Source: Deuterostichococcus epilithicus (Eukaryota > Chlorophyta > Trebouxiophyceae > Prasiolales > Stichococcaceae). Taken from it: a stretch of DNA of 64,000 nucleotides. The notes under the pieces are model-generated. The model did not search any database, was not told where the DNA came from, and was given only the letters and a program-made list of their open reading frames with translations. Within the stretch, counting starts at the first letter, position 1; each line of letters opens with the position of its first letter. The stretch covers positions 682,001 through 746,000 of the forward strand of contig JAVTLE010000007.1 in NCBI GenBank assembly GCA_033439295.1, in the 5' to 3' direction. Below, piece by piece: positions 1-64,000 of the stretch. The position numbers were made by a program, and so were the translations under genes.

Positions 1-134
1 TGCTGGCGGAGGACATTGCCAGCATCAACCTGTACGCGGAGCCCACCGTCATCGGCCTGTACGAGCGGCTGGGCTTCCAGAAGGTGGGCGGACACTACTG
101 GGGATGCCCGCTCGGCCAGGTTGCGCACCTGTGA
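1..134 (+). CDS. GNAT-family N-acetyltransferase, C-terminal fragment
   Basis: Open from the left edge of the window in the frame starting at base 3 and ending at the TGA at 132-134. The visible 43 residues contain an 'NLYAEPTVIGLYERLGFQ' stretch, the classic end of the GNAT fold, where a helix after the acetyl-CoA-binding loop leads into the 'YxRLGF' strand, followed by a short basic tail. GNAT enzymes move an acetyl group from acetyl-CoA to an amine; the substrate cannot be told from this piece. The rest of the gene lies outside the window. The next gene is convergent, on the opposite strand. Confidence 0.72.
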   Translation, partial: LAEDIASINLYAEPTVIGLYERLGFQKVGGHYWGCPLGQVAHL

Positions 135-691
135 CAGACCTGTGTCCGGAAGTCTCGCCTGCGGGTGTTGCTTCCTGGCATGCTGACACCTTGCAGGCGT
201 GCGCCTGGCCATCACTACATCGAGAGCGCCTCATCAGGCCCGATCAAAGCGCTTATGCGCATGTGTGGTATTCAGAAGCTGACATTTGGATTGCGGCGAT
301 GATATCACCTACTTCTGGTGCTGCTGCAGGACTTTCAGGACTTGCGGGGCATGTCCTTCCAGCAAAAAGGCAGCATTGGCAAAGCGCTGATGGCCAGCCT
401 GTGAGCGGGCTGCTGCCAATTTTGGCCATGCTGTTGTGCAGCCAACGTCTTGTGCGAATTGTGAGTGAGCTAGGAGCGTTCAGATTTGTTGCTGAAAAGA
501 TTTCGGAGTCTGATTGGTGCCTCTCGTTTGCAACTGCCTGTCAGAGAACCTTGCCAAATCACAAGTGCCGGAGCTTCGCCGATGGCGCAGCTGAATGGAA
601 TTGCGCTGCATCGACTGCCACTCGAGTGCATGAACGATCACGGTGCCAATGCAGTCGGCAGCAGCGCCGAGGGCTATGTCATGGTAATTGA
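135..691. other. convergent intergenic region
   Basis: Lies between the 3' ends of the GNAT gene and the bPH-domain gene. A 195-codon open frame on the plus strand starts inside the GNAT 3' end, but its composition is unstructured and I see no family motif. I see no other gene, repeat or RNA here. Confidence 0.5.
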
Positions 692-2146
692 TCAGCCGCC
701 AAAGCCCTTTGTCGGGCCGCTCTTGGCCTTGCCCTTGCCCGAGGCTGTTTGCTGCTCGCCCTGAGCCGCCTGCCGCTGTTCATTGATGTACTTCTCCATT
801 TCCTTGTGCCTGCAGCAGGACGAAAGACATGAAAGACTCTTGCCACACTATTGGCGCTCGTGCCATCGCCCATTCAGTGGCTGTCAATGGGTAATCGTGC
901 CTGCTGCAGACATCGTGCAGGCTGTGATTCTCCATCAAATGCCTGCAGCAGTCCAGGCTGCATTCATGCTGTCTGCTCACCTGGGCAGTGCGCGCATCTC
1001 GACCTTGTCGCCTGCATAGGCAAGGTCAAAGCTCAAGGCGTCAAGTCGTCATGGGTGCTAGTACTGGTCAGACGTTCACTCTGACTCACGGTCTTGCGAG
1101 CTGAGAGGGCACACTGGCGCAAAGCTGGACATGGCATATCTATCGACCAGTTAAAGGCCACCTCCCCACCGTTTTTGAGCTCGACCACCATGTCCCCCCA
1201 CTCGCCAATGCCGCGGCCGATCGAGATCACTGACTTCACCTCTGAGTACGCCGCATCCAACTGCTCGTCTGCGTGGGAAAAGACGCCGTTCGGATCAGTT
1301 GAGACCGAGCCAGGTGCATGACCGACGCCACAGGGCTTGCAAGCTGCACATGCTTTGCTGCACGTGAGTCAATCACGCAGACAGTGGACATCGCATGCTG
1401 CAAGAGAGCAGGCCAGCGCACTCTTCCAGGGCGCGCTGGTGATGACAGAGATGCGCTTGTTGCTGAAGCGGTACTTGACGAAGGCGCCACGGCCGATGGC
1501 GGCAATCGTGAGCGGCAGCCACAGCAGCGTGGCACCCAGCAGCACATTGACGGCGAGATCCCCGCGGTGCGGCGCCGACTCGAAGTACACGTCCTCGGCG
1601 CCCCAGTCCTGCTGCTTCTTACCGCCGCTCGCCGCAGCCTTTTTGTTTTCCTGCAGCTGCTCGTACGGCGTCTTCGCTTTGCGCTGGCCGCCCGGCGCCG
1701 TCTCGTTCTTGCGGATTTTGGCCAGCCGCGCGTCGAAGTCCTCGTCGCTCTCCTCCCCCGCGTCCCCTGACATAGGAGAAGCAGGAGTGTGCGTCGAAGT
1801 AGGTGCTTGGCTTGAATGCGGTGGCGTGTTGCATGGTGCAGAGCGCGGGCGTCATGCAGAGGCAGAGTGACAAGCAACTGAATCGTGTGCATGGCAATGT
1901 AGCATAGACAGATATTCGCTCAAGTTTGCATGCAGGAACCTTCCCCAGCCCCGCCGTGCACTGATCTGAGGATTCAGCCTGAAGAGTGGTACCTTGTGCC
2001 CGGGTCACAATCTGAGGTCGCCGGTGGTACTGCAGCGTCTGCGAACGGCACAGCTGTGTGAATGGTGTGCATTGCGAGCGCCTGGCGGCGCCAAGCGGCT
2101 GGCACAGCGCGCCTGGCGCACCTGCACCAAGCTGTAAGTGCAACAT
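692..2146 (-). CDS. plastid-targeted bPH-domain membrane protein
   Basis: Five exons: 1993-2146, 1422-1766, 1170-1268, 981-1011 (31 nt) and 692-809. All splice phases close, giving about 248 residues. The first ATG with a transit-like N-terminus is at 2146: Ser/Arg/Gln-rich, no acidic residues, through 'RRPQIVTRAQ'. An acidic stretch follows, then a hydrophobic hairpin ('AVNVLLGATLLWLPLTIAA') and 'FVKYRFSNKRISVIT', which runs into a bacterial-type PH (bPH_2) fold with 'GEWGDMVV' and 'KVEMRALPR'. The layout matches plant chloroplast bPH proteins of unknown biochemical role; two membrane segments plus a small PH fold suggest thylakoid or envelope anchoring. An internal ATG at 1773 could give a form without transit peptide, but the upstream exon splices in frame. 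The family call is firm; function is unknown. Confidence 0.82.
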
Positions 2147-2635
2147 GGCTGCCTGAACGCTCGACAAAGGACTGTTCAGGCGTGAGAGGCCTCGCCAAGT
2201 ATCGTGCGTACACAGGTGATGTTATGAGACACAATCGTCGGTTGGGAGGCTGCAAAATTTAGTCTGTTGCTGCAACGGCAACCACGCTGAACGTGAGCCA
2301 GGAGATTAGGGCAGAACAGCTAGTGTGAATGATACAGGTTATGCAAGTAAATGTTTCTCGCAGTGCTGGTCGCTGGCTCATGGCTTCGATACTGACCAGT
2401 GTCCTCGCAGCGATGAAGAGCGTGTCCAAAGCGCAAGCAGGTAGAAGGGCTCTGATACTGACATGAGAGCTATCTGCTTGGCCAACTGCACGAACGGTCT
2501 GCACGTATGCGCAGCGGCATCAGAAACGGCTCGATTCTCAAACGGCGTTCTTGGCACGACGCCAGTAACAAATAGCCATCCACAGAGGTGTGACGCATGC
2601 ACCGTGCTGACCGCATATCGGCGCGCTTGTACCCT
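2147..2635. other. intergenic: upstream of bPH gene, downstream of TAF6
   Basis: Both flanking genes are on the minus strand, so this holds the 5' flank of the bPH gene and the 3' flank of TAF6. I see no convincing exon, RNA or repeat. Confidence 0.5.
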
Positions 2636-5600
2636 TTATAACACGACGCCAGCGGCGGCCTGGAACTGCACCCACGGCAGCACGCTCTCGCCAAACAGGT
2701 CTGCCACCGCCTGCAGCTGCATGCCCAGGTCACTGTCCTCCCGCCACGCATCTGCACATGAGCACGTGGGGAATGAGCACACGGTGGGTGAACGAAGCGG
2801 GGCGTTTGCCAATTCATGCAACCAGAGGCAAGCGGCGTGACGGACACAGGTGTAGCACTACAGAGGCACGGCCAAGCAGCCGAAGCATTGCCAGTACAGC
2901 ACAGCACAGCTCCTCATCACCTGCCAGCGCGTCGGCAGGGGCGTCATTGCCTGACGACTTGCTCCTGTTCAGTGGCTGCTCTTTGTGGCCCTGCTGCGCC
3001 TCGCCCTCCGCACCCGCGGTGTCTTCCGCTGCCGCAGCTGCTGCTGCCTGGTGCTCCGATGCAGATTTCGCGACCTCCGCGCCGCTGCTGAGGGCTGCTG
3101 CTGGCGGACTGCCGGCCGGGGCGTCTGCCGCCGTCGCCGCGGGACATTCGGCAGCAGCGGCTGCTCCACCCGTCGTCGCAGCATCTGCCGCTGCCTCAGC
3201 GGCACCAGCCGCAGGCTTCTGTTCGTCTGCCGCTGGTGAGACTGCGTCTGCCACGTTTGCTGCAGCTACTGTGGCTGATTGCTCGCCGCCCACTGGCTTT
3301 GCAGCGGCCGGAACCGCGGCTGGAAACTTCGCGTCCGCCACGTCTGCTGCGGCTGCTGTGGCGGATTGCTCGCCGCCCGGCGGCTTTGCAGCAGGAGCCG
3401 CAGCTGCTGGCCGTCGCGATGCCGCCGGCCGCGGGAGCGCCATCACACCATTGACCCGCCGCCTGCCTGACGCGAGCTGCACCGAGCCGCCTGGTGCTGC
3501 AGGCTGCTGCTCGCAAGGCGACTGCAGGCGCCGCCGCTTGGCGGCGCTGGGTGACGCCGCCAGCGCATCGTCAATCAGCCTGAGCGTGTTCACGTGCAGC
3601 AGTTGGAACTTCAGGCTGCAGAGAGCATGGCAGCAGTTCGCTGATGCGCCTTTGCCGGCCCCACTGCTGCAGACCAGGTGCTGCTGCAGGGCAGGCAGCC
3701 GGGGCTGGCGGTGTAAGACGGCACACTTCAAGCGGACGCAAGGTGTTCGGAAGCGATGCCCGCATCTGCTGCAGCCTGCAGAAGAGCTCGACAAGATGCC
3801 TCTGAGTGCAGGAGCCGGACCTGTCTGTGACGCCGGCGAACACTGCGCCCACGGCGGCCGCCTGCAGCGCGCCAAAGCACCGCAACGCCTCTGCCCGCTT
3901 GAGCTGGTTCGCCGATCTTGGCTTGCCGCTTTGCTCCTGCTCCTGCGGTCAGGCGGTGCTGGCGGTCTGCAGGCGCCTTGCATCGCTGCTGAGGGATAGG
4001 TGGGGCGCATTGCTGGCATGCAGGACTGGGAGCCCCTGGCGCCCAGTCGTACTATGCTCCCGCCCGCAGTGGAACGCCAGAACGCTACATGCAGCCGCAG
4101 GCATCAGTGCAGCAATCCAGCTGCTCCGAAGGGCGAGCACCGAGCAGCTGGTGCTTCCAGTCGGTGGACATCTTCCTAGGTTGCAACGTGATGCTAGTTC
4201 ACACGTGATGCTGCGAAGTTTTGCCTCCCTCATAACAAACCTGGGCGCCCAGCAGCGGCTTCAGCCGCGCGAGGTAGGGCGCCAGGTGTGGCAGCAGCAG
4301 CAGCCGCACGGTGCGCGGCCCCAGGGCTGCCAGGCCGACGATTGCGCCTGCGGCGCAAGCGGTCACTGCCCTGTCCAGGTCTGCCCGCCGACCTTGTTTC
4401 TGCCAGCGGCCCACTCGACTTGTGACGGGCACGACAAGCAGGAGGTGCAGTTGATGGCAGTGCAGCGGTGGCAGGCGAGGGAGCAGCTGCAGTCCGGGGC
4501 AGCTGATGCTGATGCGTGCAACTCCTGTCGGACCTATTCTCGCTCAGGTGCGCCCCGCAGGCACTCAAGAAGCTGCGGTTTGAAATCCGCACCATAGTGC
4601 GTGGTGAGCGGCTTCCCGCTGTCCAGCAGCGCCTTGACCAGCGTGCGGCTAATCCGCGGCTGGATGTTGTGCAGTGGGTCGCCAAAGCGGGCGCAGATGA
4701 AGCGCACCAGCCGCGCCGCGGTGTCGCGCACCGCCCAGTGGTCTGCCATTGGCGCATCCTGCCGCCGAGAGATTGGTCTCAGCCAGCAGCTTACTCATAC
4801 AGCAGACGCGCACCTGATCTGAACGAGATGGATTTCAGAGGCGGATGGACTGGGGCATCATCCGCAGAGCACCGTGGGCACATTCCATGTTGTCTCGTTG
4901 TGCCAGGCCCGCGGACTGCTAAGACCAAAAGCCGCAAGGTTCCAGTGCAGGCCAGGAACTGCGCATATCTCTGCGCGGCTCAACCCGAGGCGATGCGCAT
5001 AAGTACCAGGCTGATGGCAACGGGCAGCTGCAAAACAGTCAGAACGCTCACCCCGAGGCTCCGCGCGACAAGGCAGGTCAGCACAGGCGGCAGCAGCTGG
5101 TGCAGATAGGGCGCCAGGCCCAGGTGGGGGTTGCCCAGCAGCGCCCGGCCGGCGGCCAGCAGGCGGGACAGCCGCCCCAGGTCCCGCAGCCCGCTGCCGA
5201 CGCCCTCGCCAATGAGCTGCACCAGGTATGGGACCAGCGCTGCCAGGCCTGCATGACGCACACAAGCCACGGTTACATGAGGGTCTTTTGAGGACTTATG
5301 TTGAGGCCGATGAGGTGCATCAGGTACGGCAGCGTGGCGCCGCCGGGCCTGTGTTACACAGGAGATGCATGTTAAAACCAAACCATGACTGTTCTTAGGT
5401 ATGACGCCGACGTCCTCGCTGATGAGCTGCACCAGGCACAGCACCAGCGCCGGCAGGCCTGCGGGACACACCGCAATAGCTAGCTTTGTGACCCTTTTCT
5501 GAGGAAATGTGTTCCTGCGCAGCCCGCCGCCGACGCCCTTGCCAATGAGCTGCGCCAGGTACGGCACCAGCGCCGCCAGGCCTGCATAATGCACACGACA

Positions 5601-7538
5601 GTTGCTTTGTTGAGAGTTTTGGGGCGAAAGCATGTTGTGTTCGATTGGTTGCACAAGGGCGGCACCAGCGCCGCCACGCTTGAGACTTGCACTCCAAGTC
5701 GACTGGTTTTGATGACAACCACATCGCAGCCCGGTCGGTAGAATACTATATATGATTGAGAGCATTTTCGGTGTTTGCCAACATGGAAAGTTTGCGATGA
5801 AACTGGCCGCACCTGGATCCGTTGACAGTGACGCAAAAATGGCCCGTTCCAGCTGCTCCGGATTGCCGTCTGCTGCTGCGGTGGTCGCCGGCAGGGTGCC
5901 AGTGGTTGCTGCCGCGGTGTCGGGCTGCTGCGGCGCAGCAGGCACTTGGGCGGGAGCCGCGCCGGCGCCCGCTGCCTTTGCCACCGCAGCTGCAGCGGCG
6001 GCAGCGCCGTTCAGCAGCACCTCCGACACCCTGTCGAAGTACAGCTGCAGCTCCTGCGACAATCACAGGCGTGAGGGTCTTTGGAACGAGACTGACAGCA
6101 TGCGCTGGATTAACGAGACACTCTCCAAAACTCGTTGAACACCAACTTCTGCAAACAGTCTGCTCGACAACAAGCCCGAGCCCTCTCAGATTCACAGACT
6201 GCAGGACCCCTGCAAAGCTTGTTGTGCTGCTCGTGTTTCAAAAGGCAGGGCCTGTCAAGACGCCACATGGTCATGCCGCATGGAGGTGTTCTGCTTGCAA
6301 AGTGCAAGGGATATGCAGGATTGATCATTTTTGGAGCCAACGAGAAGCTGCATACCTGCGACAGGACGTGCTTGACGGGGGCGCGCACAACGCTGCCGTC
6401 CACCTGCTCGTCGCCGGCGGCGGACTGCCTACCGGCTGCCACAGGCGTCGCGGCGGCGGCGGCGGGCGCCGCTGGGGCGCTGGCACGCTGCCGCTTCCTG
6501 GCGCGGGACCGCTCCAGGGGGGCATTCTCGGGGATTGCCGGCTGCACGCCGTCAACGACCAGCCAGTGTGGCAGCAGGCCCACCTCGATCGGCGGCCGCG
6601 GCAGGCTCTTGCCGATCACCTGCCGCACAGTCGCCCCAGAACTGTCGCATCGATAGGAACGATGCTCGACGGAGCCATGAGACCACACAAGGCGAGCACT
6701 TGCAGACCGACCCGCTGTGCACCAGCGGCTGCTGCAAGCCAGCGTCGGAGCGTGGGAAGGGCCGCAGCCAAGCTGGCGATGCGAGAGCTCGTGCGTCTGC
6801 TGCTTAGCAGAGTCGAGCTTCGCTGATCAGGGTGGCAAACGATGTTGCTGCTGGGAGTCGAGCTTCGCTGATCAGGGCGGCAAACGCTGTTGCTGCTGGG
6901 GGGAGTCGAACAGAAAACCTGGTCGAACGGCGCCTCCCGGTCCTCGAGGAAGTACAGGTCCGAGTGGCCCGCCGCTCGCAGGAAGCGCGCCGCGTCCTTG
7001 CTGCTGTTCGCGAAACCGTACACCGGCTGCAGCCGAGGCGCTCAGCAGTCAGAGGAGGGGCGTTTGATTTCGGGGATTTGAGCGCGGCAGGGGACATGCA
7101 CCGCTAGTAGAGCAGGACTCTGGCGTTATGCATGAGGACGGTGCAGATGGAGGGTCTGCACAATTGTATGTCAGCACACACTGCACGCGCCGCGCCTGGA
7201 CATTTCGTAGCCGCAGGGCGTTGCTGATGTCATCGGTGGACAGCGCAGCCCGCTTGGAGTGCCGCTTGAACTTCACCGCCTCCTGCACGGCTGCGGCCAA
7301 GCGCAGTCAGTGCATAATGCTTGCGTGCACCGCAATGGGATGCAGATTGATCGATATGAGGCAATGTGGGCGTGCTGATCGGCTTGCTAGCGCTGGAGAG
7401 GACTCGGCGTACCTGGATGATTTCGCGCAGGCGGTATTCCACATCTGGCGCTAGCACCTTGGCCGCATCGGCGCTCAGCTTTGTGATGCCAACGCTGTCG
7501 GCTATCACCTGGAGCGTCACAGGCTGCACGAAGCTCAT
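2636..7538 (-). CDS. TAF6: TAF6, transcription initiation factor TFIID subunit
   Basis: Histone-fold subunit of TFIID (and often SAGA). The ATG at 7538 opens a TAF homology domain: exon 7413-7538 ('TKLSADAAKVLAPDVEYRLR') joins an exon from 7282 ('EAVKFKRHSKRAALSTDDI'). Next come 'YGFANSSKDAARFLRAAGH' near 7020, 'PHWLVVDGVQPAIPENAP' near 6560 and 'SQELQLYFDRVSEVLL' near 6060, which starts the C-terminal HEAT domain. HEAT exons follow: 'LAALVPYLVQLIGEGVG' with 'NPHLGLAPYLHQLLPPVL' (5040-5248), 'HYGAD'-containing 4534-4749, 'GAIVGLAALGPRTVRLLLLP' near 4350 and 'FGALQAAAVGAVFAG' near 3850. The tail is Ala-rich low complexity (about 3000-3560) and ends 'DLFGESVLPWV' before TAA at 2636. Identity is firm; several exon ends are approximate. 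Introns between 5250 and 5700 hold diverged copies of the HEAT exon. The promoter is shared with PP1. Confidence 0.9.
5300..5684 (-). repeat. four diverged copies of the start of a TAF6 HEAT exon
   Basis: The working exon begins at 5248 on the minus strand and encodes LAALVPYLVQLIGEGVG. Related segments lie upstream in transcript order at about 5305-5351, 5404-5462, 5519-5584 and, shorter, 5658-5680. Each full copy reads as a splice AG followed by 'G-L-x-A-L-x-x-x-L-x-x-L-I', then loses similarity. The copy at 5519-5584 is closest to the working exon. None has an obvious donor at the equivalent place, so they look like partial tandem duplicates in an intron rather than complete alternative exons. 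Confidence 0.8.
6811..6900. repeat. two tandem 45-bp repeats in a TAF6 intron
   Basis: Units 6811-6855 and 6856-6900 differ at two bases (t/c and a/c), and a short third start (agtcga) follows a gg insertion. The repeat sits in the intron after the exon encoding 'DREAPFDQ'. Near-identity points to a recent duplication. Confidence 0.9.
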
Positions 7539-8346
7539 CCTTGCGCACGGGACGGCCGTGGATCGCGTGCGCTGGCTGGGCCTCAGCGGCTGTTCATGAG
7601 CAAATTCAGCTATGGGTAATGGCGCGCCGGAGCCGGTGCCGCGCCTCGCTGGACGCAGTGCTGCATATGATCTGCCTGCTCGTAGGTTGGCACCAAACTT
7701 CTGGCGGATGTGCAAGCTCTGAGCAGGGTTGTGAGAAACGTGCTGGGACGGACTCTCAGAAGGTGAAATCTCAGTTGCACAAACTAAGCCGCAAGGTTGC
7801 ATTCGCAGGTTTGCAAGCGGCAACGGCTGAAGCAACGCTCGACACATCACCTGCAAGCGTTTCAAACACCTGTGCAGGAGGACAGGCCGCTGAAGCGCCC
7901 TTGACGCCGTCATCGACTGGGGCAGATGGCTCTCCTAGCCCAGCAGAGGGGGCTAGCTTAGGGGCATTTGACACCCCGCCTGGCGCTGAATTCGTGCCTC
8001 GAAATCCGTGGTGAGAGTCCAGACATATCTGCATAGTCTTTGCGGCCTCTCTGCTTGTCAAAGTGGCTGCGAGCCCTGCAGCATTGCCTGTGGCCAGAGG
8101 TTGCGATCCGCAGCAGCATAGCGGTTGAGGTGCTGGAGGAGAGTCCAACATGCCATAGAACACTGATCTGCTGCACATCTGTGCATGAGAGTGCCCGTCC
8201 TGCAAAGAGTTGCCCATGTAAACACACCTCTTTTGAGTTCCTGCAGGTAGATCCAGGCAGCAGCTCGCGGCCCTGGCTGCAGTCGCAGCAGCAGTTTAGC
8301 AGCGACCGCGCCCGGCTGCGGCCGCGGCCCCGGGGGCTGAGTCGAG
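7539..8346. promoter_or_regulatory. divergent promoter region TAF6 / PP1
   Basis: An 808-bp space between the TAF6 ATG (minus) and the PP1 ATG (plus). It must hold both promoters and 5' UTRs. Overlapping open frames on both strands exist around 7771-8217 (Ser/Ala/Gly/Pro-rich), but neither has a motif or a clear splice setting, so I do not call a gene. I recognise no TATA box or other element. Confidence 0.5.
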
Positions 8347-10754
<2,408 letters not shown>

Positions 10755-11646
10755 ATCGCTGGCGACTGCAGCTTCCGAGGTTTGCCAGTCTGGCGCGCAA
10801 GCGCCCTAGGGCAACATCTCGGCATCGTGCCCTCGGTTCCGAGAGGGCAGACTGCGCCCCTTGTCAGGCGTTGCTGGCATGTGCCGCCAGGTTGTGTGTG
10901 GGCACACGGGCTTTGATTTGTCGTTCTGTCGCTTGAACAAGTTGTTGTTGCCGGCATTCTAGACGCAGAGGCGTGGAGGCGGCCCGTTCTTCTTTGCTGC
11001 AATAGCTAGACAGGGAATGTTGTAATGTGCTGGTCGGTAAGCTCCGAAGCCATACACTTGCAACAAATTGACTTTGACGCATCTGCTGTCCCTGCGCCCG
11101 ACTGGTGACTTGGTTCCAATGTTGCAGGGACAGTAAGTGCCGTCTGCCAAGTCGCACCAAATCTGGTGTTGTGGCAGATCACTACAGGGCCTCCGACGTG
11201 TGGTGATGGCTCACGAGTCGTGCAGTCTTCTGAGTGACACACCTGCTTTGATGTCATTGAAGCAGGTGTGTCACTCGAGTGACTGCCTCAACGCTCGGAG
11301 GCAAATTCAAAAGACTGACCATTGCATGTCTTTGCAATTAGGTGAAGCGGACCGGTGCATACGCAACTGCAGCTTCTGATCTGAGCTCGTACAGCTGTCG
11401 AACCGCCTTGAGACCGATACCAGCTTTGCTCGATTGACTCAACGCACCACGCCAGTGCCTTCGCCTCTTTCGATCTGCGCACACTGCAGCAAGGCCAAAT
11501 TGAACCTCACGACGTCCTGCTGGTCGGGCCTTCTACAAGGCTGATTTTCCCGGGCTCTCAGCGCTCCGGCAGTTCCGGCGTCCTCAAGCCGATCAACCTG
11601 CTGCTCTGCGCCCGCCGCCGCTGCTGCGCTCGCCCCGCATCGAGGA
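10755..11646. other. intergenic: PP1 3' flank and FAD-oxidoreductase 5' flank
   Basis: An 892-bp region between tandem plus-strand genes. Apart from the inverted repeat at 11232-11276 I see no gene, motif or repeat. Confidence 0.5.
11232..11276. repeat. perfect 17-bp inverted repeat (hairpin)
   Basis: The arm gagtgacacacctgctt (11232-11248) is exactly inverted at 11260-11276 across an 11-nt loop. It lies about 480 bp after the PP1 stop and 370 bp before the next ATG. It could be a hairpin in an RNA, a protein-binding palindrome or a small mobile-element scar; nothing else nearby decides which. Confidence 0.85.
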
Positions 11647-14119
11647 ATGCTGACGACTCCGGCCACTGAGCACGTCGCCGCTTCGCAAGCCGCCGTCTCC
11701 GCCGTGCTGCCGCCAATGCGCCGCGCCTGCAGCATCGCCGTCGTTGGCGGCGGGCTGGCCGGCCTCAGCTGCGCACACCAGCTGCTGCGGCTGCTGCCGC
11801 ACGCACAGGCCACAGTTTTTGACATGGGCCGCAGCGGGCCGGGTGAGCCTTCAGCCTCCCTCTTTGCTTCCTTTGCAGATCAGAGCATGTATCTGGCAGG
11901 TCTGCTGCAGGCTACCATGATTGCAACTGCAATGCATTTTCTGCAGGCGGCCGTGCGTCCACCCGGCGACTGGATGCGCTGCAGTTTGATCACGGCTGCC
12001 AGTTCGTCCGGATCGACCCAGACGCCGGCTCCGGCACAGCAGCGAGCGATTTTGCGGAACAGATGCAGCTCTGGCGGCAGGAAGGTGCGGATGCGAGATT
12101 CCGTCGATGCAAAGCTTTGCAAGCTGGGATCGCCTGCAAGTGTGCTGCACCTGATGCACAGCCCCGAGATTTCATGTCGCCCATACACTGCTCGAAGCAG
12201 CCTATCAAACAGGGTTTCTCCTGCGAAGGCGCCATTGCGCAGTGGGACAGCTGCCGCCTCGGCCTGCTGGAGGCGGGCACCTCGAAGTTCACGCAGCGTC
12301 GGTCGGCCACCTTGCAGCACCAAAGCGCTGGGGGCACAGTGGCAGGGGAGGGTTTCTGCCGCCTCTTAGGGCAAGGAGACACGTTCGTCGGTGCACCCAC
12401 AATGGACTCGCTGTGCCACAGCCTGGCGGCGCAGCATGCCGGCCGCCTGCACCGCGTCTGGAGCACGAAGGCACGTGCCAAGCTTGGCATGCGGCTGGAA
12501 TCAAAACCTGACTGCCGCAACACCGCGGCCTTTGTGCATGCTGCATCCATGAGCGTGCACGGGACGACCTTGACTGGCCGGCATCCAGTCGTCTCGTCAG
12601 TCGACCTGCCACGCTGCAGCTGCTGCACCCAGTCGGTGGCCTCTGCCTGGGCCTGACCGCCCATCTGCCGCCGCATGAAGCTGGTTCGAGCCCTTTCTGC
12701 GGCCACGAACCAGGCCAGCTGAGGAGTCCTGTTTCGTTGACCAAAACCAGGTCAGTGGACTGGAGGAGGACGGCAGCGGCGGCTTCGAGCTGCACGGGGT
12801 TTCGAAGCCTGACGCCGAGGCGGCTTCCCTGGGCGCCTTTGACGCGGTGGTGCTGTCAGACGCCATGGCTGGCAATCCTGGTGAGTGACCTGTGCAGCAT
12901 TGGCAAGCATCTTGATCAATCGGTGGCCAAGATGAGGTGGCAGTCCCAGTGTGCGAGCACGCCTCTGCGTTTCACCAAGGTTTCACTCTGCCACAACTAG
13001 ATGCCCGTGGCTGGTGCTGCCATGGTGGTGCACAGTTCAGCATTGGTCACCTTGCTGGCAGGATCGCCGGGCCACATTCAGACGTCCTCGGGCGCCGTGA
13101 GCCAGCTGTTGGCGCGACTGGGGGCAGCGCAGGCGGAGCCGCGGCTGACGCTGATGGCGGCGTTTCCTGCCGGCGCCGTGGCTGCGCCGTTTGATGCCGT
13201 GACAGTTTCCAGCAGCGAACACATCGAATTTATCAGCCACGACTCTGCCAAGCCAGGTGCCAGGGGATTTTCACGCGGCCCCTCAAATGCGGTTTTGGAG
13301 CTTCAGAGCCGACCCACAGCGCGTGGCGTCGCGGGAGGCAGGGCTCGTGACCGGTCTGCTGCCATATCAGAGCGGTTGGCAAAATTTGGCTTGCAGCAAG
13401 AGGCCTCGGGTTGTCAGTCCAAACGAGGCTGTCACAAGGGCGACGCCCTCTGCAGGCAGGCTGACTTCACGTGGTGTTGCCTTGAGTGATGGCTTTCGGT
13501 ACAAATGCTGCGCAGGTCGCCGGGGCGGCGACGGCCCGCAATACTGGACTGCGGTGTCCACAGCCGCCTTTGCAAGCCGCGCCATCGCCGACGGCCTGCC
13601 GCTGCAGGTCGATGGCAAGTATCAGCGGCCGCGGGAGGCCGCCATGGCAAGTGTCATCTCGGGTGGGCGCTGCTTCATGAACTCGCAGCCTGCCGCCTGC
13701 GGTCCTGGATGCCGGATGTGCCTCCCATGGGCTGCAGCACCTGCACCGCGCCCTCCATCGGCAGGCAAAAAACTGCAGGCGCCGTGCAAATGCGGGCATT
13801 TGAAGGACTTCTGTTAATTCCTGTTGATCCTTGTGGCGCTGCCGCAGAGATGCTGGGGCGGCTATGCAAGCTGTTGGCGCCGTTCGCCGCCAACGGCGGG
13901 GCGGCACTGCAGCAGCCGCTGCATGCAGCGGCGCAGCGGTGGGGCAGCGCACTCTACCCTGTGCCGCAGCAAGACCCAGCAACGCTGCTGCTCGCGACGC
14001 CGGACGGCCGGGTCGCCGCCGTCGGCGACTGGCTGGCGGGCTCGGAGGCGCAGCGGGTGGTGCTGCAGGCGCACGCGACGGCACGGGCGCTGAGCGAGCG
14101 TCTCGCTGGCGGCGGGTGA
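11647..14119 (+). CDS. renalase-like NAD/FAD-dependent oxidoreductase
   Basis: The N-terminal Rossmann motif 'IAVVGGGLAGLSCAHQLL' (GxGxxG) ends exon 1 at 11842. It joins in phase to exon 11947-12084, reading 'GPGGRASTRRLDALQFDHG', the family hallmark (GGR..TRR, FDHG). Later exons: 12229 onward ('FVGAPTMDSLCHSL'), about 12750-12880 ('FDAVVLSDAMAGNPG'), 13070-13255 ('EPRLTLMAAFPAG', ends DSAKPG), 13519-13650 ('YWTAVSTAAFASRAIA') and 13849-14119 ('RWGSALYPVP', 'VAAVGDWLAGS'), with TGA at 14117. The order follows plant renalase-like flavoproteins (COG3380 type), thought to act on reduced nicotinamides or amines; the substrate is not shown here. The ATG at 11647 is used; one at 11716 is possible. 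Some inner exon borders are approximate. Confidence 0.84.
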
Positions 14120-14939
14120 TCAGCACTAGATGAGGACTGTGACATTGTGTGGAGCTCGGTGTGAAAGGTGGATACCTACTGCGTCAGTGCTAGAGAAGAC
14201 AGCACGGCGCACCCAATGGCTGACGTTGGAGCGCTGGAATGTTATCCTAGGTAGGTATGTCAAGTATCTAGAGGAGGTTACCTACCTCTAGATCCAGCAT
14301 CTGGAACTCGTGGCATGTTGCACGCGGCGCTGTCTAGCCAGATTCAAGAAAGTCGTCTGTGACTCGTTCACAGTTGCACCCCCAACCCCCCTACCCTCAG
14401 TGTACTAAGCGCTCTAGAGGTGTACCTCAACAGTTCAAACTGCAAGTGTGGAATGGAGAGATGTGCCTCAGGCCAACAACAAAACACCCGCTGCGATCAC
14501 AATCTGCAAGCAAAAGTCGGTGTGGAAAACCCAAGTCCACTTCTCTGCTGCATCACTTGTTGTGTCGTCTGTACAATCAGAGACGGCTCTGTAAACCATC
14601 CGCTGCGGCACCTATTCAGCTGTCATGTCCGAAGCATGCAAGTCTCGCTTAGAATGCTAGGTTTGTCATGCCCCCAGTGCGCAAACGATGTGTCAACTGC
14701 CAAGGCGCAGCCCCATCTGACTGCCATCGTCCCCTGCATGCTTGCAACGAAGCCCCCCGCCGCTACCTGCCCTGCACGAGCGTCACGTGCCTTCCTGCTG
14801 TGCGTGCCATAACTCGAAAATGTTGAGGTCAAGCATCCCGGCGCTGCTTGGGTTGCAGGCCCTAGGGCCTGCTGGATCCCGATAGGGTTTTGGAGAGCCC
14901 TTCATGTGTTCAGCGACGGCTGCGACGGCGCCGCCGCCC
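14120..14939. other. convergent intergenic region
   Basis: An 820-bp region between the stops of the FAD oxidoreductase and the CCCH gene. It is less GC-rich than the genes. Around 14264-14292 a short imperfect palindrome (tctagagg ... cctctaga) could fold at a 3' end. No gene is recognised. Confidence 0.5.
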
Positions 14940-17900
14940 TCAGTAGCTGGACGCGGCCTGCTGCGGCTGCCAGATGGACTGCAGGCGGCTCAGCAGCTGC
15001 GGGTTGGGCGCCGCCGAGCCGGGCCGCTCCGGCGCATCCATCCACGCCTGCACCTGCTCCTGCGGCGGCAGCAGGATGCCGATTGAAGCATGGCGGGTTG
15101 GTATTCGCATGGATATATGATCTACAAGAGAGCCATGTGGTTCTCGGATGGGCCGGTCCCCGCAGCCACAATCCCATGTGAGGCACTCGGCGATCCAAGC
15201 GTCGTGCCGAGTCAGATGAACAAGTGCGGCAGGAGCGGATCAATCACCTGGGTGGCGGACGTTTGGGCTGACAGGGATGATTGCGCCGGCGCCGCCGGAG
15301 CTGCGGACATGCCTGACAGCACCGGGTCGAAGGGTGATGGGAAGGCGGCCGAGAAGGCGCGCGCGTCTGTCGCACGGGCTGAGCCTGGCTGTGACCCCGG
15401 GCGCGACGGCGGCCGGGACAGTGCCGCCGCAAGGCCCCCCAAGAAGGGGTGGCAGAATGAGGCCGGCGCCGTGCCGGGCTGCGGCGCGGGGTCCGCCGAA
15501 TACTGGCGCTGCGGCGCGGCAAAGGCGTGGACGGCCGCGGCCCTCACGGAGCCTGGCTGCGACTGTGGCAGCGAAAAAGCGTGGCGCAGGGGGGGCCCAG
15601 TGCAACCGGGCTGCGGCGCCAGCGACGCAAAGGCGTGCAGCTCGACGGGCCGCGGCTGCTGCTGGGTTGCAAAGCCATAGCCGGCGGCCTGGGCCTCGTA
15701 GCTGCCATACTGAGCTGCGGCGGGCTGCGCCGCAGGCAATCCCAGGCTGGAGGGCAGCGCCGCGAAGCTGCTCTGGCGGGACAGGTTGCTGCACGAAATT
15801 AGAGAGAACGGATTCGTCAATCCTGCTCAGCTCTGAATACGTGAGCAGTGCTCAGACGTCCCTGCAACCCCTGGGTCATGCGGCGGACACATTCTCGTGC
15901 TGCGGCGCCCTGTCTGCCCATGCGAGACAATGAGAATGTTTCACCTGTAGGGGTGCTGCGGCGGCAGGGCAGGCGTGCGCGGCGTGCAGGCGCCAGGGGT
16001 GCAGGCGCCGGACGGCGGCAGCGATCGCCGCGATGTCACCAGTGGCGGCAGTGCCATCGCCTGCTGCTCCCACACAGCACCTGCACCTCATGCAGACGTG
16101 CCTTCGTACAACTGCCCACACAGCACCGAAAGAATCGAACCATATCTGCACTAAAGTGCTTCCGGCGACTCATTGTGGTCACACGGTTTACAGTCAGCGA
16201 CAGCATGCCAGGGGGTCGCACGATGGTGGGTGGACAGTCCCAGCTGCAAACAGTAATGAAGTGGGAATAGCTGCTCACGGATCTTGGCCTCTTCGCAGTC
16301 GCCGCTGAGGTCAGAGGCGGCAGACCCCTTCTTGGACAGCTGCTCGCCCTGCTGCTGCTGCTGCTGCTGCGCCGCCTGCATCAGCTGCAGCTTGAGCATA
16401 CCCCTCGCCAGGTCATCTGCATTGGGGAGGAAAGGGCACGCCATGGGGTTTCCGATCGTTTGTCAGTGGTGCTACTCACCACTTCCAGTAGCAGCAGGCA
16501 GCCTGGAGGCATACCTATGAAGCACGGAAGCTGGCGGTGCTCCCTGCTTGATGCAAGACACTACACGTTAGGGACATGGCGCACCGTGCGAGTTCTGGCG
16601 ACTCGGAGCGCGGCTCGGCACCTGGCTGGACAACGACTGGCTGTTGGCCGCCGGCGGGCCAGAGGTCTGCGCAGCCGCACACACACGCCACTCAGCACCA
16701 GATGGACTGCAGTGTTACAGATGATGTTGACGAGGAAGTGCATCAAGGCATTTGCATCAAGGCTTTGATGCATGCAGGTCAAGCCAAACTAGCATAGACT
16801 TTTGCTGACTCGGGTTTGCAACTGTGCTCGGCACCTCGAGGTGTGTCATCTGGTGTGTCTGGCCCTGCGCAGCCGCCGAGTTGGCTGCCTGCAGCGCTGC
16901 CATGTGCGCGACCCTGCGGCCATGCAATCGGGTTCTTGAACGGGTCATGTCAACTGGCAGGTTGCACCAGCAGAATGCAGCGCTGGAGTACAGCGCTTGT
17001 GGCACCGAAGCTGGATGCAGGGCTGTGTGAGGGGACTCACAGCTGAAAGCTCTGCTGCGAGGGGTCGAAGCTATGCGCCTGGCCGCTGCCGCAGTCTCCG
17101 CCGCTCATGCACATCTGCTGCTGCTGCTGAGCCAGGTGCGCTGTCGCGACACAGTCGCCATTGTTGAAGTTGGACATGTTCCCCAGCACTGCTCCATTGG
17201 ACCTGCACTCATAAATGCAATGTCCGAACGTGCATACAAGGCTGCACCATACTGTCGACTGATGGTGATGCCAACGACACAACTTGGCAAGTACTTTTTT
17301 GCAGATATTCGAATTCAGGTTGGAATCGGGAGAACATGCTGCTGTATTGGTACACCAGCAGAATGTCATTGGGACACACATTGAGGAGGCGGAGCTAGGT
17401 CCTGTCGTCAAGCCTTTCATGAGACACGAGTTTACGAGTTTTCAGGAACCCCACCTCAGCATATTGATGTGCGGCGGCAGCCCGGCAGGGCCCTGCATGC
17501 CCATTGTCGCCAGCCCGCCGTGCATCTACAGCGAGTGACGAGCGACATCAGCTTGCACATATATACTGTCGATTGCCAGTCGTAGCTGCTGAGTCACATC
17601 TGCATAATTCAACACCAGAAAGGCTTGGTCGAAACAGGGGAAGGACTGCTGGGCGCCCAACTACCTGCATCGTGGGCATGCCCTGCGGCAGGCCGGGCGC
17701 GAGCGCCGCTACCATGCCCGCCGGCATCGGCACACCTGCCGGCCAGCAGCCGCCCTGGGGCTGCGGCAGGTCGTGCGAGTAGCGGCAGCTCTTGCCGCGG
17801 CCGCACTTGCCGCTGCAGGGGCATTGCAGAGAGACCGTGGGAACATGTCAGCAGCTGCAGACGCCCACCGCAAGTGCAGATGTGTGTGACACCGCCAGAA

Positions 17901-18710
17901 AACCATGCAGTCAAGGCCCAGACTGCAAGAGCACGCCGCTGCCGCACCGCAGGAAGTCGAAGCACGGCTCGCCGGTGGCGGCGGGGCGGCCCTGGTGGCC
18001 GTGAATGACGGAGCTGATGTCGTGGGAGTAGCGGCACTCGGCTCCACGCGAGCACATGCCCTTGACGAAGTCATAGCAGATGGGCGCGCCCCGCTTCGTG
18101 GCCGCCGAGGCGCCCTGACGCCGAAAGGACATCAGCGTCTGAAGATGCAAACATCGAAGCGGCAGCCTCACAGCAGATGGTGCACCGTGCATGTATCATG
18201 CGGCGGGGTGGTGCATCGTGTGGCTGCACACATCCGCTCAGGTACATTTGTGTGTTGAAAGATGCGAGACTCACCTGCAGCTGCTGCAGCTGCTGCTGCG
18301 CGACGATGCCGGACAGGTCGTGGCTGAAGCGGCACAGCAGGCCGCGCGCGCACTGGCCCCGCAGGAAGTCGAAGCAGATGCCCCGCTCCTGGCTATTCAC
18401 CTGCAGCCCGTTGCTGAAGAGCCTGAGCTGCGGATGCTATGTGCTGTGCACGGCTGCAAGGCGGCATGCAGATCCGGTCCTCAGTTGCAAGCAAGCAAGC
18501 AAGCAAGCACGCAAGCATGCACGAAGTGGTTCTCACCTGCACGATGTGGGCGATGTCGTGAGAGTACTTGCAGGCGTCGCCGCGGAGGCATGTTCCTTTG
18601 GTGAAGTCGAAGCAGATCTGGCGCTTGGGCTCATCATGCGGCTGCATCGGCATCCCGGGCATCAGGCCCAACTGCATAGCTGGCAGGAAGGGAGGCAGCA
18701 CCGCGCCCAT
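14940..18710 (-). CDS. four-finger CCCH zinc-finger RNA-binding protein
   Basis: Four C-X7-C-X5-C-X3-H fingers lie on consecutive minus-strand exons: 'CFDFTKGTCLRGDACKYSH' (near 18600), 'CFDFLRGQCARGLLCRFSH' (18340), 'CYDFVKGMCSRGAECRYSH' (18050) and 'CFDFLRGKCGRGKSCRYSH'. The last is split by an intron between 17960 and 17815. Each is followed by HD, and the spacing is that of RNA-binding CCCH proteins. The rest is low complexity: Met/Gly/Pro linkers, a polyQ run near 16360, Ser-rich (16600-16680), Ala/Pro/Gln-rich (15212-15790), and a final exon reading 'EQVQAWMDAPERPG' to TGA at 14940. The start is uncertain: 18710 is the first in-frame ATG, but an upstream exon may exist. Probable role is mRNA binding or fate; targets unknown. 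Confidence 0.82.
18487..18519. repeat. (gcaa)n microsatellite
   Basis: Five or more units of gcaa/agca, decaying into gcacgcaagcatgc, in the intron between the first two zinc-finger exons of the CCCH gene. Confidence 0.9.
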
Positions 18711-19436
18711 CGCGCCGACGGTCGAAGTCCGGGCTGTACCTGCATGCAGTATCAGATGGATCATGCACATGCAGGATTGCCGTGGCGTCTGCAGCGGCTT
18801 GCCCGCGCTGCCGGCAACAGCGCGGCAGAGCGTTGCAGCTGATGTTGGGTTCCGTCTGACTCGCCCGAACAAAGGCGCGACCTGCCTCCCGGCAGGTTCA
18901 TGCATATAGAATGACACGAACATGTATGCGCATCGGCTGATGACGTACCTGGGTGCTGCGACAGTCCGACCAGCACCGTCGGAACCGAGGTGGTAAACGC
19001 TCCCACACAACCCACGGCGGTAAGGCTGAGCGGCGTGCAGGCACGAAAGCAAAGAACAAGACAGCCGCGAAGAGTGGTGGATCGCGCTTCCGCAGGCTGA
19101 AATGGTGTGCTGCGCAGGTCTGATGGCCCCTGCGATTCCGAGGACAGCTCACGTTCGAAAGATGTATGACTGATTTGCCAGGGTTTGCGCAACGGCTAAC
19201 TTGAACAGCATGTTGGTTCGTGCACGAGCAATCCGGGTCGCGATCCAAATGATTACAGTCTGTCTCTGTGTCGTGAGCTAAGATCGCGTCTGTTGCAACA
19301 ACCTCCTGTGACGGCACCACGTCTGTCCTCTTGCGGATGCCTGTTTCCTGACACCAGTCACTTATTGAGCAAGCCGCCGCGAAGCCTCTTTGACGCTCTA
19401 GAGAATGCTTTGAAGCTGAAAAGTGCCAGGCAATCT
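18711..19436. promoter_or_regulatory. divergent promoter region CCCH gene / AFG2 gene
   Basis: A 726-bp space between ATGs pointing outward. Frames on both strands stay partly open here, so a 5' exon of either gene may be hidden. The frame feeding the AFG2 ATG stays open upstream ('SLFDALENALKLKSARQS') but has no ATG, so it may be 5' UTR or part of an unseen exon. No promoter motif recognised. Confidence 0.5.
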
Positions 19437-22400
19437 ATGGACGCCTCACCCGCCAGCGGCGTGCCGAGTGCCGCGGCGGCGGCGCCGTTCACCAGCGCCG
19501 GACAGGCGCAGCAGGCGCTCCGTGAGCTCATCGGTGAGTGCTTCAGGAGCTTCAAAGCTGGTCCTCGACGCAGATGGGCAGGGCGACGCCACTGCAGTCA
19601 AGCACGTCGTGCTTCCAGTCAGCACGGGCATGACCGCACCCTGTGTCTGCGCCGCAGGCTGGCCCCTGCTGTATGGACAGGAGGGCTCCGCACTGGGCGT
19701 CACATGGCCGCGGGGCCTGCTGCTACACGGGCCGCCTGGCACCGGCAAGACGATGTGCGTGCATGCCATCGCAGCCGAGTTCAGTGCCGAGGTGCGGCGG
19801 CTGCCGGCCATGCCGCCAAATATACATGCACTTTGAGGCGCCTTTGCTGACTCAAGTCGACTTGCGGCTGACCTGCTGCAGTGTGCCGTGCTGCCTGCTG
19901 AATTTCGTGCATGCGCAAGCCTCTTCACACTCAGCAAATTGGCACTTCCTACCCTCACTCGGTCTGCAGCACAGGTGAGCACCGCTGGCCACTCCTTTTG
20001 GCGCCTGCAGGTGCACACCATCACGGCAGACAAGGTTGTGGGTGCCTACACCGGCCAGTCGGAGCGGCAGCTGCGAGAGGCGTTTGCTGAGGCCGAGGAA
20101 AAGGCGGCCGCTGGGCACCCAGTGGTGATATTTCTGGACGAACTGGACGCGCTGTGCCCGCGGCGCTCGGCCGGTCGGCCGCATGAGGCGCGCATCGCGG
20201 CGCAGCTGCTGACGCTGCTGGACGGCGCCGCGGCGCTGAAAGGTCGGCACCGGGTCTTCCCTTTCAACCTATGCTGGATGGCTCTCCACAGCGTGCTTGA
20301 GCTCTCGAATCACGCCAGCGCTTGGCTGGCCTCGTGCGGGCTCTGACAGCGCACCTAATCGCTTTCGCATCTCTGGGCGCCGATTTGAGGTCCAAGCGAA
20401 CCTCTGCGGCAATGCACACCATGTTGGCCTCCTGGGCGGCAGGCGCACGGGCGCTATCGGTGGTGGGGGCGACCAACCGCCCCAACGAGATCGAGCCGGC
20501 GCTGCGGCGCCCCGGCCGCCTGGACAGGGAGATACAATTTACGGTGCCCACTGCACGGGTGGGTCTGCTGAAAGGTGCACCATCAGCTGCACTATCATGT
20601 CCATTGCCAAGCTCCTGAGGTTGGGGCAGGGCTGATGGGGGTCCGGCCAAGCGCTCCGCATCCAATGATTCTGCGGCACACGCGCGCGTGCATGCATGCA
20701 TACGAAGCGTCGAGCAGCATCCACACGGCCGCAGGAGCGTGTCGCCATCCTGAGGGGCCATGCGCGGCTGCTGCCGCTGGCGCCCGAGGTGGACTTTGAG
20801 GCGCTGGCCGCCGCATGCATCGGCTACACTGGAGCAGACCTGGCGGCCCTGTGCCGACAGGCCGCCATGCGCGCCCTGACGTCAGGTCGGCAGCGTCTCC
20901 TTCATCCTCTACAGACAGGACATCCAGCTGCTGCAGCTGTCCTGCTGGTCCTGGCGGCAGTCGCCTCCGGGCCCGATGCCATGCACAACCCACAGCCGAA
21001 CCTGCACAAGGCACTCACTGCTGTTTGTTTCAAGTTCGTATACGGTGTCCTGTCATGCTGAAAGTTTCGTGCCAGAGATAGGCTTCTCGTTGAAATGGCA
21101 ATGCAGGCACCGGCAGGGATGTGGAGCTCGCAGACTTCGAGGCCGCCACGGCCGAGATCGTGCCGTCGCTGACGCGGGGCGCCGAAGTCGACCTGGCCCG
21201 CGGTGGGTCCCGGCAGAGCCCTGCTTCCTGGCCAAAACCCTCCGAGCCGGCTGTGTCCACTCGGTTTCGGCCATTGGCGAACTGGGGCCATGTTACACAT
21301 CGTCCAGTGGAGCAAGATGAGCACGTGCAATGGCAGCGCATACCTTGCTCGGCTGCCATCTGATTCTCGGCCCGCCGCCAGCCGCCACCCAGTGTACACG
21401 ACCCCGCAACCAAGGCGGTTGGCCGAGAGGACATTGGGAGGGCTTGCAGAGGTGACTAGCGCAGCGATGGCCGGCCACTACACAGCATGAGTCCTAGCGC
21501 GACCGGTCACAACCATAGTAGTCGGATGGGAGGACGTCGGCGGGCTGGAGGAGGCGAAGCATTGGTTGCACTCATCAAAGCCCAGTCCCCACAGGGCGTG
21601 ATGACGACGCACTTGGTTCATTACCCCGCAGTTAGCAGGAAAACCTTCGGCGGGGGAGACGGTGACGCTGCGGCTGCAGTTGCTTTATGGAACCTCTTTG
21701 TACCTGACACTTGCAGTCGGGTGGCAGGACATCGGAGGACTGGAGGAGGTGCAGCGGCGGCTGCGCCTGCCTTCTAAGACTCTGTTTCTGTCACATGCAG
21801 CCGGCTGGGAGGCCCCTCGGGGGGCTGGAGGAGGTCAAGGGGCAGATGCGGTGCTTTGTTGAACCCCTCCCTTCGTTTGCAGTCGGCTGGGAGGATATCG
21901 GCGGACTGGAGGAGGTGAAGCGGCGGCTGCGACAGGCTGTCGAGTGGCCCCTGGAGCACGCTGCCGCTTTCAGCCGCCTGGGCCTGGCGCCGCCCCGCGG
22001 CGTGCTGCTGCACGGCCCGCCGGGTGCGGCTCCAAACTCCTGTGCGCAGGATTCATTCACCGCATCCTGACATCCTACGGCAGAACGTCTTCCTGCTCGC
22101 GTGGCCCTGCCGCTGCAACAGTGTGCAGACCGTGCAGGCGCTGGAGCGCCCCGCTGCAGCCTGCCGCGCTTGTCGACAGCCGGCGCGCGGCGCTCACACA
22201 GAACGCCCGGCGCTGCTGCGTGGCGCGAAAGGGCAGCGGGCTGCGCACCGTTCCTGACCACCCAGACCGGATCAGTTTCGCTGAGCCCATCCGCCGACGC
22301 TCCCCGTGCGCACTCCCCACACTGCTGCAAAACGACGCTCCTAGCGCCGCCCCCCGCAGGCTGCTGCAAGACGACGCTGGCGCGCGCGGCGGCGGGCGCC

Positions 22401-24581
22401 ACCGCGGCCACCTTCCTCGCCCTGTCCGGCGCGCAGCTGCACTCGATGTACGTCGGCGAGGGCGAGGCCCTGCTGCGGCAGGCCTTCGCGCGGGCGCGGC
22501 TGACGGCGCCAGCGGTGATCTTCATCGACGAGCTGGACTCTGTGGCAGGTGGGAGAGGAGCGCCGCGAGCAGCCTTTGTAGTTGATCGGAGCAATGATTG
22601 CAGGTGGTCGAGGGAAGCCACCCCATGAGGGCTGCCATCCGTGCATCTGCGCGGGCTTGGGGGCTTGTGTTGTTCTCGCAGTCCCTAATCCGCTGCAGCT
22701 TATGCATCCCAGCCCAGGCGGCAGGGCAGGGCCGCACTCGAGGAGCCCTGCTCGATGAGGCCTGCACTGGTGTCTGCGCTTCATGACCCACCAGAGCAGC
22801 GATCCTGACGTATCCAACATCCGTGACGCGCAGCCACTCGAGAAGAGTCAGACTCATCGGGTGCAGACGTGTCCGCGCGCCTGCTGTCAGCGCTGCTCGT
22901 GGAGATGGACGGCCTTGAGGCGGCGGCGGGTGAGCATGCCAAATCGGAGTTTGTCTCGATCATCCCTTTGATCCGTGGCACAACCTGCAGCGGGCCAATA
23001 AAGCGCCAGGCGTCGCTGGCAGCCCTGCTGCACTGTCCCTCGGACGCAGCATGCAGTGTGCAGCGGCACGGCAACCCGCAGCCGGCTGCTGTCCGGGTGC
23101 TGCTTTCGCTGCAGCTGGAAGGCGTGCAGCTGGCCGGGCACCTTTCACATCCTGCGCTGTGTCCCGTTGTCTTCAGCCACTCGACACAGAAGTCCTGCGC
23201 AGAACCCTCGGCACGGACACCCATCTCATTGCATCATTGGGTTGCATGCTTGTGCTGGCGGCGACCGACTGCCCCGCCGCCGCTGCGCTGCTGCCTTGAC
23301 AATCAATAACGACCGAAGTACAATAACCGCACGCTTATTGGTGCTTGTGGCAACCAGCCGTCCTGCAGCTGTTGACACCGCGTTGCTTCCTCCTTGGCAA
23401 GGCATTGCAAAGGGATCCAGTTAGTGCAATGGAAGGAGCCATGTCTTGCGCAGGCATCCTGGTGCTGGCGGCGACAAATCGCCCCGCGGCGGTGGACGCC
23501 GCGCTGCTGCGCCCCGGCCGCCTTGACGTGCTGCTGTACGTGCCGCCGCCGGATCAGGCGGGCCGCCTGCAGGTGTGCGCTGAGAACCCTGACAGCAACA
23601 TATAGGAGCCCCAACATACTGGACGTGCTGCTATATGTGCCGCCGGAGGACGCAGACGGCTGCTTGCCCTTGTGTGCCGGCGCGAATCGTCAGTTCCGAT
23701 GGAGACCTGCTCGTCGGCGGAGTGAAGACCCTCCTGCCACTGCTGGGACAGGCACCTCTGCAAGCTGCAAAGGTGCATCCTTGAGAGCGGTTCTCGAGGA
23801 TCGAGCGAGCTGCTGTGCTGCCGGCCCGCCAGCCGGACAGAGAGGAGCCAGCGTGAGCGTGCGCAGGCGGTGGTGCCAAGGCGCAGCCTGATCCCGCAGA
23901 GCGTCTCCGTCTTCTGACCATGCGGAGCAAAGTTTCAAGGGCTGGATCTGCAGCCTCTCGAGCTTGCGGTGCCGCACTAGACCCTAAAACCGTGGCTGCT
24001 GCAGGTGCTGCGCATCCAGACGCGCGGCATGCCGCTGGCGGCTGACGTGGACCTGCCCGCGATAGCGGCGGCCACCGATCGCTTCACAGGTGCGCTCGGC
24101 GTTGCTTCGACTGGCGAGTGCCCAACCCAGCAGCGATGCGTGTTGGGCGAGCAGTCATAGCGGTTGTGGCAGGCCGGTGACACTCGCTGGCTGCAGCTAA
24201 GCACTTCGAGGTTGAGTTGCACCACTTGATTGCAGGTGCCGAGCTTGAGGGTGTGTGCCGGGAAGCGGCGCTCGTGGCTCTGCGGGAAGACTTAGAGGTC
24301 GGTCTCCCCTGCTCATGTGCCCCTGCTCAACGTCGACGATTCGTGCTCTCCGCTCCTGCAAGACTTCAAATTTCACACGTCGCCACGCAGCAGATTGACA
24401 GCCTCCTGCAGGTCGTGCCCCCCACCCCGTGGCACAACTGCCTGGTGCGACACTCGTGTGCGTCGTGCTGCAGGGCGCCACCGAAGTCCGAGCGAAGCAC
24501 CTCACGGCTGCGCTGCAGTCGCTGCAGCCGAGCCTGACGCAGGCAGTACTGGACAAGTTCGCCTCCTGGTCTCGATCCTGA
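19437..24581 (+). CDS. AFG2/SPATA5/CIP111-type tandem AAA+ ATPase
   Basis: Thirteen exons (19437-19533, 19658-19791, 20011-20242, 20443-20558, 20735-20885, 21107-21202, 21883-22023, 22360-22548, 22867-22929, 23454-23572, 24005-24089, 24236-24297, 24474-24581) close in phase to 530 residues. D1 has Walker A 'HGPPGTGKT', Walker B '[11 protein letters not shown]' and '[20 protein letters not shown]'. D2 has '[17 protein letters not shown]', the unusual Walker A 'GPPGCCKTT' (AFG2-type GCSKT), '[10 protein letters not shown]' and '[19 protein letters not shown]'. The family releases shuttling factors from pre-60S ribosomes; the plant member CIP111 binds calmodulin. Known members are about 780-1000 residues with an N-terminal substrate domain not seen here: either upstream exons were missed or it is lost. 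Introns before the D2 linker, D2 Walker A and D2 sensor exons contain copies of those exons. Confidence 0.9.
21424..21850 (+). repeat. four diverged copies of the AFG2 D2 linker exon start
   Basis: The working exon starts at 21883 ([17 protein letters not shown]). Copies of its first 40-50 bases lie at about 21424-21455 (weakest), 21518-21561, 21717-21770 and 21801-21850. The last three are preceded by AG and read '[14 protein letters not shown]', '[17 protein letters not shown]' and '[17 protein letters not shown]'. Similarity ends before the exon's 3' half in every copy, so they are 5'-part duplicates stacked in one intron. Confidence 0.85.
22318..22344 (+). repeat. partial copy of the AFG2 D2 Walker A exon
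   Basis: ctgctgcaaaacgacgctc at about 22323-22341 repeats the start of the exon that begins at 22360 (gctgctgcaagacgacgctg, encoding CCKTTL), only 37 bp upstream of it. It includes no further exon sequence. Confidence 0.75.
23247..23665 (+). repeat. echoes flanking the AFG2 D2 sensor exon
   Basis: The working exon is 23454-23572 ([20 protein letters not shown]). Copies of its 5' part lie upstream at about 23247-23300 ('[16 protein letters not shown]') and 23337-23395 ('[20 protein letters not shown]'). A copy of its 3' part lies downstream at about 23617-23665 ('[16 protein letters not shown]'). Upstream copies keep the 5' half and the downstream copy keeps the 3' half. Confidence 0.82.
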
Positions 24582-25784
24582 TGTGGCGCTGACCATTGCG
24601 GCGCTGCCGCACGGTGGCACCCTCACGGCGCTGCTCGAAGTACCCTCCCGGGGAGGTGGGTACAGTTCGCTCTGGCATACAGCTCGAGCATGGCATCTGA
24701 CGTGGGATATTGCTCTCTACGGCGAAACGGACACCGAACAGCAAGGCGCTTACTCTGTTGCAGGATATCGACAAAGCATGGGATGCCGCAAGCCTCGGCT
24801 ACATAACAACCCGCTATGTGGGGTTTTCAGGGGATAAGGTAGGTGTAGTCCTGAGCCTGCATGCTCGTCGATGCATGTTCTGTCAGACAAATGCATGCCA
24901 GGTGCAGACAAAGTCACTGATCTTCGCAGGCAAGTTGATGTCGGGTCTTGTGAGGGCATATTCAGTTTTGAGCCGATGGTAGCCTGCTGGGAAGGGTTGG
25001 CGGTCACTGTGGTTGCTGACAGGTTCTGTACCTGAGAACCTTCTTAGTTCTTACACACTGAACCTGAGTAAAGCTGGACACACCTGGTAGAGCGCCATAA
25101 ACTCACTGTTCAATGCACCACCTAGACATACGAGTACACTGCGCACTGCTCTCTAGCTCACGAGGGCGTCACAATCAATTCTGCACTGTTCGCTGGGGCG
25201 CAAGTCGCCACACTTGCACGCTGTAAGGGCCTTGAAGCCGGCACTGCTGAGGCCTGCCTGATAGCACGCAGCCTGAATGCTGGATGGAACACTGTAGACA
25301 CTGCTCCTGGACTGCGCCAGCCCTTCCTAGAAACTTGGGGAGCTGCCGACATGTGAGTCCTCAGGGAAAAAAAGCTAAACCACTGACAGAGATGCGCGGA
25401 CATGAGCCAAGAGGAAAAACACATTACACGAAAACTACCGACGCGCTGGGCGCTCTGGCCAAGCGCCCAGCCGCAATGGTGCCGCGCACACAAAGCTGCT
25501 CCTAAACAAGACCGGGGAGGCCTCGGTCGCTTCACGCTTCGCACGTGCTGTGCAGGCGGGCCCTGGCCCTGGGATGCCGCTCAGCCGCCACGGCGCAGGC
25601 GGCAGCATCGCGGGCCGCGCTCCGCGCTGCCAGCAGCTGCGCCGCCAGCGCAGGGCCAGGGCCTGGTCAAGAGGTGGGGTGCGCTGGGGGCCGCATCGGC
25701 GCAGCCTTGGGGCCCCAGCAGCCACGCTCCCGGCGGCAGGCGGCCGCGGCGCCGCGCCGATGCCGCGAGGCATGCCGCCGCCGC
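24582..25784. other. convergent intergenic region AFG2 / PH gene
   Basis: A 1.2-kb region between two 3' ends. An 84-codon plus-strand frame right after the AFG2 stop (24583-24837) and Arg/Ala-rich minus frames near 25435-25780 lack motifs and probably reflect UTR and GC bias. Nothing else recognised. Confidence 0.45.
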
Positions 25785-28031
25785 TCAGATGGCGGTGGCG
25801 CGCGCCCAGTGGGCGGAGTAGGGCATGCACGAGCGCGGTGTCGTGCTGCAGCGCATGCGCGGGCCTCCGGCGGCCTCGCTTCCGTACTGCATGCGCCACT
25901 GGCTCTGGCCCACCTGCCGCAGCATACAGCAGAGGTATGTGACCTGGCAGTCGACGCGCACTGCAGCGCGGCCACTGGTCTGGGTGCGCACTTCACTCAG
26001 CGGGGCTGCGCCAGCAGGAAGCGGCCCCACCCCACCCCACGCATGCTCGTAGCAGGGGTGCAGTGTGTGACGAGCAGCGGGCCAGCCGGCTTTCAGCCCA
26101 GCCCGCAAAAGAAATTCCTCAGCACAGAGGCTTGCACGCCCTGGACGGCGGACGGCGCATCATCCCACCTGCATGGCATCCTCAATGTCCCGGATCTGCA
26201 TGACCGAGTTCTGAGCGAAGGTGCACCAGTTGCCCGGCAGCTGCGCCGCCGCCTCCCGCTGCAGCATCGTATCGACCTGTTGGAGCATGGCAAGAAGCTG
26301 TGAAGGGCCTGCAATGATGCCTCCATCTCGAGGGTGCATGTGTGGCTGGTGTGACCGCACTGGCAGGCGATTTGCTGGCGATGTCTGCAGTGCAGACGGA
26401 CGCGTCTCAGTGCATCGCAGTGCTTGCCGGACGTTCAGGCTTCAGTCTCTCTGCACTCTGCTGCGTCCGGGCCACCCAGAGATTTTTCTCACCAAACCCT
26501 GCTCTTGCAAGGTGCCGCACCTGGTGGTCGAGGTTCATGATGAACGCCTGCAACCCGCTGACCCACTCACGGCACCACGCCAGCGCCTCGGCATCTGCCT
26601 CTGCAGCATTGGACGCCTTGCTTCAATCATGAGGATGTTTCTCATCACTACAACTCTAACTCTGGAGACGGATGCAGAGCGGGAAGCGCATCAGTCTAAC
26701 GGTGCCCAGCTGCTGCAGACGCTTGCAATCAGAGTCCCAGCTGAAGTACGCAGCTCGCAGGCCAGCTCCAGACCCACCCTCCCCATCCGTTGCTTTCCGT
26801 AGTGTGCAAGCGCCCACGGGGCACCTCACCTGACTGGCTGTCCGTGCAGTGGCTGTCGGCGAGGGCGCGGCTGATGGTCAGCAGCAGGCTGTCCACATCG
26901 TACAGGCCCCTCTGCGCCAGCCGCGCCTTGTCTGCCACCACCGTCAGGTCCCGCAGGCCTGCGGGACGTGCGAGAAAGCTCGGACTCTGACTCTCACACT
27001 GAATAACTGTCTGCCCCCTGAAGCGAGCCAATAACCCAACAACGCCGCGGTGTCCACCACCGCCGTGAGGTCCTGCGGGCCAGCAGGGTGCCAGGAATGC
27101 TCAACTAAGCTTCCTGCTCAGAGCAAGCCCAGAGGTTGTTGGCACAGCGACCTGCGCGAGGCCCGCGGGTTTTATGTGCCTTTTTGAGTGTCAGGCTTTT
27201 TAAGTCCACCCCTCGGGCGAGTCATGACGCCCATCACCCGTGTTTCGACTCTCGCTCACCTTCCTCAAAGGAGCGTCGGGCCTGCTTCAGGCGCTGCAGC
27301 AGCTGCTTGCCAAACTCGCGGCCAGCGCAACAAAGGCGCATCACCACCAGCGGGCTGGGACCTGCACAGGGTAGCATCAGCGACATTTGCAGCGCACCAG
27401 TGGACACCGCAGGACAGGGTGCAGCCGGTTCAGGCGCACAGTGCAGGTTACGCGCACTCGTGAAGGGCAGCTCACCGAACAGGGAGGTGGCTCGAGCCCG
27501 CTTTCTTTGCTGCGAGGCGCTGGTTAACTTGCCGTTGGGCGGCTCGACCATGCTGCAGCCGGCCACCGCCCTGAGGAGATGCCCTGCGGAAAGTTGCAGG
27601 AGTGATCAGACATTTAGACTGCTGTTCTGGGAAGTCTTGAACTTCTCACGGCAGCAGGCCGGTCACTTACTGTGCCACGCGGCGTGTGTGATGCCGTCTT
27701 CGGCTGCCAGAATGTGCTCCTGGCTGACAGGCGGCGAAGCGGTTTCGGAGTCTGTCGAGTTGCCTTCCTCTTTCCGCTGCTCGAACGCCTTGAGCCGCAG
27801 CGCCCGCTCATACATCTGTCGGCCGGCGCTCTTCAGGCTTATCTCCGCGACCTGGCCGCCCTGCAGGTCCAGCGTTTGCAGCGGCGCGCCGACCTGTTCC
27901 GCGGACTCGGACTCAAAGAAGAGCAGCTGCTGCTTGTGCAGCTTGCAAAACACCGACTGCCACACGGGACTGCCCGCTCGGCTCCACAAGCTGCCTCTGT
28001 ATGTCGGGCCGTCATCTCGTAGGCCCGGCAT
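25785..28031 (-). CDS. PH-domain protein with helical C-terminal region
   Basis: The ATG at 28031 starts directly in a pleckstrin-homology fold: 'GPTYRGSLWSRAGSPVWQSV', 'KLHKQQLLFFESE', 'DLQGGQVAEISL'. It continues over a phase-1 junction at 27671 into 'MVEPPNGKLTSASQQRKRAR'. Later exons in phase: about 27245-27365 ('REFGKQLLQRLKQARRSFEE'), 26830-26965 ('YDVDSLLLTISRALADS'), about 26690-26770 ('AYFSWDSDCKRLQQLG'), 26526-26600 ('CREWVSGLQAFIMNLDHQ'), 26172-26295 ('MLQQVDTMLQR', 'VMQIRDIEDAMQ') and the last exon ending 'YSAHWARATAI' at 25785. PH folds bind phosphoinositides or proteins at membranes. I do not recognise the helical remainder. The joins around 26690-26600 are not settled. Confidence 0.6.
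27042..27088 (-). repeat. echo of a PH-gene exon
   Basis: The minus strand reads AG then gacctcacggcggtggtgga (DLTAVVDTAAL), a diverged copy of the exon start near 26965 ('LRDLTVVADKARLAQ'). It lies about 80-120 bp upstream in transcript order and stops matching after roughly 45 bases. Confidence 0.75.
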
Positions 28032-29088
28032 GCTGCAGCCTCGCCGGAGTGTGGGTTAGTAAGCCTTCTTACGAGGAGGAGTGCCGGCAAGCCCGAGGAG
28101 GAGCATGCGATCCGTGAGATGCTGCGGCGAGCGATGCAAGCAACAAAGCTGAGACTTCGACGACAGGCTTTACCAGACGTCGCGTAGGAGTGCTGTGTGC
28201 CCAATAGAGTGTGTGCGGAAGTGTGTATTCCCTCTGCTGAAGATTTGATATTCCGTCATTTCACGTGACGCCACGTCAGATATGAATTGTCCAACAGATA
28301 TCGACAGCTTGCAAGCTTGCAGGACTTGCAAAATTGGCGACTGGAGCAAGCGATAGCCTGTACAGTATCAAGGGGGTGGGTCAATTGCGCATGACGCGGT
28401 GGTGGTAGCTACACATCCACTATGGTCTGCAAGCGGCGCAATGGCAATTGTGGCGCTTTCAAATACCCAGTATCAAAGCGCAGTCATCGATGATCGAACC
28501 ACGACAGGGTGATGACTCGTAACAATGCTGGCCTACACAAATGCTCTGCCGCAGCACCGCCAGGAAGAGCCTCCGGCCAGATCTACACCTGGTACAGGGA
28601 TGTGAACAGGCAGTCAACACGTCCGGCCGGCTCTCTATGTGGTCCTACTAGAAAGGCTTGAAACAGAGGCACCTCCTGGCTGCTGCTACTCCTCTAGTCA
28701 GTATCATGTCCCAGATGCTGGTTGATCTCGAAAGCAGATCTCTGTACATCCGACCCAATCAATTGCTACGATTTGCTGCGACGCATGCGTGTGGCCCCCT
28801 GAACAATGTCAACAAGAATCGAGCGTGCCCGGCGACCTCTGCATGCGGCGCCCCTGCCGGCCGCTTGCCGCTTCAGGGTGGTTCGGCGGGCTTGCTGCGC
28901 GGCAGCCGCACGCCTGCACGCCCGATCCGCCGGGATGGGGAAATGGAAACCAAATCACAGCGCCGCAAGTGTCAACTGCCAGCGGCTGGCATCAACTGCC
29001 ACAACGCCGGCAGTCGGCGCTTCAAACGCTGCCAGCGCGCGGCGCAGAGACCGCCGCTGGCTGCTGGCCACCGGCCGTCGCCGCCGCC
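28032..29088. other. intergenic: PH-gene 5' flank and Ser-rich-gene 3' flank
   Basis: Between about 28200 and 28650 the sequence is less GC-rich and holds a G-box-like element (listed separately). From 28658 a 259-codon plus-strand frame runs to 29437, antisense to the Ser-rich gene. It has no motif, so I do not call it, but its length is notable. Confidence 0.45.
28258..28279. promoter_or_regulatory. paired ACGT (G-box/bZIP-type) elements
   Basis: CACGTG (28262-28267) and CACGTCA (28271-28277) lie 4 bp apart, roughly 230 bp upstream of the PH-gene ATG. Both are standard binding cores for plant bZIP/bHLH factors. Use in vivo is inference. Confidence 0.35.
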
Positions 29089-30010
29089 TCAGTCGCAGGG
29101 CTGGATCTCCGATGTGGACTCCGAGCTGTTGCGAATCTCCGCGGCAGCGATCTTCATCGCATCCACCTCCCGCCCGGCAGTGATCTCTGACACACTGTCC
29201 GCCGGCGAGTGCGGCACGCGCGAGTCCGAGTGCACAGGGATGACGCCCCGCATCGCCGGCTTGGGGCTGCCCTTGCTGCCGCCGGATGAGGTGCCGCCGC
29301 TGCTGCCGCTCGCGCTGGACTCCTTGCTGCGGATGACTGCCGGCGGCAGCGGCGCCATCATCGGCACCTTTTGCTGTGGTAATGTCAACAGAAAGCTGCG
29401 TCAGCCCCCTTGCTCTACGTTTGTCGAATGTTGGTGAGGACCCAGTGCACCGCGCATTTGGCAACGACCTGCAGGCGGCTGCCGGAGTGTCTTCTGCTCC
29501 TACTCGCTTTTGCTGAAGACCCTTGCGGGCAATTTGTCCACGGATTTCACTGGGCTTGGGGTGTGGCTGGTGCTACCCGAGGGGCAGTGTATGATGCTTC
29601 ATGCGGCGCGACTCAAAAGTTGAGAACAGACTGGGAAGATCAATTGACGCTGGCACCACCAGGCCAATGAGGGTGCACTGCTGGACATGCGCAGCCTCAC
29701 GAGGGTTCCAAGCGGAATCATCAGTGAAATACCAAGCCTCGAAGGAGTTGCGCGGAGGAAGCCGCTTTCGCCGGCGCTGCCAAAGCCAGATGTGAACTGT
29801 GCTGCATGTGAGCCGCAGGGGGTTTGGCGTGCCAATGTCTCAGCAGATGCGCACCTCGAAGGAGGAGGAGGAGCGGGGGGAGCCGCTGTCGCCGGCGCTG
29901 CCAAAGCTGGTGGTGCGGTCCAGCGAGTGGCCGCCAAAGGAGCCGTATGAGGTGACACGGTCCATCGACGTTGTGCGCAGGATGCTGCCGTCGCGCGCCG
30001 CAGCCGCCAT
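29089..30010 (-). CDS. Ser/Thr/Gly-rich orphan protein
   Basis: Two exons. The first starts at an ATG at 30010 and repeats a motif ('TTSMDRVTSYGSFGG', then 'SLDRTTSFGSAGD'), ending at a donor inside 'SSSSFE|GTGCGC' near 29860. The second, about 29373 to 29089, reads 'PPAVIRSKESSASGSSGG', 'HSDSRVPHSPADSVSEI' and ends 'STSEIQPCD'. The product is about 145 residues, disordered and rich in phosphorylatable Ser. No family is recognised. An in-frame ATG at 30127 would add a hydrophobic and Lys/Arg-rich lead ('GITWAWGSFRML', 'RTHRKKRRSK'). The long antisense frame 28658-29437 competes with exon 2. A copy of the end of exon 1 lies in the intron. Confidence 0.5.
29737..29794 (-). repeat. echo of the Ser-rich gene exon 1 3' end
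   Basis: Plus-strand cctcgaagga...gccgctttcgccggcgctgccaaagc at 29737-29786 repeats 29856-29908 (cctcgaagga...gccgctgtcgccggcgctgccaaagc) with small differences. It lies downstream of exon 1 in transcript order and copies its 3' part; the donor GT is not kept. Confidence 0.85.
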
Positions 30011-30254
30011 CTTGCTGCGCCGCTTCTTCCTGTGGGTCCGAAGCAGGTGCACATGGTGAGCGGCAGGGTCCACACTACGCCGCGCCAACATCCGAAAGGA
30101 TCCCCAAGCCCAAGTGATGCCGGACATGAGCGCGGCATTCACGTTCAATTTCTTGCTCCCACACAACACACCTGAGCATGCCTAGATCTCGAATGATGAC
30201 CTGCAATTGCTGCAGCGCACTGCAGAGCAGTGCTGGAGCCACACCAGAGCAAGG

Positions 30255-32458
30255 TCAGAAGGAGTCGACCACGCACTCTGCCAGGGCGGTAGCCGCCGCG
30301 ATGGCGGCCTGCCGCGCCGCCAGCGTAGTCGGATTGTTCTCCAACTTGATGTGGTGGCGCAGGCGCTCGCTGACGCACAGCACGCGCACGATGCCGTCGA
30401 AGTGGCAGGCCGCCGTGTCGCCATGCATCACGCTGGCGCGCCCGATGGCGTCCTGCGGCGGGGACGGGCGCCGCACGTCAGTGATCGTGCGCCAGCGTGG
30501 TGCGGCAGGACAACCAGCAGTCCCTGGTGCTCGGCCAGGTGGAGGCGGGTGGCGGGTGCACAATTGCTGGAACATACTCGGCTCGGCAGCTGTCACCGGG
30601 ACGGTGTGCTTCTGATGCCATACGAGTATTCAAAGGCGCACTCACAAAGCGAGCGTCCAAGCTCTGCCACAAGGCCGACTGCCACCGACCCCGCTCAAAA
30701 GTGACGGGCCATGCTCCATGTGGGAATGATTGCTGGGCCGCTAGACCCTAAGCCCTCAAGATGGGCACCTTCATGATGTCGTGCGGTATGGCGGGCCAGT
30801 TCTCCCTGCGGATGTACTCCTCCACTTCCAGCACCGCCTGCTTCACCTGGGCCGACATTTTGACTGCAAGACACAGGACGCCGAGACGTGAGCCTTGCCG
30901 GGCTGCAACGACGCTAAGCTCGACGGGGCGGCGTGGCCGACAGTTCTCGAGTGCGACGCAACGCCGCGCGCTGGGCCAGACTGCGGCGTACTTCCGCACT
31001 TGAACTCATCACCCAGGAGCTGGGGCAGGCAACAACTCCATGGTCGCTGACTCTGTCGCGGCACTGCAGGCACAGCGGGGACGGGGGAAGAGTCTCAGGC
31101 GCACTCCGGTGGCTGTCGCTGTCGAAGACGTATCGCCGCACGGACAGGAAGTACGGCTCGTACAGCCACGTCAGCTCCAGGCACTTCCAGAACTTCTCAA
31201 ATGGCAGCTTTGGCTGGGGCGTCGCGCGCGGCCGGTCTGCAGGAGCAGCGTCACGTCAGGAGTTCGCGTCAGGACCGCGCCGGTCAGGCACCTGAGTGAG
31301 TGACCAGTACACTGATGCACCCATGCTGAAGACTGCCGCAACGAGCTTGCCACGGTGCCATTGCAGTATGTGTTTGACGCCGGCAGGCCATCGTGACGGC
31401 ATCCTTGGCATGTTGAATCCCGACAGATATGCAAGAAGCACTTTGGAGATAGCAAGATAGCGATATCAAATTGAGGAGAAAGAGCCGATGGCACCACCTT
31501 TGAGCACCACCCAGGCCGCCTTGAAGGCGGACTTGACGACACGCAGCTGGAAGTCCGGGCACATGAGGCACAGCAGGTCGTGGAAGTTGGTCACCGACAG
31601 GTACGTCTCCCCCGACCGGATCAGCTGCGGTGGCAGGGCAGGCGCATGGCGGTTAGCTTGGGTCTGCGGCCACTCGAGGCAAGGGGCTGGAGCCAGGTGG
31701 TGTTGTGGGGCAGCACCGCCAGGGTGACGTGGTTGGGCACGGTGATCCCTCAGCAATGAAAGGGGTGTGACAGCGCATAGAGAGTAGACTTTCAAACGAG
31801 AGACGCACATTGGAAATGCACGTCGTCGGAAATGCACGAGTGCAGGTCCAGCCACAGATGCGTATGTTGCCGCCCGGCATGACAGTGGTGGCACACAGCT
31901 GGAATAGCATGTTAAAGCAGGCACGACTCCAGCCAATCGAGGCCTGCGCTGCAGACATGATCACCTGCAGCATGAGGTGCCGGGCGGTGGACAGGAACAG
32001 GCGCCGCGCCTCAGGCGTGGCTGCGATATACGCAAAATCCCGCCCCACCACGTGCTTTGGTCCCTGCACCTCCTGGAGGTACCGCACCATGAACAGCACC
32101 GCGTCCTCCATCGCCTCTGACACCGAGCTGCGCGTCAGAGAGCACAGTATGTATCATCGGTTGCAGTGGGGCGCCTGGGAGCCGCTGGGTAGCTGTAAAT
32201 GTACCAGATTTCCATTTTCAATTTCAACATGCATGATGAAGCGACCACGTTGGCTGCGCTGCCGCCCCAGCACAGTGGAGGGCTGGCGCAGGCGCCGCTG
32301 CGCCTGCTGCAGGCATGATTCTGCGCCGCTCGGCGCCCTCACCTGTTGCTGCCTTCCCGTGTGGGCGCCGCCGCATGACGGGCTGCATGTGCTCGAAGGC
32401 ACTGGTCCTGACTGAGGACCTGCTGCGGCTTGGCCGCCGCCTGCGGCTTTGCACTCAT
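30255..32458 (-). CDS. unrecognised multi-exon gene
   Basis: Exon 1 (32343-32458, ATG at 32458) joins in phase 2 to the exon ending near 31966, giving 'SSVSEAMEDAVLFMVRYLQE' and 'RDFAYIAATPEARRLFLSTA'. Further coding segments: about 31800-31860 ('LWLDLHSCISDDVHFQ'), 31690-31750 ('ITVPNHVTLAVLPHNTTW'), 31495-31625 ('SGETYLSVTNFHDLLCLM'), 31100-31235 ('LPFEKFWKCLELTWLYEPYF'), 30770-30860 ('QAVLEVEEYIRRENWPAIPH') and 30255-30460 ('MHGDTAACHFDGIVRVLCVS', ending AECVVDSF and TGA). These segments have the mixed helix composition of a conserved soluble protein, but I cannot name the family. The exon between 31966 and 31800 is not resolved. Confidence 0.55.
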
Positions 32459-33940
32459 GATCACCAGCCTCTGCGCCGCAGTACAAGCACCAACATCAGC
32501 GCTGGCAGGGTCAGGGAAGCAGCTGCAAACTGGCACACGGCTCCCTGCCGAACCGTGCGAGGGGGCCGACGTCTTCTGGTCGGCAATGCAGAAGCCACCG
32601 GTAAGCCCGGGTGCAGCCCCGGCCAGCGTCTCGCAGCGTGTCGGCAGCAGCACAGGCTCTCTTGCCCCCGTAACCACCCGCGAGGGGTCGCAGCTCCAGA
32701 GGCTGTCGCGCAGGCACGTTGTCAGGCAATAACACGGCCAAGCTGCGTTCCCAGACAGCCCGAACCGACGGCTGGAGGGCCGCCAAGAGGGTGCGCATGC
32801 AGCCAAGGCGCTGTCACCTCACTTCGGCACTTGGACTAGCCCAAGTCCGGATGACCCATCGAGCATGCTGGCGCCGAGGCGACCACAGGATCGGGTGTAC
32901 TTCCGATGGGTCAGCAAGAGCTTTATGCCCACCGACAGCGCCTCGGGCAGGATGCCTTGGTGTGCGACTCGGGCAGCGAGAAACATCACGCAGAAACCTC
33001 ATGGGACCTAGGCACGCTGTCTACGCCCTCCAGCCCCACGGCAATCGGATCTGGACCCCTGCCGCATGATGCAGCCCCACGCGGGTGCGCAGCGCCCGCG
33101 AGCAGCCCCATCATGGCTGGCTGACCGTCCCAAAAGGAGCCAGAGCCGTCGACGCACAAGAGCTGCTTGCGGCGTGCAGAGCGGCGCCGACGCGGGCGTC
33201 GCCCCTGCAGAAAACTGAGCCGGTCGCTGCCGTGCTCTCCAGCCCCCCAGCCGCTCCGCGGGAGCTGGATTTGCTGCCAACCAGACCGTGCACCGACCGA
33301 GTTGCAATGCACGGCTGTAGAGCAGCGGGGTCCCCCGTTGCTTCGCTGACGATGTCACGCCGAGCCCGGGTTATGCATCTATGGTTCCATCCCTCTCCTG
33401 CCGTTGCCAGGAACCGGCGGCCAGCTTACTCACCAGAGGATCTCAGGCCGCTGGTGGCCGACTCGCCAAGCCGCGTGCCCTCAGAGCCCGATCATCGCGA
33501 CACTCCCCCTCTCACGATGTGCTGCGCCCGGGCAGCCGCGATACCGGCTCACAGCGGCTGCCGATCTGGCGTCGCACGCCTGAAAGCGGCCCAGGGCAAG
33601 GACTGAAGGACGAGGTGGGGCCTGGCCTTCTTCCCCGTGCAGAGCGGCACCGCCGCAGCTGGAACGCGAGGCACGGGCTTCGGACGCAAGCGGTGCGCCT
33701 GTGTCAGCGGATGTCACGGAGCAATGCCACCGCAGTGCGCCGGAGCTCTCAAATTCCGCGACACTCGGATGCAAGCACATTATTCACCCTTTGACAGTGG
33801 AAACTTCATGGGACGTTGCCTGTTGGAGGTTTGGAGTGGCTGTTTCACACGACAACCAGGTCGGTTGGCGGTTGACTACCAGGCGGGCAAGCGTCCGCAG
33901 CTTGAGAGAGAACACCCCCTCTATGACAGGCGACACCCCT
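32459..33940. other. 1.5-kb region without a supported gene
   Basis: Between NOP12 (downstream end) and the start of the unrecognised gene. Open frames exist on both strands; the longest is 173 codons on plus at 33085-33606 (Arg/Ala/Pro-rich), and a minus 60-codon frame covers 33111-33293. None has a recognisable motif or phase-consistent splice partner. An unannotated gene is possible. Confidence 0.4.
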
Positions 33941-36900
33941 CTACTTCCTGCCCTTCGGGCCGCCGGCCTTGGTAGCACGCTTGGGCTTGGCAGCCGAAGC
34001 GGACTTCCCACCAGCAGCATTGGGCTTGCCGCCAGCGCCCTTGGGCTTCCCGGCGGTCTGCGCCGGGCCCTTCGGTTTGGCGGAAAGCTTCAGCGGCCCC
34101 TTTGTTTTGACGCCCATCCACGGTTGGGCCGCCGCCTTTTTGCCACTGGCCGCATCCCGCTGCTGTATTCGCGCCCGCGCGCTGCGGCTGCCGCCCTCCT
34201 TGCCTGCTGCCATCGAACGACAGCGCTGGATCAGCACCAGCACAGAAATGCCTGGCCGCGCACGTCCACACGCAGGCAACTTGGCTGGACTGCAGACTAC
34301 TGGAGCTGTCAAAACACCACACTGCCAAACAGTAGATTGCTTGCAAGTGGACACCTGAGTTTGGGTCAACCGCCGCCGCCGGGGCGCCGGCCTTGGGCTG
34401 CTTGAGGAAGGTTATGCGCAGCGGCCGGCCATTGAGCTTGGGCTCGCTCAGCCGCATCGCCGCGGCCGCAGCGGCCTTCGTCTTGAACTCGACAAAGGCG
34501 ATGCCCTTGCCGATGTTGGTCTTCCTGTCGCGCACCTATGGTGCATGAGCGTCCACACCTTGACTCCCAGGACACCTTGCAGATACCCGGCCCACCCGGG
34601 GTACTGCGAGTCTGCCGAGCAGCGGGACGCAGTGTCGTTTCGCTGCAGCACGCCGCATCCAGCACAGGGACACTGTAGCCGGCTCCGTGGCGCATGTTGA
34701 TGACGCATCGACCATCCACAGCTGCACAGCTGCTGCGGGCCCCGCAGCACATCAGCACGCGGAGCCGCCAGCAGGCAGCTGCTGCAGGCGCTACCAGCAC
34801 CATTGGGTTTGTGCCCCAGGATGCGACATGGTGTCGCAGCAAGTCGAAGCCGCACCACCCGGACTGCGGTGACGGCATCGGCGAGCTCCGGGTCAAGGGT
34901 GCCATCGCTGAAAAGGCGGACCAGGTCCTCGTCCTGAAAATCCACAGTCAAGTCAGTGCCGATTGGCCAGCTCGGTTTTGTTCTGATACACAAAAAGTCA
35001 CTTCACTGCATGAAGTGCAAGTACCTCATCGACTCGGTTCCAGCTCTGCACTCAGGCAGCATCACGCGGGGCGTGTTGTGCTCTGCCGCGCCTCACTGAA
35101 GCTTCAATGTAATGCAGATGTGGTGCTTGTCTCATGCTCTCTCCTTGCATTAACGGCAGGATGGCCAAACTGCGTCCAGGTCCACAAGCAACCGGTTTCA
35201 CTGCCGGGCCCCACCTGCGCCGCAAATCCCAGGTTGCCCACGAAAATGGAGCGGCCGCGGCTGTAGGACTTGGCCTCCGCTGTGCCGGCGGCGCCCGTCG
35301 CCATGTCCACGCGCAGGTGCAGTCCGTCCACCTGCGAACGCAGTTGGCACATCTACCTTGCTGAGGTGAGATGCTGGATGCAGAGTGAGCCCGTGGGTCG
35401 GGAGGCGCAGCAGCACTTGTTCCACCAGCCTTGCATGCTGCGGCCATGATGCAACGACTGTGACGCATTCCTTTCGGGAAGGACCACAAAAACCCCAGGC
35501 CAAACCCCCAAATAAACCTAGAAAGGATCCCACCACATGCATGTTGTGCGCCAGCGCGGCGCGGGCGTGCTCCGGCATGGCGAAGACGACGTACGCGTGC
35601 GCGGTGGCGCGCTCGGCGTCCACTTTGCCGAGCAGCACCGCCGCGCGACGCGGCATGCCCGCGTCCAGCGCCACCGGCACCGAGCGCAGCCGCACCGACT
35701 CCACCTTGCCGTAGCTGCACCAGCAGGGCGACTGGCGCATTCAACCAGCAATGCTTCAGTCATCAGGGCGACTAGCTTTCAGTCAGCATATTTCATTCGA
35801 TATTGTCAATGTTACCTGCACGATCGATTTGCAGAGGCAACATGTAGCGGGGTTTTGAGAACGCAGACAGACCGCAGCATCCAGATGTCTGGGTGGGGCC
35901 GGCGGGCTCGGCAACGCAGGCAGCTGCCAGCAGCTTGCCCAGATGCGTCTGCGGCTGCAGGCGGTGCAATATCTCGGGCTTGACCATCTGGCATGCCGCC
36001 TGAAGGAGGAGGGCCAGCCCTGCAATAGGCCTTGAGACCGGCCCTGAGGTGGGCAGGCAGAGACCAGCACCTGCCGAACAGCTGCTTGACAGCCTTCGGC
36101 TTCATTGTGGCGCGCAGGTTGCCCACGAAAATGGTTCTGTCCAGGTTTTCCTCAGCGTCGTGACTCTGCGCCTGCAGGGTCACATCACGCAGCTCACGTT
36201 TGAATGCACCAGATGTTGCAGACCTTCTATCCGCACCGGAGTGTGCGGGCAAGCAGGCGGTCTGCATTGGTGCAGCCACCAATGAGCCACTGGACAACTG
36301 GCCACTCAGTCTGCGCTTGCGCACCATCAACTGACATGGTCTTCCAAGGTGACGGTGATATGGGCTGCACACCTGCTCAACGCCGTCAGCCGCCATGTCC
36401 AGGGGCTGCTCTGCTGCGGCTGTGTCAGCCGCACGCTCCGCCGGCGTCGCAATGTCTGCTGCGACCACCGCGACCTGCTGTGCAGCTGCCGCTGCTTGCA
36501 GCTGCCGCTTCTGCTTCTTTGCCTTCGCGCGCTGCTGCCTGTGCTGTCGCTGCTGCCGCTGCAGCGTCTCGTGCAGCGGCGGCGGCGCCCGCTCCGCGTC
36601 TGCATCCTCCCTGCCGGCCGCCTGCCGCTGCTGCTGCTGCGCTAGGAGCTTAGCAGCAGCAGCGGTCGCCGCTTTGGCGGCCGCCGACTCGCCGGCTGCA
36701 GCGCCTGCACCTGCGGCTGCCCTGACGGCCTTCTTGGTAGGAGGTGTCAGCTGCTTCTGCGCCGCCGCCTCGGGGGTGGCCGAGCTGCCGGCCGCAGCGC
36801 CCGCGTCAGCGGCTGCTTTGGAGGTCTTCTTCACGGCAGTCCTCTGCCGCTGCTGCGTCGGTGCTGACACCGCTGCTGGCGCCGCAGGCGCGGCTGCTCT

Positions 36901-37182
36901 GGCCGCCGCCGGCTGTTGGCCGGTCTTCTGCTTCTTAGCGGCCTTCGCCGGCCGTGGTGCATCGCCATCCTGCTGCCGCCGCTTGTCGGATTTGCTGGAC
37001 TTCACAGGTGCTGCAGCCTTTGCAGGCTGCGCATCCGAGCCGCCGGCGCCCGCAGTCGCCGGCTCCACCAAGCTGGCCTTTGCATTCTTCCTGGTGGACT
37101 GCTTCGGCTGCGCTGGCAGGTCCGCGAAGAGAGCGCTGGAGGCATGGTCTGCAGGGCGGAAGATGTCATCGAAGGCGGACAT
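33941..37182 (-). CDS. NOP12/RBM34-type nucleolar RRM protein
   Basis: Exon 1 (ATG at 37182) starts 'MSAFDDIFRPADHASSALFA', then a long Ala/Lys/Gln-rich low-complexity region to about 36370. RRM1 begins near 36160 with 'LDRTIFVGNLRATMKPKAVK' (RNP2) and continues at 35530-35720: 'YGKVESVRLRSVPVALDAG', 'AHAYVVFAMPEHARAALAHN'. The second RRM starts at 35200-35340 ('GRSIFVGNLGFAAQ'), passes 'DEDLVRLFSDG' (34930) and ends at 34390-34545 ('KTNIGKGIAFVEFKTKAAA', RNP1; 'KLNGRPLRITFLK'). The last exon is a Lys/Gly/Ala tail ending GGPKGRK before TAG at 33941. Two RRMs with a basic tail fit NOP12/RBM34, a nucleolar factor in pre-25S/28S rRNA processing. Exon edges are approximate. Confidence 0.85.
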
Positions 37183-37707
37183 GGCTGCGTCAGGTGCGCC
37201 TCTCGGGTGGCACTTGCAACGATGAGACCTGACCTCGGATGCGGTCGTGCCGTCGGATTCTGCCCACAGATGTCAACCGATCAAGAAGCCGAGGCGTGAG
37301 CGCGAGAGCGCAAGCCTTGCTGCAGCCCTGCTCCCTGCAGGTTTGCCGGGACCTCGTGCTTGGGGTTGTGCACGCCCCCTCGACAAAAATGCACAGCGAT
37401 TGACTCGTGAAAGCAGCCATTGCTACTTGCATGCGCACAGCAGGATCTCCGAAGCGTCAGCAGCTGCCATCTCAGCCCGACTGCGCCGGCCGACCCTGCC
37501 CGACGCTGCGGATCAACGTTGCGGCAGCATCTGGCTGGGATCAACAACGAGGCCGTCACCAGACTGCAACATCACGACTTTGGCACGCGCGGACCTCGGA
37601 CGCCAGCGGGGACAAGAGAACTCGAGCCAGGCTCTTGAGCAGTCGTAGACGGGCGAAAAGTGCCCAGTCTCCGGGCATAGTGCACAGCCCTGCGCGGCGC
37701 AGTGCGG
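37183..37707. promoter_or_regulatory. divergent promoter region NOP12 / FIP37
   Basis: A 525-bp spacer between outward-pointing ATGs. It must contain both promoters. No TATA box, repeat or uORF is convincing. Confidence 0.5.
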
Positions 37708-40700
37708 ATGGACGAGGTGGCTGACTTTTCCAGGCTCACCGTGTGTGTTGGCAGTGTTACCAAGCGCTAGATTGTCGGCTAGCTCTTTGTCACCTTTGCT
37801 GGTGCTGTTGGTGGGACATTGGGCCTGACTTGTCTGTGTGTTCAGCCGGACATATATGGAGACGACATCTACGGCGACACATCTGACGCCTTCGCGGACG
37901 TCCCGTCGCTCAAGCAGCCGGCAGCACAGGCAACACCGGCAAAGGTCTGCGGCTGGATCCAAGTGCAGATATGTGTGTCCAGGTGTTGTGCTGGCATGGG
38001 TGGCTGACGCACAACTCCCCGCGATGCCATGCAGGCTGCACCCAACAGCCATGCGGCAGCGCCAGCAGCAAGGGCACGGGAGTCAGAGCTGGAGGTGAAA
38101 ACGAAATCGCTTTCATTCCTGCAGGCATAACACGGCAAATTCGCTGCAATATGCTCGTAACAGATGCTGTGTCTGGCCACAGATGGCACCTGAAGGTTGC
38201 CCATGTCCAAGCGAACCCAGCAAATCTCAAGACGCCTTGCTCTTCCGCCTGCGCAGGCGCAGCTGCAGCAGGCCAACGCCGCGCTCGACGCCTGGCGACA
38301 AGCCTTTGCAGCCGACAGCGCCGGCCCAGGCACCACAGCTGCAAGCCCGTCTGCGGCGGCCGCCGGCCTGCGGAAGGCGCGCGACGACGCCGCCGCGGCG
38401 CAGGCGCAGTTGCAGACGTCCACAGCGCGCGCAAACGGCTTGGAGTTTGCGCTGGCAGAGAAGAACCTGGAGAATGTGCAGCTGCGGCGCAGCCTGCACA
38501 CCGCTCGGCAGGCGGCGGACCCCAGCATCGTGCAGGTGGGCGTTATTGAATTTTCAGGGTTTTTCCAAATTCTTGTTTCATAACAGCTTTTCGGCAGCTG
38601 CCGCCGGACCCAGCGGCAAGGCACAAGCCTGGGCGGCCGCGGTGCACTCTCCAGTCGCCTCCTCAGCCTCTGCCCGGGTGGCTGGCGGCCTTGATGTCGC
38701 CTCCCAGTGCCCACCGCTGAAGCGTCTGTTTGGGACACGAAAATCGCAGGTGCGGCAGCTGCTGCTGGACCCGGCCATAAACCGGGAGTTTGCCCGGCTG
38801 CGGGGGGAGGTGGAGGAGAAGGGGCGCGAGGTGAAGCACCTGCAGCAGGAGCTGCAGGCGGTCAACTTCAGCCAGGACTCCAAGACTGGGCGCATGCTCA
38901 TGGCCAAGTGCCGCACGCTGCAGGTGCGACAGCGCCCGGCCCTAAACCCTAAACCCCCCGCATTTGCGGAGTTTTCGTGCAGGGTCTGTGATGATGGAGA
39001 GCGAGGGCAGGCCGGGCGTGTATGCAGGGCGTACAGGCGGCGCCGAAGGCGCCTGTCGTCGAGCCGGTCTGGTGCTGCTGCTAAACGAGGAAACGGAATA
39101 TGTAGTGTGAAGAACTGGCGGAAGACAGGGTGGGCGAGCTGGAGCAGAGACTCTGGCATGTGACGGGCGCCGGGCCCGGAGCCACAAGAAAAGTAGTTTG
39201 CATGAAAGCCCAGGACGACGACGGGGCGGTGACAAAAGCTGACGGAGGCCTGTTGTGCGGGCCTGGAGCAGACTTCCCGGCCGGCACATCACTGACTCCA
39301 CCAGCACTAGGATACGCTCCAGCCAATGCACCGTTAACATGGTTGTCAGCATAGCTGTCAATCCGAAACACAGGATGAAAACGAGGAGATGGGGCGGGAG
39401 CTCGCGGAGGGCCGCGTGCACGAGCTGGAGCGGGGCGCCGCCCTGGCCAAGGGCTTTGCGGACGACCTGCGCCGCGCCTACGCGCAGCTGGAGGACCACG
39501 CCGGCACGCTCGACCGGGAGAACGAGGACCTGCAGGTGGGACCCGCCTTTGGATCCATCTGGGTGGGCTTTCATTTCAAATGGGAGGCTCGAAGACGCTC
39601 TTGCGGACGACCCTCGCTGCGAATAGGCACAGCTACAGGCCGATGGTGTGTGGCACAGGGCCCATGGTGTGGCACTCAAAGCCCGGGAGAACGAGTATGT
39701 GCATGTGAGTCGCTTATGTGTCACAAGGAACACTTGCAAGAGGGATTCTGATTGAGCAAAAGGTGTTTGACAGAAGGTCTGCGTGCTGGAGAAGCATGGC
39801 CTGCAAATTGGGCTTGGCCTTGTATGGGGAGTGGAATGGGGGAAAGAACAGGAGGAGGAGAGGGGAGTGCTTAACGTGGAAGTGCGTGAACCAGGACCTT
39901 GGCATGCCACTAGACAAGGTGCTGAGGGATGCTCCTGCAGGCATGGCCAGGCAAACCGGGCAGTTGCGACAGCTGCAAAGAGCCTGGACTTGACGCGAAT
40001 GGACACATGAATGCTTGTGGCGAAAGCATTATCTCTTGAATTTCAATCTTGAATTGAAATTCAAAGAAAAACAGCCAACCGTGGGTCCTGCTGCGTGGTG
40101 GGTGCCTCCACACAGCACCTGCGCAGCAGGCATGATGCAGATCTCGGGGTGTCCTGCTGCAGCACCGGCGTCAGCCGGATTGCAGCACTTTTGAGCGATG
40201 CGTATCGGGCCGTGCGTCAGGCAATTACGATGCTGCACTTGGACTGAAATGCAGCGAGAGAGGCTGACAACACTCTACGTGCTGTATTGCAGGGGCAGGT
40301 CTTCCTGCTGCGGCGGCAGATGCGGGACTTGGAATCGCAGGCCGAGGCGGCACGCTCGCACCGGCCGCCGCCGCCGCCTGAGGCGCCTGCCGCCAGCGGA
40401 TACGACAGCCGCTACCCGCCAGGTGCTGCTGACTTTGGAGTCGCAGCATGCCAGAGCATGCAAGTGATCCTTGGCCGCACGGCAAGCATATCCGCCGGAT
40501 GCCCGGCACAGCCTCAGCTGTGCCAAAAGAAATTCGCCTGTGGACAGCACATCGTAGGTCATGTCTCGTGGCAAATCGTCGAAGTCCTCACATCTGCAAA
40601 CATTCTGGCTGCAGGCGGCATGGGCAGGAAGCGGCTGGCGCCTTCCGGTCCCCGTGATATGCGCGAAGGCGGCGTTGGCCGCGATGGCGGCTTTGCACGG

Positions 40701-40739
40701 GACGGCAGCTTTGCAGATCCACGCGCGCGGACACGATGA
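37708..40739 (+). CDS. FIP37: FIP37/WTAP, m6A methyltransferase complex subunit
   Basis: Eight exons (37708-37740, 37846-37944, 38035-38094, 38257-38535, 38750-38923, 39374-39535, 40293-40422, 40615-40739) close in phase to 353 residues. The core is the WTAP/FIP37 coiled coil: 'RQLLLDPAINREFARLRGEV', 'VNFSQDSKTGRMLMAKCRTL', 'DENEEMGRELAEGRVHELE', 'QVFLLRRQMRDLESQAE'. It starts with an acidic Tyr/Asp segment (PDIYGDDIYGD) and ends with a Gly/Arg tail ('RDMREGGVGRDGGFARDG'), possibly an RGG-like RNA contact. WTAP places the METTL3/METTL14 (MTA/MTB) enzyme on mRNA in nuclear speckles. The first exon (33 nt) rests on phase only. Exon 5 might extend upstream, since in-frame sequence precedes 38750. 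The intron after 38923 starts with a telomere-like run; the flanks of exon 6 carry echoes of it. Confidence 0.93.
38940..38957. repeat. interstitial telomere-type repeat
   Basis: ccctaaaccctaaacccc, two and a half units of the plant-type CCCTAAA repeat, 17 bp inside the FIP37 intron that begins after 38923. Far from a chromosome end as judged by the gene-dense flanks. Confidence 0.8.
39090..39152 (+). repeat. upstream echo of FIP37 exon 6
   Basis: aaacgaggaaacggaa... and gaactggcggaagacagggtgggcgagctggagcag match the first 60 bases of exon 6 (39374-39433: aaacgaggagatgg, gagctcgcggagggccgcgtgcacgagctggagcgg) with scattered changes and a small insertion. It lies about 280 bp upstream and stops matching after the 'HELE' codons. 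Confidence 0.65.
39590..39710 (+). repeat. downstream echoes of FIP37 exon 6
   Basis: gctcttgcggacgaccctcgctgcg (39597-39621) resembles the middle of exon 6 (ggctttgcggacgacctgcgccgcg), and ggcactcaaagcccgggagaacgagta (39671-39697) resembles its end (ggcacgctcgaccgggagaacgagga). Order is kept, as expected of a decayed duplicate of the exon's 3' half. Confidence 0.6.
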
Positions 40740-41270
40740 GAAAGGTTTTTGGTAGATAATAGGCAGCACGGCTGCCATCTGGCACCAGCCAGCAGCGCTT
40801 GCGGGTGTGAGAGTTGCGTGACTGCTTTTGCTGTCTGACATGTTTTGCGGTCGCCTCCTTCTCGTGCAACAATGCATCAGTGTCCCGGCAACAATACCGG
40901 CACAAACTCTGTGCTGGCCTTTACCCTCCCCTCGGCATGCCGCCCGCTTCTCAGCATGACTTGCAGCACGGCAACGGTTGGCACATTTTCATCTAAATTT
41001 GTGTTGTCGGGAGGCTTTTGACCTGGTAGGTACCGTCTCTAGGCAACCATGTCTTCGTACATTTTGGCCAACACGAGCCTTCAATCGTGTTTGCGCAGCA
41101 CGTGGGACACGAACCACGGCCAGAAACTGAACTGCTCAACGATGTAGGCACGCATGCTATCTACAGTCAATGCCACCTTAAGATCCGTCACCCGGTGTGA
41201 CCGAGCAACTACAGATACATGGCGGCAGGATCGCCAAACTGCACTCCCCAGCGCTCACAACACAGCCACA
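40740..41270. other. convergent intergenic region FIP37 / TSG101
   Basis: A 531-bp spacer between two stop codons, with a comparatively AT-rich stretch at 40960-41060. No gene or repeat recognised. Confidence 0.5.
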
Positions 41271-44200
41271 TCAGTCTCCACCCTGCAGCGGGTTGGCCAG
41301 GATGCCGGTGCTGGTCCAGGAGTCGCCGATGTGCATCTGCACCGGCCGCCCCACAGAACCCTGGCTCTCCAGTCGCTGCTGCTCGTGCTGCGGCTGCTGG
41401 TGAGATGGTGGCGGCGGCGGCGGGTGCCGGTGCTGCAGCGCCGCCACCTTCATGCCGAGCGCGCGGACGTAGAACTGCTTGCCGCACAGCATGCGCACCT
41501 GTAAACGGCGTGAAAGGATCCGTTCAAGTGGACAACATACAGGCATCGTGCTCTTACCCCCGGTTCGCAAAACCGCCAGGAGCATAGGGCACGCCGGCCC
41601 ACAGGGCGCACCCAGCAGTGATCAGGCGACTCCCCCATCAGCAATGAGGCGATCCCCTCTCAGGACCGTGGAGCGCAGGCCATGCTGCTGCCGCCGGAGA
41701 GCAGAACGAACCCTGAACCCTCAAGCAAGCTCGTCACCTGCTTGAGGTAGACCCTGAAACCCTAAACCGTCACCTGCTTGAGGTAGACGGCGGCGTCCAG
41801 GGTGCCGGACTGGAAGGCGCGCTCCAGGGCATACAAAGTGTCCTCGATGGCCATGTCCTCGGCCTGCGCGCCCAGCGCCTGGCTGCACAGGGCGTCCGCC
41901 GCAACGATGGCCTCGTCCGCGTCCACCTCGCCTGCAGATGCAGGTTCAAAGACTCACACTCGGAAGCGACAGCTGGCTTGACGAAGCACACACGTTTGTG
42001 ATCGCCGCCACAATCGCGTTGTCCCCGTCCCCCCATTCCCCCGCCGCCCCGCGCGAGGAGCCGGAACAGATCGAGGTTTCCCATGCTTCCTGTCCTTGTG
42101 GCCGGGCAAGTTGCCTTGTGTGCCGTGTGCGTCGCATGCATGGGGCCCCCAAGCGTGTCCACTGCAGCCAATGCACCAGCGTCCACAGGCACTGGGAAGC
42201 CTGATTAAGCAGGGGCAGGCCCTGCATGTGGTGGCTGTCTCCGCCTCCTGCTTCCTCAGCCTCGGAGTCTGATGTCACGTGCAGATGCGCGGCGACAGGG
42301 TGGCCGCCGCAAGACCTTGCTGCATCAGCCTCGGAACCTGGGTGCGCATGTGCATGCGCGGTGACACATGGGCACCAAGCCGAGCCGGCTTGGGGGGGCT
42401 TACCGGAGGGCGTTTTCGCCTCGTTGGCGGCCAGCCAAGCCTCCACCTCCCGCCCCCGCGTGTTCATCTCCAGCACGCAGCTCTCCAGCCGGTGCCGCTC
42501 CCGTGCCATGTCCTCAATCTGGCGCACCACGCTGAACATGGTCAGAAGAGCAGGACGACAGCGGACGAAGGCACGTCCGGACCTCATTCTGGTCGGTTGT
42601 GCACCTTCCCAGCCGGTGCTTGCGCACCATGCCCTGGACCTGTGTCGCGATCCTGTCGGGTCCCAAGCTCAGGCTGGGCTCTGCTGCCCAGGACTCCTTG
42701 ACGTGCCTCCAACGTGTACGAGCTGCGACTGCGTCTCCGCCAGCGCACCAAAAGCACAGGGTGGGCCGGAAAAGACAGCGCGGTGCTCACCGCGATCTGC
42801 AGGTGGGCACCCCGCTGCGTGAGTTCCGTCTGCGTCTCCAGCAAAGCATTGGTCTCCGCTGCTGCCTGCTGCCCGGCCGAGGTGAGGCTCGCATGCAGCC
42901 GTCTCGACAGGCATGCGGTGGCCGCCTGTCGGAATTCGGCCTGCGCATTCAAGGCAATCCATATTGTCATACTGCCGCACGCTCGCACCAATATGGAGAA
43001 GCAATGAAGTGTGGTAGCACTCGTGGGATGGCACGCCCGCGAGGCAAACACATCCTGTGAGTGCCGGCAGCCAGGGTCATGCACGTTACAACTTTGTTAA
43101 GCTCGCGAATCATGCAGGACTGCACGTTCATGAAGAAATGCCCGATCAGAGTGGATCGTGTCACTCACATGCAGCTCCTCTGCCGGCCCTGGCCCCACAT
43201 CCGCTGGCCGCTGCTGCGTTTCAGACGATTCATGCTGAAAGTGGCTGTGCTGATGCTGATGCTGCTTGTGCTGCTGTTGCTGCTGCTGCTGCAACCGCTC
43301 CTGCTGCTGCAGCTTGGCCAGCTGCTCCTGCTGCGAAGCAGACAATGCACCGCCCCACAATGAGGCGCCATCCAGTTCCATTGCCGCATGAGCGCCGCCG
43401 CGAGCTGTGGCACGACCGTTGCTGTGGGAGTCGAGCCTGCTGCCTCTGCCTCCGGGAGGACTGCGCAGCAAGTGCACAGATCGGCTTCTGGACATATGTT
43501 TCAAACCGTCTGGAGTCTCCACCCATACACACTGACGCGCCGTTTTGTGCTGACAGCCCATCAACCCCCGAGCAGACTTCACTTAGATGTGGCGCAGCAC
43601 AGGCTGCATCGCTCCTGCGAAACGATCCCACCTGACCATGGGGTTCTGCTGAAAAAAAGCCTCATCCTGCTGCTCCAGGGTGTCCATGCCGCTGCCGTGC
43701 GAGTGGTTGTGCGATGGTGCCGCCGGCGGCTCGACCCAGCCGGGCGGCTTTGCGAACAGCGGCGGGCTGTCCCCAAATTGGATGGAGGTGTCGTGCGCCA
43801 TGTCCACGAGGTTGGACCTGGCAGAGAGCACACAGGTGCAGGGCGTCTGGATTTGCAGCTCTTGGCATGCCAGCATCCTCGTGTCTTGGCAAGCTCCATG
43901 CTCTGAGCAATGTGGCAGGCATTCACCAGCATTCCAGTGCACGGGTGACTCTGCGATGGGTGGCAATGCAATTGGACAGTTCGTCGGCTGCGTGCAGGAG
44001 GAAGGAACGGGTAGAAACTTGGGCGGGCATTATACGTGCTGTACCTAGAGGCGTCCCAGCTGACGATGTAGGACGAGCGCACATTGCCGGAGGCATTGAC
44101 AAAAGCGTGCTGTGGGCTGATCATCATGTCTGGCGTGGGCTCCACGAACAGCAGCGGCGCTTGCTGCGGGTAACCGTCCGGCACCCAAATAGCCACTGGG

Positions 44201-44781
44201 ATGTTGTATTTGTAGCCCTAGCAGCGTAACGCAGGGCCATGGGTATCAGTTCAACTGCCGCAGCACCTCATATTGCGCTAGAGCAGGCTTGTTGCGACAG
44301 ATCTGGCTTGCATATGCCTGTTGACTGGTGAGGCAAGCAAGACAAAGATCTCACCTGGTGGTACATTGGCAGCGTGCCCTGCGCCCGCAGCAGCTTGAGC
44401 GCTCTGCGGCAATGGCGCGATGCGTCAGCATTTGGTCCGTGGCGGAAGGCTCTCTGCAGCGCTGCTTTCATCACGCGACTCCTCTTTGTACCGAAGGCGC
44501 ACCTGCCATTGTTCTCTGTGAAGGTCTGCACCGATGGCCGCAGTGTGGGGATCTCCTGCGGCGCGAAATCCCTTCACTTGCACAACTTTGCACATTGGCA
44601 AATGTTCAAGCCTGGCAGATGTCTTGTTCAATTCTGAAGCGCAAAAGTTTGCGTTGCGCACCTGCAGGAGGTCGGCGACATGCTGTCGAATCGTCCACTT
44701 CTGGCTCTCTACGTAGGGCAATTGCTCCGACCCGGTCTGGGATAGTGCTTTCGTCAAGAATTCGCCAGACGGGTCGACCAT
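41271..44781 (-). CDS. VPS23: TSG101/VPS23 (ELC-like), ESCRT-I subunit
   Basis: The ATG at 44781 opens a UEV domain: 'LPYVESQKWTIRQHVADLLQ', 'QTFTENNGR' (44530), 'ALKLLRAQGTLPMYHQ' (44360-44410), 'YNIPVAIWVPDGYPQQAPLL' and 'PDMMISPQHAFVNASGNV' (44050-44215). As in all UEVs the ubiquitin-conjugating Cys is missing. Next come 'S-N-L-V-D-M-A-H-D-T' with 'DSPPLFAKPPGW' (43640-43820), a Gln/His-rich linker (43170-43440), a coiled coil ('ETNALLETQTELTQRG', 42800-42930; 'RQIEDMARERHRLESCVLEM', 42415-42530) and the steadiness box ('AEDMAIEDTLYALERAFQSG', 41770-41935; 'GKQFYVRALGMKVAALQ', 41440-41500), then TGA at 41271. It sorts ubiquitinated cargo at endosomes. The exon just before the steadiness box is approximate. 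Confidence 0.92.
41705..41788. repeat. 20-bp exon-end echo linked to telomere-like sequence in TSG101
   Basis: gtcacctgcttgaggtagac occurs identically at 41733-41752 and 41769-41788. The second copy is the 3' end and donor of the steadiness-box exon (minus strand); the first is inside the next intron. Between and beside them are ccctgaaccctcaag (41711-41725) and ccctgaaaccctaaacc (41751-41767), degenerate CCCTAAA units. Confidence 0.85.
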
Positions 44782-45090
44782 GTGCTCAGATCCTGCTGCT
44801 TCTGGTTGCCCTTCACTCTAATAATGTAAAGCAGGCCGTTTGCACTGTGTGTGCCACTGGGGAGTCTTCGCAAGGGCTCGGGAGCATGCAAACGATACGC
44901 GCCGTGAGCTCGGTGAATGCCCAGGACGATGAAAACACTCGTTCCGAGCGTTGTGCAAACCACAAAGCCTCCTAAGTTTTTCTCCAAACTGCTCTGTGCA
45001 AGGTGTATTGACGGTCAGAAGTTAATCAGAAGCTAATCAGTTTGTGGGCTGTTGAAGTGTTGGCAGAAGAACACCCGTTCTTGCAAAACC
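44782..45090. other. intergenic: TSG101 5' flank
   Basis: A 309-bp space between two minus-strand genes, AT-richer than its surroundings. It should contain the TSG101 promoter and the ankyrin gene's 3' end. Nothing specific seen. Confidence 0.5.
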
Positions 45091-46457
45091 TCAACTGTTG
45101 CCCTTTTGAAAGCAGTGACGCGGTGATGCACATGCCTGCAGTGCCTGCATGATCCAGCTTTTGGCGGAGGCGGTGATGGCGGCGGCCGTGATGGCAGCAG
45201 CAGCGGCAGCGGTCAGGTACGTTGACTGCTTGGGGTTCGACATTTTCCAGCCGACGATAACACTGGCTCTCGGAACCGATGACCCAATCGATGCCTCTCG
45301 CATTGGACCAAGTTCATCTGGGAGCGTCGCAGCGAGATGCCGCGAAGCAGCCGGGTCTGGCAGCGGGACAGCTGCCGCATCAGGAACCTCGCTTCGATTA
45401 TTTGTCTCGAACTATATTGTCGGGATCCTACATTGTCGGGATCAGCTTGCTCCTCTCAGTCTCACAGGTGCGGTCCTCTGCCTCCCGCCATGACATGAAC
45501 TCCTGATATGGCTTGGGGTGGTGTGCCCAGCACTCCTTTGAGAAGAAGTCCTACAGGCAATTGGAAAGATACTGGCTGGCTGAAAACACGCATAATTGTA
45601 GTTTCGGGCTATGTATCTGCATGCAAGCACATCTTCGCGCCACCAGCATGATAGCTCAGACCGTGTGTGCATCATGCTTCACAAGTGCACCGGTCGAGCT
45701 GGAACCAGCCGCACCTTGACCTTGGGGATATGGTCTGGCACCAGTACCAGCCCCTGCTCCTGGCTCGCACCATGCTGCACGCAGGCAAGCATATTGCCGG
45801 TGGATGCGCGGTGCTGAGTTTGAGGGCGCCAACCGTACAGGAGGCTGTGCGCAGAGCGGCGAACTTGATACAAAATCGCTGCGTCTTCACTGTGGATGTT
45901 TGAGTCACAAGGTGCGTGCGAGTCTTCTTGACCGTGCGGCAGCGCACCTTTTCAAGCGCCGCCATCGCAGCTGTCTGCCCCATGTTGCGGGCCCAGTGCC
46001 AGGGCCGGTCGCCGGCGTTGTTGGACGCGTTCACTTTGGCGCCGAGGCTGATGAGCAGGTCGATGCCCTCCGTCCACCCTTCGTACGCCGCGTTGTGCAG
46101 TGGCGTGTTGCCCGCAGCCTCCACCTCGTTCACGTTCTCCCCTGTCTCCAACAGCGCCAGAATTGCTGTATTGACAGAAAAGATTTCTCTGCTCAGAAGA
46201 TTGCAGGTGCACAAACATCTTCATGTGCACGGGGCGTGCATCTTGGCTACATCATTATGATGGCACAGCGCAACATCAGCATAAGCGGTCGGCTCACTGT
46301 CTTTGTCGTGGTTGTTGACAGCTCTGTGTATCAGCATCTTTCCCACTTTGCCCCGGCCCCTGTGCGATCCGCCTCCGTCCTCCTTGCAGCCGATGGGTCC
46401 ATCCCATATGGGGAACGGCCCAGACACATTGCGCCACCAGGGATTCTTTTCAACCAT
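45091..46457 (-). CDS. ankyrin-repeat protein with C-terminal membrane anchor
   Basis: Five exons (46298-46457, 45948-46165, 45691-45759, 45466-45550, 45091-45317) close in phase to 252 residues. After a Trp/Pro-rich start (NPWWRNVSGPFPIWDGP), two to three ankyrin repeats follow: 'KMLIHRAVNNHDKDTILALL', 'GNTPLHNAAYEGWTEGIDLL' and 'GDRPWHWARNMGQTAAMAAL', with hairpins 'GENVNEVEAA' and 'GAKVNASNNA'. Then come a charged segment ('HHPKPYQEFMSWREAEDRT') and, near the C-terminus, an Ala/Ile/Thr helix ('YLTAAAAAAITAAAITASA') that looks like a tail anchor. Ankyrin repeats bind proteins, so it may tether a partner to a membrane. I do not recognise the family. Exon 1 and the last exon rest on phase plus motif continuity. 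Confidence 0.65.
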
Positions 46458-46783
46458 GGTGACGCTTGATTTCTGAAGATAAGTGAACTGGAAATTATTG
46501 AAATCTTGGCAGCCTTGTCAAGTGTTCAGTGCACCTTCTCGTCGTCCGATCCGACTGCCGAGCTTCTCGGAAGGGAGCTGCGACGATGCGCGGTTTTCTG
46601 TGTTGTTTGACGACCCTGGTTCATGCACGTGTTGGCACGCAATGACGACCGCTTTCACGCCTCGTGTGCAGCGCTTCCTCAATCTCCAATTCACGCCCTC
46701 AGAACAAGACTTCTCACAGTCTTGCTCTAAACTGCTCGTAGTGGCGCGCACGGCCTCCTGTGCGCCTCCCTGCGAGTATAGGC
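46458..46783. promoter_or_regulatory. divergent promoter region ankyrin gene / membrane-protein gene
   Basis: A 326-bp spacer between outward ATGs, short enough for a shared bidirectional promoter. No defined element recognised. Confidence 0.5.
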
Positions 46784-48692
46784 ATGGCGAGCGACACGGT
46801 GGAGCCGCTGCTGCCCGCGGGCGACCGCGAGCCTGAGACGCACGAGGCGGAATGCTCTGGAGGTGTGACGCTCGCGCAGCCCTCTCTACTGCCTGTCGAC
46901 TTCAGCTGCTGCAGCACCTCCTCAGTCGTTTGTGCGTCCTGGTTTCTGGACACATGCTCCGACAGTTGTTCCGGCTTCGCAGCCTAGAGGCCCCTCACTA
47001 GCCTTACCGACGTTGTCCCCTGACGCAGGCGCCTGATCGAGGCCTCCAGGGGCCAGCCGGCAGGCTGTCGTGCAGCCGCAAGTGCAAGATGATGGCATGC
47101 AGGAGGAGGCAGTGGTGCTCGACACCCGCAGCCTCTGGACTGCCGTCGCGACGCTGTGCTTCAGTCTGCCCGCCCTGGTTGGCTCCTGATGGTGAGTGCT
47201 GTGTCTTTATGCGCCGGAATGCATGCGGACAATGGCCTGGTGCATAATAATGGACGGTAGCGGCTGCGCCGGTGCTGACATGTTTCCTGTGTGCTGTCGC
47301 AGCTGGCCCCTGCTGGTAAGCGCATTGTTTTTGCGACAACTCCTTCTGCTGCATGATGGTCTGAAGCATATCAAGCGTGAATGGGCTTCTCAGAGTTTGA
47401 CAGGCTTGGATGCTGTGCCGTATTGCAGCTTGCTGGTATACTGGGCATATCAGCGACAGCGGGAGCCAAGGCACTGAGCCACACAGTGAGCTTCGCGACG
47501 ATACTGGTGAGCAGTGTGGTTCGGAAGAGTGGTATGAGAACATGAGATGCATCTGTGCTGCTTCAACCTGCAAATACATAGAAGTCACTCCTCCACTCTC
47601 CTATGATCGCAGGCCATCGTCTCGAACCTCTGCCAATACACTTACTGGCGCAGCCTCAGCCGAACGTGAGTCCGTAACGCATCTTCACCACTATGCCGCT
47701 TGATCACTACAGCGCTTCTGCGCTACAGCCTGCGCTGACCATCCTTCAAGTACAGAACGATCTGTTCATGCCAGATCTCTCTGCCTTCATGATCTGCTTG
47801 TGTATCTGCAGGGGGAGCACATGGCGCCGCCTGGGTCCAACGATCCTGCTGGCGGCGGCAATTCCCCTCGTAGCGGCGGACCCACTGCGCCACGTCCTAC
47901 AAGGTACTCACTGAATTTTCAGCACCACCTCCTGACAATCGCATCACCAGCATGTCAAAACACTGGTCAGGACTCCAGAAGCCGCTGCAGGCTATGAAAT
48001 GCCTGCTCTGTTGTCGTGCATTTACACAGCAGCTGATGCACACAGTGTCGCAAACAACCAGTGCAATAATCTGCTGAGTCAGCCTTAACATCCTGCCCTG
48101 CGCATCCCTGCAGACAGTGGCGTGTGGTCGGGTCCCTCCAGCAGCATGTACCGGTGCGCACACGCCACGATGCATTCCTGTGGCTTGCGCCCAGAAACTG
48201 GTGCTGGTCTTTGCAGAACGTCCATGTGCTTTTGTTTCGTTGCACCCTCAGGCAACATCTGCCCCAGTTGCTGGGCCAAGCAACTGCAGTGCATGCAGAG
48301 GACAGCTTCGGCGCAATGGCAGCACCTTCTGACTCGAGGCTTGTGCATGTGACGCAGGCCTGGCTGCGGCCCGGTGCGGGGCCTCCACGGGTTCTGGTGC
48401 CTCAGCGTCACGGGCGCCTGCTTCCAGCTGGCGACCTACGTCGGATTTGCCCTCATGATATCAGGTGCCATCCGTCGCAGCCTCTCATGTCCGCATGTCC
48501 ATGCAAGTGGCCGCCCCTGACTGTGCCCCGCATGCAGGACTTGCTTCGCAATGCATTATCACTGATCTATCCCATGCAGGCGTCATGTGGCAGGCTGACC
48601 TGATCCCCAAGCTACGGGCGGCGTGGCGCGACATAAAGCGTGCCCGGGTGCAGGGCGCGGCGCAGCAGCAGGTCGGCGTGAATGCTGTGTAG
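46784..48692 (+). CDS. polytopic membrane protein, unrecognised family
   Basis: The ATG at 46784 gives 'MASDTVEPLLPAGDREPETH', joining about 47052 ('QEEAVVLDTRSLWTAVATLC'). Later segments: 47429-47512 ('LAGILGISATAGAKALSHTV'), 47613-47669 ('AIVSNLCQYTYWRSLSRT'), 47811-47903 ('LGPTILLAAAIPLVAADPLR'), 48114 onward ('DSGVWSGPSSSMYRC'), about 48365-48470 ('LSVTGACFQLATYVGFALMI') and the last exon 48580-48692 ('MWQADLIPKLRAAWRDIKRA'). About four membrane helices and a cytosolic basic tail. The acidic N-terminal 'EPLL' start could be a sorting signal. The frame from 47052 hits a TGA at 47188, just before the natural donor at 47193, and no GT there joins in phase to the exon at 47429. A one-base slip or an unseen exon is needed. 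Confidence 0.55.
47298..47330 (+). repeat. possible echo of an exon end and its donor
   Basis: ggcccctgctggtaagcgcattgt (47305-47328) resembles ggctcctgatggtgagtgctgtgt (47181-47204), the exon end plus donor of the membrane-protein gene. It is preceded by gtcgcag, so it might also act as a 13-nt micro-exon. Confidence 0.45.
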
Positions 48693-49254
48693 GGCCAGTC
48701 GCTCTTGCGGCCGCGCACAGCGGTGCCAGTAGTGCCTTTGAGTTGCACTTGAGTTGCACGCGCTGGAATTTTCCTAGCCCCTCGTTGCCAGGCAGCCGAG
48801 GCCAGCGGCTGTCGGCCAGCATGCAGTTGTTGGACACGGACTCGTCATGACGCGCTGCGCTTGAAGCCCGCCCCTGGGGGAGCGCAGCGCCGAACAACCT
48901 GAGCTTGTGCCCGCGCTGATGCTGGCTCTTCGATGGGCTGTTGTTGTTCAGCACGATTGCTTCGATTCAAATGTCGAGGTAAGGGCCACTTCTGTGATAG
49001 GTATGAGAGGTTTGCGTCTGTGTCAAGAATGTTTGTGAGGGATGTCAGCTGTGCACTGTTCCTCTGGAGTTAATGCAGTGCTTCCCAATCGGACAAGCAG
49101 CGACCATCAACTGGGCATCGACTCTAAATGTCTGCGTTCCTCTGCAGCTACTCCCATGAAGCTCCGAAATCTCTAAGCTCCGAAATCGCCAGCCGCTCCT
49201 CCGTCACGCCGCAGACTGCCTGAACACTGACTGCCACCCCCAGCTGATGACGCC
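48693..49254. other. convergent intergenic region
   Basis: A 562-bp spacer between two stop codons. The 13-bp sequence aagctccgaaatc occurs twice around 49158-49188. No gene recognised. Confidence 0.5.
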
Positions 49255-52200
49255 TCACTTGCCCCGGTCCCGCCGCTTGCGCAGGAACGCTGGTATCTCA
49301 ATGCCGCCGGCATCCCTGCCCGGCAGCGGCGTGGGTGCCGCCGTTGCGCCGGCCGCGAGCTGCGAGCTGACCGAGCGCCCCGGCTGCGCTGCAGCAGGCT
49401 CAGTGCTAGCGCCGAAGCCGGTCGCGATGAGCGTCACATCCACCTGCGCAGCAAAAGCCATTGAATCTCTCGCTCAGGACTGGTCCCTGCAGATGTGAAT
49501 AAGCCTCGACCATCGTCACCAGGACGCAGCCGGCGAACCACATGTCTAGCAGGACTCTGCCCACTCGGATGTGCCCGCCGTTGGGGGCATCTCGCTCGAG
49601 GGCATCAGGTTGAGGACAAGGATGGCACACGAGGTGCGGGCGAGGCTGCTCCCACACGCGCGTGCTACACTCCCACACGTGCGGGGCCACCGGAGCGACT
49701 CGACCGCCGCGTCAGTGCCGTGCGTGCCCACCTCGCCATTGGGCATGTCGGGGTCCACCACCGCGCCAAAGATGAGGTTTGCCGTCGCGTCCACAAGGTC
49801 GTAGATCTGCTCCGCCGCCTCATTGACCTGCGCGCGCGCAACAGGCTCTCCTCTGCGTGAGCTCTCCCTCGTCACGCATCTGTTGTTTCATCTGCGCCTG
49901 CTGTCCGGGTCCGGGCACCGCCGACGGGACACGCCCCAGTCGGCTCCTGACCCTGACCGTGGCAGGTCCATGCACACGCAGCAGACGCCCCGGGCGCTCG
50001 GCGCACTGCGCCTTGCGAGACTCTGAAGCGGTTTCCGCCAGCTGGTCGGCCTCTGCCTGCTACCTTCTGCCTTGAGGCAATCGACTTTCCCAAATGGTTT
50101 TGAATCAGGTATGGCTCATGGATCGGAAGGAGGCAGCGGCGCACCTCGAACAGCGTGAGGTCGGGCGGCCCGGTGATGTTCCACACAATGCCGGTGGCGC
50201 GCTGGATGCCGATGTCCAGCAGGGGCGATGATATGGCTTGGAGCGCCGCCTCTCGCGCGCGTCCCTTGCCGCTGGCGCGCCCCTGCCCCATCAGCGACGT
50301 CCCCGCGTTGGTCATCACCGTGCGCACGTCCGCAAAGTCCACGTTGACCAGGCCCGGAATCTGCGAGGCAGGGTTCGGAGCACACGGCCGCGTCAGCACA
50401 CGGCCGCGTCAACTTCTTGTCAACAAGCACCGCACTGATCATCAGAGCCTGACAGCATTATCTACAGCCTGCGTGAGCCTGGTGGCAAGCCGCCAGCTGC
50501 GAAGTGATGCCGACAATGCAGGAGGACTGTTCCTGCGCCTGGGTTGGACGTGTGACGTGGCTGCAGAGGGCATATCGCCTGAGACAAAGCGGCAGCGAGT
50601 CTGTGCGACGGCCACACAGCAGTCGAACAAGCGGCAGGGAGGAATGTTAAGTGAACTATCTGTCGGCAGCGCCAGGAAGCCCCACCGTGATGATGTCTGA
50701 GATGCCGCGCACGCCCTGCCGCAGCACATCGTCCGCCACCTTGAACGCCTCCGTCACCGGCACATTGGCGTCCACCGCTGCGGGGGGCCACGGAATTGGA
50801 TGCATCAGTAGAAGGCCTGATGCCTGCATTGGCTAACCTAACACGAACACGATGTGCATAGGTAGAAGACATACATAGGTAAACAGGTAATCAGGTAAAC
50901 GGACAATTGCAGGCCTGCAGGACTGCTGCCTCCCCGGCTGAATGGCCGAGCAGCGCTGGGCAGTGGCTTGCGCAGCATCACATGCCAGGCAAGCCTACAA
51001 CCAACCTCACCACGCAAGAACCCTCGTCCCGTGATCGAGGTATCAGGGCAACAGCACATCCCCGCGAAGGTCTCACCGTCCAGGAGGCGGTCATTCGGGA
51101 TGACGATGAGTGTGTCCACCGCTTCCCGTAGCGCGTCCACCGCCGCGTTTGCCTGGTCACAAACGGAGACTGGACGCTCAAACCTGTTGACATCCTGAGG
51201 GCAGAACTCCTGCGCAAGTCGCTTGCCTCGGGGTCTTGACACCGGCCGACTGCAGCGACAGGAAGTGCCTGCAACAAACAGACATGGAATGGTGACGAGC
51301 CGCTCGAAGCAGTAGGAGGGGTCACAGGAAACACGCCACCTGCTGCGAGCGCCTGCGGCCCTCGAAGGAGAAGGGTGTGGTCACGATGCCCACGGTCAAA
51401 ATGCCCATGGTCTTGGCAATGGCCGCCACGACGGGCGCCGCGCCGCTGCCGGTGCCGCCGCCCATGCCCGCCTGCCCGACACGCAGACGGCTGGTCAGGT
51501 TCAGAGCGGTGCGTTGCATGCTGTGTGTGCAACGCCCATGAGATTTGCAAGCGGAGCACTGTCCAGCGCCACAGAGGATGTGGCAGTACCGACTCGCAGG
51601 CTGGGGAAGTCCCACCGTGACAAACACCATGTCGGTGCCCTGCAGGGCGGCTTCGATCTGCGCCCGAGACTCGTTGGCCGCTTTCTGCATCGAGCAGTGG
51701 CAGCGATTTGCGCCTTTGCGACGCCTTTGCAACAATAGGCATAGGGCTGAAGAAGCAGGCCTTGTGTGCTCAGGCAACGTGCTTGCATTCAACAATGGCA
51801 TGCCCACCAAGCCAATATCCGGGTTGCCGCCGGCGCCCAGTCCCCGCGTCAGAAGCTGCCCTATCTGAATCTTGTGGGGCGTGTCCACGGGCGAGCTCGC
51901 CAGCGCCTGGTCACGGCGCCAAGAATCGGTTGCAACACCTGCAGGCATGTGGCTGTGCAGGAAGCGCACCCAAGCTTTCCCCTCCCCTGCAAGCTCCCCC
52001 TCCAGCCGAACCACCAACCAACACCTACCTGTGCGTCTGTGTTGATGATCCAAAACTCCACGCCCTGCAGCTCCGAGAACGTCATCCGGTTGACGGCGTT
52101 TGAGCCGCCGCCGCCGACGCCGAGTACCTACAGGCCATGATCAGTGACACTCAGTGTCATCTAGCGACGCCAAAATGTCAGACATGAGCTTGCAGCTTGA

Positions 52201-52544
52201 CCTGAAGGAAGGGCACTGAACGCTTGACTGGACCCACAGGATACCTTGATGGACGCAGGCTGCGCGGACTGCGGCGCGGCAAATCTCGCGGAGCGGCTCT
52301 CGGCAGGCGGCTGATCAAGGACCGAGTCCGTCACCAACTGCGACGTGGGCGGCAGCGGCTGTTCTGCGGCCTGCATCCGCGTCACCGGCCGCATGGCCGT
52401 GGCATCACGCTGCAGTGGTGCTGGGAACAGTTTGCCAGTGCTTGAACGGGCACCATCGACGCATGCCCTCCCTCGTGACGCTGTGCCGCATCGCAGCTGG
52501 CAAGCGGTCGATGAGCCTGTGCCCATGCACGTCCGAAGCCTCAT
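49255..52544 (-). CDS. FTSZ2: plastid division protein FtsZ2
   Basis: Tubulin-like GTPase that forms the stromal Z-ring. From the start: a transit-like Arg/Ser/Thr segment (ATG at 52544 or 52526; the frame is open to 52823), an exon ending '[12 protein letters not shown]' (about 52247), and '[16 protein letters not shown]' (52030-52128). Next 'GAGGNPDIG' (51820), '[20 protein letters not shown]' (51620-51690), the tubulin signature '[16 protein letters not shown]' (51420-51470), '[20 protein letters not shown]' (51080-51150), '[20 protein letters not shown]' (50700-50790), '[20 protein letters not shown]' (50145-50365), '[19 protein letters not shown]' (49740-49850) and '[10 protein letters not shown]' (49430). 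The end '[12 protein letters not shown]' is the conserved C-terminal core that binds ARC6 and separates FtsZ2 from FtsZ1. Identity is firm; the exact start is not. Confidence 0.95.
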
Positions 52545-53017
52545 CGTGCTGCCCTCTGCTCCACTGACAGTACAGGTAGGCTTCAGTGTCCGACGACAGA
52601 TCAGACGGGACAATGCCAGTATCAGGTTGTCGCGCGTCGACGTGGTGCTGCTTGCAGCAGCCTTGACACAGACCTGTAAAGCGATCACCGTGCTGCGATC
52701 AAATCTTCCGCTGCACCTGCCCTGCGAAAGTGCACACGGCAGTGAGGTGTTCTGAGCGTCCCGATGGTCCCTGCATGCAAAGGCATGCAGGCTGCGGAGT
52801 CGATCGCCCGCAGTCTGTAGCAAATCACGTCAGCTGCAAGCCAGCATCAGCACCAGCCAGGTCTTCCTGCCAGCTTTGACCAGCGCCAGTGCCATCCTCA
52901 CCCCTTCTGCTGCACACCGATTTTCGTTGCATCAGAGCGAGAGCAAACGGTGCCTCCGGCAGAAGGGGTGTGCGATCATTCGAAAAGCTTTTCCGAAGTG
53001 TCTGAGTCGATCACAGA
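52545..53017. promoter_or_regulatory. divergent promoter region FtsZ2 / mitochondrial bL12
   Basis: A 473-bp spacer; the FtsZ2 frame stays open to 52823, so part may be coding. It separates two nuclear genes for plastid and mitochondrial proteins. No motif recognised. Confidence 0.5.
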
Positions 53018-54222
53018 ATGTTTCGGCCGGCCGCGGGCAGGGTGGTGCAAAGGCTAGCCGCTTCTGCCGTCGACATCCATGCCCTTGCGAGGTCCTGCAA
53101 TGGTTCGCACCTAGAGCGGCTGCTCGTCAGCGTGGTGGAATGCAGGCAGCCATCGCCGTGCGGCCATGTGTGGTCGTCGCAGAGCAGCCCAGCCAGGGGT
53201 TTCGCTGCAGCAGCAGATGACGATGCAGAGACACGAGAGGTCGGCAACGAGCAGGTGCGCGGTGCTCACCGTGAACAAGGGCTCCGCAGACGTTCATTCT
53301 GAAGCCTTTATCGGCCTGGGTCGGTTTGCACCCGAGTGACGTGCATGAGCCCACTCCTGTCCCCCGCCCGCAGGTGCGGCGGCTTGCACAGGAGATCATG
53401 CAGCTGTCCCTCCTGGAGGTGTCCGACCTCACGGAGATCCTGTCAAAGCGGCTGAACATCCAGATGCCGGCGATGGGCGCCATGGGGGCGGCGCCCGCCG
53501 CCGCAGCGCCGGCTGCTGCGCCCGCAGAGGAGGTGAAGGAGGAGCCCAAAACGGAGTTTGACATCAAGCTCACGGGGTTCGACGCCGCCTCCAAGGTCAA
53601 GGTCATCAAGGAGGTCCGCACGATGACCAGCCTGGGCCTGAAGGAGGCGAAGGAGCTGGTGCGCATTTCCTTGTACACCTTGTGCACCCCAGCTCCCTGC
53701 TTGGCATGACCCCAGCCCTGCTTGTCATGCACCAATTTGCAGGGTCCCATCTGCTCTCAGGTCTCTGGCATTGCGTGGCAGCACCTGCCATAGCTGTGAG
53801 GCTTGCATCTGGTCCCAGATACGGAGGAGGTGGCCCACTCGTCGTCGGGGGACTCATATCGTACTTGTCTGCTCTTGGGATTGGCTCCGCACAGCAGTAC
53901 AGCACATGCCGATGCTGTGAGGTATGCTTGTCAACACCATGTGATGCCCTGAAAAGGTTGAGAAGGCGCCGACGGTCATAAAGGCGGGCGTCAAGAAGGA
54001 GGAGGCCGAGGAGCTCAAGGCAAAGCTGGAAGCAGGTATACCTGTTGTTTCCACTTGCAATTCCTAGCTTGGATGCAAATGAACACTAGTAGACTGCCCC
54101 GTCAAGAGCGCCTGGTTGCACAGGATGCGATTGAATCCTCATCACATTCTATGTCATTGTTGTACTGCTGACGAGTTGTGCATGTGCCAATTGCAGTCGG
54201 CGGGAAGATCTCGCTGGAGTAG
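53018..54222 (+). CDS. MRPL12: mitochondrial ribosomal protein bL12 (L7/L12)
   Basis: Four exons (53018-53254, 53374-53658, 53957-54035, 54197-54222) close in phase to 208 residues. Exon 1 is an Arg/Ala/Ser presequence without early acidic residues ('MFRPAAGRVVQRLAASAVD'), later 'SSPARGFAAAADDD', as in mitochondrial import signals. The mature part has the dimerisation domain ('IMQLSLLEVSDLTEILSKRL'), an Ala/Pro/Met hinge and the C-terminal domain ('EFDIKLTGFDAASKVKVIKE', 'GLKEAKELVEKAPTVIKAGV'). bL12 forms the ribosomal stalk that recruits translational GTPases. A plastid location is less likely because 'ARGFAAAA' fits a mitochondrial cleavage site, but targeting is inferred. Confidence 0.92.
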
Positions 54223-54869
54223 AGGTGTCGTGAGCGAGCAATAGGGTAGAGGGACCTCTACCTGCGTGCGCCATGCAATCGCAACGGTGCGTGTAGGCAG
54301 CTCGAGCAGCAGCCGCTATCAGTTGCACAGAGCGCAGAGCAAATCAGCAGGCTCGAGTGTGCGCCGTCGGCGCACGTGATGAGCGGTAGCGGGTTGCAGC
54401 TGCAACCTTTGGACTGCAGAAGTGAGGCACTATCGGTGGCGCCAATGGGCTGTGTAACATTCGGGATTGTTTGACACGCTGTCAATATGCACAACTCCCC
54501 TCAGCGACAACCTAACCCTTAACAATTACCCGTGATACCTATGCGGCAGAACAGTGGCCGATGGTTCATCGTTTCGAGCTCGCCGATCATCATCGGAAGC
54601 TCATCAGCCATCAGTGGCACACGGAGAAGGCCTGCGCACAACAACGAGGACACGTCCGTCAGGATCAAGTATGCTGTGAGCACAGGCCAGTCGCACCACT
54701 GCTCAAGGTTGATATCTGCGTCCTTTTCATTGGCAGCATTTTCTCCAAACTTTACCGCCATGCTGCTGAGAAGAATATCCTACACATGTTCAGCACCTTT
54801 GCCTCCCATTATAAGGATATGGATAGCAGGGGAACCCCGCTTGGCGCGCCGCTTTGCCGCCGCATCGTC
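54223..54869. other. convergent intergenic region bL12 / RAD51C
   Basis: A 647-bp spacer between stops. Plus-strand frames from 54532 onward overlap the RAD51C 3' end and have no motif. Nothing else recognised. Confidence 0.5.
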
Positions 54870-57274
54870 TCATTCCCGTGGCCGCTTCTCGCGCTTGCGC
54901 CCACGAACACCCGCGTCCACAATGAAGAAGTCGACGGTGGTGGCGGGCAGGCTTGGCGACTTGTACAGGTGCGCCCGCCGCTGGGCGCCCTCCCAGAAGA
55001 GGATCACGCGCGTGGTTGCCTGGTGGGCCCAGCTGTCGCCTGCGGCGTCATGTTGCCAAAAAGGGTCAGGCAGCAAGGACTGAAGCAGGCGAAGACACAG
55101 GAACGCATTGCGGTTCTGGTCGCCGGGTGCGCCCAGCTGTCGCACGTGGTGATGGGCACGTGGGTCTGCTGCAGACACAGGAATTGTGCAAGCAAAACTG
55201 CTGCGTGTCATCATGCATTCCCTGGGGGGTGCAGCCCTCCCGGCTTTGATGCTGCTGACGAGCTGGCACGGCAGGACTGTCGACAGCGTGATGCACAGCG
55301 CCGCGGCGCACCCAGGGCAGGGATGAGCTTCGAGCCGCCGCCCTCCTCCGCCATGGTCGTCGTGATCTGGTTCGTGAGCACCACCTGCGCAGGAAACTGC
55401 GTCGTCCCGTCGGGCCTGCCAGCAGGTCGCGAGTGGCCCAGAAGTCGGCGCGTCACAAGCCGCGGCAGAGCGCTTGGCTCTGAGGCATAGGCACGGCAAG
55501 GCACAGGGGGTTGGTTTCGAATGAGGTGCGGACCGCGATGTCTCGCACTGCCGCCAGCTGCATGAGGCGCTGCCCCATGTCCGCCAGCACCCGTGTGCGG
55601 AGGCCCATGTCCGAGAAGCCCTGCCGGAAGGGGAACGTCACGCTGTCCACCACCACCAGCCTGACCTGCGCTCGCGGATAGCACCCGCATGGAGTTTGAT
55701 GTCGAGGCGTAGGCCTGTTTCCCGAGACGCCTCGAAAGGGAACCTGTAGATGCCTCGAAAGTGAAAGCACTGGCGCCGCAGAAACTTGACGTCCGCATGA
55801 GAGGCAACCTTGCCGTTGCCCGCCATTGAGTTCGAGGTTCCAGCCGATGTTCGCACCGCCGGGTTGGCGTCAAGCAGCTCGGGCAGCATGTACACCGCCG
55901 CCAGCAGCTCGGCGTGGTCCTTGGCCCGCACCACATGGATGCCCGCCAGCAGCCGCTCCTGTGTCAGCTCCCGCGCCTGCACAAAATCACAAGAGGTTGC
56001 ACACAGGTTTCGTGAGAACGATGCGCTCGAGGTGCACACTCGTTGTCGCGAACCCTGCGAGTGAAGTTGCGAGATTTCAGAAGGCGACTGGCGCAGGAGG
56101 CTTGCAGCATCTGAGTGCCGGCAGGTTTGGCGCGCTTGTGCCTTGTTGCTGGTCTGCGACCCACCGCAGCCTGCTTCTCTGCGCTGCTGCTGTGTCTGGC
56201 GATCTTCTGCAAGTGCTCGGCGAAAGCCGCGGCCATGTCCGCCACCCGTTCCACCATCAGGCTGCCCTCCGTGTCTGCAGCCACATAGTTACGTGGAGCT
56301 CGACATCGAACATTTCAACGCTGTCAGACCAGTGCCGTCAGCTCACGCATACAGGCACCTGGCCCTCAGATACTGGGGCCGTGTGCAGAGACGGATCTTA
56401 CCGATGTAGATGGCCTGGCCGCCGAGCCCGCCAAAGATTTTTGGTAACTGCACATCGACGGCCAGCTGCATCCTGCAGATGCAGGACGCCCACATCGGTC
56501 AGCTTTCCGCACGTGCCACTGTAATGTTGAGCAAGGAGTGTGACCCCACCCAGTCCGAGCTCACCCGAGTTGTGTCTTGCCCACGGCCGGCACGCCGCCT
56601 GTATGCGCAGGCCAAGAAGCATCACACCATCAGGCAAGAACGCGCACTATGGTGTAAAATGCAGCCATGTGCAAGACGGTGAGGCAGCGACTACGAGGCT
56701 GTGTGAATGCTCACAAAACTCCGCGACTTGGCCGGTTGCGATGCCGCCGCCCAGTGCACTGTCCAGCTCCTGGCAAAAGCTGACGATTTTGCGGCTGCGC
56801 GCCTCTTTCTCAAAAATGGCCTGTGCGGACAGACCTCCTGACAGCCAGGACGTGAAAGGACTCACGATGCGCTGGAGATTCACATGAGCCAGTGGACTGC
56901 ACCCACGAGTAAATCGTCCGTGGGGGCGCCGGCATTGAGCAAAGCGTGCACAGCATGGCGTACCCGCAAGATTGAACATGCGGCCCACCGAGGCATTATG
57001 GACCCACAGGACCTCTGCTGCGTCCTCCGCTGACATGACGCCGTCTGCGCATTCGCCATGTCCCGCCTTGTAAGTGTTGGATTTGGAACAAAATCATCAT
57101 GCGGCAGACGCTTGCGCAGGATCGTATGACCGGCAGACCTCGTGTCAGGTCCGACGCTGTGATACCATCGAGGTCAGCAGTTGTCCGAAAGCCTTTGTTT
57201 AGCAGTTGCTGACGCAGGGAAGGTGGGAGCTGCAGGGTCGCGACGTCTCGCCGCGGCGCCGGCATCTGTTGCAT
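54870..57274 (-). CDS. RAD51C: RAD51C, RecA-family recombination paralogue
   Basis: The ATG at 57274 begins a helix-hairpin-helix-like N-domain ('LQLPPSLRQQLLNKGFRTTA', then 'MSAEDAAEVLWVHNASVGRM' near 57030). The ATPase follows: 'LDSALGGGIATGQVAEF' (56710-56770), Walker A 'GGVPAVGKTQLG' on a small exon (56567-56601), 'LPKIFGGLGGQAIYI' (56400-56460), 'DTEGSLMVERVADMAAAFAE' (56210-56280), 'GIHVVRAKDHAELLAAVYML' (55860-55980), Walker B 'VRLVVVDSVTFPFRQGFSDM' (55520-55670), 'VVLTNQITTTMAEEGGGSKL' (55320-55410) and 'RVILFWEGAQRRAHLYKSPS' (54930-55039). It ends with a Lys/Arg tail and TGA at 54870. Motif order matches plant RAD51C, which acts with XRCC3 or RAD51B/D/XRCC2 in meiotic and DNA-damage recombination. 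An echo of the last exon lies in the last intron. Confidence 0.9.
55112..55145 (-). repeat. echo of the start of the RAD51C last exon
   Basis: Minus-strand gcgacagctgggcgcacccg (DSWAHPAT) at about 55117-55143 copies the exon beginning at 55039 (gcgacagctgggcccaccag, DSWAHQAT), about 100 bp upstream in transcript order. Confidence 0.82.
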
Positions 57275-58030
57275 TGCCGTTGTAGTTCAGATCGTGGGCC
57301 TGGCAGTGTTATAATGCAGCAGATGATGCCGTCGACAACAGCCACGCCTTCAACAAGCGAACAGCGCCATCGATGCGAAAGAGTTCCCTCTAGAGATTCG
57401 AATTTGCTTGAATGGGCTGCAGGCTGCAACGTCGCCACGCACTTGCCGTGTGCACAGCTTTGACGACCAGCATGTCGAAAGGCGCAAAACCTGGAACGTT
57501 GTATTATGGAAGTGCAGCGACACACAAATTCGGTAGCTCCGACATGCATGCGGGGGCGACAAGCATGCAGCTGAGGTTGGCACCAGCTCATATGCAGTTT
57601 ACTGTTCAAACTTTTGGCGGCGAGCAGACAGCTCAGATCGACTCAGCTCACACTAGTGCCGAGCTTCGGCAGCGAAAGCTGGCAATCAGGCCTTGAGCTG
57701 GGCTGTGGTGTGCAGCAATATTTTGTCGGCTTCACATGCTGATCGCCGCCGTTCGTTGAGTAGCCGTGAGCCTGGCTTCGCTTTGTCAGCAAGGCGAGCC
57801 CCACATTCTCGCTTTGACTCTGAGGTCGCACATCGGCCGCCGGCCTGCACCGGCTGCGGACATGCAGACGCACTGGCGGCTTGCACTGTTACAGGGCAGT
57901 CAATTGCCGGCTGAGCGGCGCAGTTCTGCAGGTATAGTGATGTGATGCTATCTCTAGCGCTGCTGTGTGCTCAGCTGGCATATAATAAATTTCCCCTGGC
58001 TCATGTGCAGGACATGTATGACATGGCTGC
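57275..58030. promoter_or_regulatory. divergent promoter region RAD51C / AP2 gene
   Basis: A 756-bp spacer between outward ATGs. Frames on both strands have no motif. A run of AT-rich sequence (57970-57995) could serve the AP2 gene promoter. No other element recognised. Confidence 0.45.
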
Positions 58031-60222
58031 ATGAAACGGCGCAAGGGGGCCTCCGACGACAGTGAGCGACCCGAGAGAAGGCATAAGACAGTCCAAACCT
58101 CGCAGCCCCTTGCCAATGACGGGCCGCAGCCCTATGCAGCGGCACTGCAGGAGTTCGACGGCGATGCAGAGGTAATCTTTGGACTCATTCCTTGCAGCAA
58201 TCCATTGTCGCAACAACACGACGGCTCTCAGCTACTGTCATGTGACTGACATGGTCGTGCACTGTGCAGCCGCTGCAGACTTGGATTGGCGTCACGCGGC
58301 ACAGTGCGGAGGCATGGCGGGCCAAAGTGCAGATCCACGGACAGCAATTTTTCCTTGGCAGAGCCTTTCGCACTGCCGAGGCCGCCGCCAGGGCAGTCGA
58401 CCGGGCGACCATCGCAATTGAGGGGCGGGACGACATTGCGACGAACTTTCCTCTGTCATCCTACCCGCCAGAGGTGCTTGCAGGCTGGCAGCAAGCTCCG
58501 CGCTCGGTCTTGTTGGAGCTCGTCTTTGCACACTGGATCACGAAGCGCATAGTTAGCGGTCAGATGCAGCGCTTACAGGCAGGCTGCTGCATTGCGCAGG
58601 AGGATAAGCAGCTCGCGGGGCCAGAGCTCGCAGACTTTCTGTCGGCCCTCCGCAAGCAGGTGAGAACCTCTCCTGGACAACGTAAGGTCAAGCCGGCTTC
58701 CCGCAAGTACCAACCTGGCCAGTTCGCACCAGCAGAGTCCACATCTGCGTTTTGCTACAAGCAGGTCAATCCTGAGGGGGTGCCGGGGGTGCCGCATGTT
58801 CCCGACAGCGAGGCACGGCGGCGTGGGAACACCGCTCGTCGGGCGGTGCTCGACAAGCCGCGCCGCTGCGGCGTGTGCGCCGCCTGCCGGCAACCCTGGC
58901 TGCGAAGGGTGAATTCAACGAAATGCAAAGCATTACACTATGCAGTGCATGGCGCGGGGTAGCCCAAGTCTCCGGCAAGGATGGCTGCAGATGATGTTGT
59001 GGGACTGAGGCGATAAGAGGTGGCTTTTGAGGTCGCTCTTGCAGGTGTGGGCCTGCTTCAGAATGGAACTTCACGCACGTCTCACAGGGCTGCGAGGCGG
59101 TGGTCGCTCAGGTGGAGGAGCGGCGCGCGCGGAGGCAGCGCGCTCCTGACTCGGGCGGCGCCGCAGCCTACGGCGATGGCGGCGGCTATGACAGCGACGA
59201 CACCTGGAGCCTGCCGCTGCCCAGCGGCCTGCCGCGAGCCGACGCAGCGGTGCGTGAGATCAGAACCTTGCAACAGCAAGAGATCTGCAGTGCAGCGTCG
59301 CCCTTGCCTTTCGTTACCCAACCCTGGCAAAGCACGGAGCGGATCGAGCTGACCTGCGTAAGCCAACTGGCTTGCTCCACATCCGGCAATACATCCTCAT
59401 GCCCAGCAGTCCTGCTACCGGGCTCATGTTCTGGTGCGTCTATTGGCAGGCCGCCGAGCGGCGCCTGCGGGAGCGGTCGCAAGCGCTGCGCCAGCTGGCA
59501 GCGCCGGGCGACGCGCAGCAGCTGTCGCTGCACCGGGTGGAGCCGCCGCTGGCCCCCGTCCGCTCGGCGCAGCTGGATCACGGTCTGGCGCTTCGGTGGG
59601 CGGCCACTCAGCGGGCGGGCGGCGCCCAGCACACAGCGGCAGCAGCGCCTGAGGATCCCGGGGATGTCAGCGGTGGCGGCAGCGGTCTGCCGCAGCCGCC
59701 GGCCTGCAGGCTGTGCGGCGTTGCGGGGCACGCAGCAAGGGGCTGCCCGCTTGTTAGGGTCTCAGAGCAGGTATGGTACACTACTCTGACATCACAACTG
59801 CATTTCGTTGTGCCTCGCCTCGAGGGCCGGCACCCAAGGCTTGCAGCAGCCACTTTCGGCTCAGGGAACCTCGCACCTGTGCTACGATGCCACAGCCTCC
59901 ACATCAGCGTGCGAGTTTACATGGTGTGCAGGGGGACCAGCAGGCAGCGGGTCTGACGCGGCGGCTGGACGCGGTGCCGCCGGCGCTGCAGCAGGTCATG
60001 GCGGACATGCAGCATCTCGCAAGCGCAGGCGCCGGGCAGCACGGCATGCTGGGGCGCGGCGCCGGTAGCGCGGAGCACAGGTTCTCGCCCGATGCGCTGG
60101 TGGCGGCGGGCCTGATGGTGTCGGAGGCCATGCAGCGCTTCGGCTGGGGCGAGGGGCCGCCGCCGCCGCCGCCTGCCGCGCCGGCGGCGCCGCGAGATGC
60201 GGCGCCGGCCGACGACCCGTAG
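58031..60222 (+). CDS. AP2/ERF-domain factor with Cys-rich motif and CCHC knuckle
   Basis: Five exons (58031-58171, 58270-58908, 59088-59249, 59450-59770, 59932-60222) close in phase to 517 residues. A basic N-terminus ('MKRRKGASDDSERPERRHK', nuclear-signal-like) leads to one AP2/ERF domain: 'TWIGVTRHSAEAWRAKVQIH' and 'FFLGRAFRTAEAAARAVDRA', ending 'TNFPLSSYP'. Near residue 250 is 'CGVCAACRQPWLRRGC', a CxxCxxC-type zinc motif found near DNA-binding regions of green-algal proteins. Then come a helical Arg/Glu region ('AAERRLRERSQALRQLAAPG') and a CCHC zinc knuckle 'CRLCGVAGHAARGCPL'. The last exon is Ala/Met/Gln-rich with a polyproline end. Likely a nuclear DNA-binding regulator; targets unknown. 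Bases 58660-58764 could be a 105-nt in-frame intron. Confidence 0.78.
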
Positions 60223-60888
60223 ATGCTGCGCTTGGCGGCAGGACGAGTTGACTGACAGAGCGAAGCAGACGGGCGTTTGGCGCCGCGTGCAGACACAGAT
60301 GCAGTCCAGGTGCGTGCAGAGGCTCCGATGGTTGCACCGTCATGTGGCTCTGTGGCGCAGCTGCCGTCACTTCGTCAGCAGCATCATTTAGTAGCACCAT
60401 GACACGCGTCTACTGTGACTTCTGCGCTGCAGGTATGCATGGCGGTACCACCTCGCCAGACAGCTGCAAGCTCGGGCCACAGCCTGTGAGTGACGTCCTG
60501 TGCCAGCCCGCATGTTCAGTACGAGGTGTTCGTGGTTTCGTTCAGAGGTTTCCTCGTTTCGGTCAGAGTTGGAAATAGGTAGATGTGGTGGAGTTACTGA
60601 AGCTGCCTAAACCCCAGCTAATCGCCACTGCACCACCCCTGTGTTTCCTCGTGCATGGCGAAGCAAAGTGCTGCAGCGCTCTTGTCATTTCTCGATTGAA
60701 AGCTCAGAGCGTTTGGTGCTCGCTCGCGCAACGCTTGGCCACTCCGGACAGGCTCGCCAGCGCAAATTTTGTGGAGCTATTCTGTAATTCGAGGCCGCGC
60801 CATCGGTGCTGCCTCACAAGCGGAGCTGCCTGCTCAGCAGAGCAGTTGAATTGAATCTGGGATCCCAGTCAGACACGCCTGAGTCGCC
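60223..60888. other. intergenic: AP2-gene 3' flank and SPF30 promoter
   Basis: A 666-bp space between tandem plus-strand genes. Around 60526-60570 short gttcgt/gtttcg/ttcagag motifs recur irregularly. No gene recognised. Confidence 0.5.
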
Positions 60889-63296
60889 ATGGAGGGCCAA
60901 ACGCCAGACGAGCTGAGGAGCAACCTTGAGGAGTATCGGGCACAGAAGGAGCAGGTGCGAGCTGCCGTAGAGAATGTAGACAACGTTGGCACTTGCGACT
61001 CACACTGCCAGGGCACAGAGCATTTGCACCCAGATTCAATTGCACGCGACATTCCTGACACGCTGCGCTTTCCGCACCCGCAGGTGGAGGAGCTGCTTCA
61101 GCTGGACGCCAGCAATGAGGAGTACCAGGAGCTCAGCAACAGCCTGGCCGAGGTCATCGAGCTGACGGAGGACCTGCTGCGAGAGGCGCAGCAGCAGCCC
61201 GGTGGCGCCGCGGCGGCGGAGCAGCCAGGTGCGCAGAGCGCTTCACCTGAAGCTGCGACATGAAGCAGTAGTGAGAGACCGCGGTAGCTTCGGCAGGCTT
61301 TTGGATGCCGGACAGCCTGCCTCAACGTTCAGCTGTGTGCAGTTGTGTGCAGTTGCATGCATATTATCGCAACCCTCAAGGCGAGTCACCCAGTGCCTTG
61401 CGAGCGTGCAGGCCCCAGCCGCTCATCGCCAGAGGGCGGCGCGGCGGCGCCGGTGGCAGTGCAGACCTCGGCGCCGGCGGTGTCGTCCTTCTTGCCGCCG
61501 CAAGTGGCGCAGCAGATTCGCGCGGCCCAGCAGCGGGCGGCGCTCGCGGGCCAGGCGCCTGCCGCGTGGGCCATCGGCGCCCGGGTGCAGGCGGTGAGCC
61601 GCAGCACTCTGCCGCTCCTGCATGACGGCGGTAGCCAGTCGAAAGAGACTCGAGAAATGAGCTGCATCTGAGCTGCAGTTCCTGGCATGCAGTTGTGGGT
61701 CGTGCTATAGCAGCAGAGCTGCCTGGCTGTGCCGTCCCCGACAAATCGCATCGCCAAGTCACGGTTCTGCGGGCATGCAGGTGTGGTCAGGGGACGGGGA
61801 ATGGTACTCGTCCAGCATCATTGGCGTGTCTGCCGCCGGCAACTTCATCGTGTCCTTCGATGAGGACGGCGGCACCGAGGAGGTATGCGCTGCACGGCAG
61901 AGTCGTGGGTGACGCTCGGATCTCCGAAATACATTATTCTGTGCACACATTTGGAGCAGCGGCACCAAGCGCAGGTTCGTCCGCGTGTGAACGGTGCCTC
62001 AAGAGTTTCGCAAGCGGACTGGCCAGCGGTGCCGCAGCAGTCGCTGAACTCTGAAGCTGCAATTGAATCCTGAAAATGAAACATCGAGCCCGTCAGTCAA
62101 TATTCGAGCCCGAAATCTCAACCCTGGAATATCGATGCAGGTGGACCGGTCGGCGGTGCGGCAGGCAGAGGAGGAGAACACGCAGTACAGGGGGGTGGCA
62201 GCGCCGTCGCGGAACAAGGTCCAGGAGGAGCCTGTTGTTACTGAAATGCCCAAGGTAAGGGTTTTCCCTGGTGCAATCAGAACAGCAAACACGACCGTTG
62301 CTCGGCAGCGCTCTCTGGTTCCTTTTCTTTCCTCCCAGTCGGCTCCTGGCGCAGGCGTCTGCCATCATGAAAGGCAATCGTAAACCCGCAGCGGCAATGC
62401 GCCTCGCCTCGACTCGGGTCGGCGTGCGTGTGCGCAGTGGCTGGTGATACAGCCGGAGGACGACGAAAAGACGAAGGCGAAGAAGAAGAAGCTCATGAAG
62501 TCATACAAGAGCAAGATGCGCTTCGCCAAGCTGGACCAGGAGACGAAGGTGCGGCTGTGCAAATTCATGCACCTGAGTGTCCCCCAAAGCGAGCTTTCGC
62601 ACTCGCCCAGTGTTCCTTCTGGCGGCCCCTGCACAAACAAACTCATGTGCGCATCATGGCACCTCCACTGCGAGGCCTGTACTCGTGTGCTGATGACCGG
62701 CGCATCTGCGGCATGTGATGATACCCCGCCAGCACAGTCAGTGGCACATCGGGGCTTCTGGGTGTCCGCAGGAGAAGCAGACGTCATGGCAGAACTTCCA
62801 AAAGGGCAAGGTGTCAAAGAAGAAGCCAAAGGGCTTCATGACAGGTGGGGCCCTTTCGTGCATTCGCGCCTGATGCGTCCAGCGCGCAGTGGTTGCTGAA
62901 GTCGTCCTGCAGCACCCTGCTGCACCTGTACTGCACTCTGCATGTCTTTGCATGGCACCCTGCCTGCGTGAGTGCGCACTCGGCATGCTGCCCAGCTCCA
63001 CACCCCCCAGCTGCCTCATGACATGTCCTTGACCTGGTTGCAGCGCACAAAAAGGCCAGCATCTTTTCGGTGCCAGAGAACGGCAAGGTGAACTTTTCTC
63101 TCGCTTCTTGCGACCGAACACCGAGTTGACCGCTGCCAGCCTGACCACTTTGGGCATGTTCCACGACTGAGGGGCTCAGCTGACGCTTTGCCAACATGCC
63201 GCACAGGTGGGCGTGGTGGGGTCCGGGCAGGGGATGACAGAGTACAAGCCGAAGGGGCGGCACGAGTTTGCGGGGCTTCGAGGGGATGGCACATGA
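60889..63296 (+). CDS. SMNDC1: SPF30/SMNDC1 Tudor-domain splicing factor
   Basis: Nine exons (60889-60984, 61084-61228, 61412-61593, 61781-61882, 62141-62254, 62438-62548, 62772-62844, 63044-63087, 63207-63296) close in phase to 318 residues. The N-terminal coiled coil ('ELRSNLEEYRAQKEQVRAAV', 'YQELSNSLAEVIELTEDLL') is family-typical. The Tudor domain follows after an Ala/Pro linker: 'GARVQAVWSGDGEWYSSIIG', 'NFIVSFDEDGGTEE', with the aromatic cage Trp/Tyr/Phe in place. Basic 'KTKAKKKKLMKSYKSKMRF' and the C-terminal block 'SWQNFQKGKV', 'KGFMT', 'KKASIFSVPENGKVGVVGSG' match SPF30. It binds symmetric dimethylarginine on Sm proteins and is needed to add the U4/U6.U5 tri-snRNP to the spliceosome. 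Confidence 0.95.
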
Positions 63297-63482
63297 TGCA
63301 GTGTTCCTCTGTCTGATCGTTGTTGGCACATCGACGTCGCAGCCCGCCTGCTCTGTACTCTAAACCTTCCTGATATAGCTCCTCTCAGTAACGCTGACAT
63401 CGCTGACATTCAAGCTCATGAGCTGACCCCTCGCCAAATTCAATCCTGCCTCCGTGTCTCACACGACCTGCTGACCATTCAC

Positions 63483-64000
63483 ATGAAGCACGGCACCAGA
63501 CATCCAGCGGCGTCCAGCAGCAGCGTCCTGGACCTTCCAGCGTTCATGCTGCCCAATATTGCTATAGTGTCCGCGGCAGCACAGCGTGCTGAGACGCCCC
63601 CGACATGCGCATCGCCACGACGTCACTGGCGCTATAGCGCTTGGGGCGTGACCGCCGCGGGACGGGCGGCTGCCCCGCCTGTTGCCTTGCCTCTGCCTGC
63701 GTCCAATCCTCAGCCTTCTGCGCCTACGATGCGACAGTCGCGTACAGTTTTCAGTTCCCCACCGACCACAGGTTGTGAGTTGGCAGATCCTGTCTCGCAG
63801 CTGCTGCAGATGGGTACAGATCCGGCAAGCGAGCCAACGGCGCAGATAGACGCGCTGCACAGATGTAATGGCAATGCTGCGCCGCAGCCAGGAATTTGCA
63901 CAGTGCTGGTGCAAAAGAGTTCGGAGCTTGATCTCCCGCGCAATGAGCTTCAACAGCATCAGCGTCCCACCTCGTCTGCGTGCAAGGACTCGAAACCGGG
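63483..64000 (+). CDS. possible 5' end of an unknown gene, cut by the window edge
   Basis: From the ATG at 63483 the frame stays open for all 172 remaining codons to the window edge. The product is Ser/Ala/Pro/Gln-rich ('MKHGTRHPAASSSSVLDLP', 'ALPLPASNPQPSAPTMRQSR', 'ELADPVSQLLQMGTDPASEP') with no recognised domain; composition is that of a disordered region. The minus strand is also open over 63459-63959 but is Arg-rich and less protein-like. Only 186 bp separate this from the SPF30 stop, so it could instead be a chance open frame. Confidence 0.35.
   Translation, partial: MKHGTRHPAASSSSVLDLPAFMLPNIAIVSAAAQRAETPPTCASPRRHWRYSAWGVTAAGRAAAPPVALPLPASNPQPSAPTMRQSRTVFSSPPTTGCELADPVSQLLQMGTDPASEPTAQIDALHRCNGNAAPQPGICTVLVQKSSELDLPRNELQQHQRPTSSACKDSKP

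Follow-up and report, generated by a model that had tools for sequence, protein, structure and literature searches.

Do introns in this lineage accumulate copies of the exons beside them? Intron growth is usually credited to transposons and small insertions. For the window, the 64,000-nucleotide stretch of Deuterostichococcus epilithicus DNA analyzed here, an earlier note had described partial exon copies ("echoes") in the introns of many genes and had proposed aligning introns with their flanking exons against controls. We carried out this alignment on 304 kb, comprising the window and 24 further stretches of 10 kb (535 introns, 72 genes). Gene models were self-trained from one seed gene, and conserved domains (Pfam) were found in 4 of the 6 models scanned. 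Each exon was aligned to its adjoining intron (n = 1070 pairs), with reverse-complemented introns (n = 1070) and foreign introns (n = 3210) as controls; introns shorter than 40 nt and those beside predicted exons shorter than 20 nt were excluded. At a score of ≥20 (the strict cut), 38/1070 own pairs matched, compared with 9/1070 reverse complements and 14/3210 foreign introns. At ≥25, the counts were 21, 1, and 0, respectively. These data confirm that copies of exon ends within neighboring introns are real.

The copies are local, direct, and polarized. The end of the exon facing the intron was reached in 26 of the 38 strict matches and the opposite end in 1, while 12 were not anchored to the facing end. 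Upstream echoes copy the 5' part of an exon and downstream echoes the 3' part, as had been claimed, and this polarity, expected of boundary-spanning tandem duplication, supports duplications across the splice boundary. An ungapped diagonal scan for repeats, which uses no gene models, detected 118 direct repeats 30 to 1030 bp apart (score ≥22), compared with 2 inverted and 1 far repeat (200 kb, other loci); within the window, the same scan returned 26 direct, 0 inverted, and 0 far repeats. Among 50 repeat segments at offsets of 80 to 300, 27 had a splice boundary, as called by the gene finder, in exactly one copy, compared with 15.6 (standard deviation, 3.2) under random placement and a maximum of 26 in 2000 trials.

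Echoes occupy 24/535 introns and 12/72 genes. Because they are clustered in this way, the statement that about half of the multi-exon genes carry them is too high, and the sample does not bear out the proposal that they are a dominant mode of intron evolution. The sampled frequency is a lower bound; one alignment, the best, was counted per exon-intron pair, so that further echoes of the same exon were missed. In the window, 3/17 models had echoes at the strict cut and 6/17 (7/17 counting TSG101) at a looser cut (score ≥17, ≤4 nt from the facing end). TAF6 is absent at the strict cut because the gene finder called two of its echoes exon. Among genes with ≥3 introns, those with echoes had a slightly elevated GC3 (median 0.874, n = 12, versus 0.843, n = 53; P = 0.006).

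The echo sites in the window, with the exon edges they copy, are as follows.

5174..5248, minus strand: TAF6, true exon start (copy 5; inner end approximate), running on into the conserved TAF6_C domain
5306..5348, minus strand: TAF6, echo copy 4, within intron 5249-5383; identity of the exon part with copy 5, 0.68
5405..5458, minus strand: TAF6, copy 3, an echo with an approximate inner end, included in an exon by the gene finder; 0.83 identical
5520..5581, minus strand: TAF6, copy 2, an echo with an approximate inner end, likewise exon according to the gene finder; 0.91 identical
5643..5716, minus strand: TAF6, echo copy 1, the most divergent; 0.62 identical
21717..21809, plus strand: AFG2-like AAA gene, echo of the start of exon 21883-22023; TTGCAG precedes both the echo and the true exon
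23244..23294, plus strand: AFG2-like gene, echo of the start of exon 23454-23572; alignment with a 6-nt gap inside
23328..23387, plus strand: AFG2-like gene, second echo of the start of exon 23454-23572; repeat without gaps at an offset of 121 (score 29.3), its exon copy crossing the boundary
23608..23677, plus strand: AFG2-like gene, donor-side echo of the end of exon 23454-23572 (copies 23511-23580); repeat without gaps at an offset of 97 (score 29.6), its exon copy crossing the boundary
27044..27080, minus strand: "PH" gene, echo of the start of exon 26830-26958 (26920-26958); score 19.5, edge distance 0
29738..29839, minus strand: Ser-rich gene, echo of the end of exon 29855-30029 (29855-29962); score 35.5, edge distance 0
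38592..38642, plus strand: FIP37/WTAP, echo of the start of exon 38750-38923 (38753-38803); score 19.0, edge distance 3
39597..39639, plus strand: FIP37/WTAP, copy of exon part 39453-39494, away from the predicted exon end; score 21.5, edge distance 41
42003..42033, minus strand: ankyrin/TSG101 gene model, possible weak echo; score 17.0, near noise
55117..55143, minus strand: RAD51C, echo of the start of exon 54870-55039 (55013-55039); score 21.0, 24/27 identical

Thus, echoes named earlier in TAF6 (five copies, with starts at 5248, 5348, 5458, 5581, and 5678), the "PH" gene (a name taken from that note; the gene has no Pfam match), the Ser-rich gene, FIP37, and RAD51C were recovered. For AFG2, two of the three exons named held up; the third yielded long but weak matches rich in GC (22109-22286, 22135-22227). 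In TSG101, where a donor-side echo had been named, the match is near noise and on the acceptor side, and the membrane-protein gene, named as a possible case, yielded no exon-intron match at a score of ≥16, its single signal being an ungapped repeat (score 18.0) at 47180/47304.

A typical echo (median length, 63 aligned columns) joins an exon end to ∼5 nt of splice motif. The echo-to-exon offset has a median of 131.5 nt (interquartile range, 117 to 163 nt; range, 97 to 265; n = 26). AG is retained in 10/15 acceptor-side echoes (background, 5.8%) and GT in 4/11 donor-side echoes (background, 5.6%), in keeping with the claim that copies reach the splice site; overall, the dinucleotide is kept in 14/26 echoes and lost in 12/26. 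Introns with echoes were longer, as predicted (median, 420 nt versus 219 nt). Telomere-like CCCTAAACCC motifs adjoin some echoes. Two weak GC-rich matches in intron 22024-22359 are included in the 26 but not in the flank and codon counts. In trimmed alignments of 24/26 echoes, differences from the exon at the three codon positions numbered 45/47/92, and 18/23 gaps were not multiples of three, indicating that echoes are noncoding now. The third-position share over these 24, 0.40 to 0.51 depending on the scoring scheme, resembles neutral decay, as do the gaps, and stops are present in some echoes. Echoes decay like pseudo-exons.

If the adjoining intron was duplicated along with the exon edge, the two flanks should be alike. 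Even at 85 to 93% exon identity, the intron adjoining an echo barely resembles that adjoining the exon. As a group, flanks did exceed controls (mean, 2.8 versus 0.98; 19 echoes; P = 0.001). Individually, 3/26 (L018 9483, L002 3653, and window 21203) lay above the 95th percentile of controls, and 23/26 did not, including three at 92 to 93% exon identity (L021 4815, L021 8356, and L003 5676; the L021 pair likewise by local alignment). Ungapped flank identity was at control level from intron position 8 (0.264, 0.228, and 0.319 versus 0.258, 0.273, and 0.264). The five-copy arrays, which occur at two exon edges and agree with the idea of repeated rounds, show flank homology in part: intron and exon parts were 0.73 and 0.82 identical between L021 copies c3 and c4, and the intron parts of TAF6 copies 2 and 3 were 0.59 and 0.58 identical to copy 5 (exon parts, 0.91 and 0.83), with pairs lacking visible flank homology scoring about 0.3 to 0.5. 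No age gradient was seen in the L021 array, where the farthest copy was 0.80 identical to the exon and the others 0.71, 0.80, and 0.82.

The earlier note had held that boundary-spanning tandem duplications, arising steadily and decaying neutrally, require nothing more. The duplication part of this interpretation agrees with the polarity, the inclusion of splice motifs, the longer introns, the repeated rounds, and the aggregate flank likeness, and it fits some loci individually (L002 3653, L018 9483, window 21203, and L021 c3/c4). The steady, neutral part fails three tests. We simulated neutral tandem duplication at the indel rate observed in echoes. Simulated echoes of 84.5 to 94% identity had a mean anchored flank score of 24.8, with 4% at ≤6.5, while those observed (n = 8) had a mean of 2.2, with 8/8 at ≤6.5. 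Echoes of ≥94% identity made up 83/474 of those detected in the simulation and 0/26 of those observed, none of which exceeds 93%. Exon-intron and intron-intron duplicates were expected at ∼301:200, but intron-intron repeats (score ≥20, offset ≥80, introns shorter than 100 nt also excluded) occurred in 5/445 introns, 4 of them echo bearing. True intron indel rates could rescue the model; at the most extreme rates simulated (per substitution, 0.5 small and 0.2 large indels), flank scores were ≤6.5 in 59% of high-identity echoes, and 8/8 would then have a P of ∼0.015. We regard the steady neutral process by itself as improbable.

This leaves two readings: the exon half may be copied anew or held similar, or the copying may stop close to the splice edge. 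We tentatively prefer the former, judging it to have somewhat less than an even chance of being correct. Echoes would originate as short local duplications across a splice boundary, with one end exonic and one intronic; one copy of the edge would stay in use for splicing, and the other would leave with the intron and so be tolerated. In a second step, the exon-derived half would outlast the duplicated intron half by far as a recognizable copy. The likeliest cause would be short exchanges, through either template switching or conversion across the ∼60 bp of exon homology, in which the echo is overwritten with the exon edge and the intron halves are left to drift. The polarity, the excess of direct over inverted repeats, the retained splice dinucleotides, the cases of homologous flanks, the lack of an age gradient in the L021 array, and the noncoding state of the echoes favor this explanation; the 23 flanks within the control range argue against it, and exchange, which we infer, should generate near-identical echoes and let intronic repeats persist likewise, whereas both are missing or almost absent. 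Templated insertion limited to the edge, in which ∼60 nt of exon end and ∼5 nt of splice motif, but not the rest of the intron, are copied into the adjoining intron, usually 50 to 90 nt off the edge, would account for control-level flank identity, similar spacers on both sides, and the rarity of intron-only copies. We consider it rather unlikely; alone, it leaves the facing-end restriction and the few homologous flanks unexplained and requires an old pulse, given that no echo exceeds 93%. Slightly more probable, though still unlikely, is the broader proposition that a splice-bounded process repeatedly copies or refreshes exon edges and the ∼5-nt motif into the adjoining intron, excluding the rest of it. 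If true, it would suggest that DNA is acted on by something whose limits are set by splicing, be it a template or another agent, e.g., RNA in nascent or spliced form.

Echoes might instead be kept for a function, such as delaying or regulating the removal of long introns by offering decoy splice sites. Their similarity outlasting that of the flanks, the long host introns, and the retained dinucleotides are consistent with this, as is the third-position excess (40/64 differences versus a neutral 0.467; P = 0.008) in 13 echoes of ≥84% identity, a subset picked post hoc. The neutral-looking codon-position share and gaps over all 24 echoes, together with dinucleotide loss in 12/26, make such a role improbable. 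Chance, low complexity, or faulty gene models might be suspected in a genome rich in GCAG/GCTG repeats, with models from one seed gene and 12 unanchored matches, but given the reverse-complement, foreign-intron, and random-placement controls, the model-free scan, and the domains found, this explanation is very improbable overall and largely excluded for anchored matches.

Other candidates were considered. Rogers-type intron gain by AGGT duplication predicts an echo starting at the far end of the intron from the exon it copies, and hence an offset equal to intron length; it was rejected, the offset being shorter in 26/26 (introns of 165 to 803 nt). Spliced mRNA as the sole source is unlikely for the 4/11 donor-side echoes that carry donors of the GTGCG or GTGGG type, since splicing should have removed these from mRNA. 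An introner-like or dispersed element, expected to recur at many loci, was sought genome-wide with one echo intron (L021 8356-8725), which matched only itself and its own exon; a similar search with the AFG2 region returned 8 other short matches (49 to 126 bp, 74 to 88%). Mutually exclusive duplicated exons, which should be complete, open in frame, and bordered by both splice sites, do not fit copies that are partial, with frame-breaking gaps and, in some, stops. In a separate search, PP1 used as bait for algal contigs returned six loci, all filed under bacteria, and none in viral contigs.

A measurable share of long introns thus holds decayed edges of neighboring exons, many still with a splice dinucleotide. 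Echoes form a one-sided mutational record of possible intron lengthening and cryptic splice-site origin, and they allow selection on splicing to be tested against splice-bounded copying. Blanc et al. 2010 (Plant Cell) reportedly found introns with pieces of adjoining exons in Chlorella variabilis NC64A; beside that work, what may be new here is the testing of polarity, flanks, and age. The echo pattern was unreported among the matches listed in a literature search that mostly excluded subscription papers, and it is absent from the "intron" and "exon" passages of the papers on the genomes of Coccomyxa (PMC3446292) and Chlorella vulgaris (PMC6972661). As described in the available passages, AGGT intron gain (Hellsten 2011; PMC4974935, PMC3443670) similarly involves tandem duplication near splice signals, hidden by splicing, but that process creates a new intron between the two copies. 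In the present case, an intron already in place becomes longer, and the echo sits inside this adjoining intron, 97 to 265 nt from the copied edge. The duplicated unit of potato RdRp, in the passages available (PMC4974935), holds the branch site, 3' splice site, and part of an exon, as supposed for echoes; it is a single case of a new intron, unlike the class of decayed copies in many genes seen here. Tandem repeats near intron-exon junctions in two green algae are comparable in that they concentrate toward intron ends (PMC3887541). The abundant intron motifs there are GT/AC dinucleotides, in contrast to the exon copies described here. Decoy exons are exon-like elements with splice sites within an intron. 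Those of detained introns, such as that of OGT (PMC12017769, in part), resemble echoes in this architecture, but echoes, over 24 cases, decay in a neutral-looking manner.

The genome, which by its gene content is probably that of a green alga, comprises 46.8 Mb in 21 contigs, and the sample comprised 304 kb in total: the window (bases 682001-746000 of contig C6; ~62% G+C, with short exons and numerous introns) and 24 additional 10-kb stretches elsewhere (loci L001 to L024). Genes were modeled with a hidden Markov gene finder seeded with one PP1 phosphatase gene of seven exons and then iterated on the data. A stretch resembling PP1 (54% identical across residues 9-293, in 873 bases) also occurs at L025; its contig is catalogued under an uncultured Chloroflexi bacterium, and the stretch is perhaps eukaryote contamination. 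The splice consensus learned from the whole sample was (C/A)AG|GTGCG at donors and YGCAG|G at acceptors; exon ends and intron ends are thus alike. The translated models are mostly recognizable proteins. Pfam domains (TAF6_C, AAA in two stretches, Wtap, and Rad51) fit four of the six models scanned; no Pfam domain was found in the other two, the "PH" and Ser-rich genes. Some models are merged or count echoes as exons. One model (window 41271-46457) unites ankyrin repeats with a TSG101-like part and contains an in-frame stop; it is probably two genes fused by the gene finder.

The earlier note had claimed that introns harbor echoes, diverged partial copies of the adjoining exon, and that each copies the exon end bordering that intron (the facing end). 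Both claims held when every exon was compared by alignment with its neighboring introns (score, ≥20). In a first round (467 introns, 934 pairs), 30 own pairs matched, compared with 7 reverse-complemented and 17 of 4,670 foreign pairs, and in 21 of the 30 the facing end was no more than 5 nt away. In the full round (304 kb, 72 genes, 535 introns), 38 of 1,070 own pairs matched; 26 of these matches came to within 8 nt of the facing end, and a single one came equally close to the other end. With the intron reverse-complemented there were 9 matches (1 facing, 1 other), and foreign introns, with three times as many trials (3,210 pairs), gave 14 (1 facing, 1 other). At a score of ≥25, 20 of 21 own matches lay at the facing end and none at the other; the reverse complement gave one, at the other end, and foreign introns gave none. 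Unanchored matches (≥20) numbered 12 in own pairs, 8 in the reverse complement, and 13 of 3,210 in foreign pairs, and some of the 12 are genuine copies next to mispredicted exon ends (TAF6, FIP37). Among the four loci fetched after the first round, L021 held five echoes in one gene, AMPK-gamma-like as judged from its translation; exon-intron alignment found no echoes in L022, L023, or L024.

The 26 anchored echoes (15 acceptor side, 11 donor side) have a median aligned length of 63 columns (range, 27 to 187), a median offset from the exon copy of 131.5 nt (10-90% range, 105 to 221), and a median spacer of 71.5 nt. They occupy 24 introns in 12 genes; none of 20,000 permutations gave so small a number of genes (mean, 20.0), and certain genes are therefore echo-rich. 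Echo-bearing introns are longer (median, 420 versus 219). The splice dinucleotide is kept at the echo edge in 10 of 15 acceptor-side and 4 of 11 donor-side cases. Echo-exon differences at codon positions 1/2/3 number 45/47/92 in trimmed and 87/83/114 in untrimmed alignments, third-position shares of 0.50 and 0.40, against ~0.467 expected when the copy of a constrained exon decays without restraint, if three quarters of third-position changes are silent. Of the 23 gaps in trimmed alignments, 18 have lengths not divisible by three. Present-day echoes behave as pseudo-exons. Degenerate telomere-like motifs (CCCTAAACCC, CCCTGAACCCTGAACCC) lie close to echoes in the 3' part of introns (L002 3653-4073, L003 2803-3249, L001 8309-8822, and L018 9483-9851), perhaps as branch-point context or interstitial telomere repeats.

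Local duplication is real irrespective of gene models. An ungapped scan (score, ≥22) of the first 20 loci found 118 direct-repeat segments 30 to 1,030 bp apart, compared with 2 inverted ones over that distance range and 1 shared by unrelated loci; the corresponding window counts were 26, 0, and 0. By best pair, both copies lay in predicted exons in 17 of 63 repeat clusters and in introns in 9, so some local repeats do not concern introns. A TAF6 intron (window 6798-6900) carries two copies of a 45-bp tandem repeat (95% match). Tandem repeats in predicted coding sequence were as follows.

L001 5262-5505, unit of 123 bp
L005 1394-1564, unit of 33 bp
L011 2846-3020, unit of 33 bp

The earlier note attributed echoes to recurring tandem duplications with one breakpoint in the exon and the other in the intron, which leave one exon intact and escape selection. 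Under neutral decay of a duplicated unit made of an exon end and the adjacent intron end, the intron halves should remain alignable. As a group, echo flanks did exceed mismatched controls (mean score, 2.8 versus 0.98; 19 echoes; P = 0.001), which, like the polarity, fits this mechanism. The decay of the flanks does not: ungapped identity fell to control level from intron position 8 onward, and only 3 of 26 flank pairs passed the 95th percentile of controls. Simulation at the echoes' indel rate, assuming breakpoints spread uniformly over set ranges, third exon positions that change three quarters as fast as neutral sites, and unselected splicing, predicted that anchored flank scores would average 24.8 at 84.5-94% exon identity; the eight echoes in that range averaged 2.2, and all eight scored ≤6.5, against 4% expected. 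Heavier simulated indels lower the expectation, and an extreme setting (0.5 small plus 0.2 large per substitution) put 59% at ≤6.5. Also at odds with the mechanism, echoes at least 94% identical made up 83 of 474 detected in the first simulation but 0 of 26 observed. Intron-only repeats (score, ≥20; offset, ≥80) were likewise scarce: 5 of 445 introns had them, compared with 3 in reverse-complement and 1 in foreign controls counted at any offset. Four of the five introns also have exon echoes, and their repeats are probably pairs of echoes, which leaves one, against an expected two or so per three echoes:

L006 6101-6409, the sole clear case of a long duplication lying wholly in intron (offset, 157 bp; ~150 bp aligned)

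Two five-copy arrays display the two halves side by side. In TAF6 (spacings of 97, 123, 110, and 100 nt), identity to the copy presumed to be the true exon is 0.62-0.91 in exon parts and 0.46-0.59 in intron parts. In L021 (spacings of 94, 121, 120, and 118), the values against the exon copy are 0.71-0.82 and 0.48-0.50, with 0.73 for the intron part of the nearest copy.

Facing-end polarity is what duplication across a splice boundary gives; neither insertion of randomly chosen exon pieces nor AGGT intron gain would yield it. Yet the exon and intron halves of the duplicates had different fates. Exchange with the exon seems the most likely cause, followed by copying limited to the edge and, in third place, by retained function of the echoes. 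Selection against duplicates carrying a complete second acceptor may contribute to the lost intron similarity.

In describing the Chlorella NC64A genome, Blanc et al. (2010) reportedly mention exon-like repeats in introns. Among the literature matches listed, titles and abstract openings described neither a sharp echo end at the splice edge nor an absence of young echo copies. Single cases of duplication across an intron-exon boundary are known (PMC4974935).
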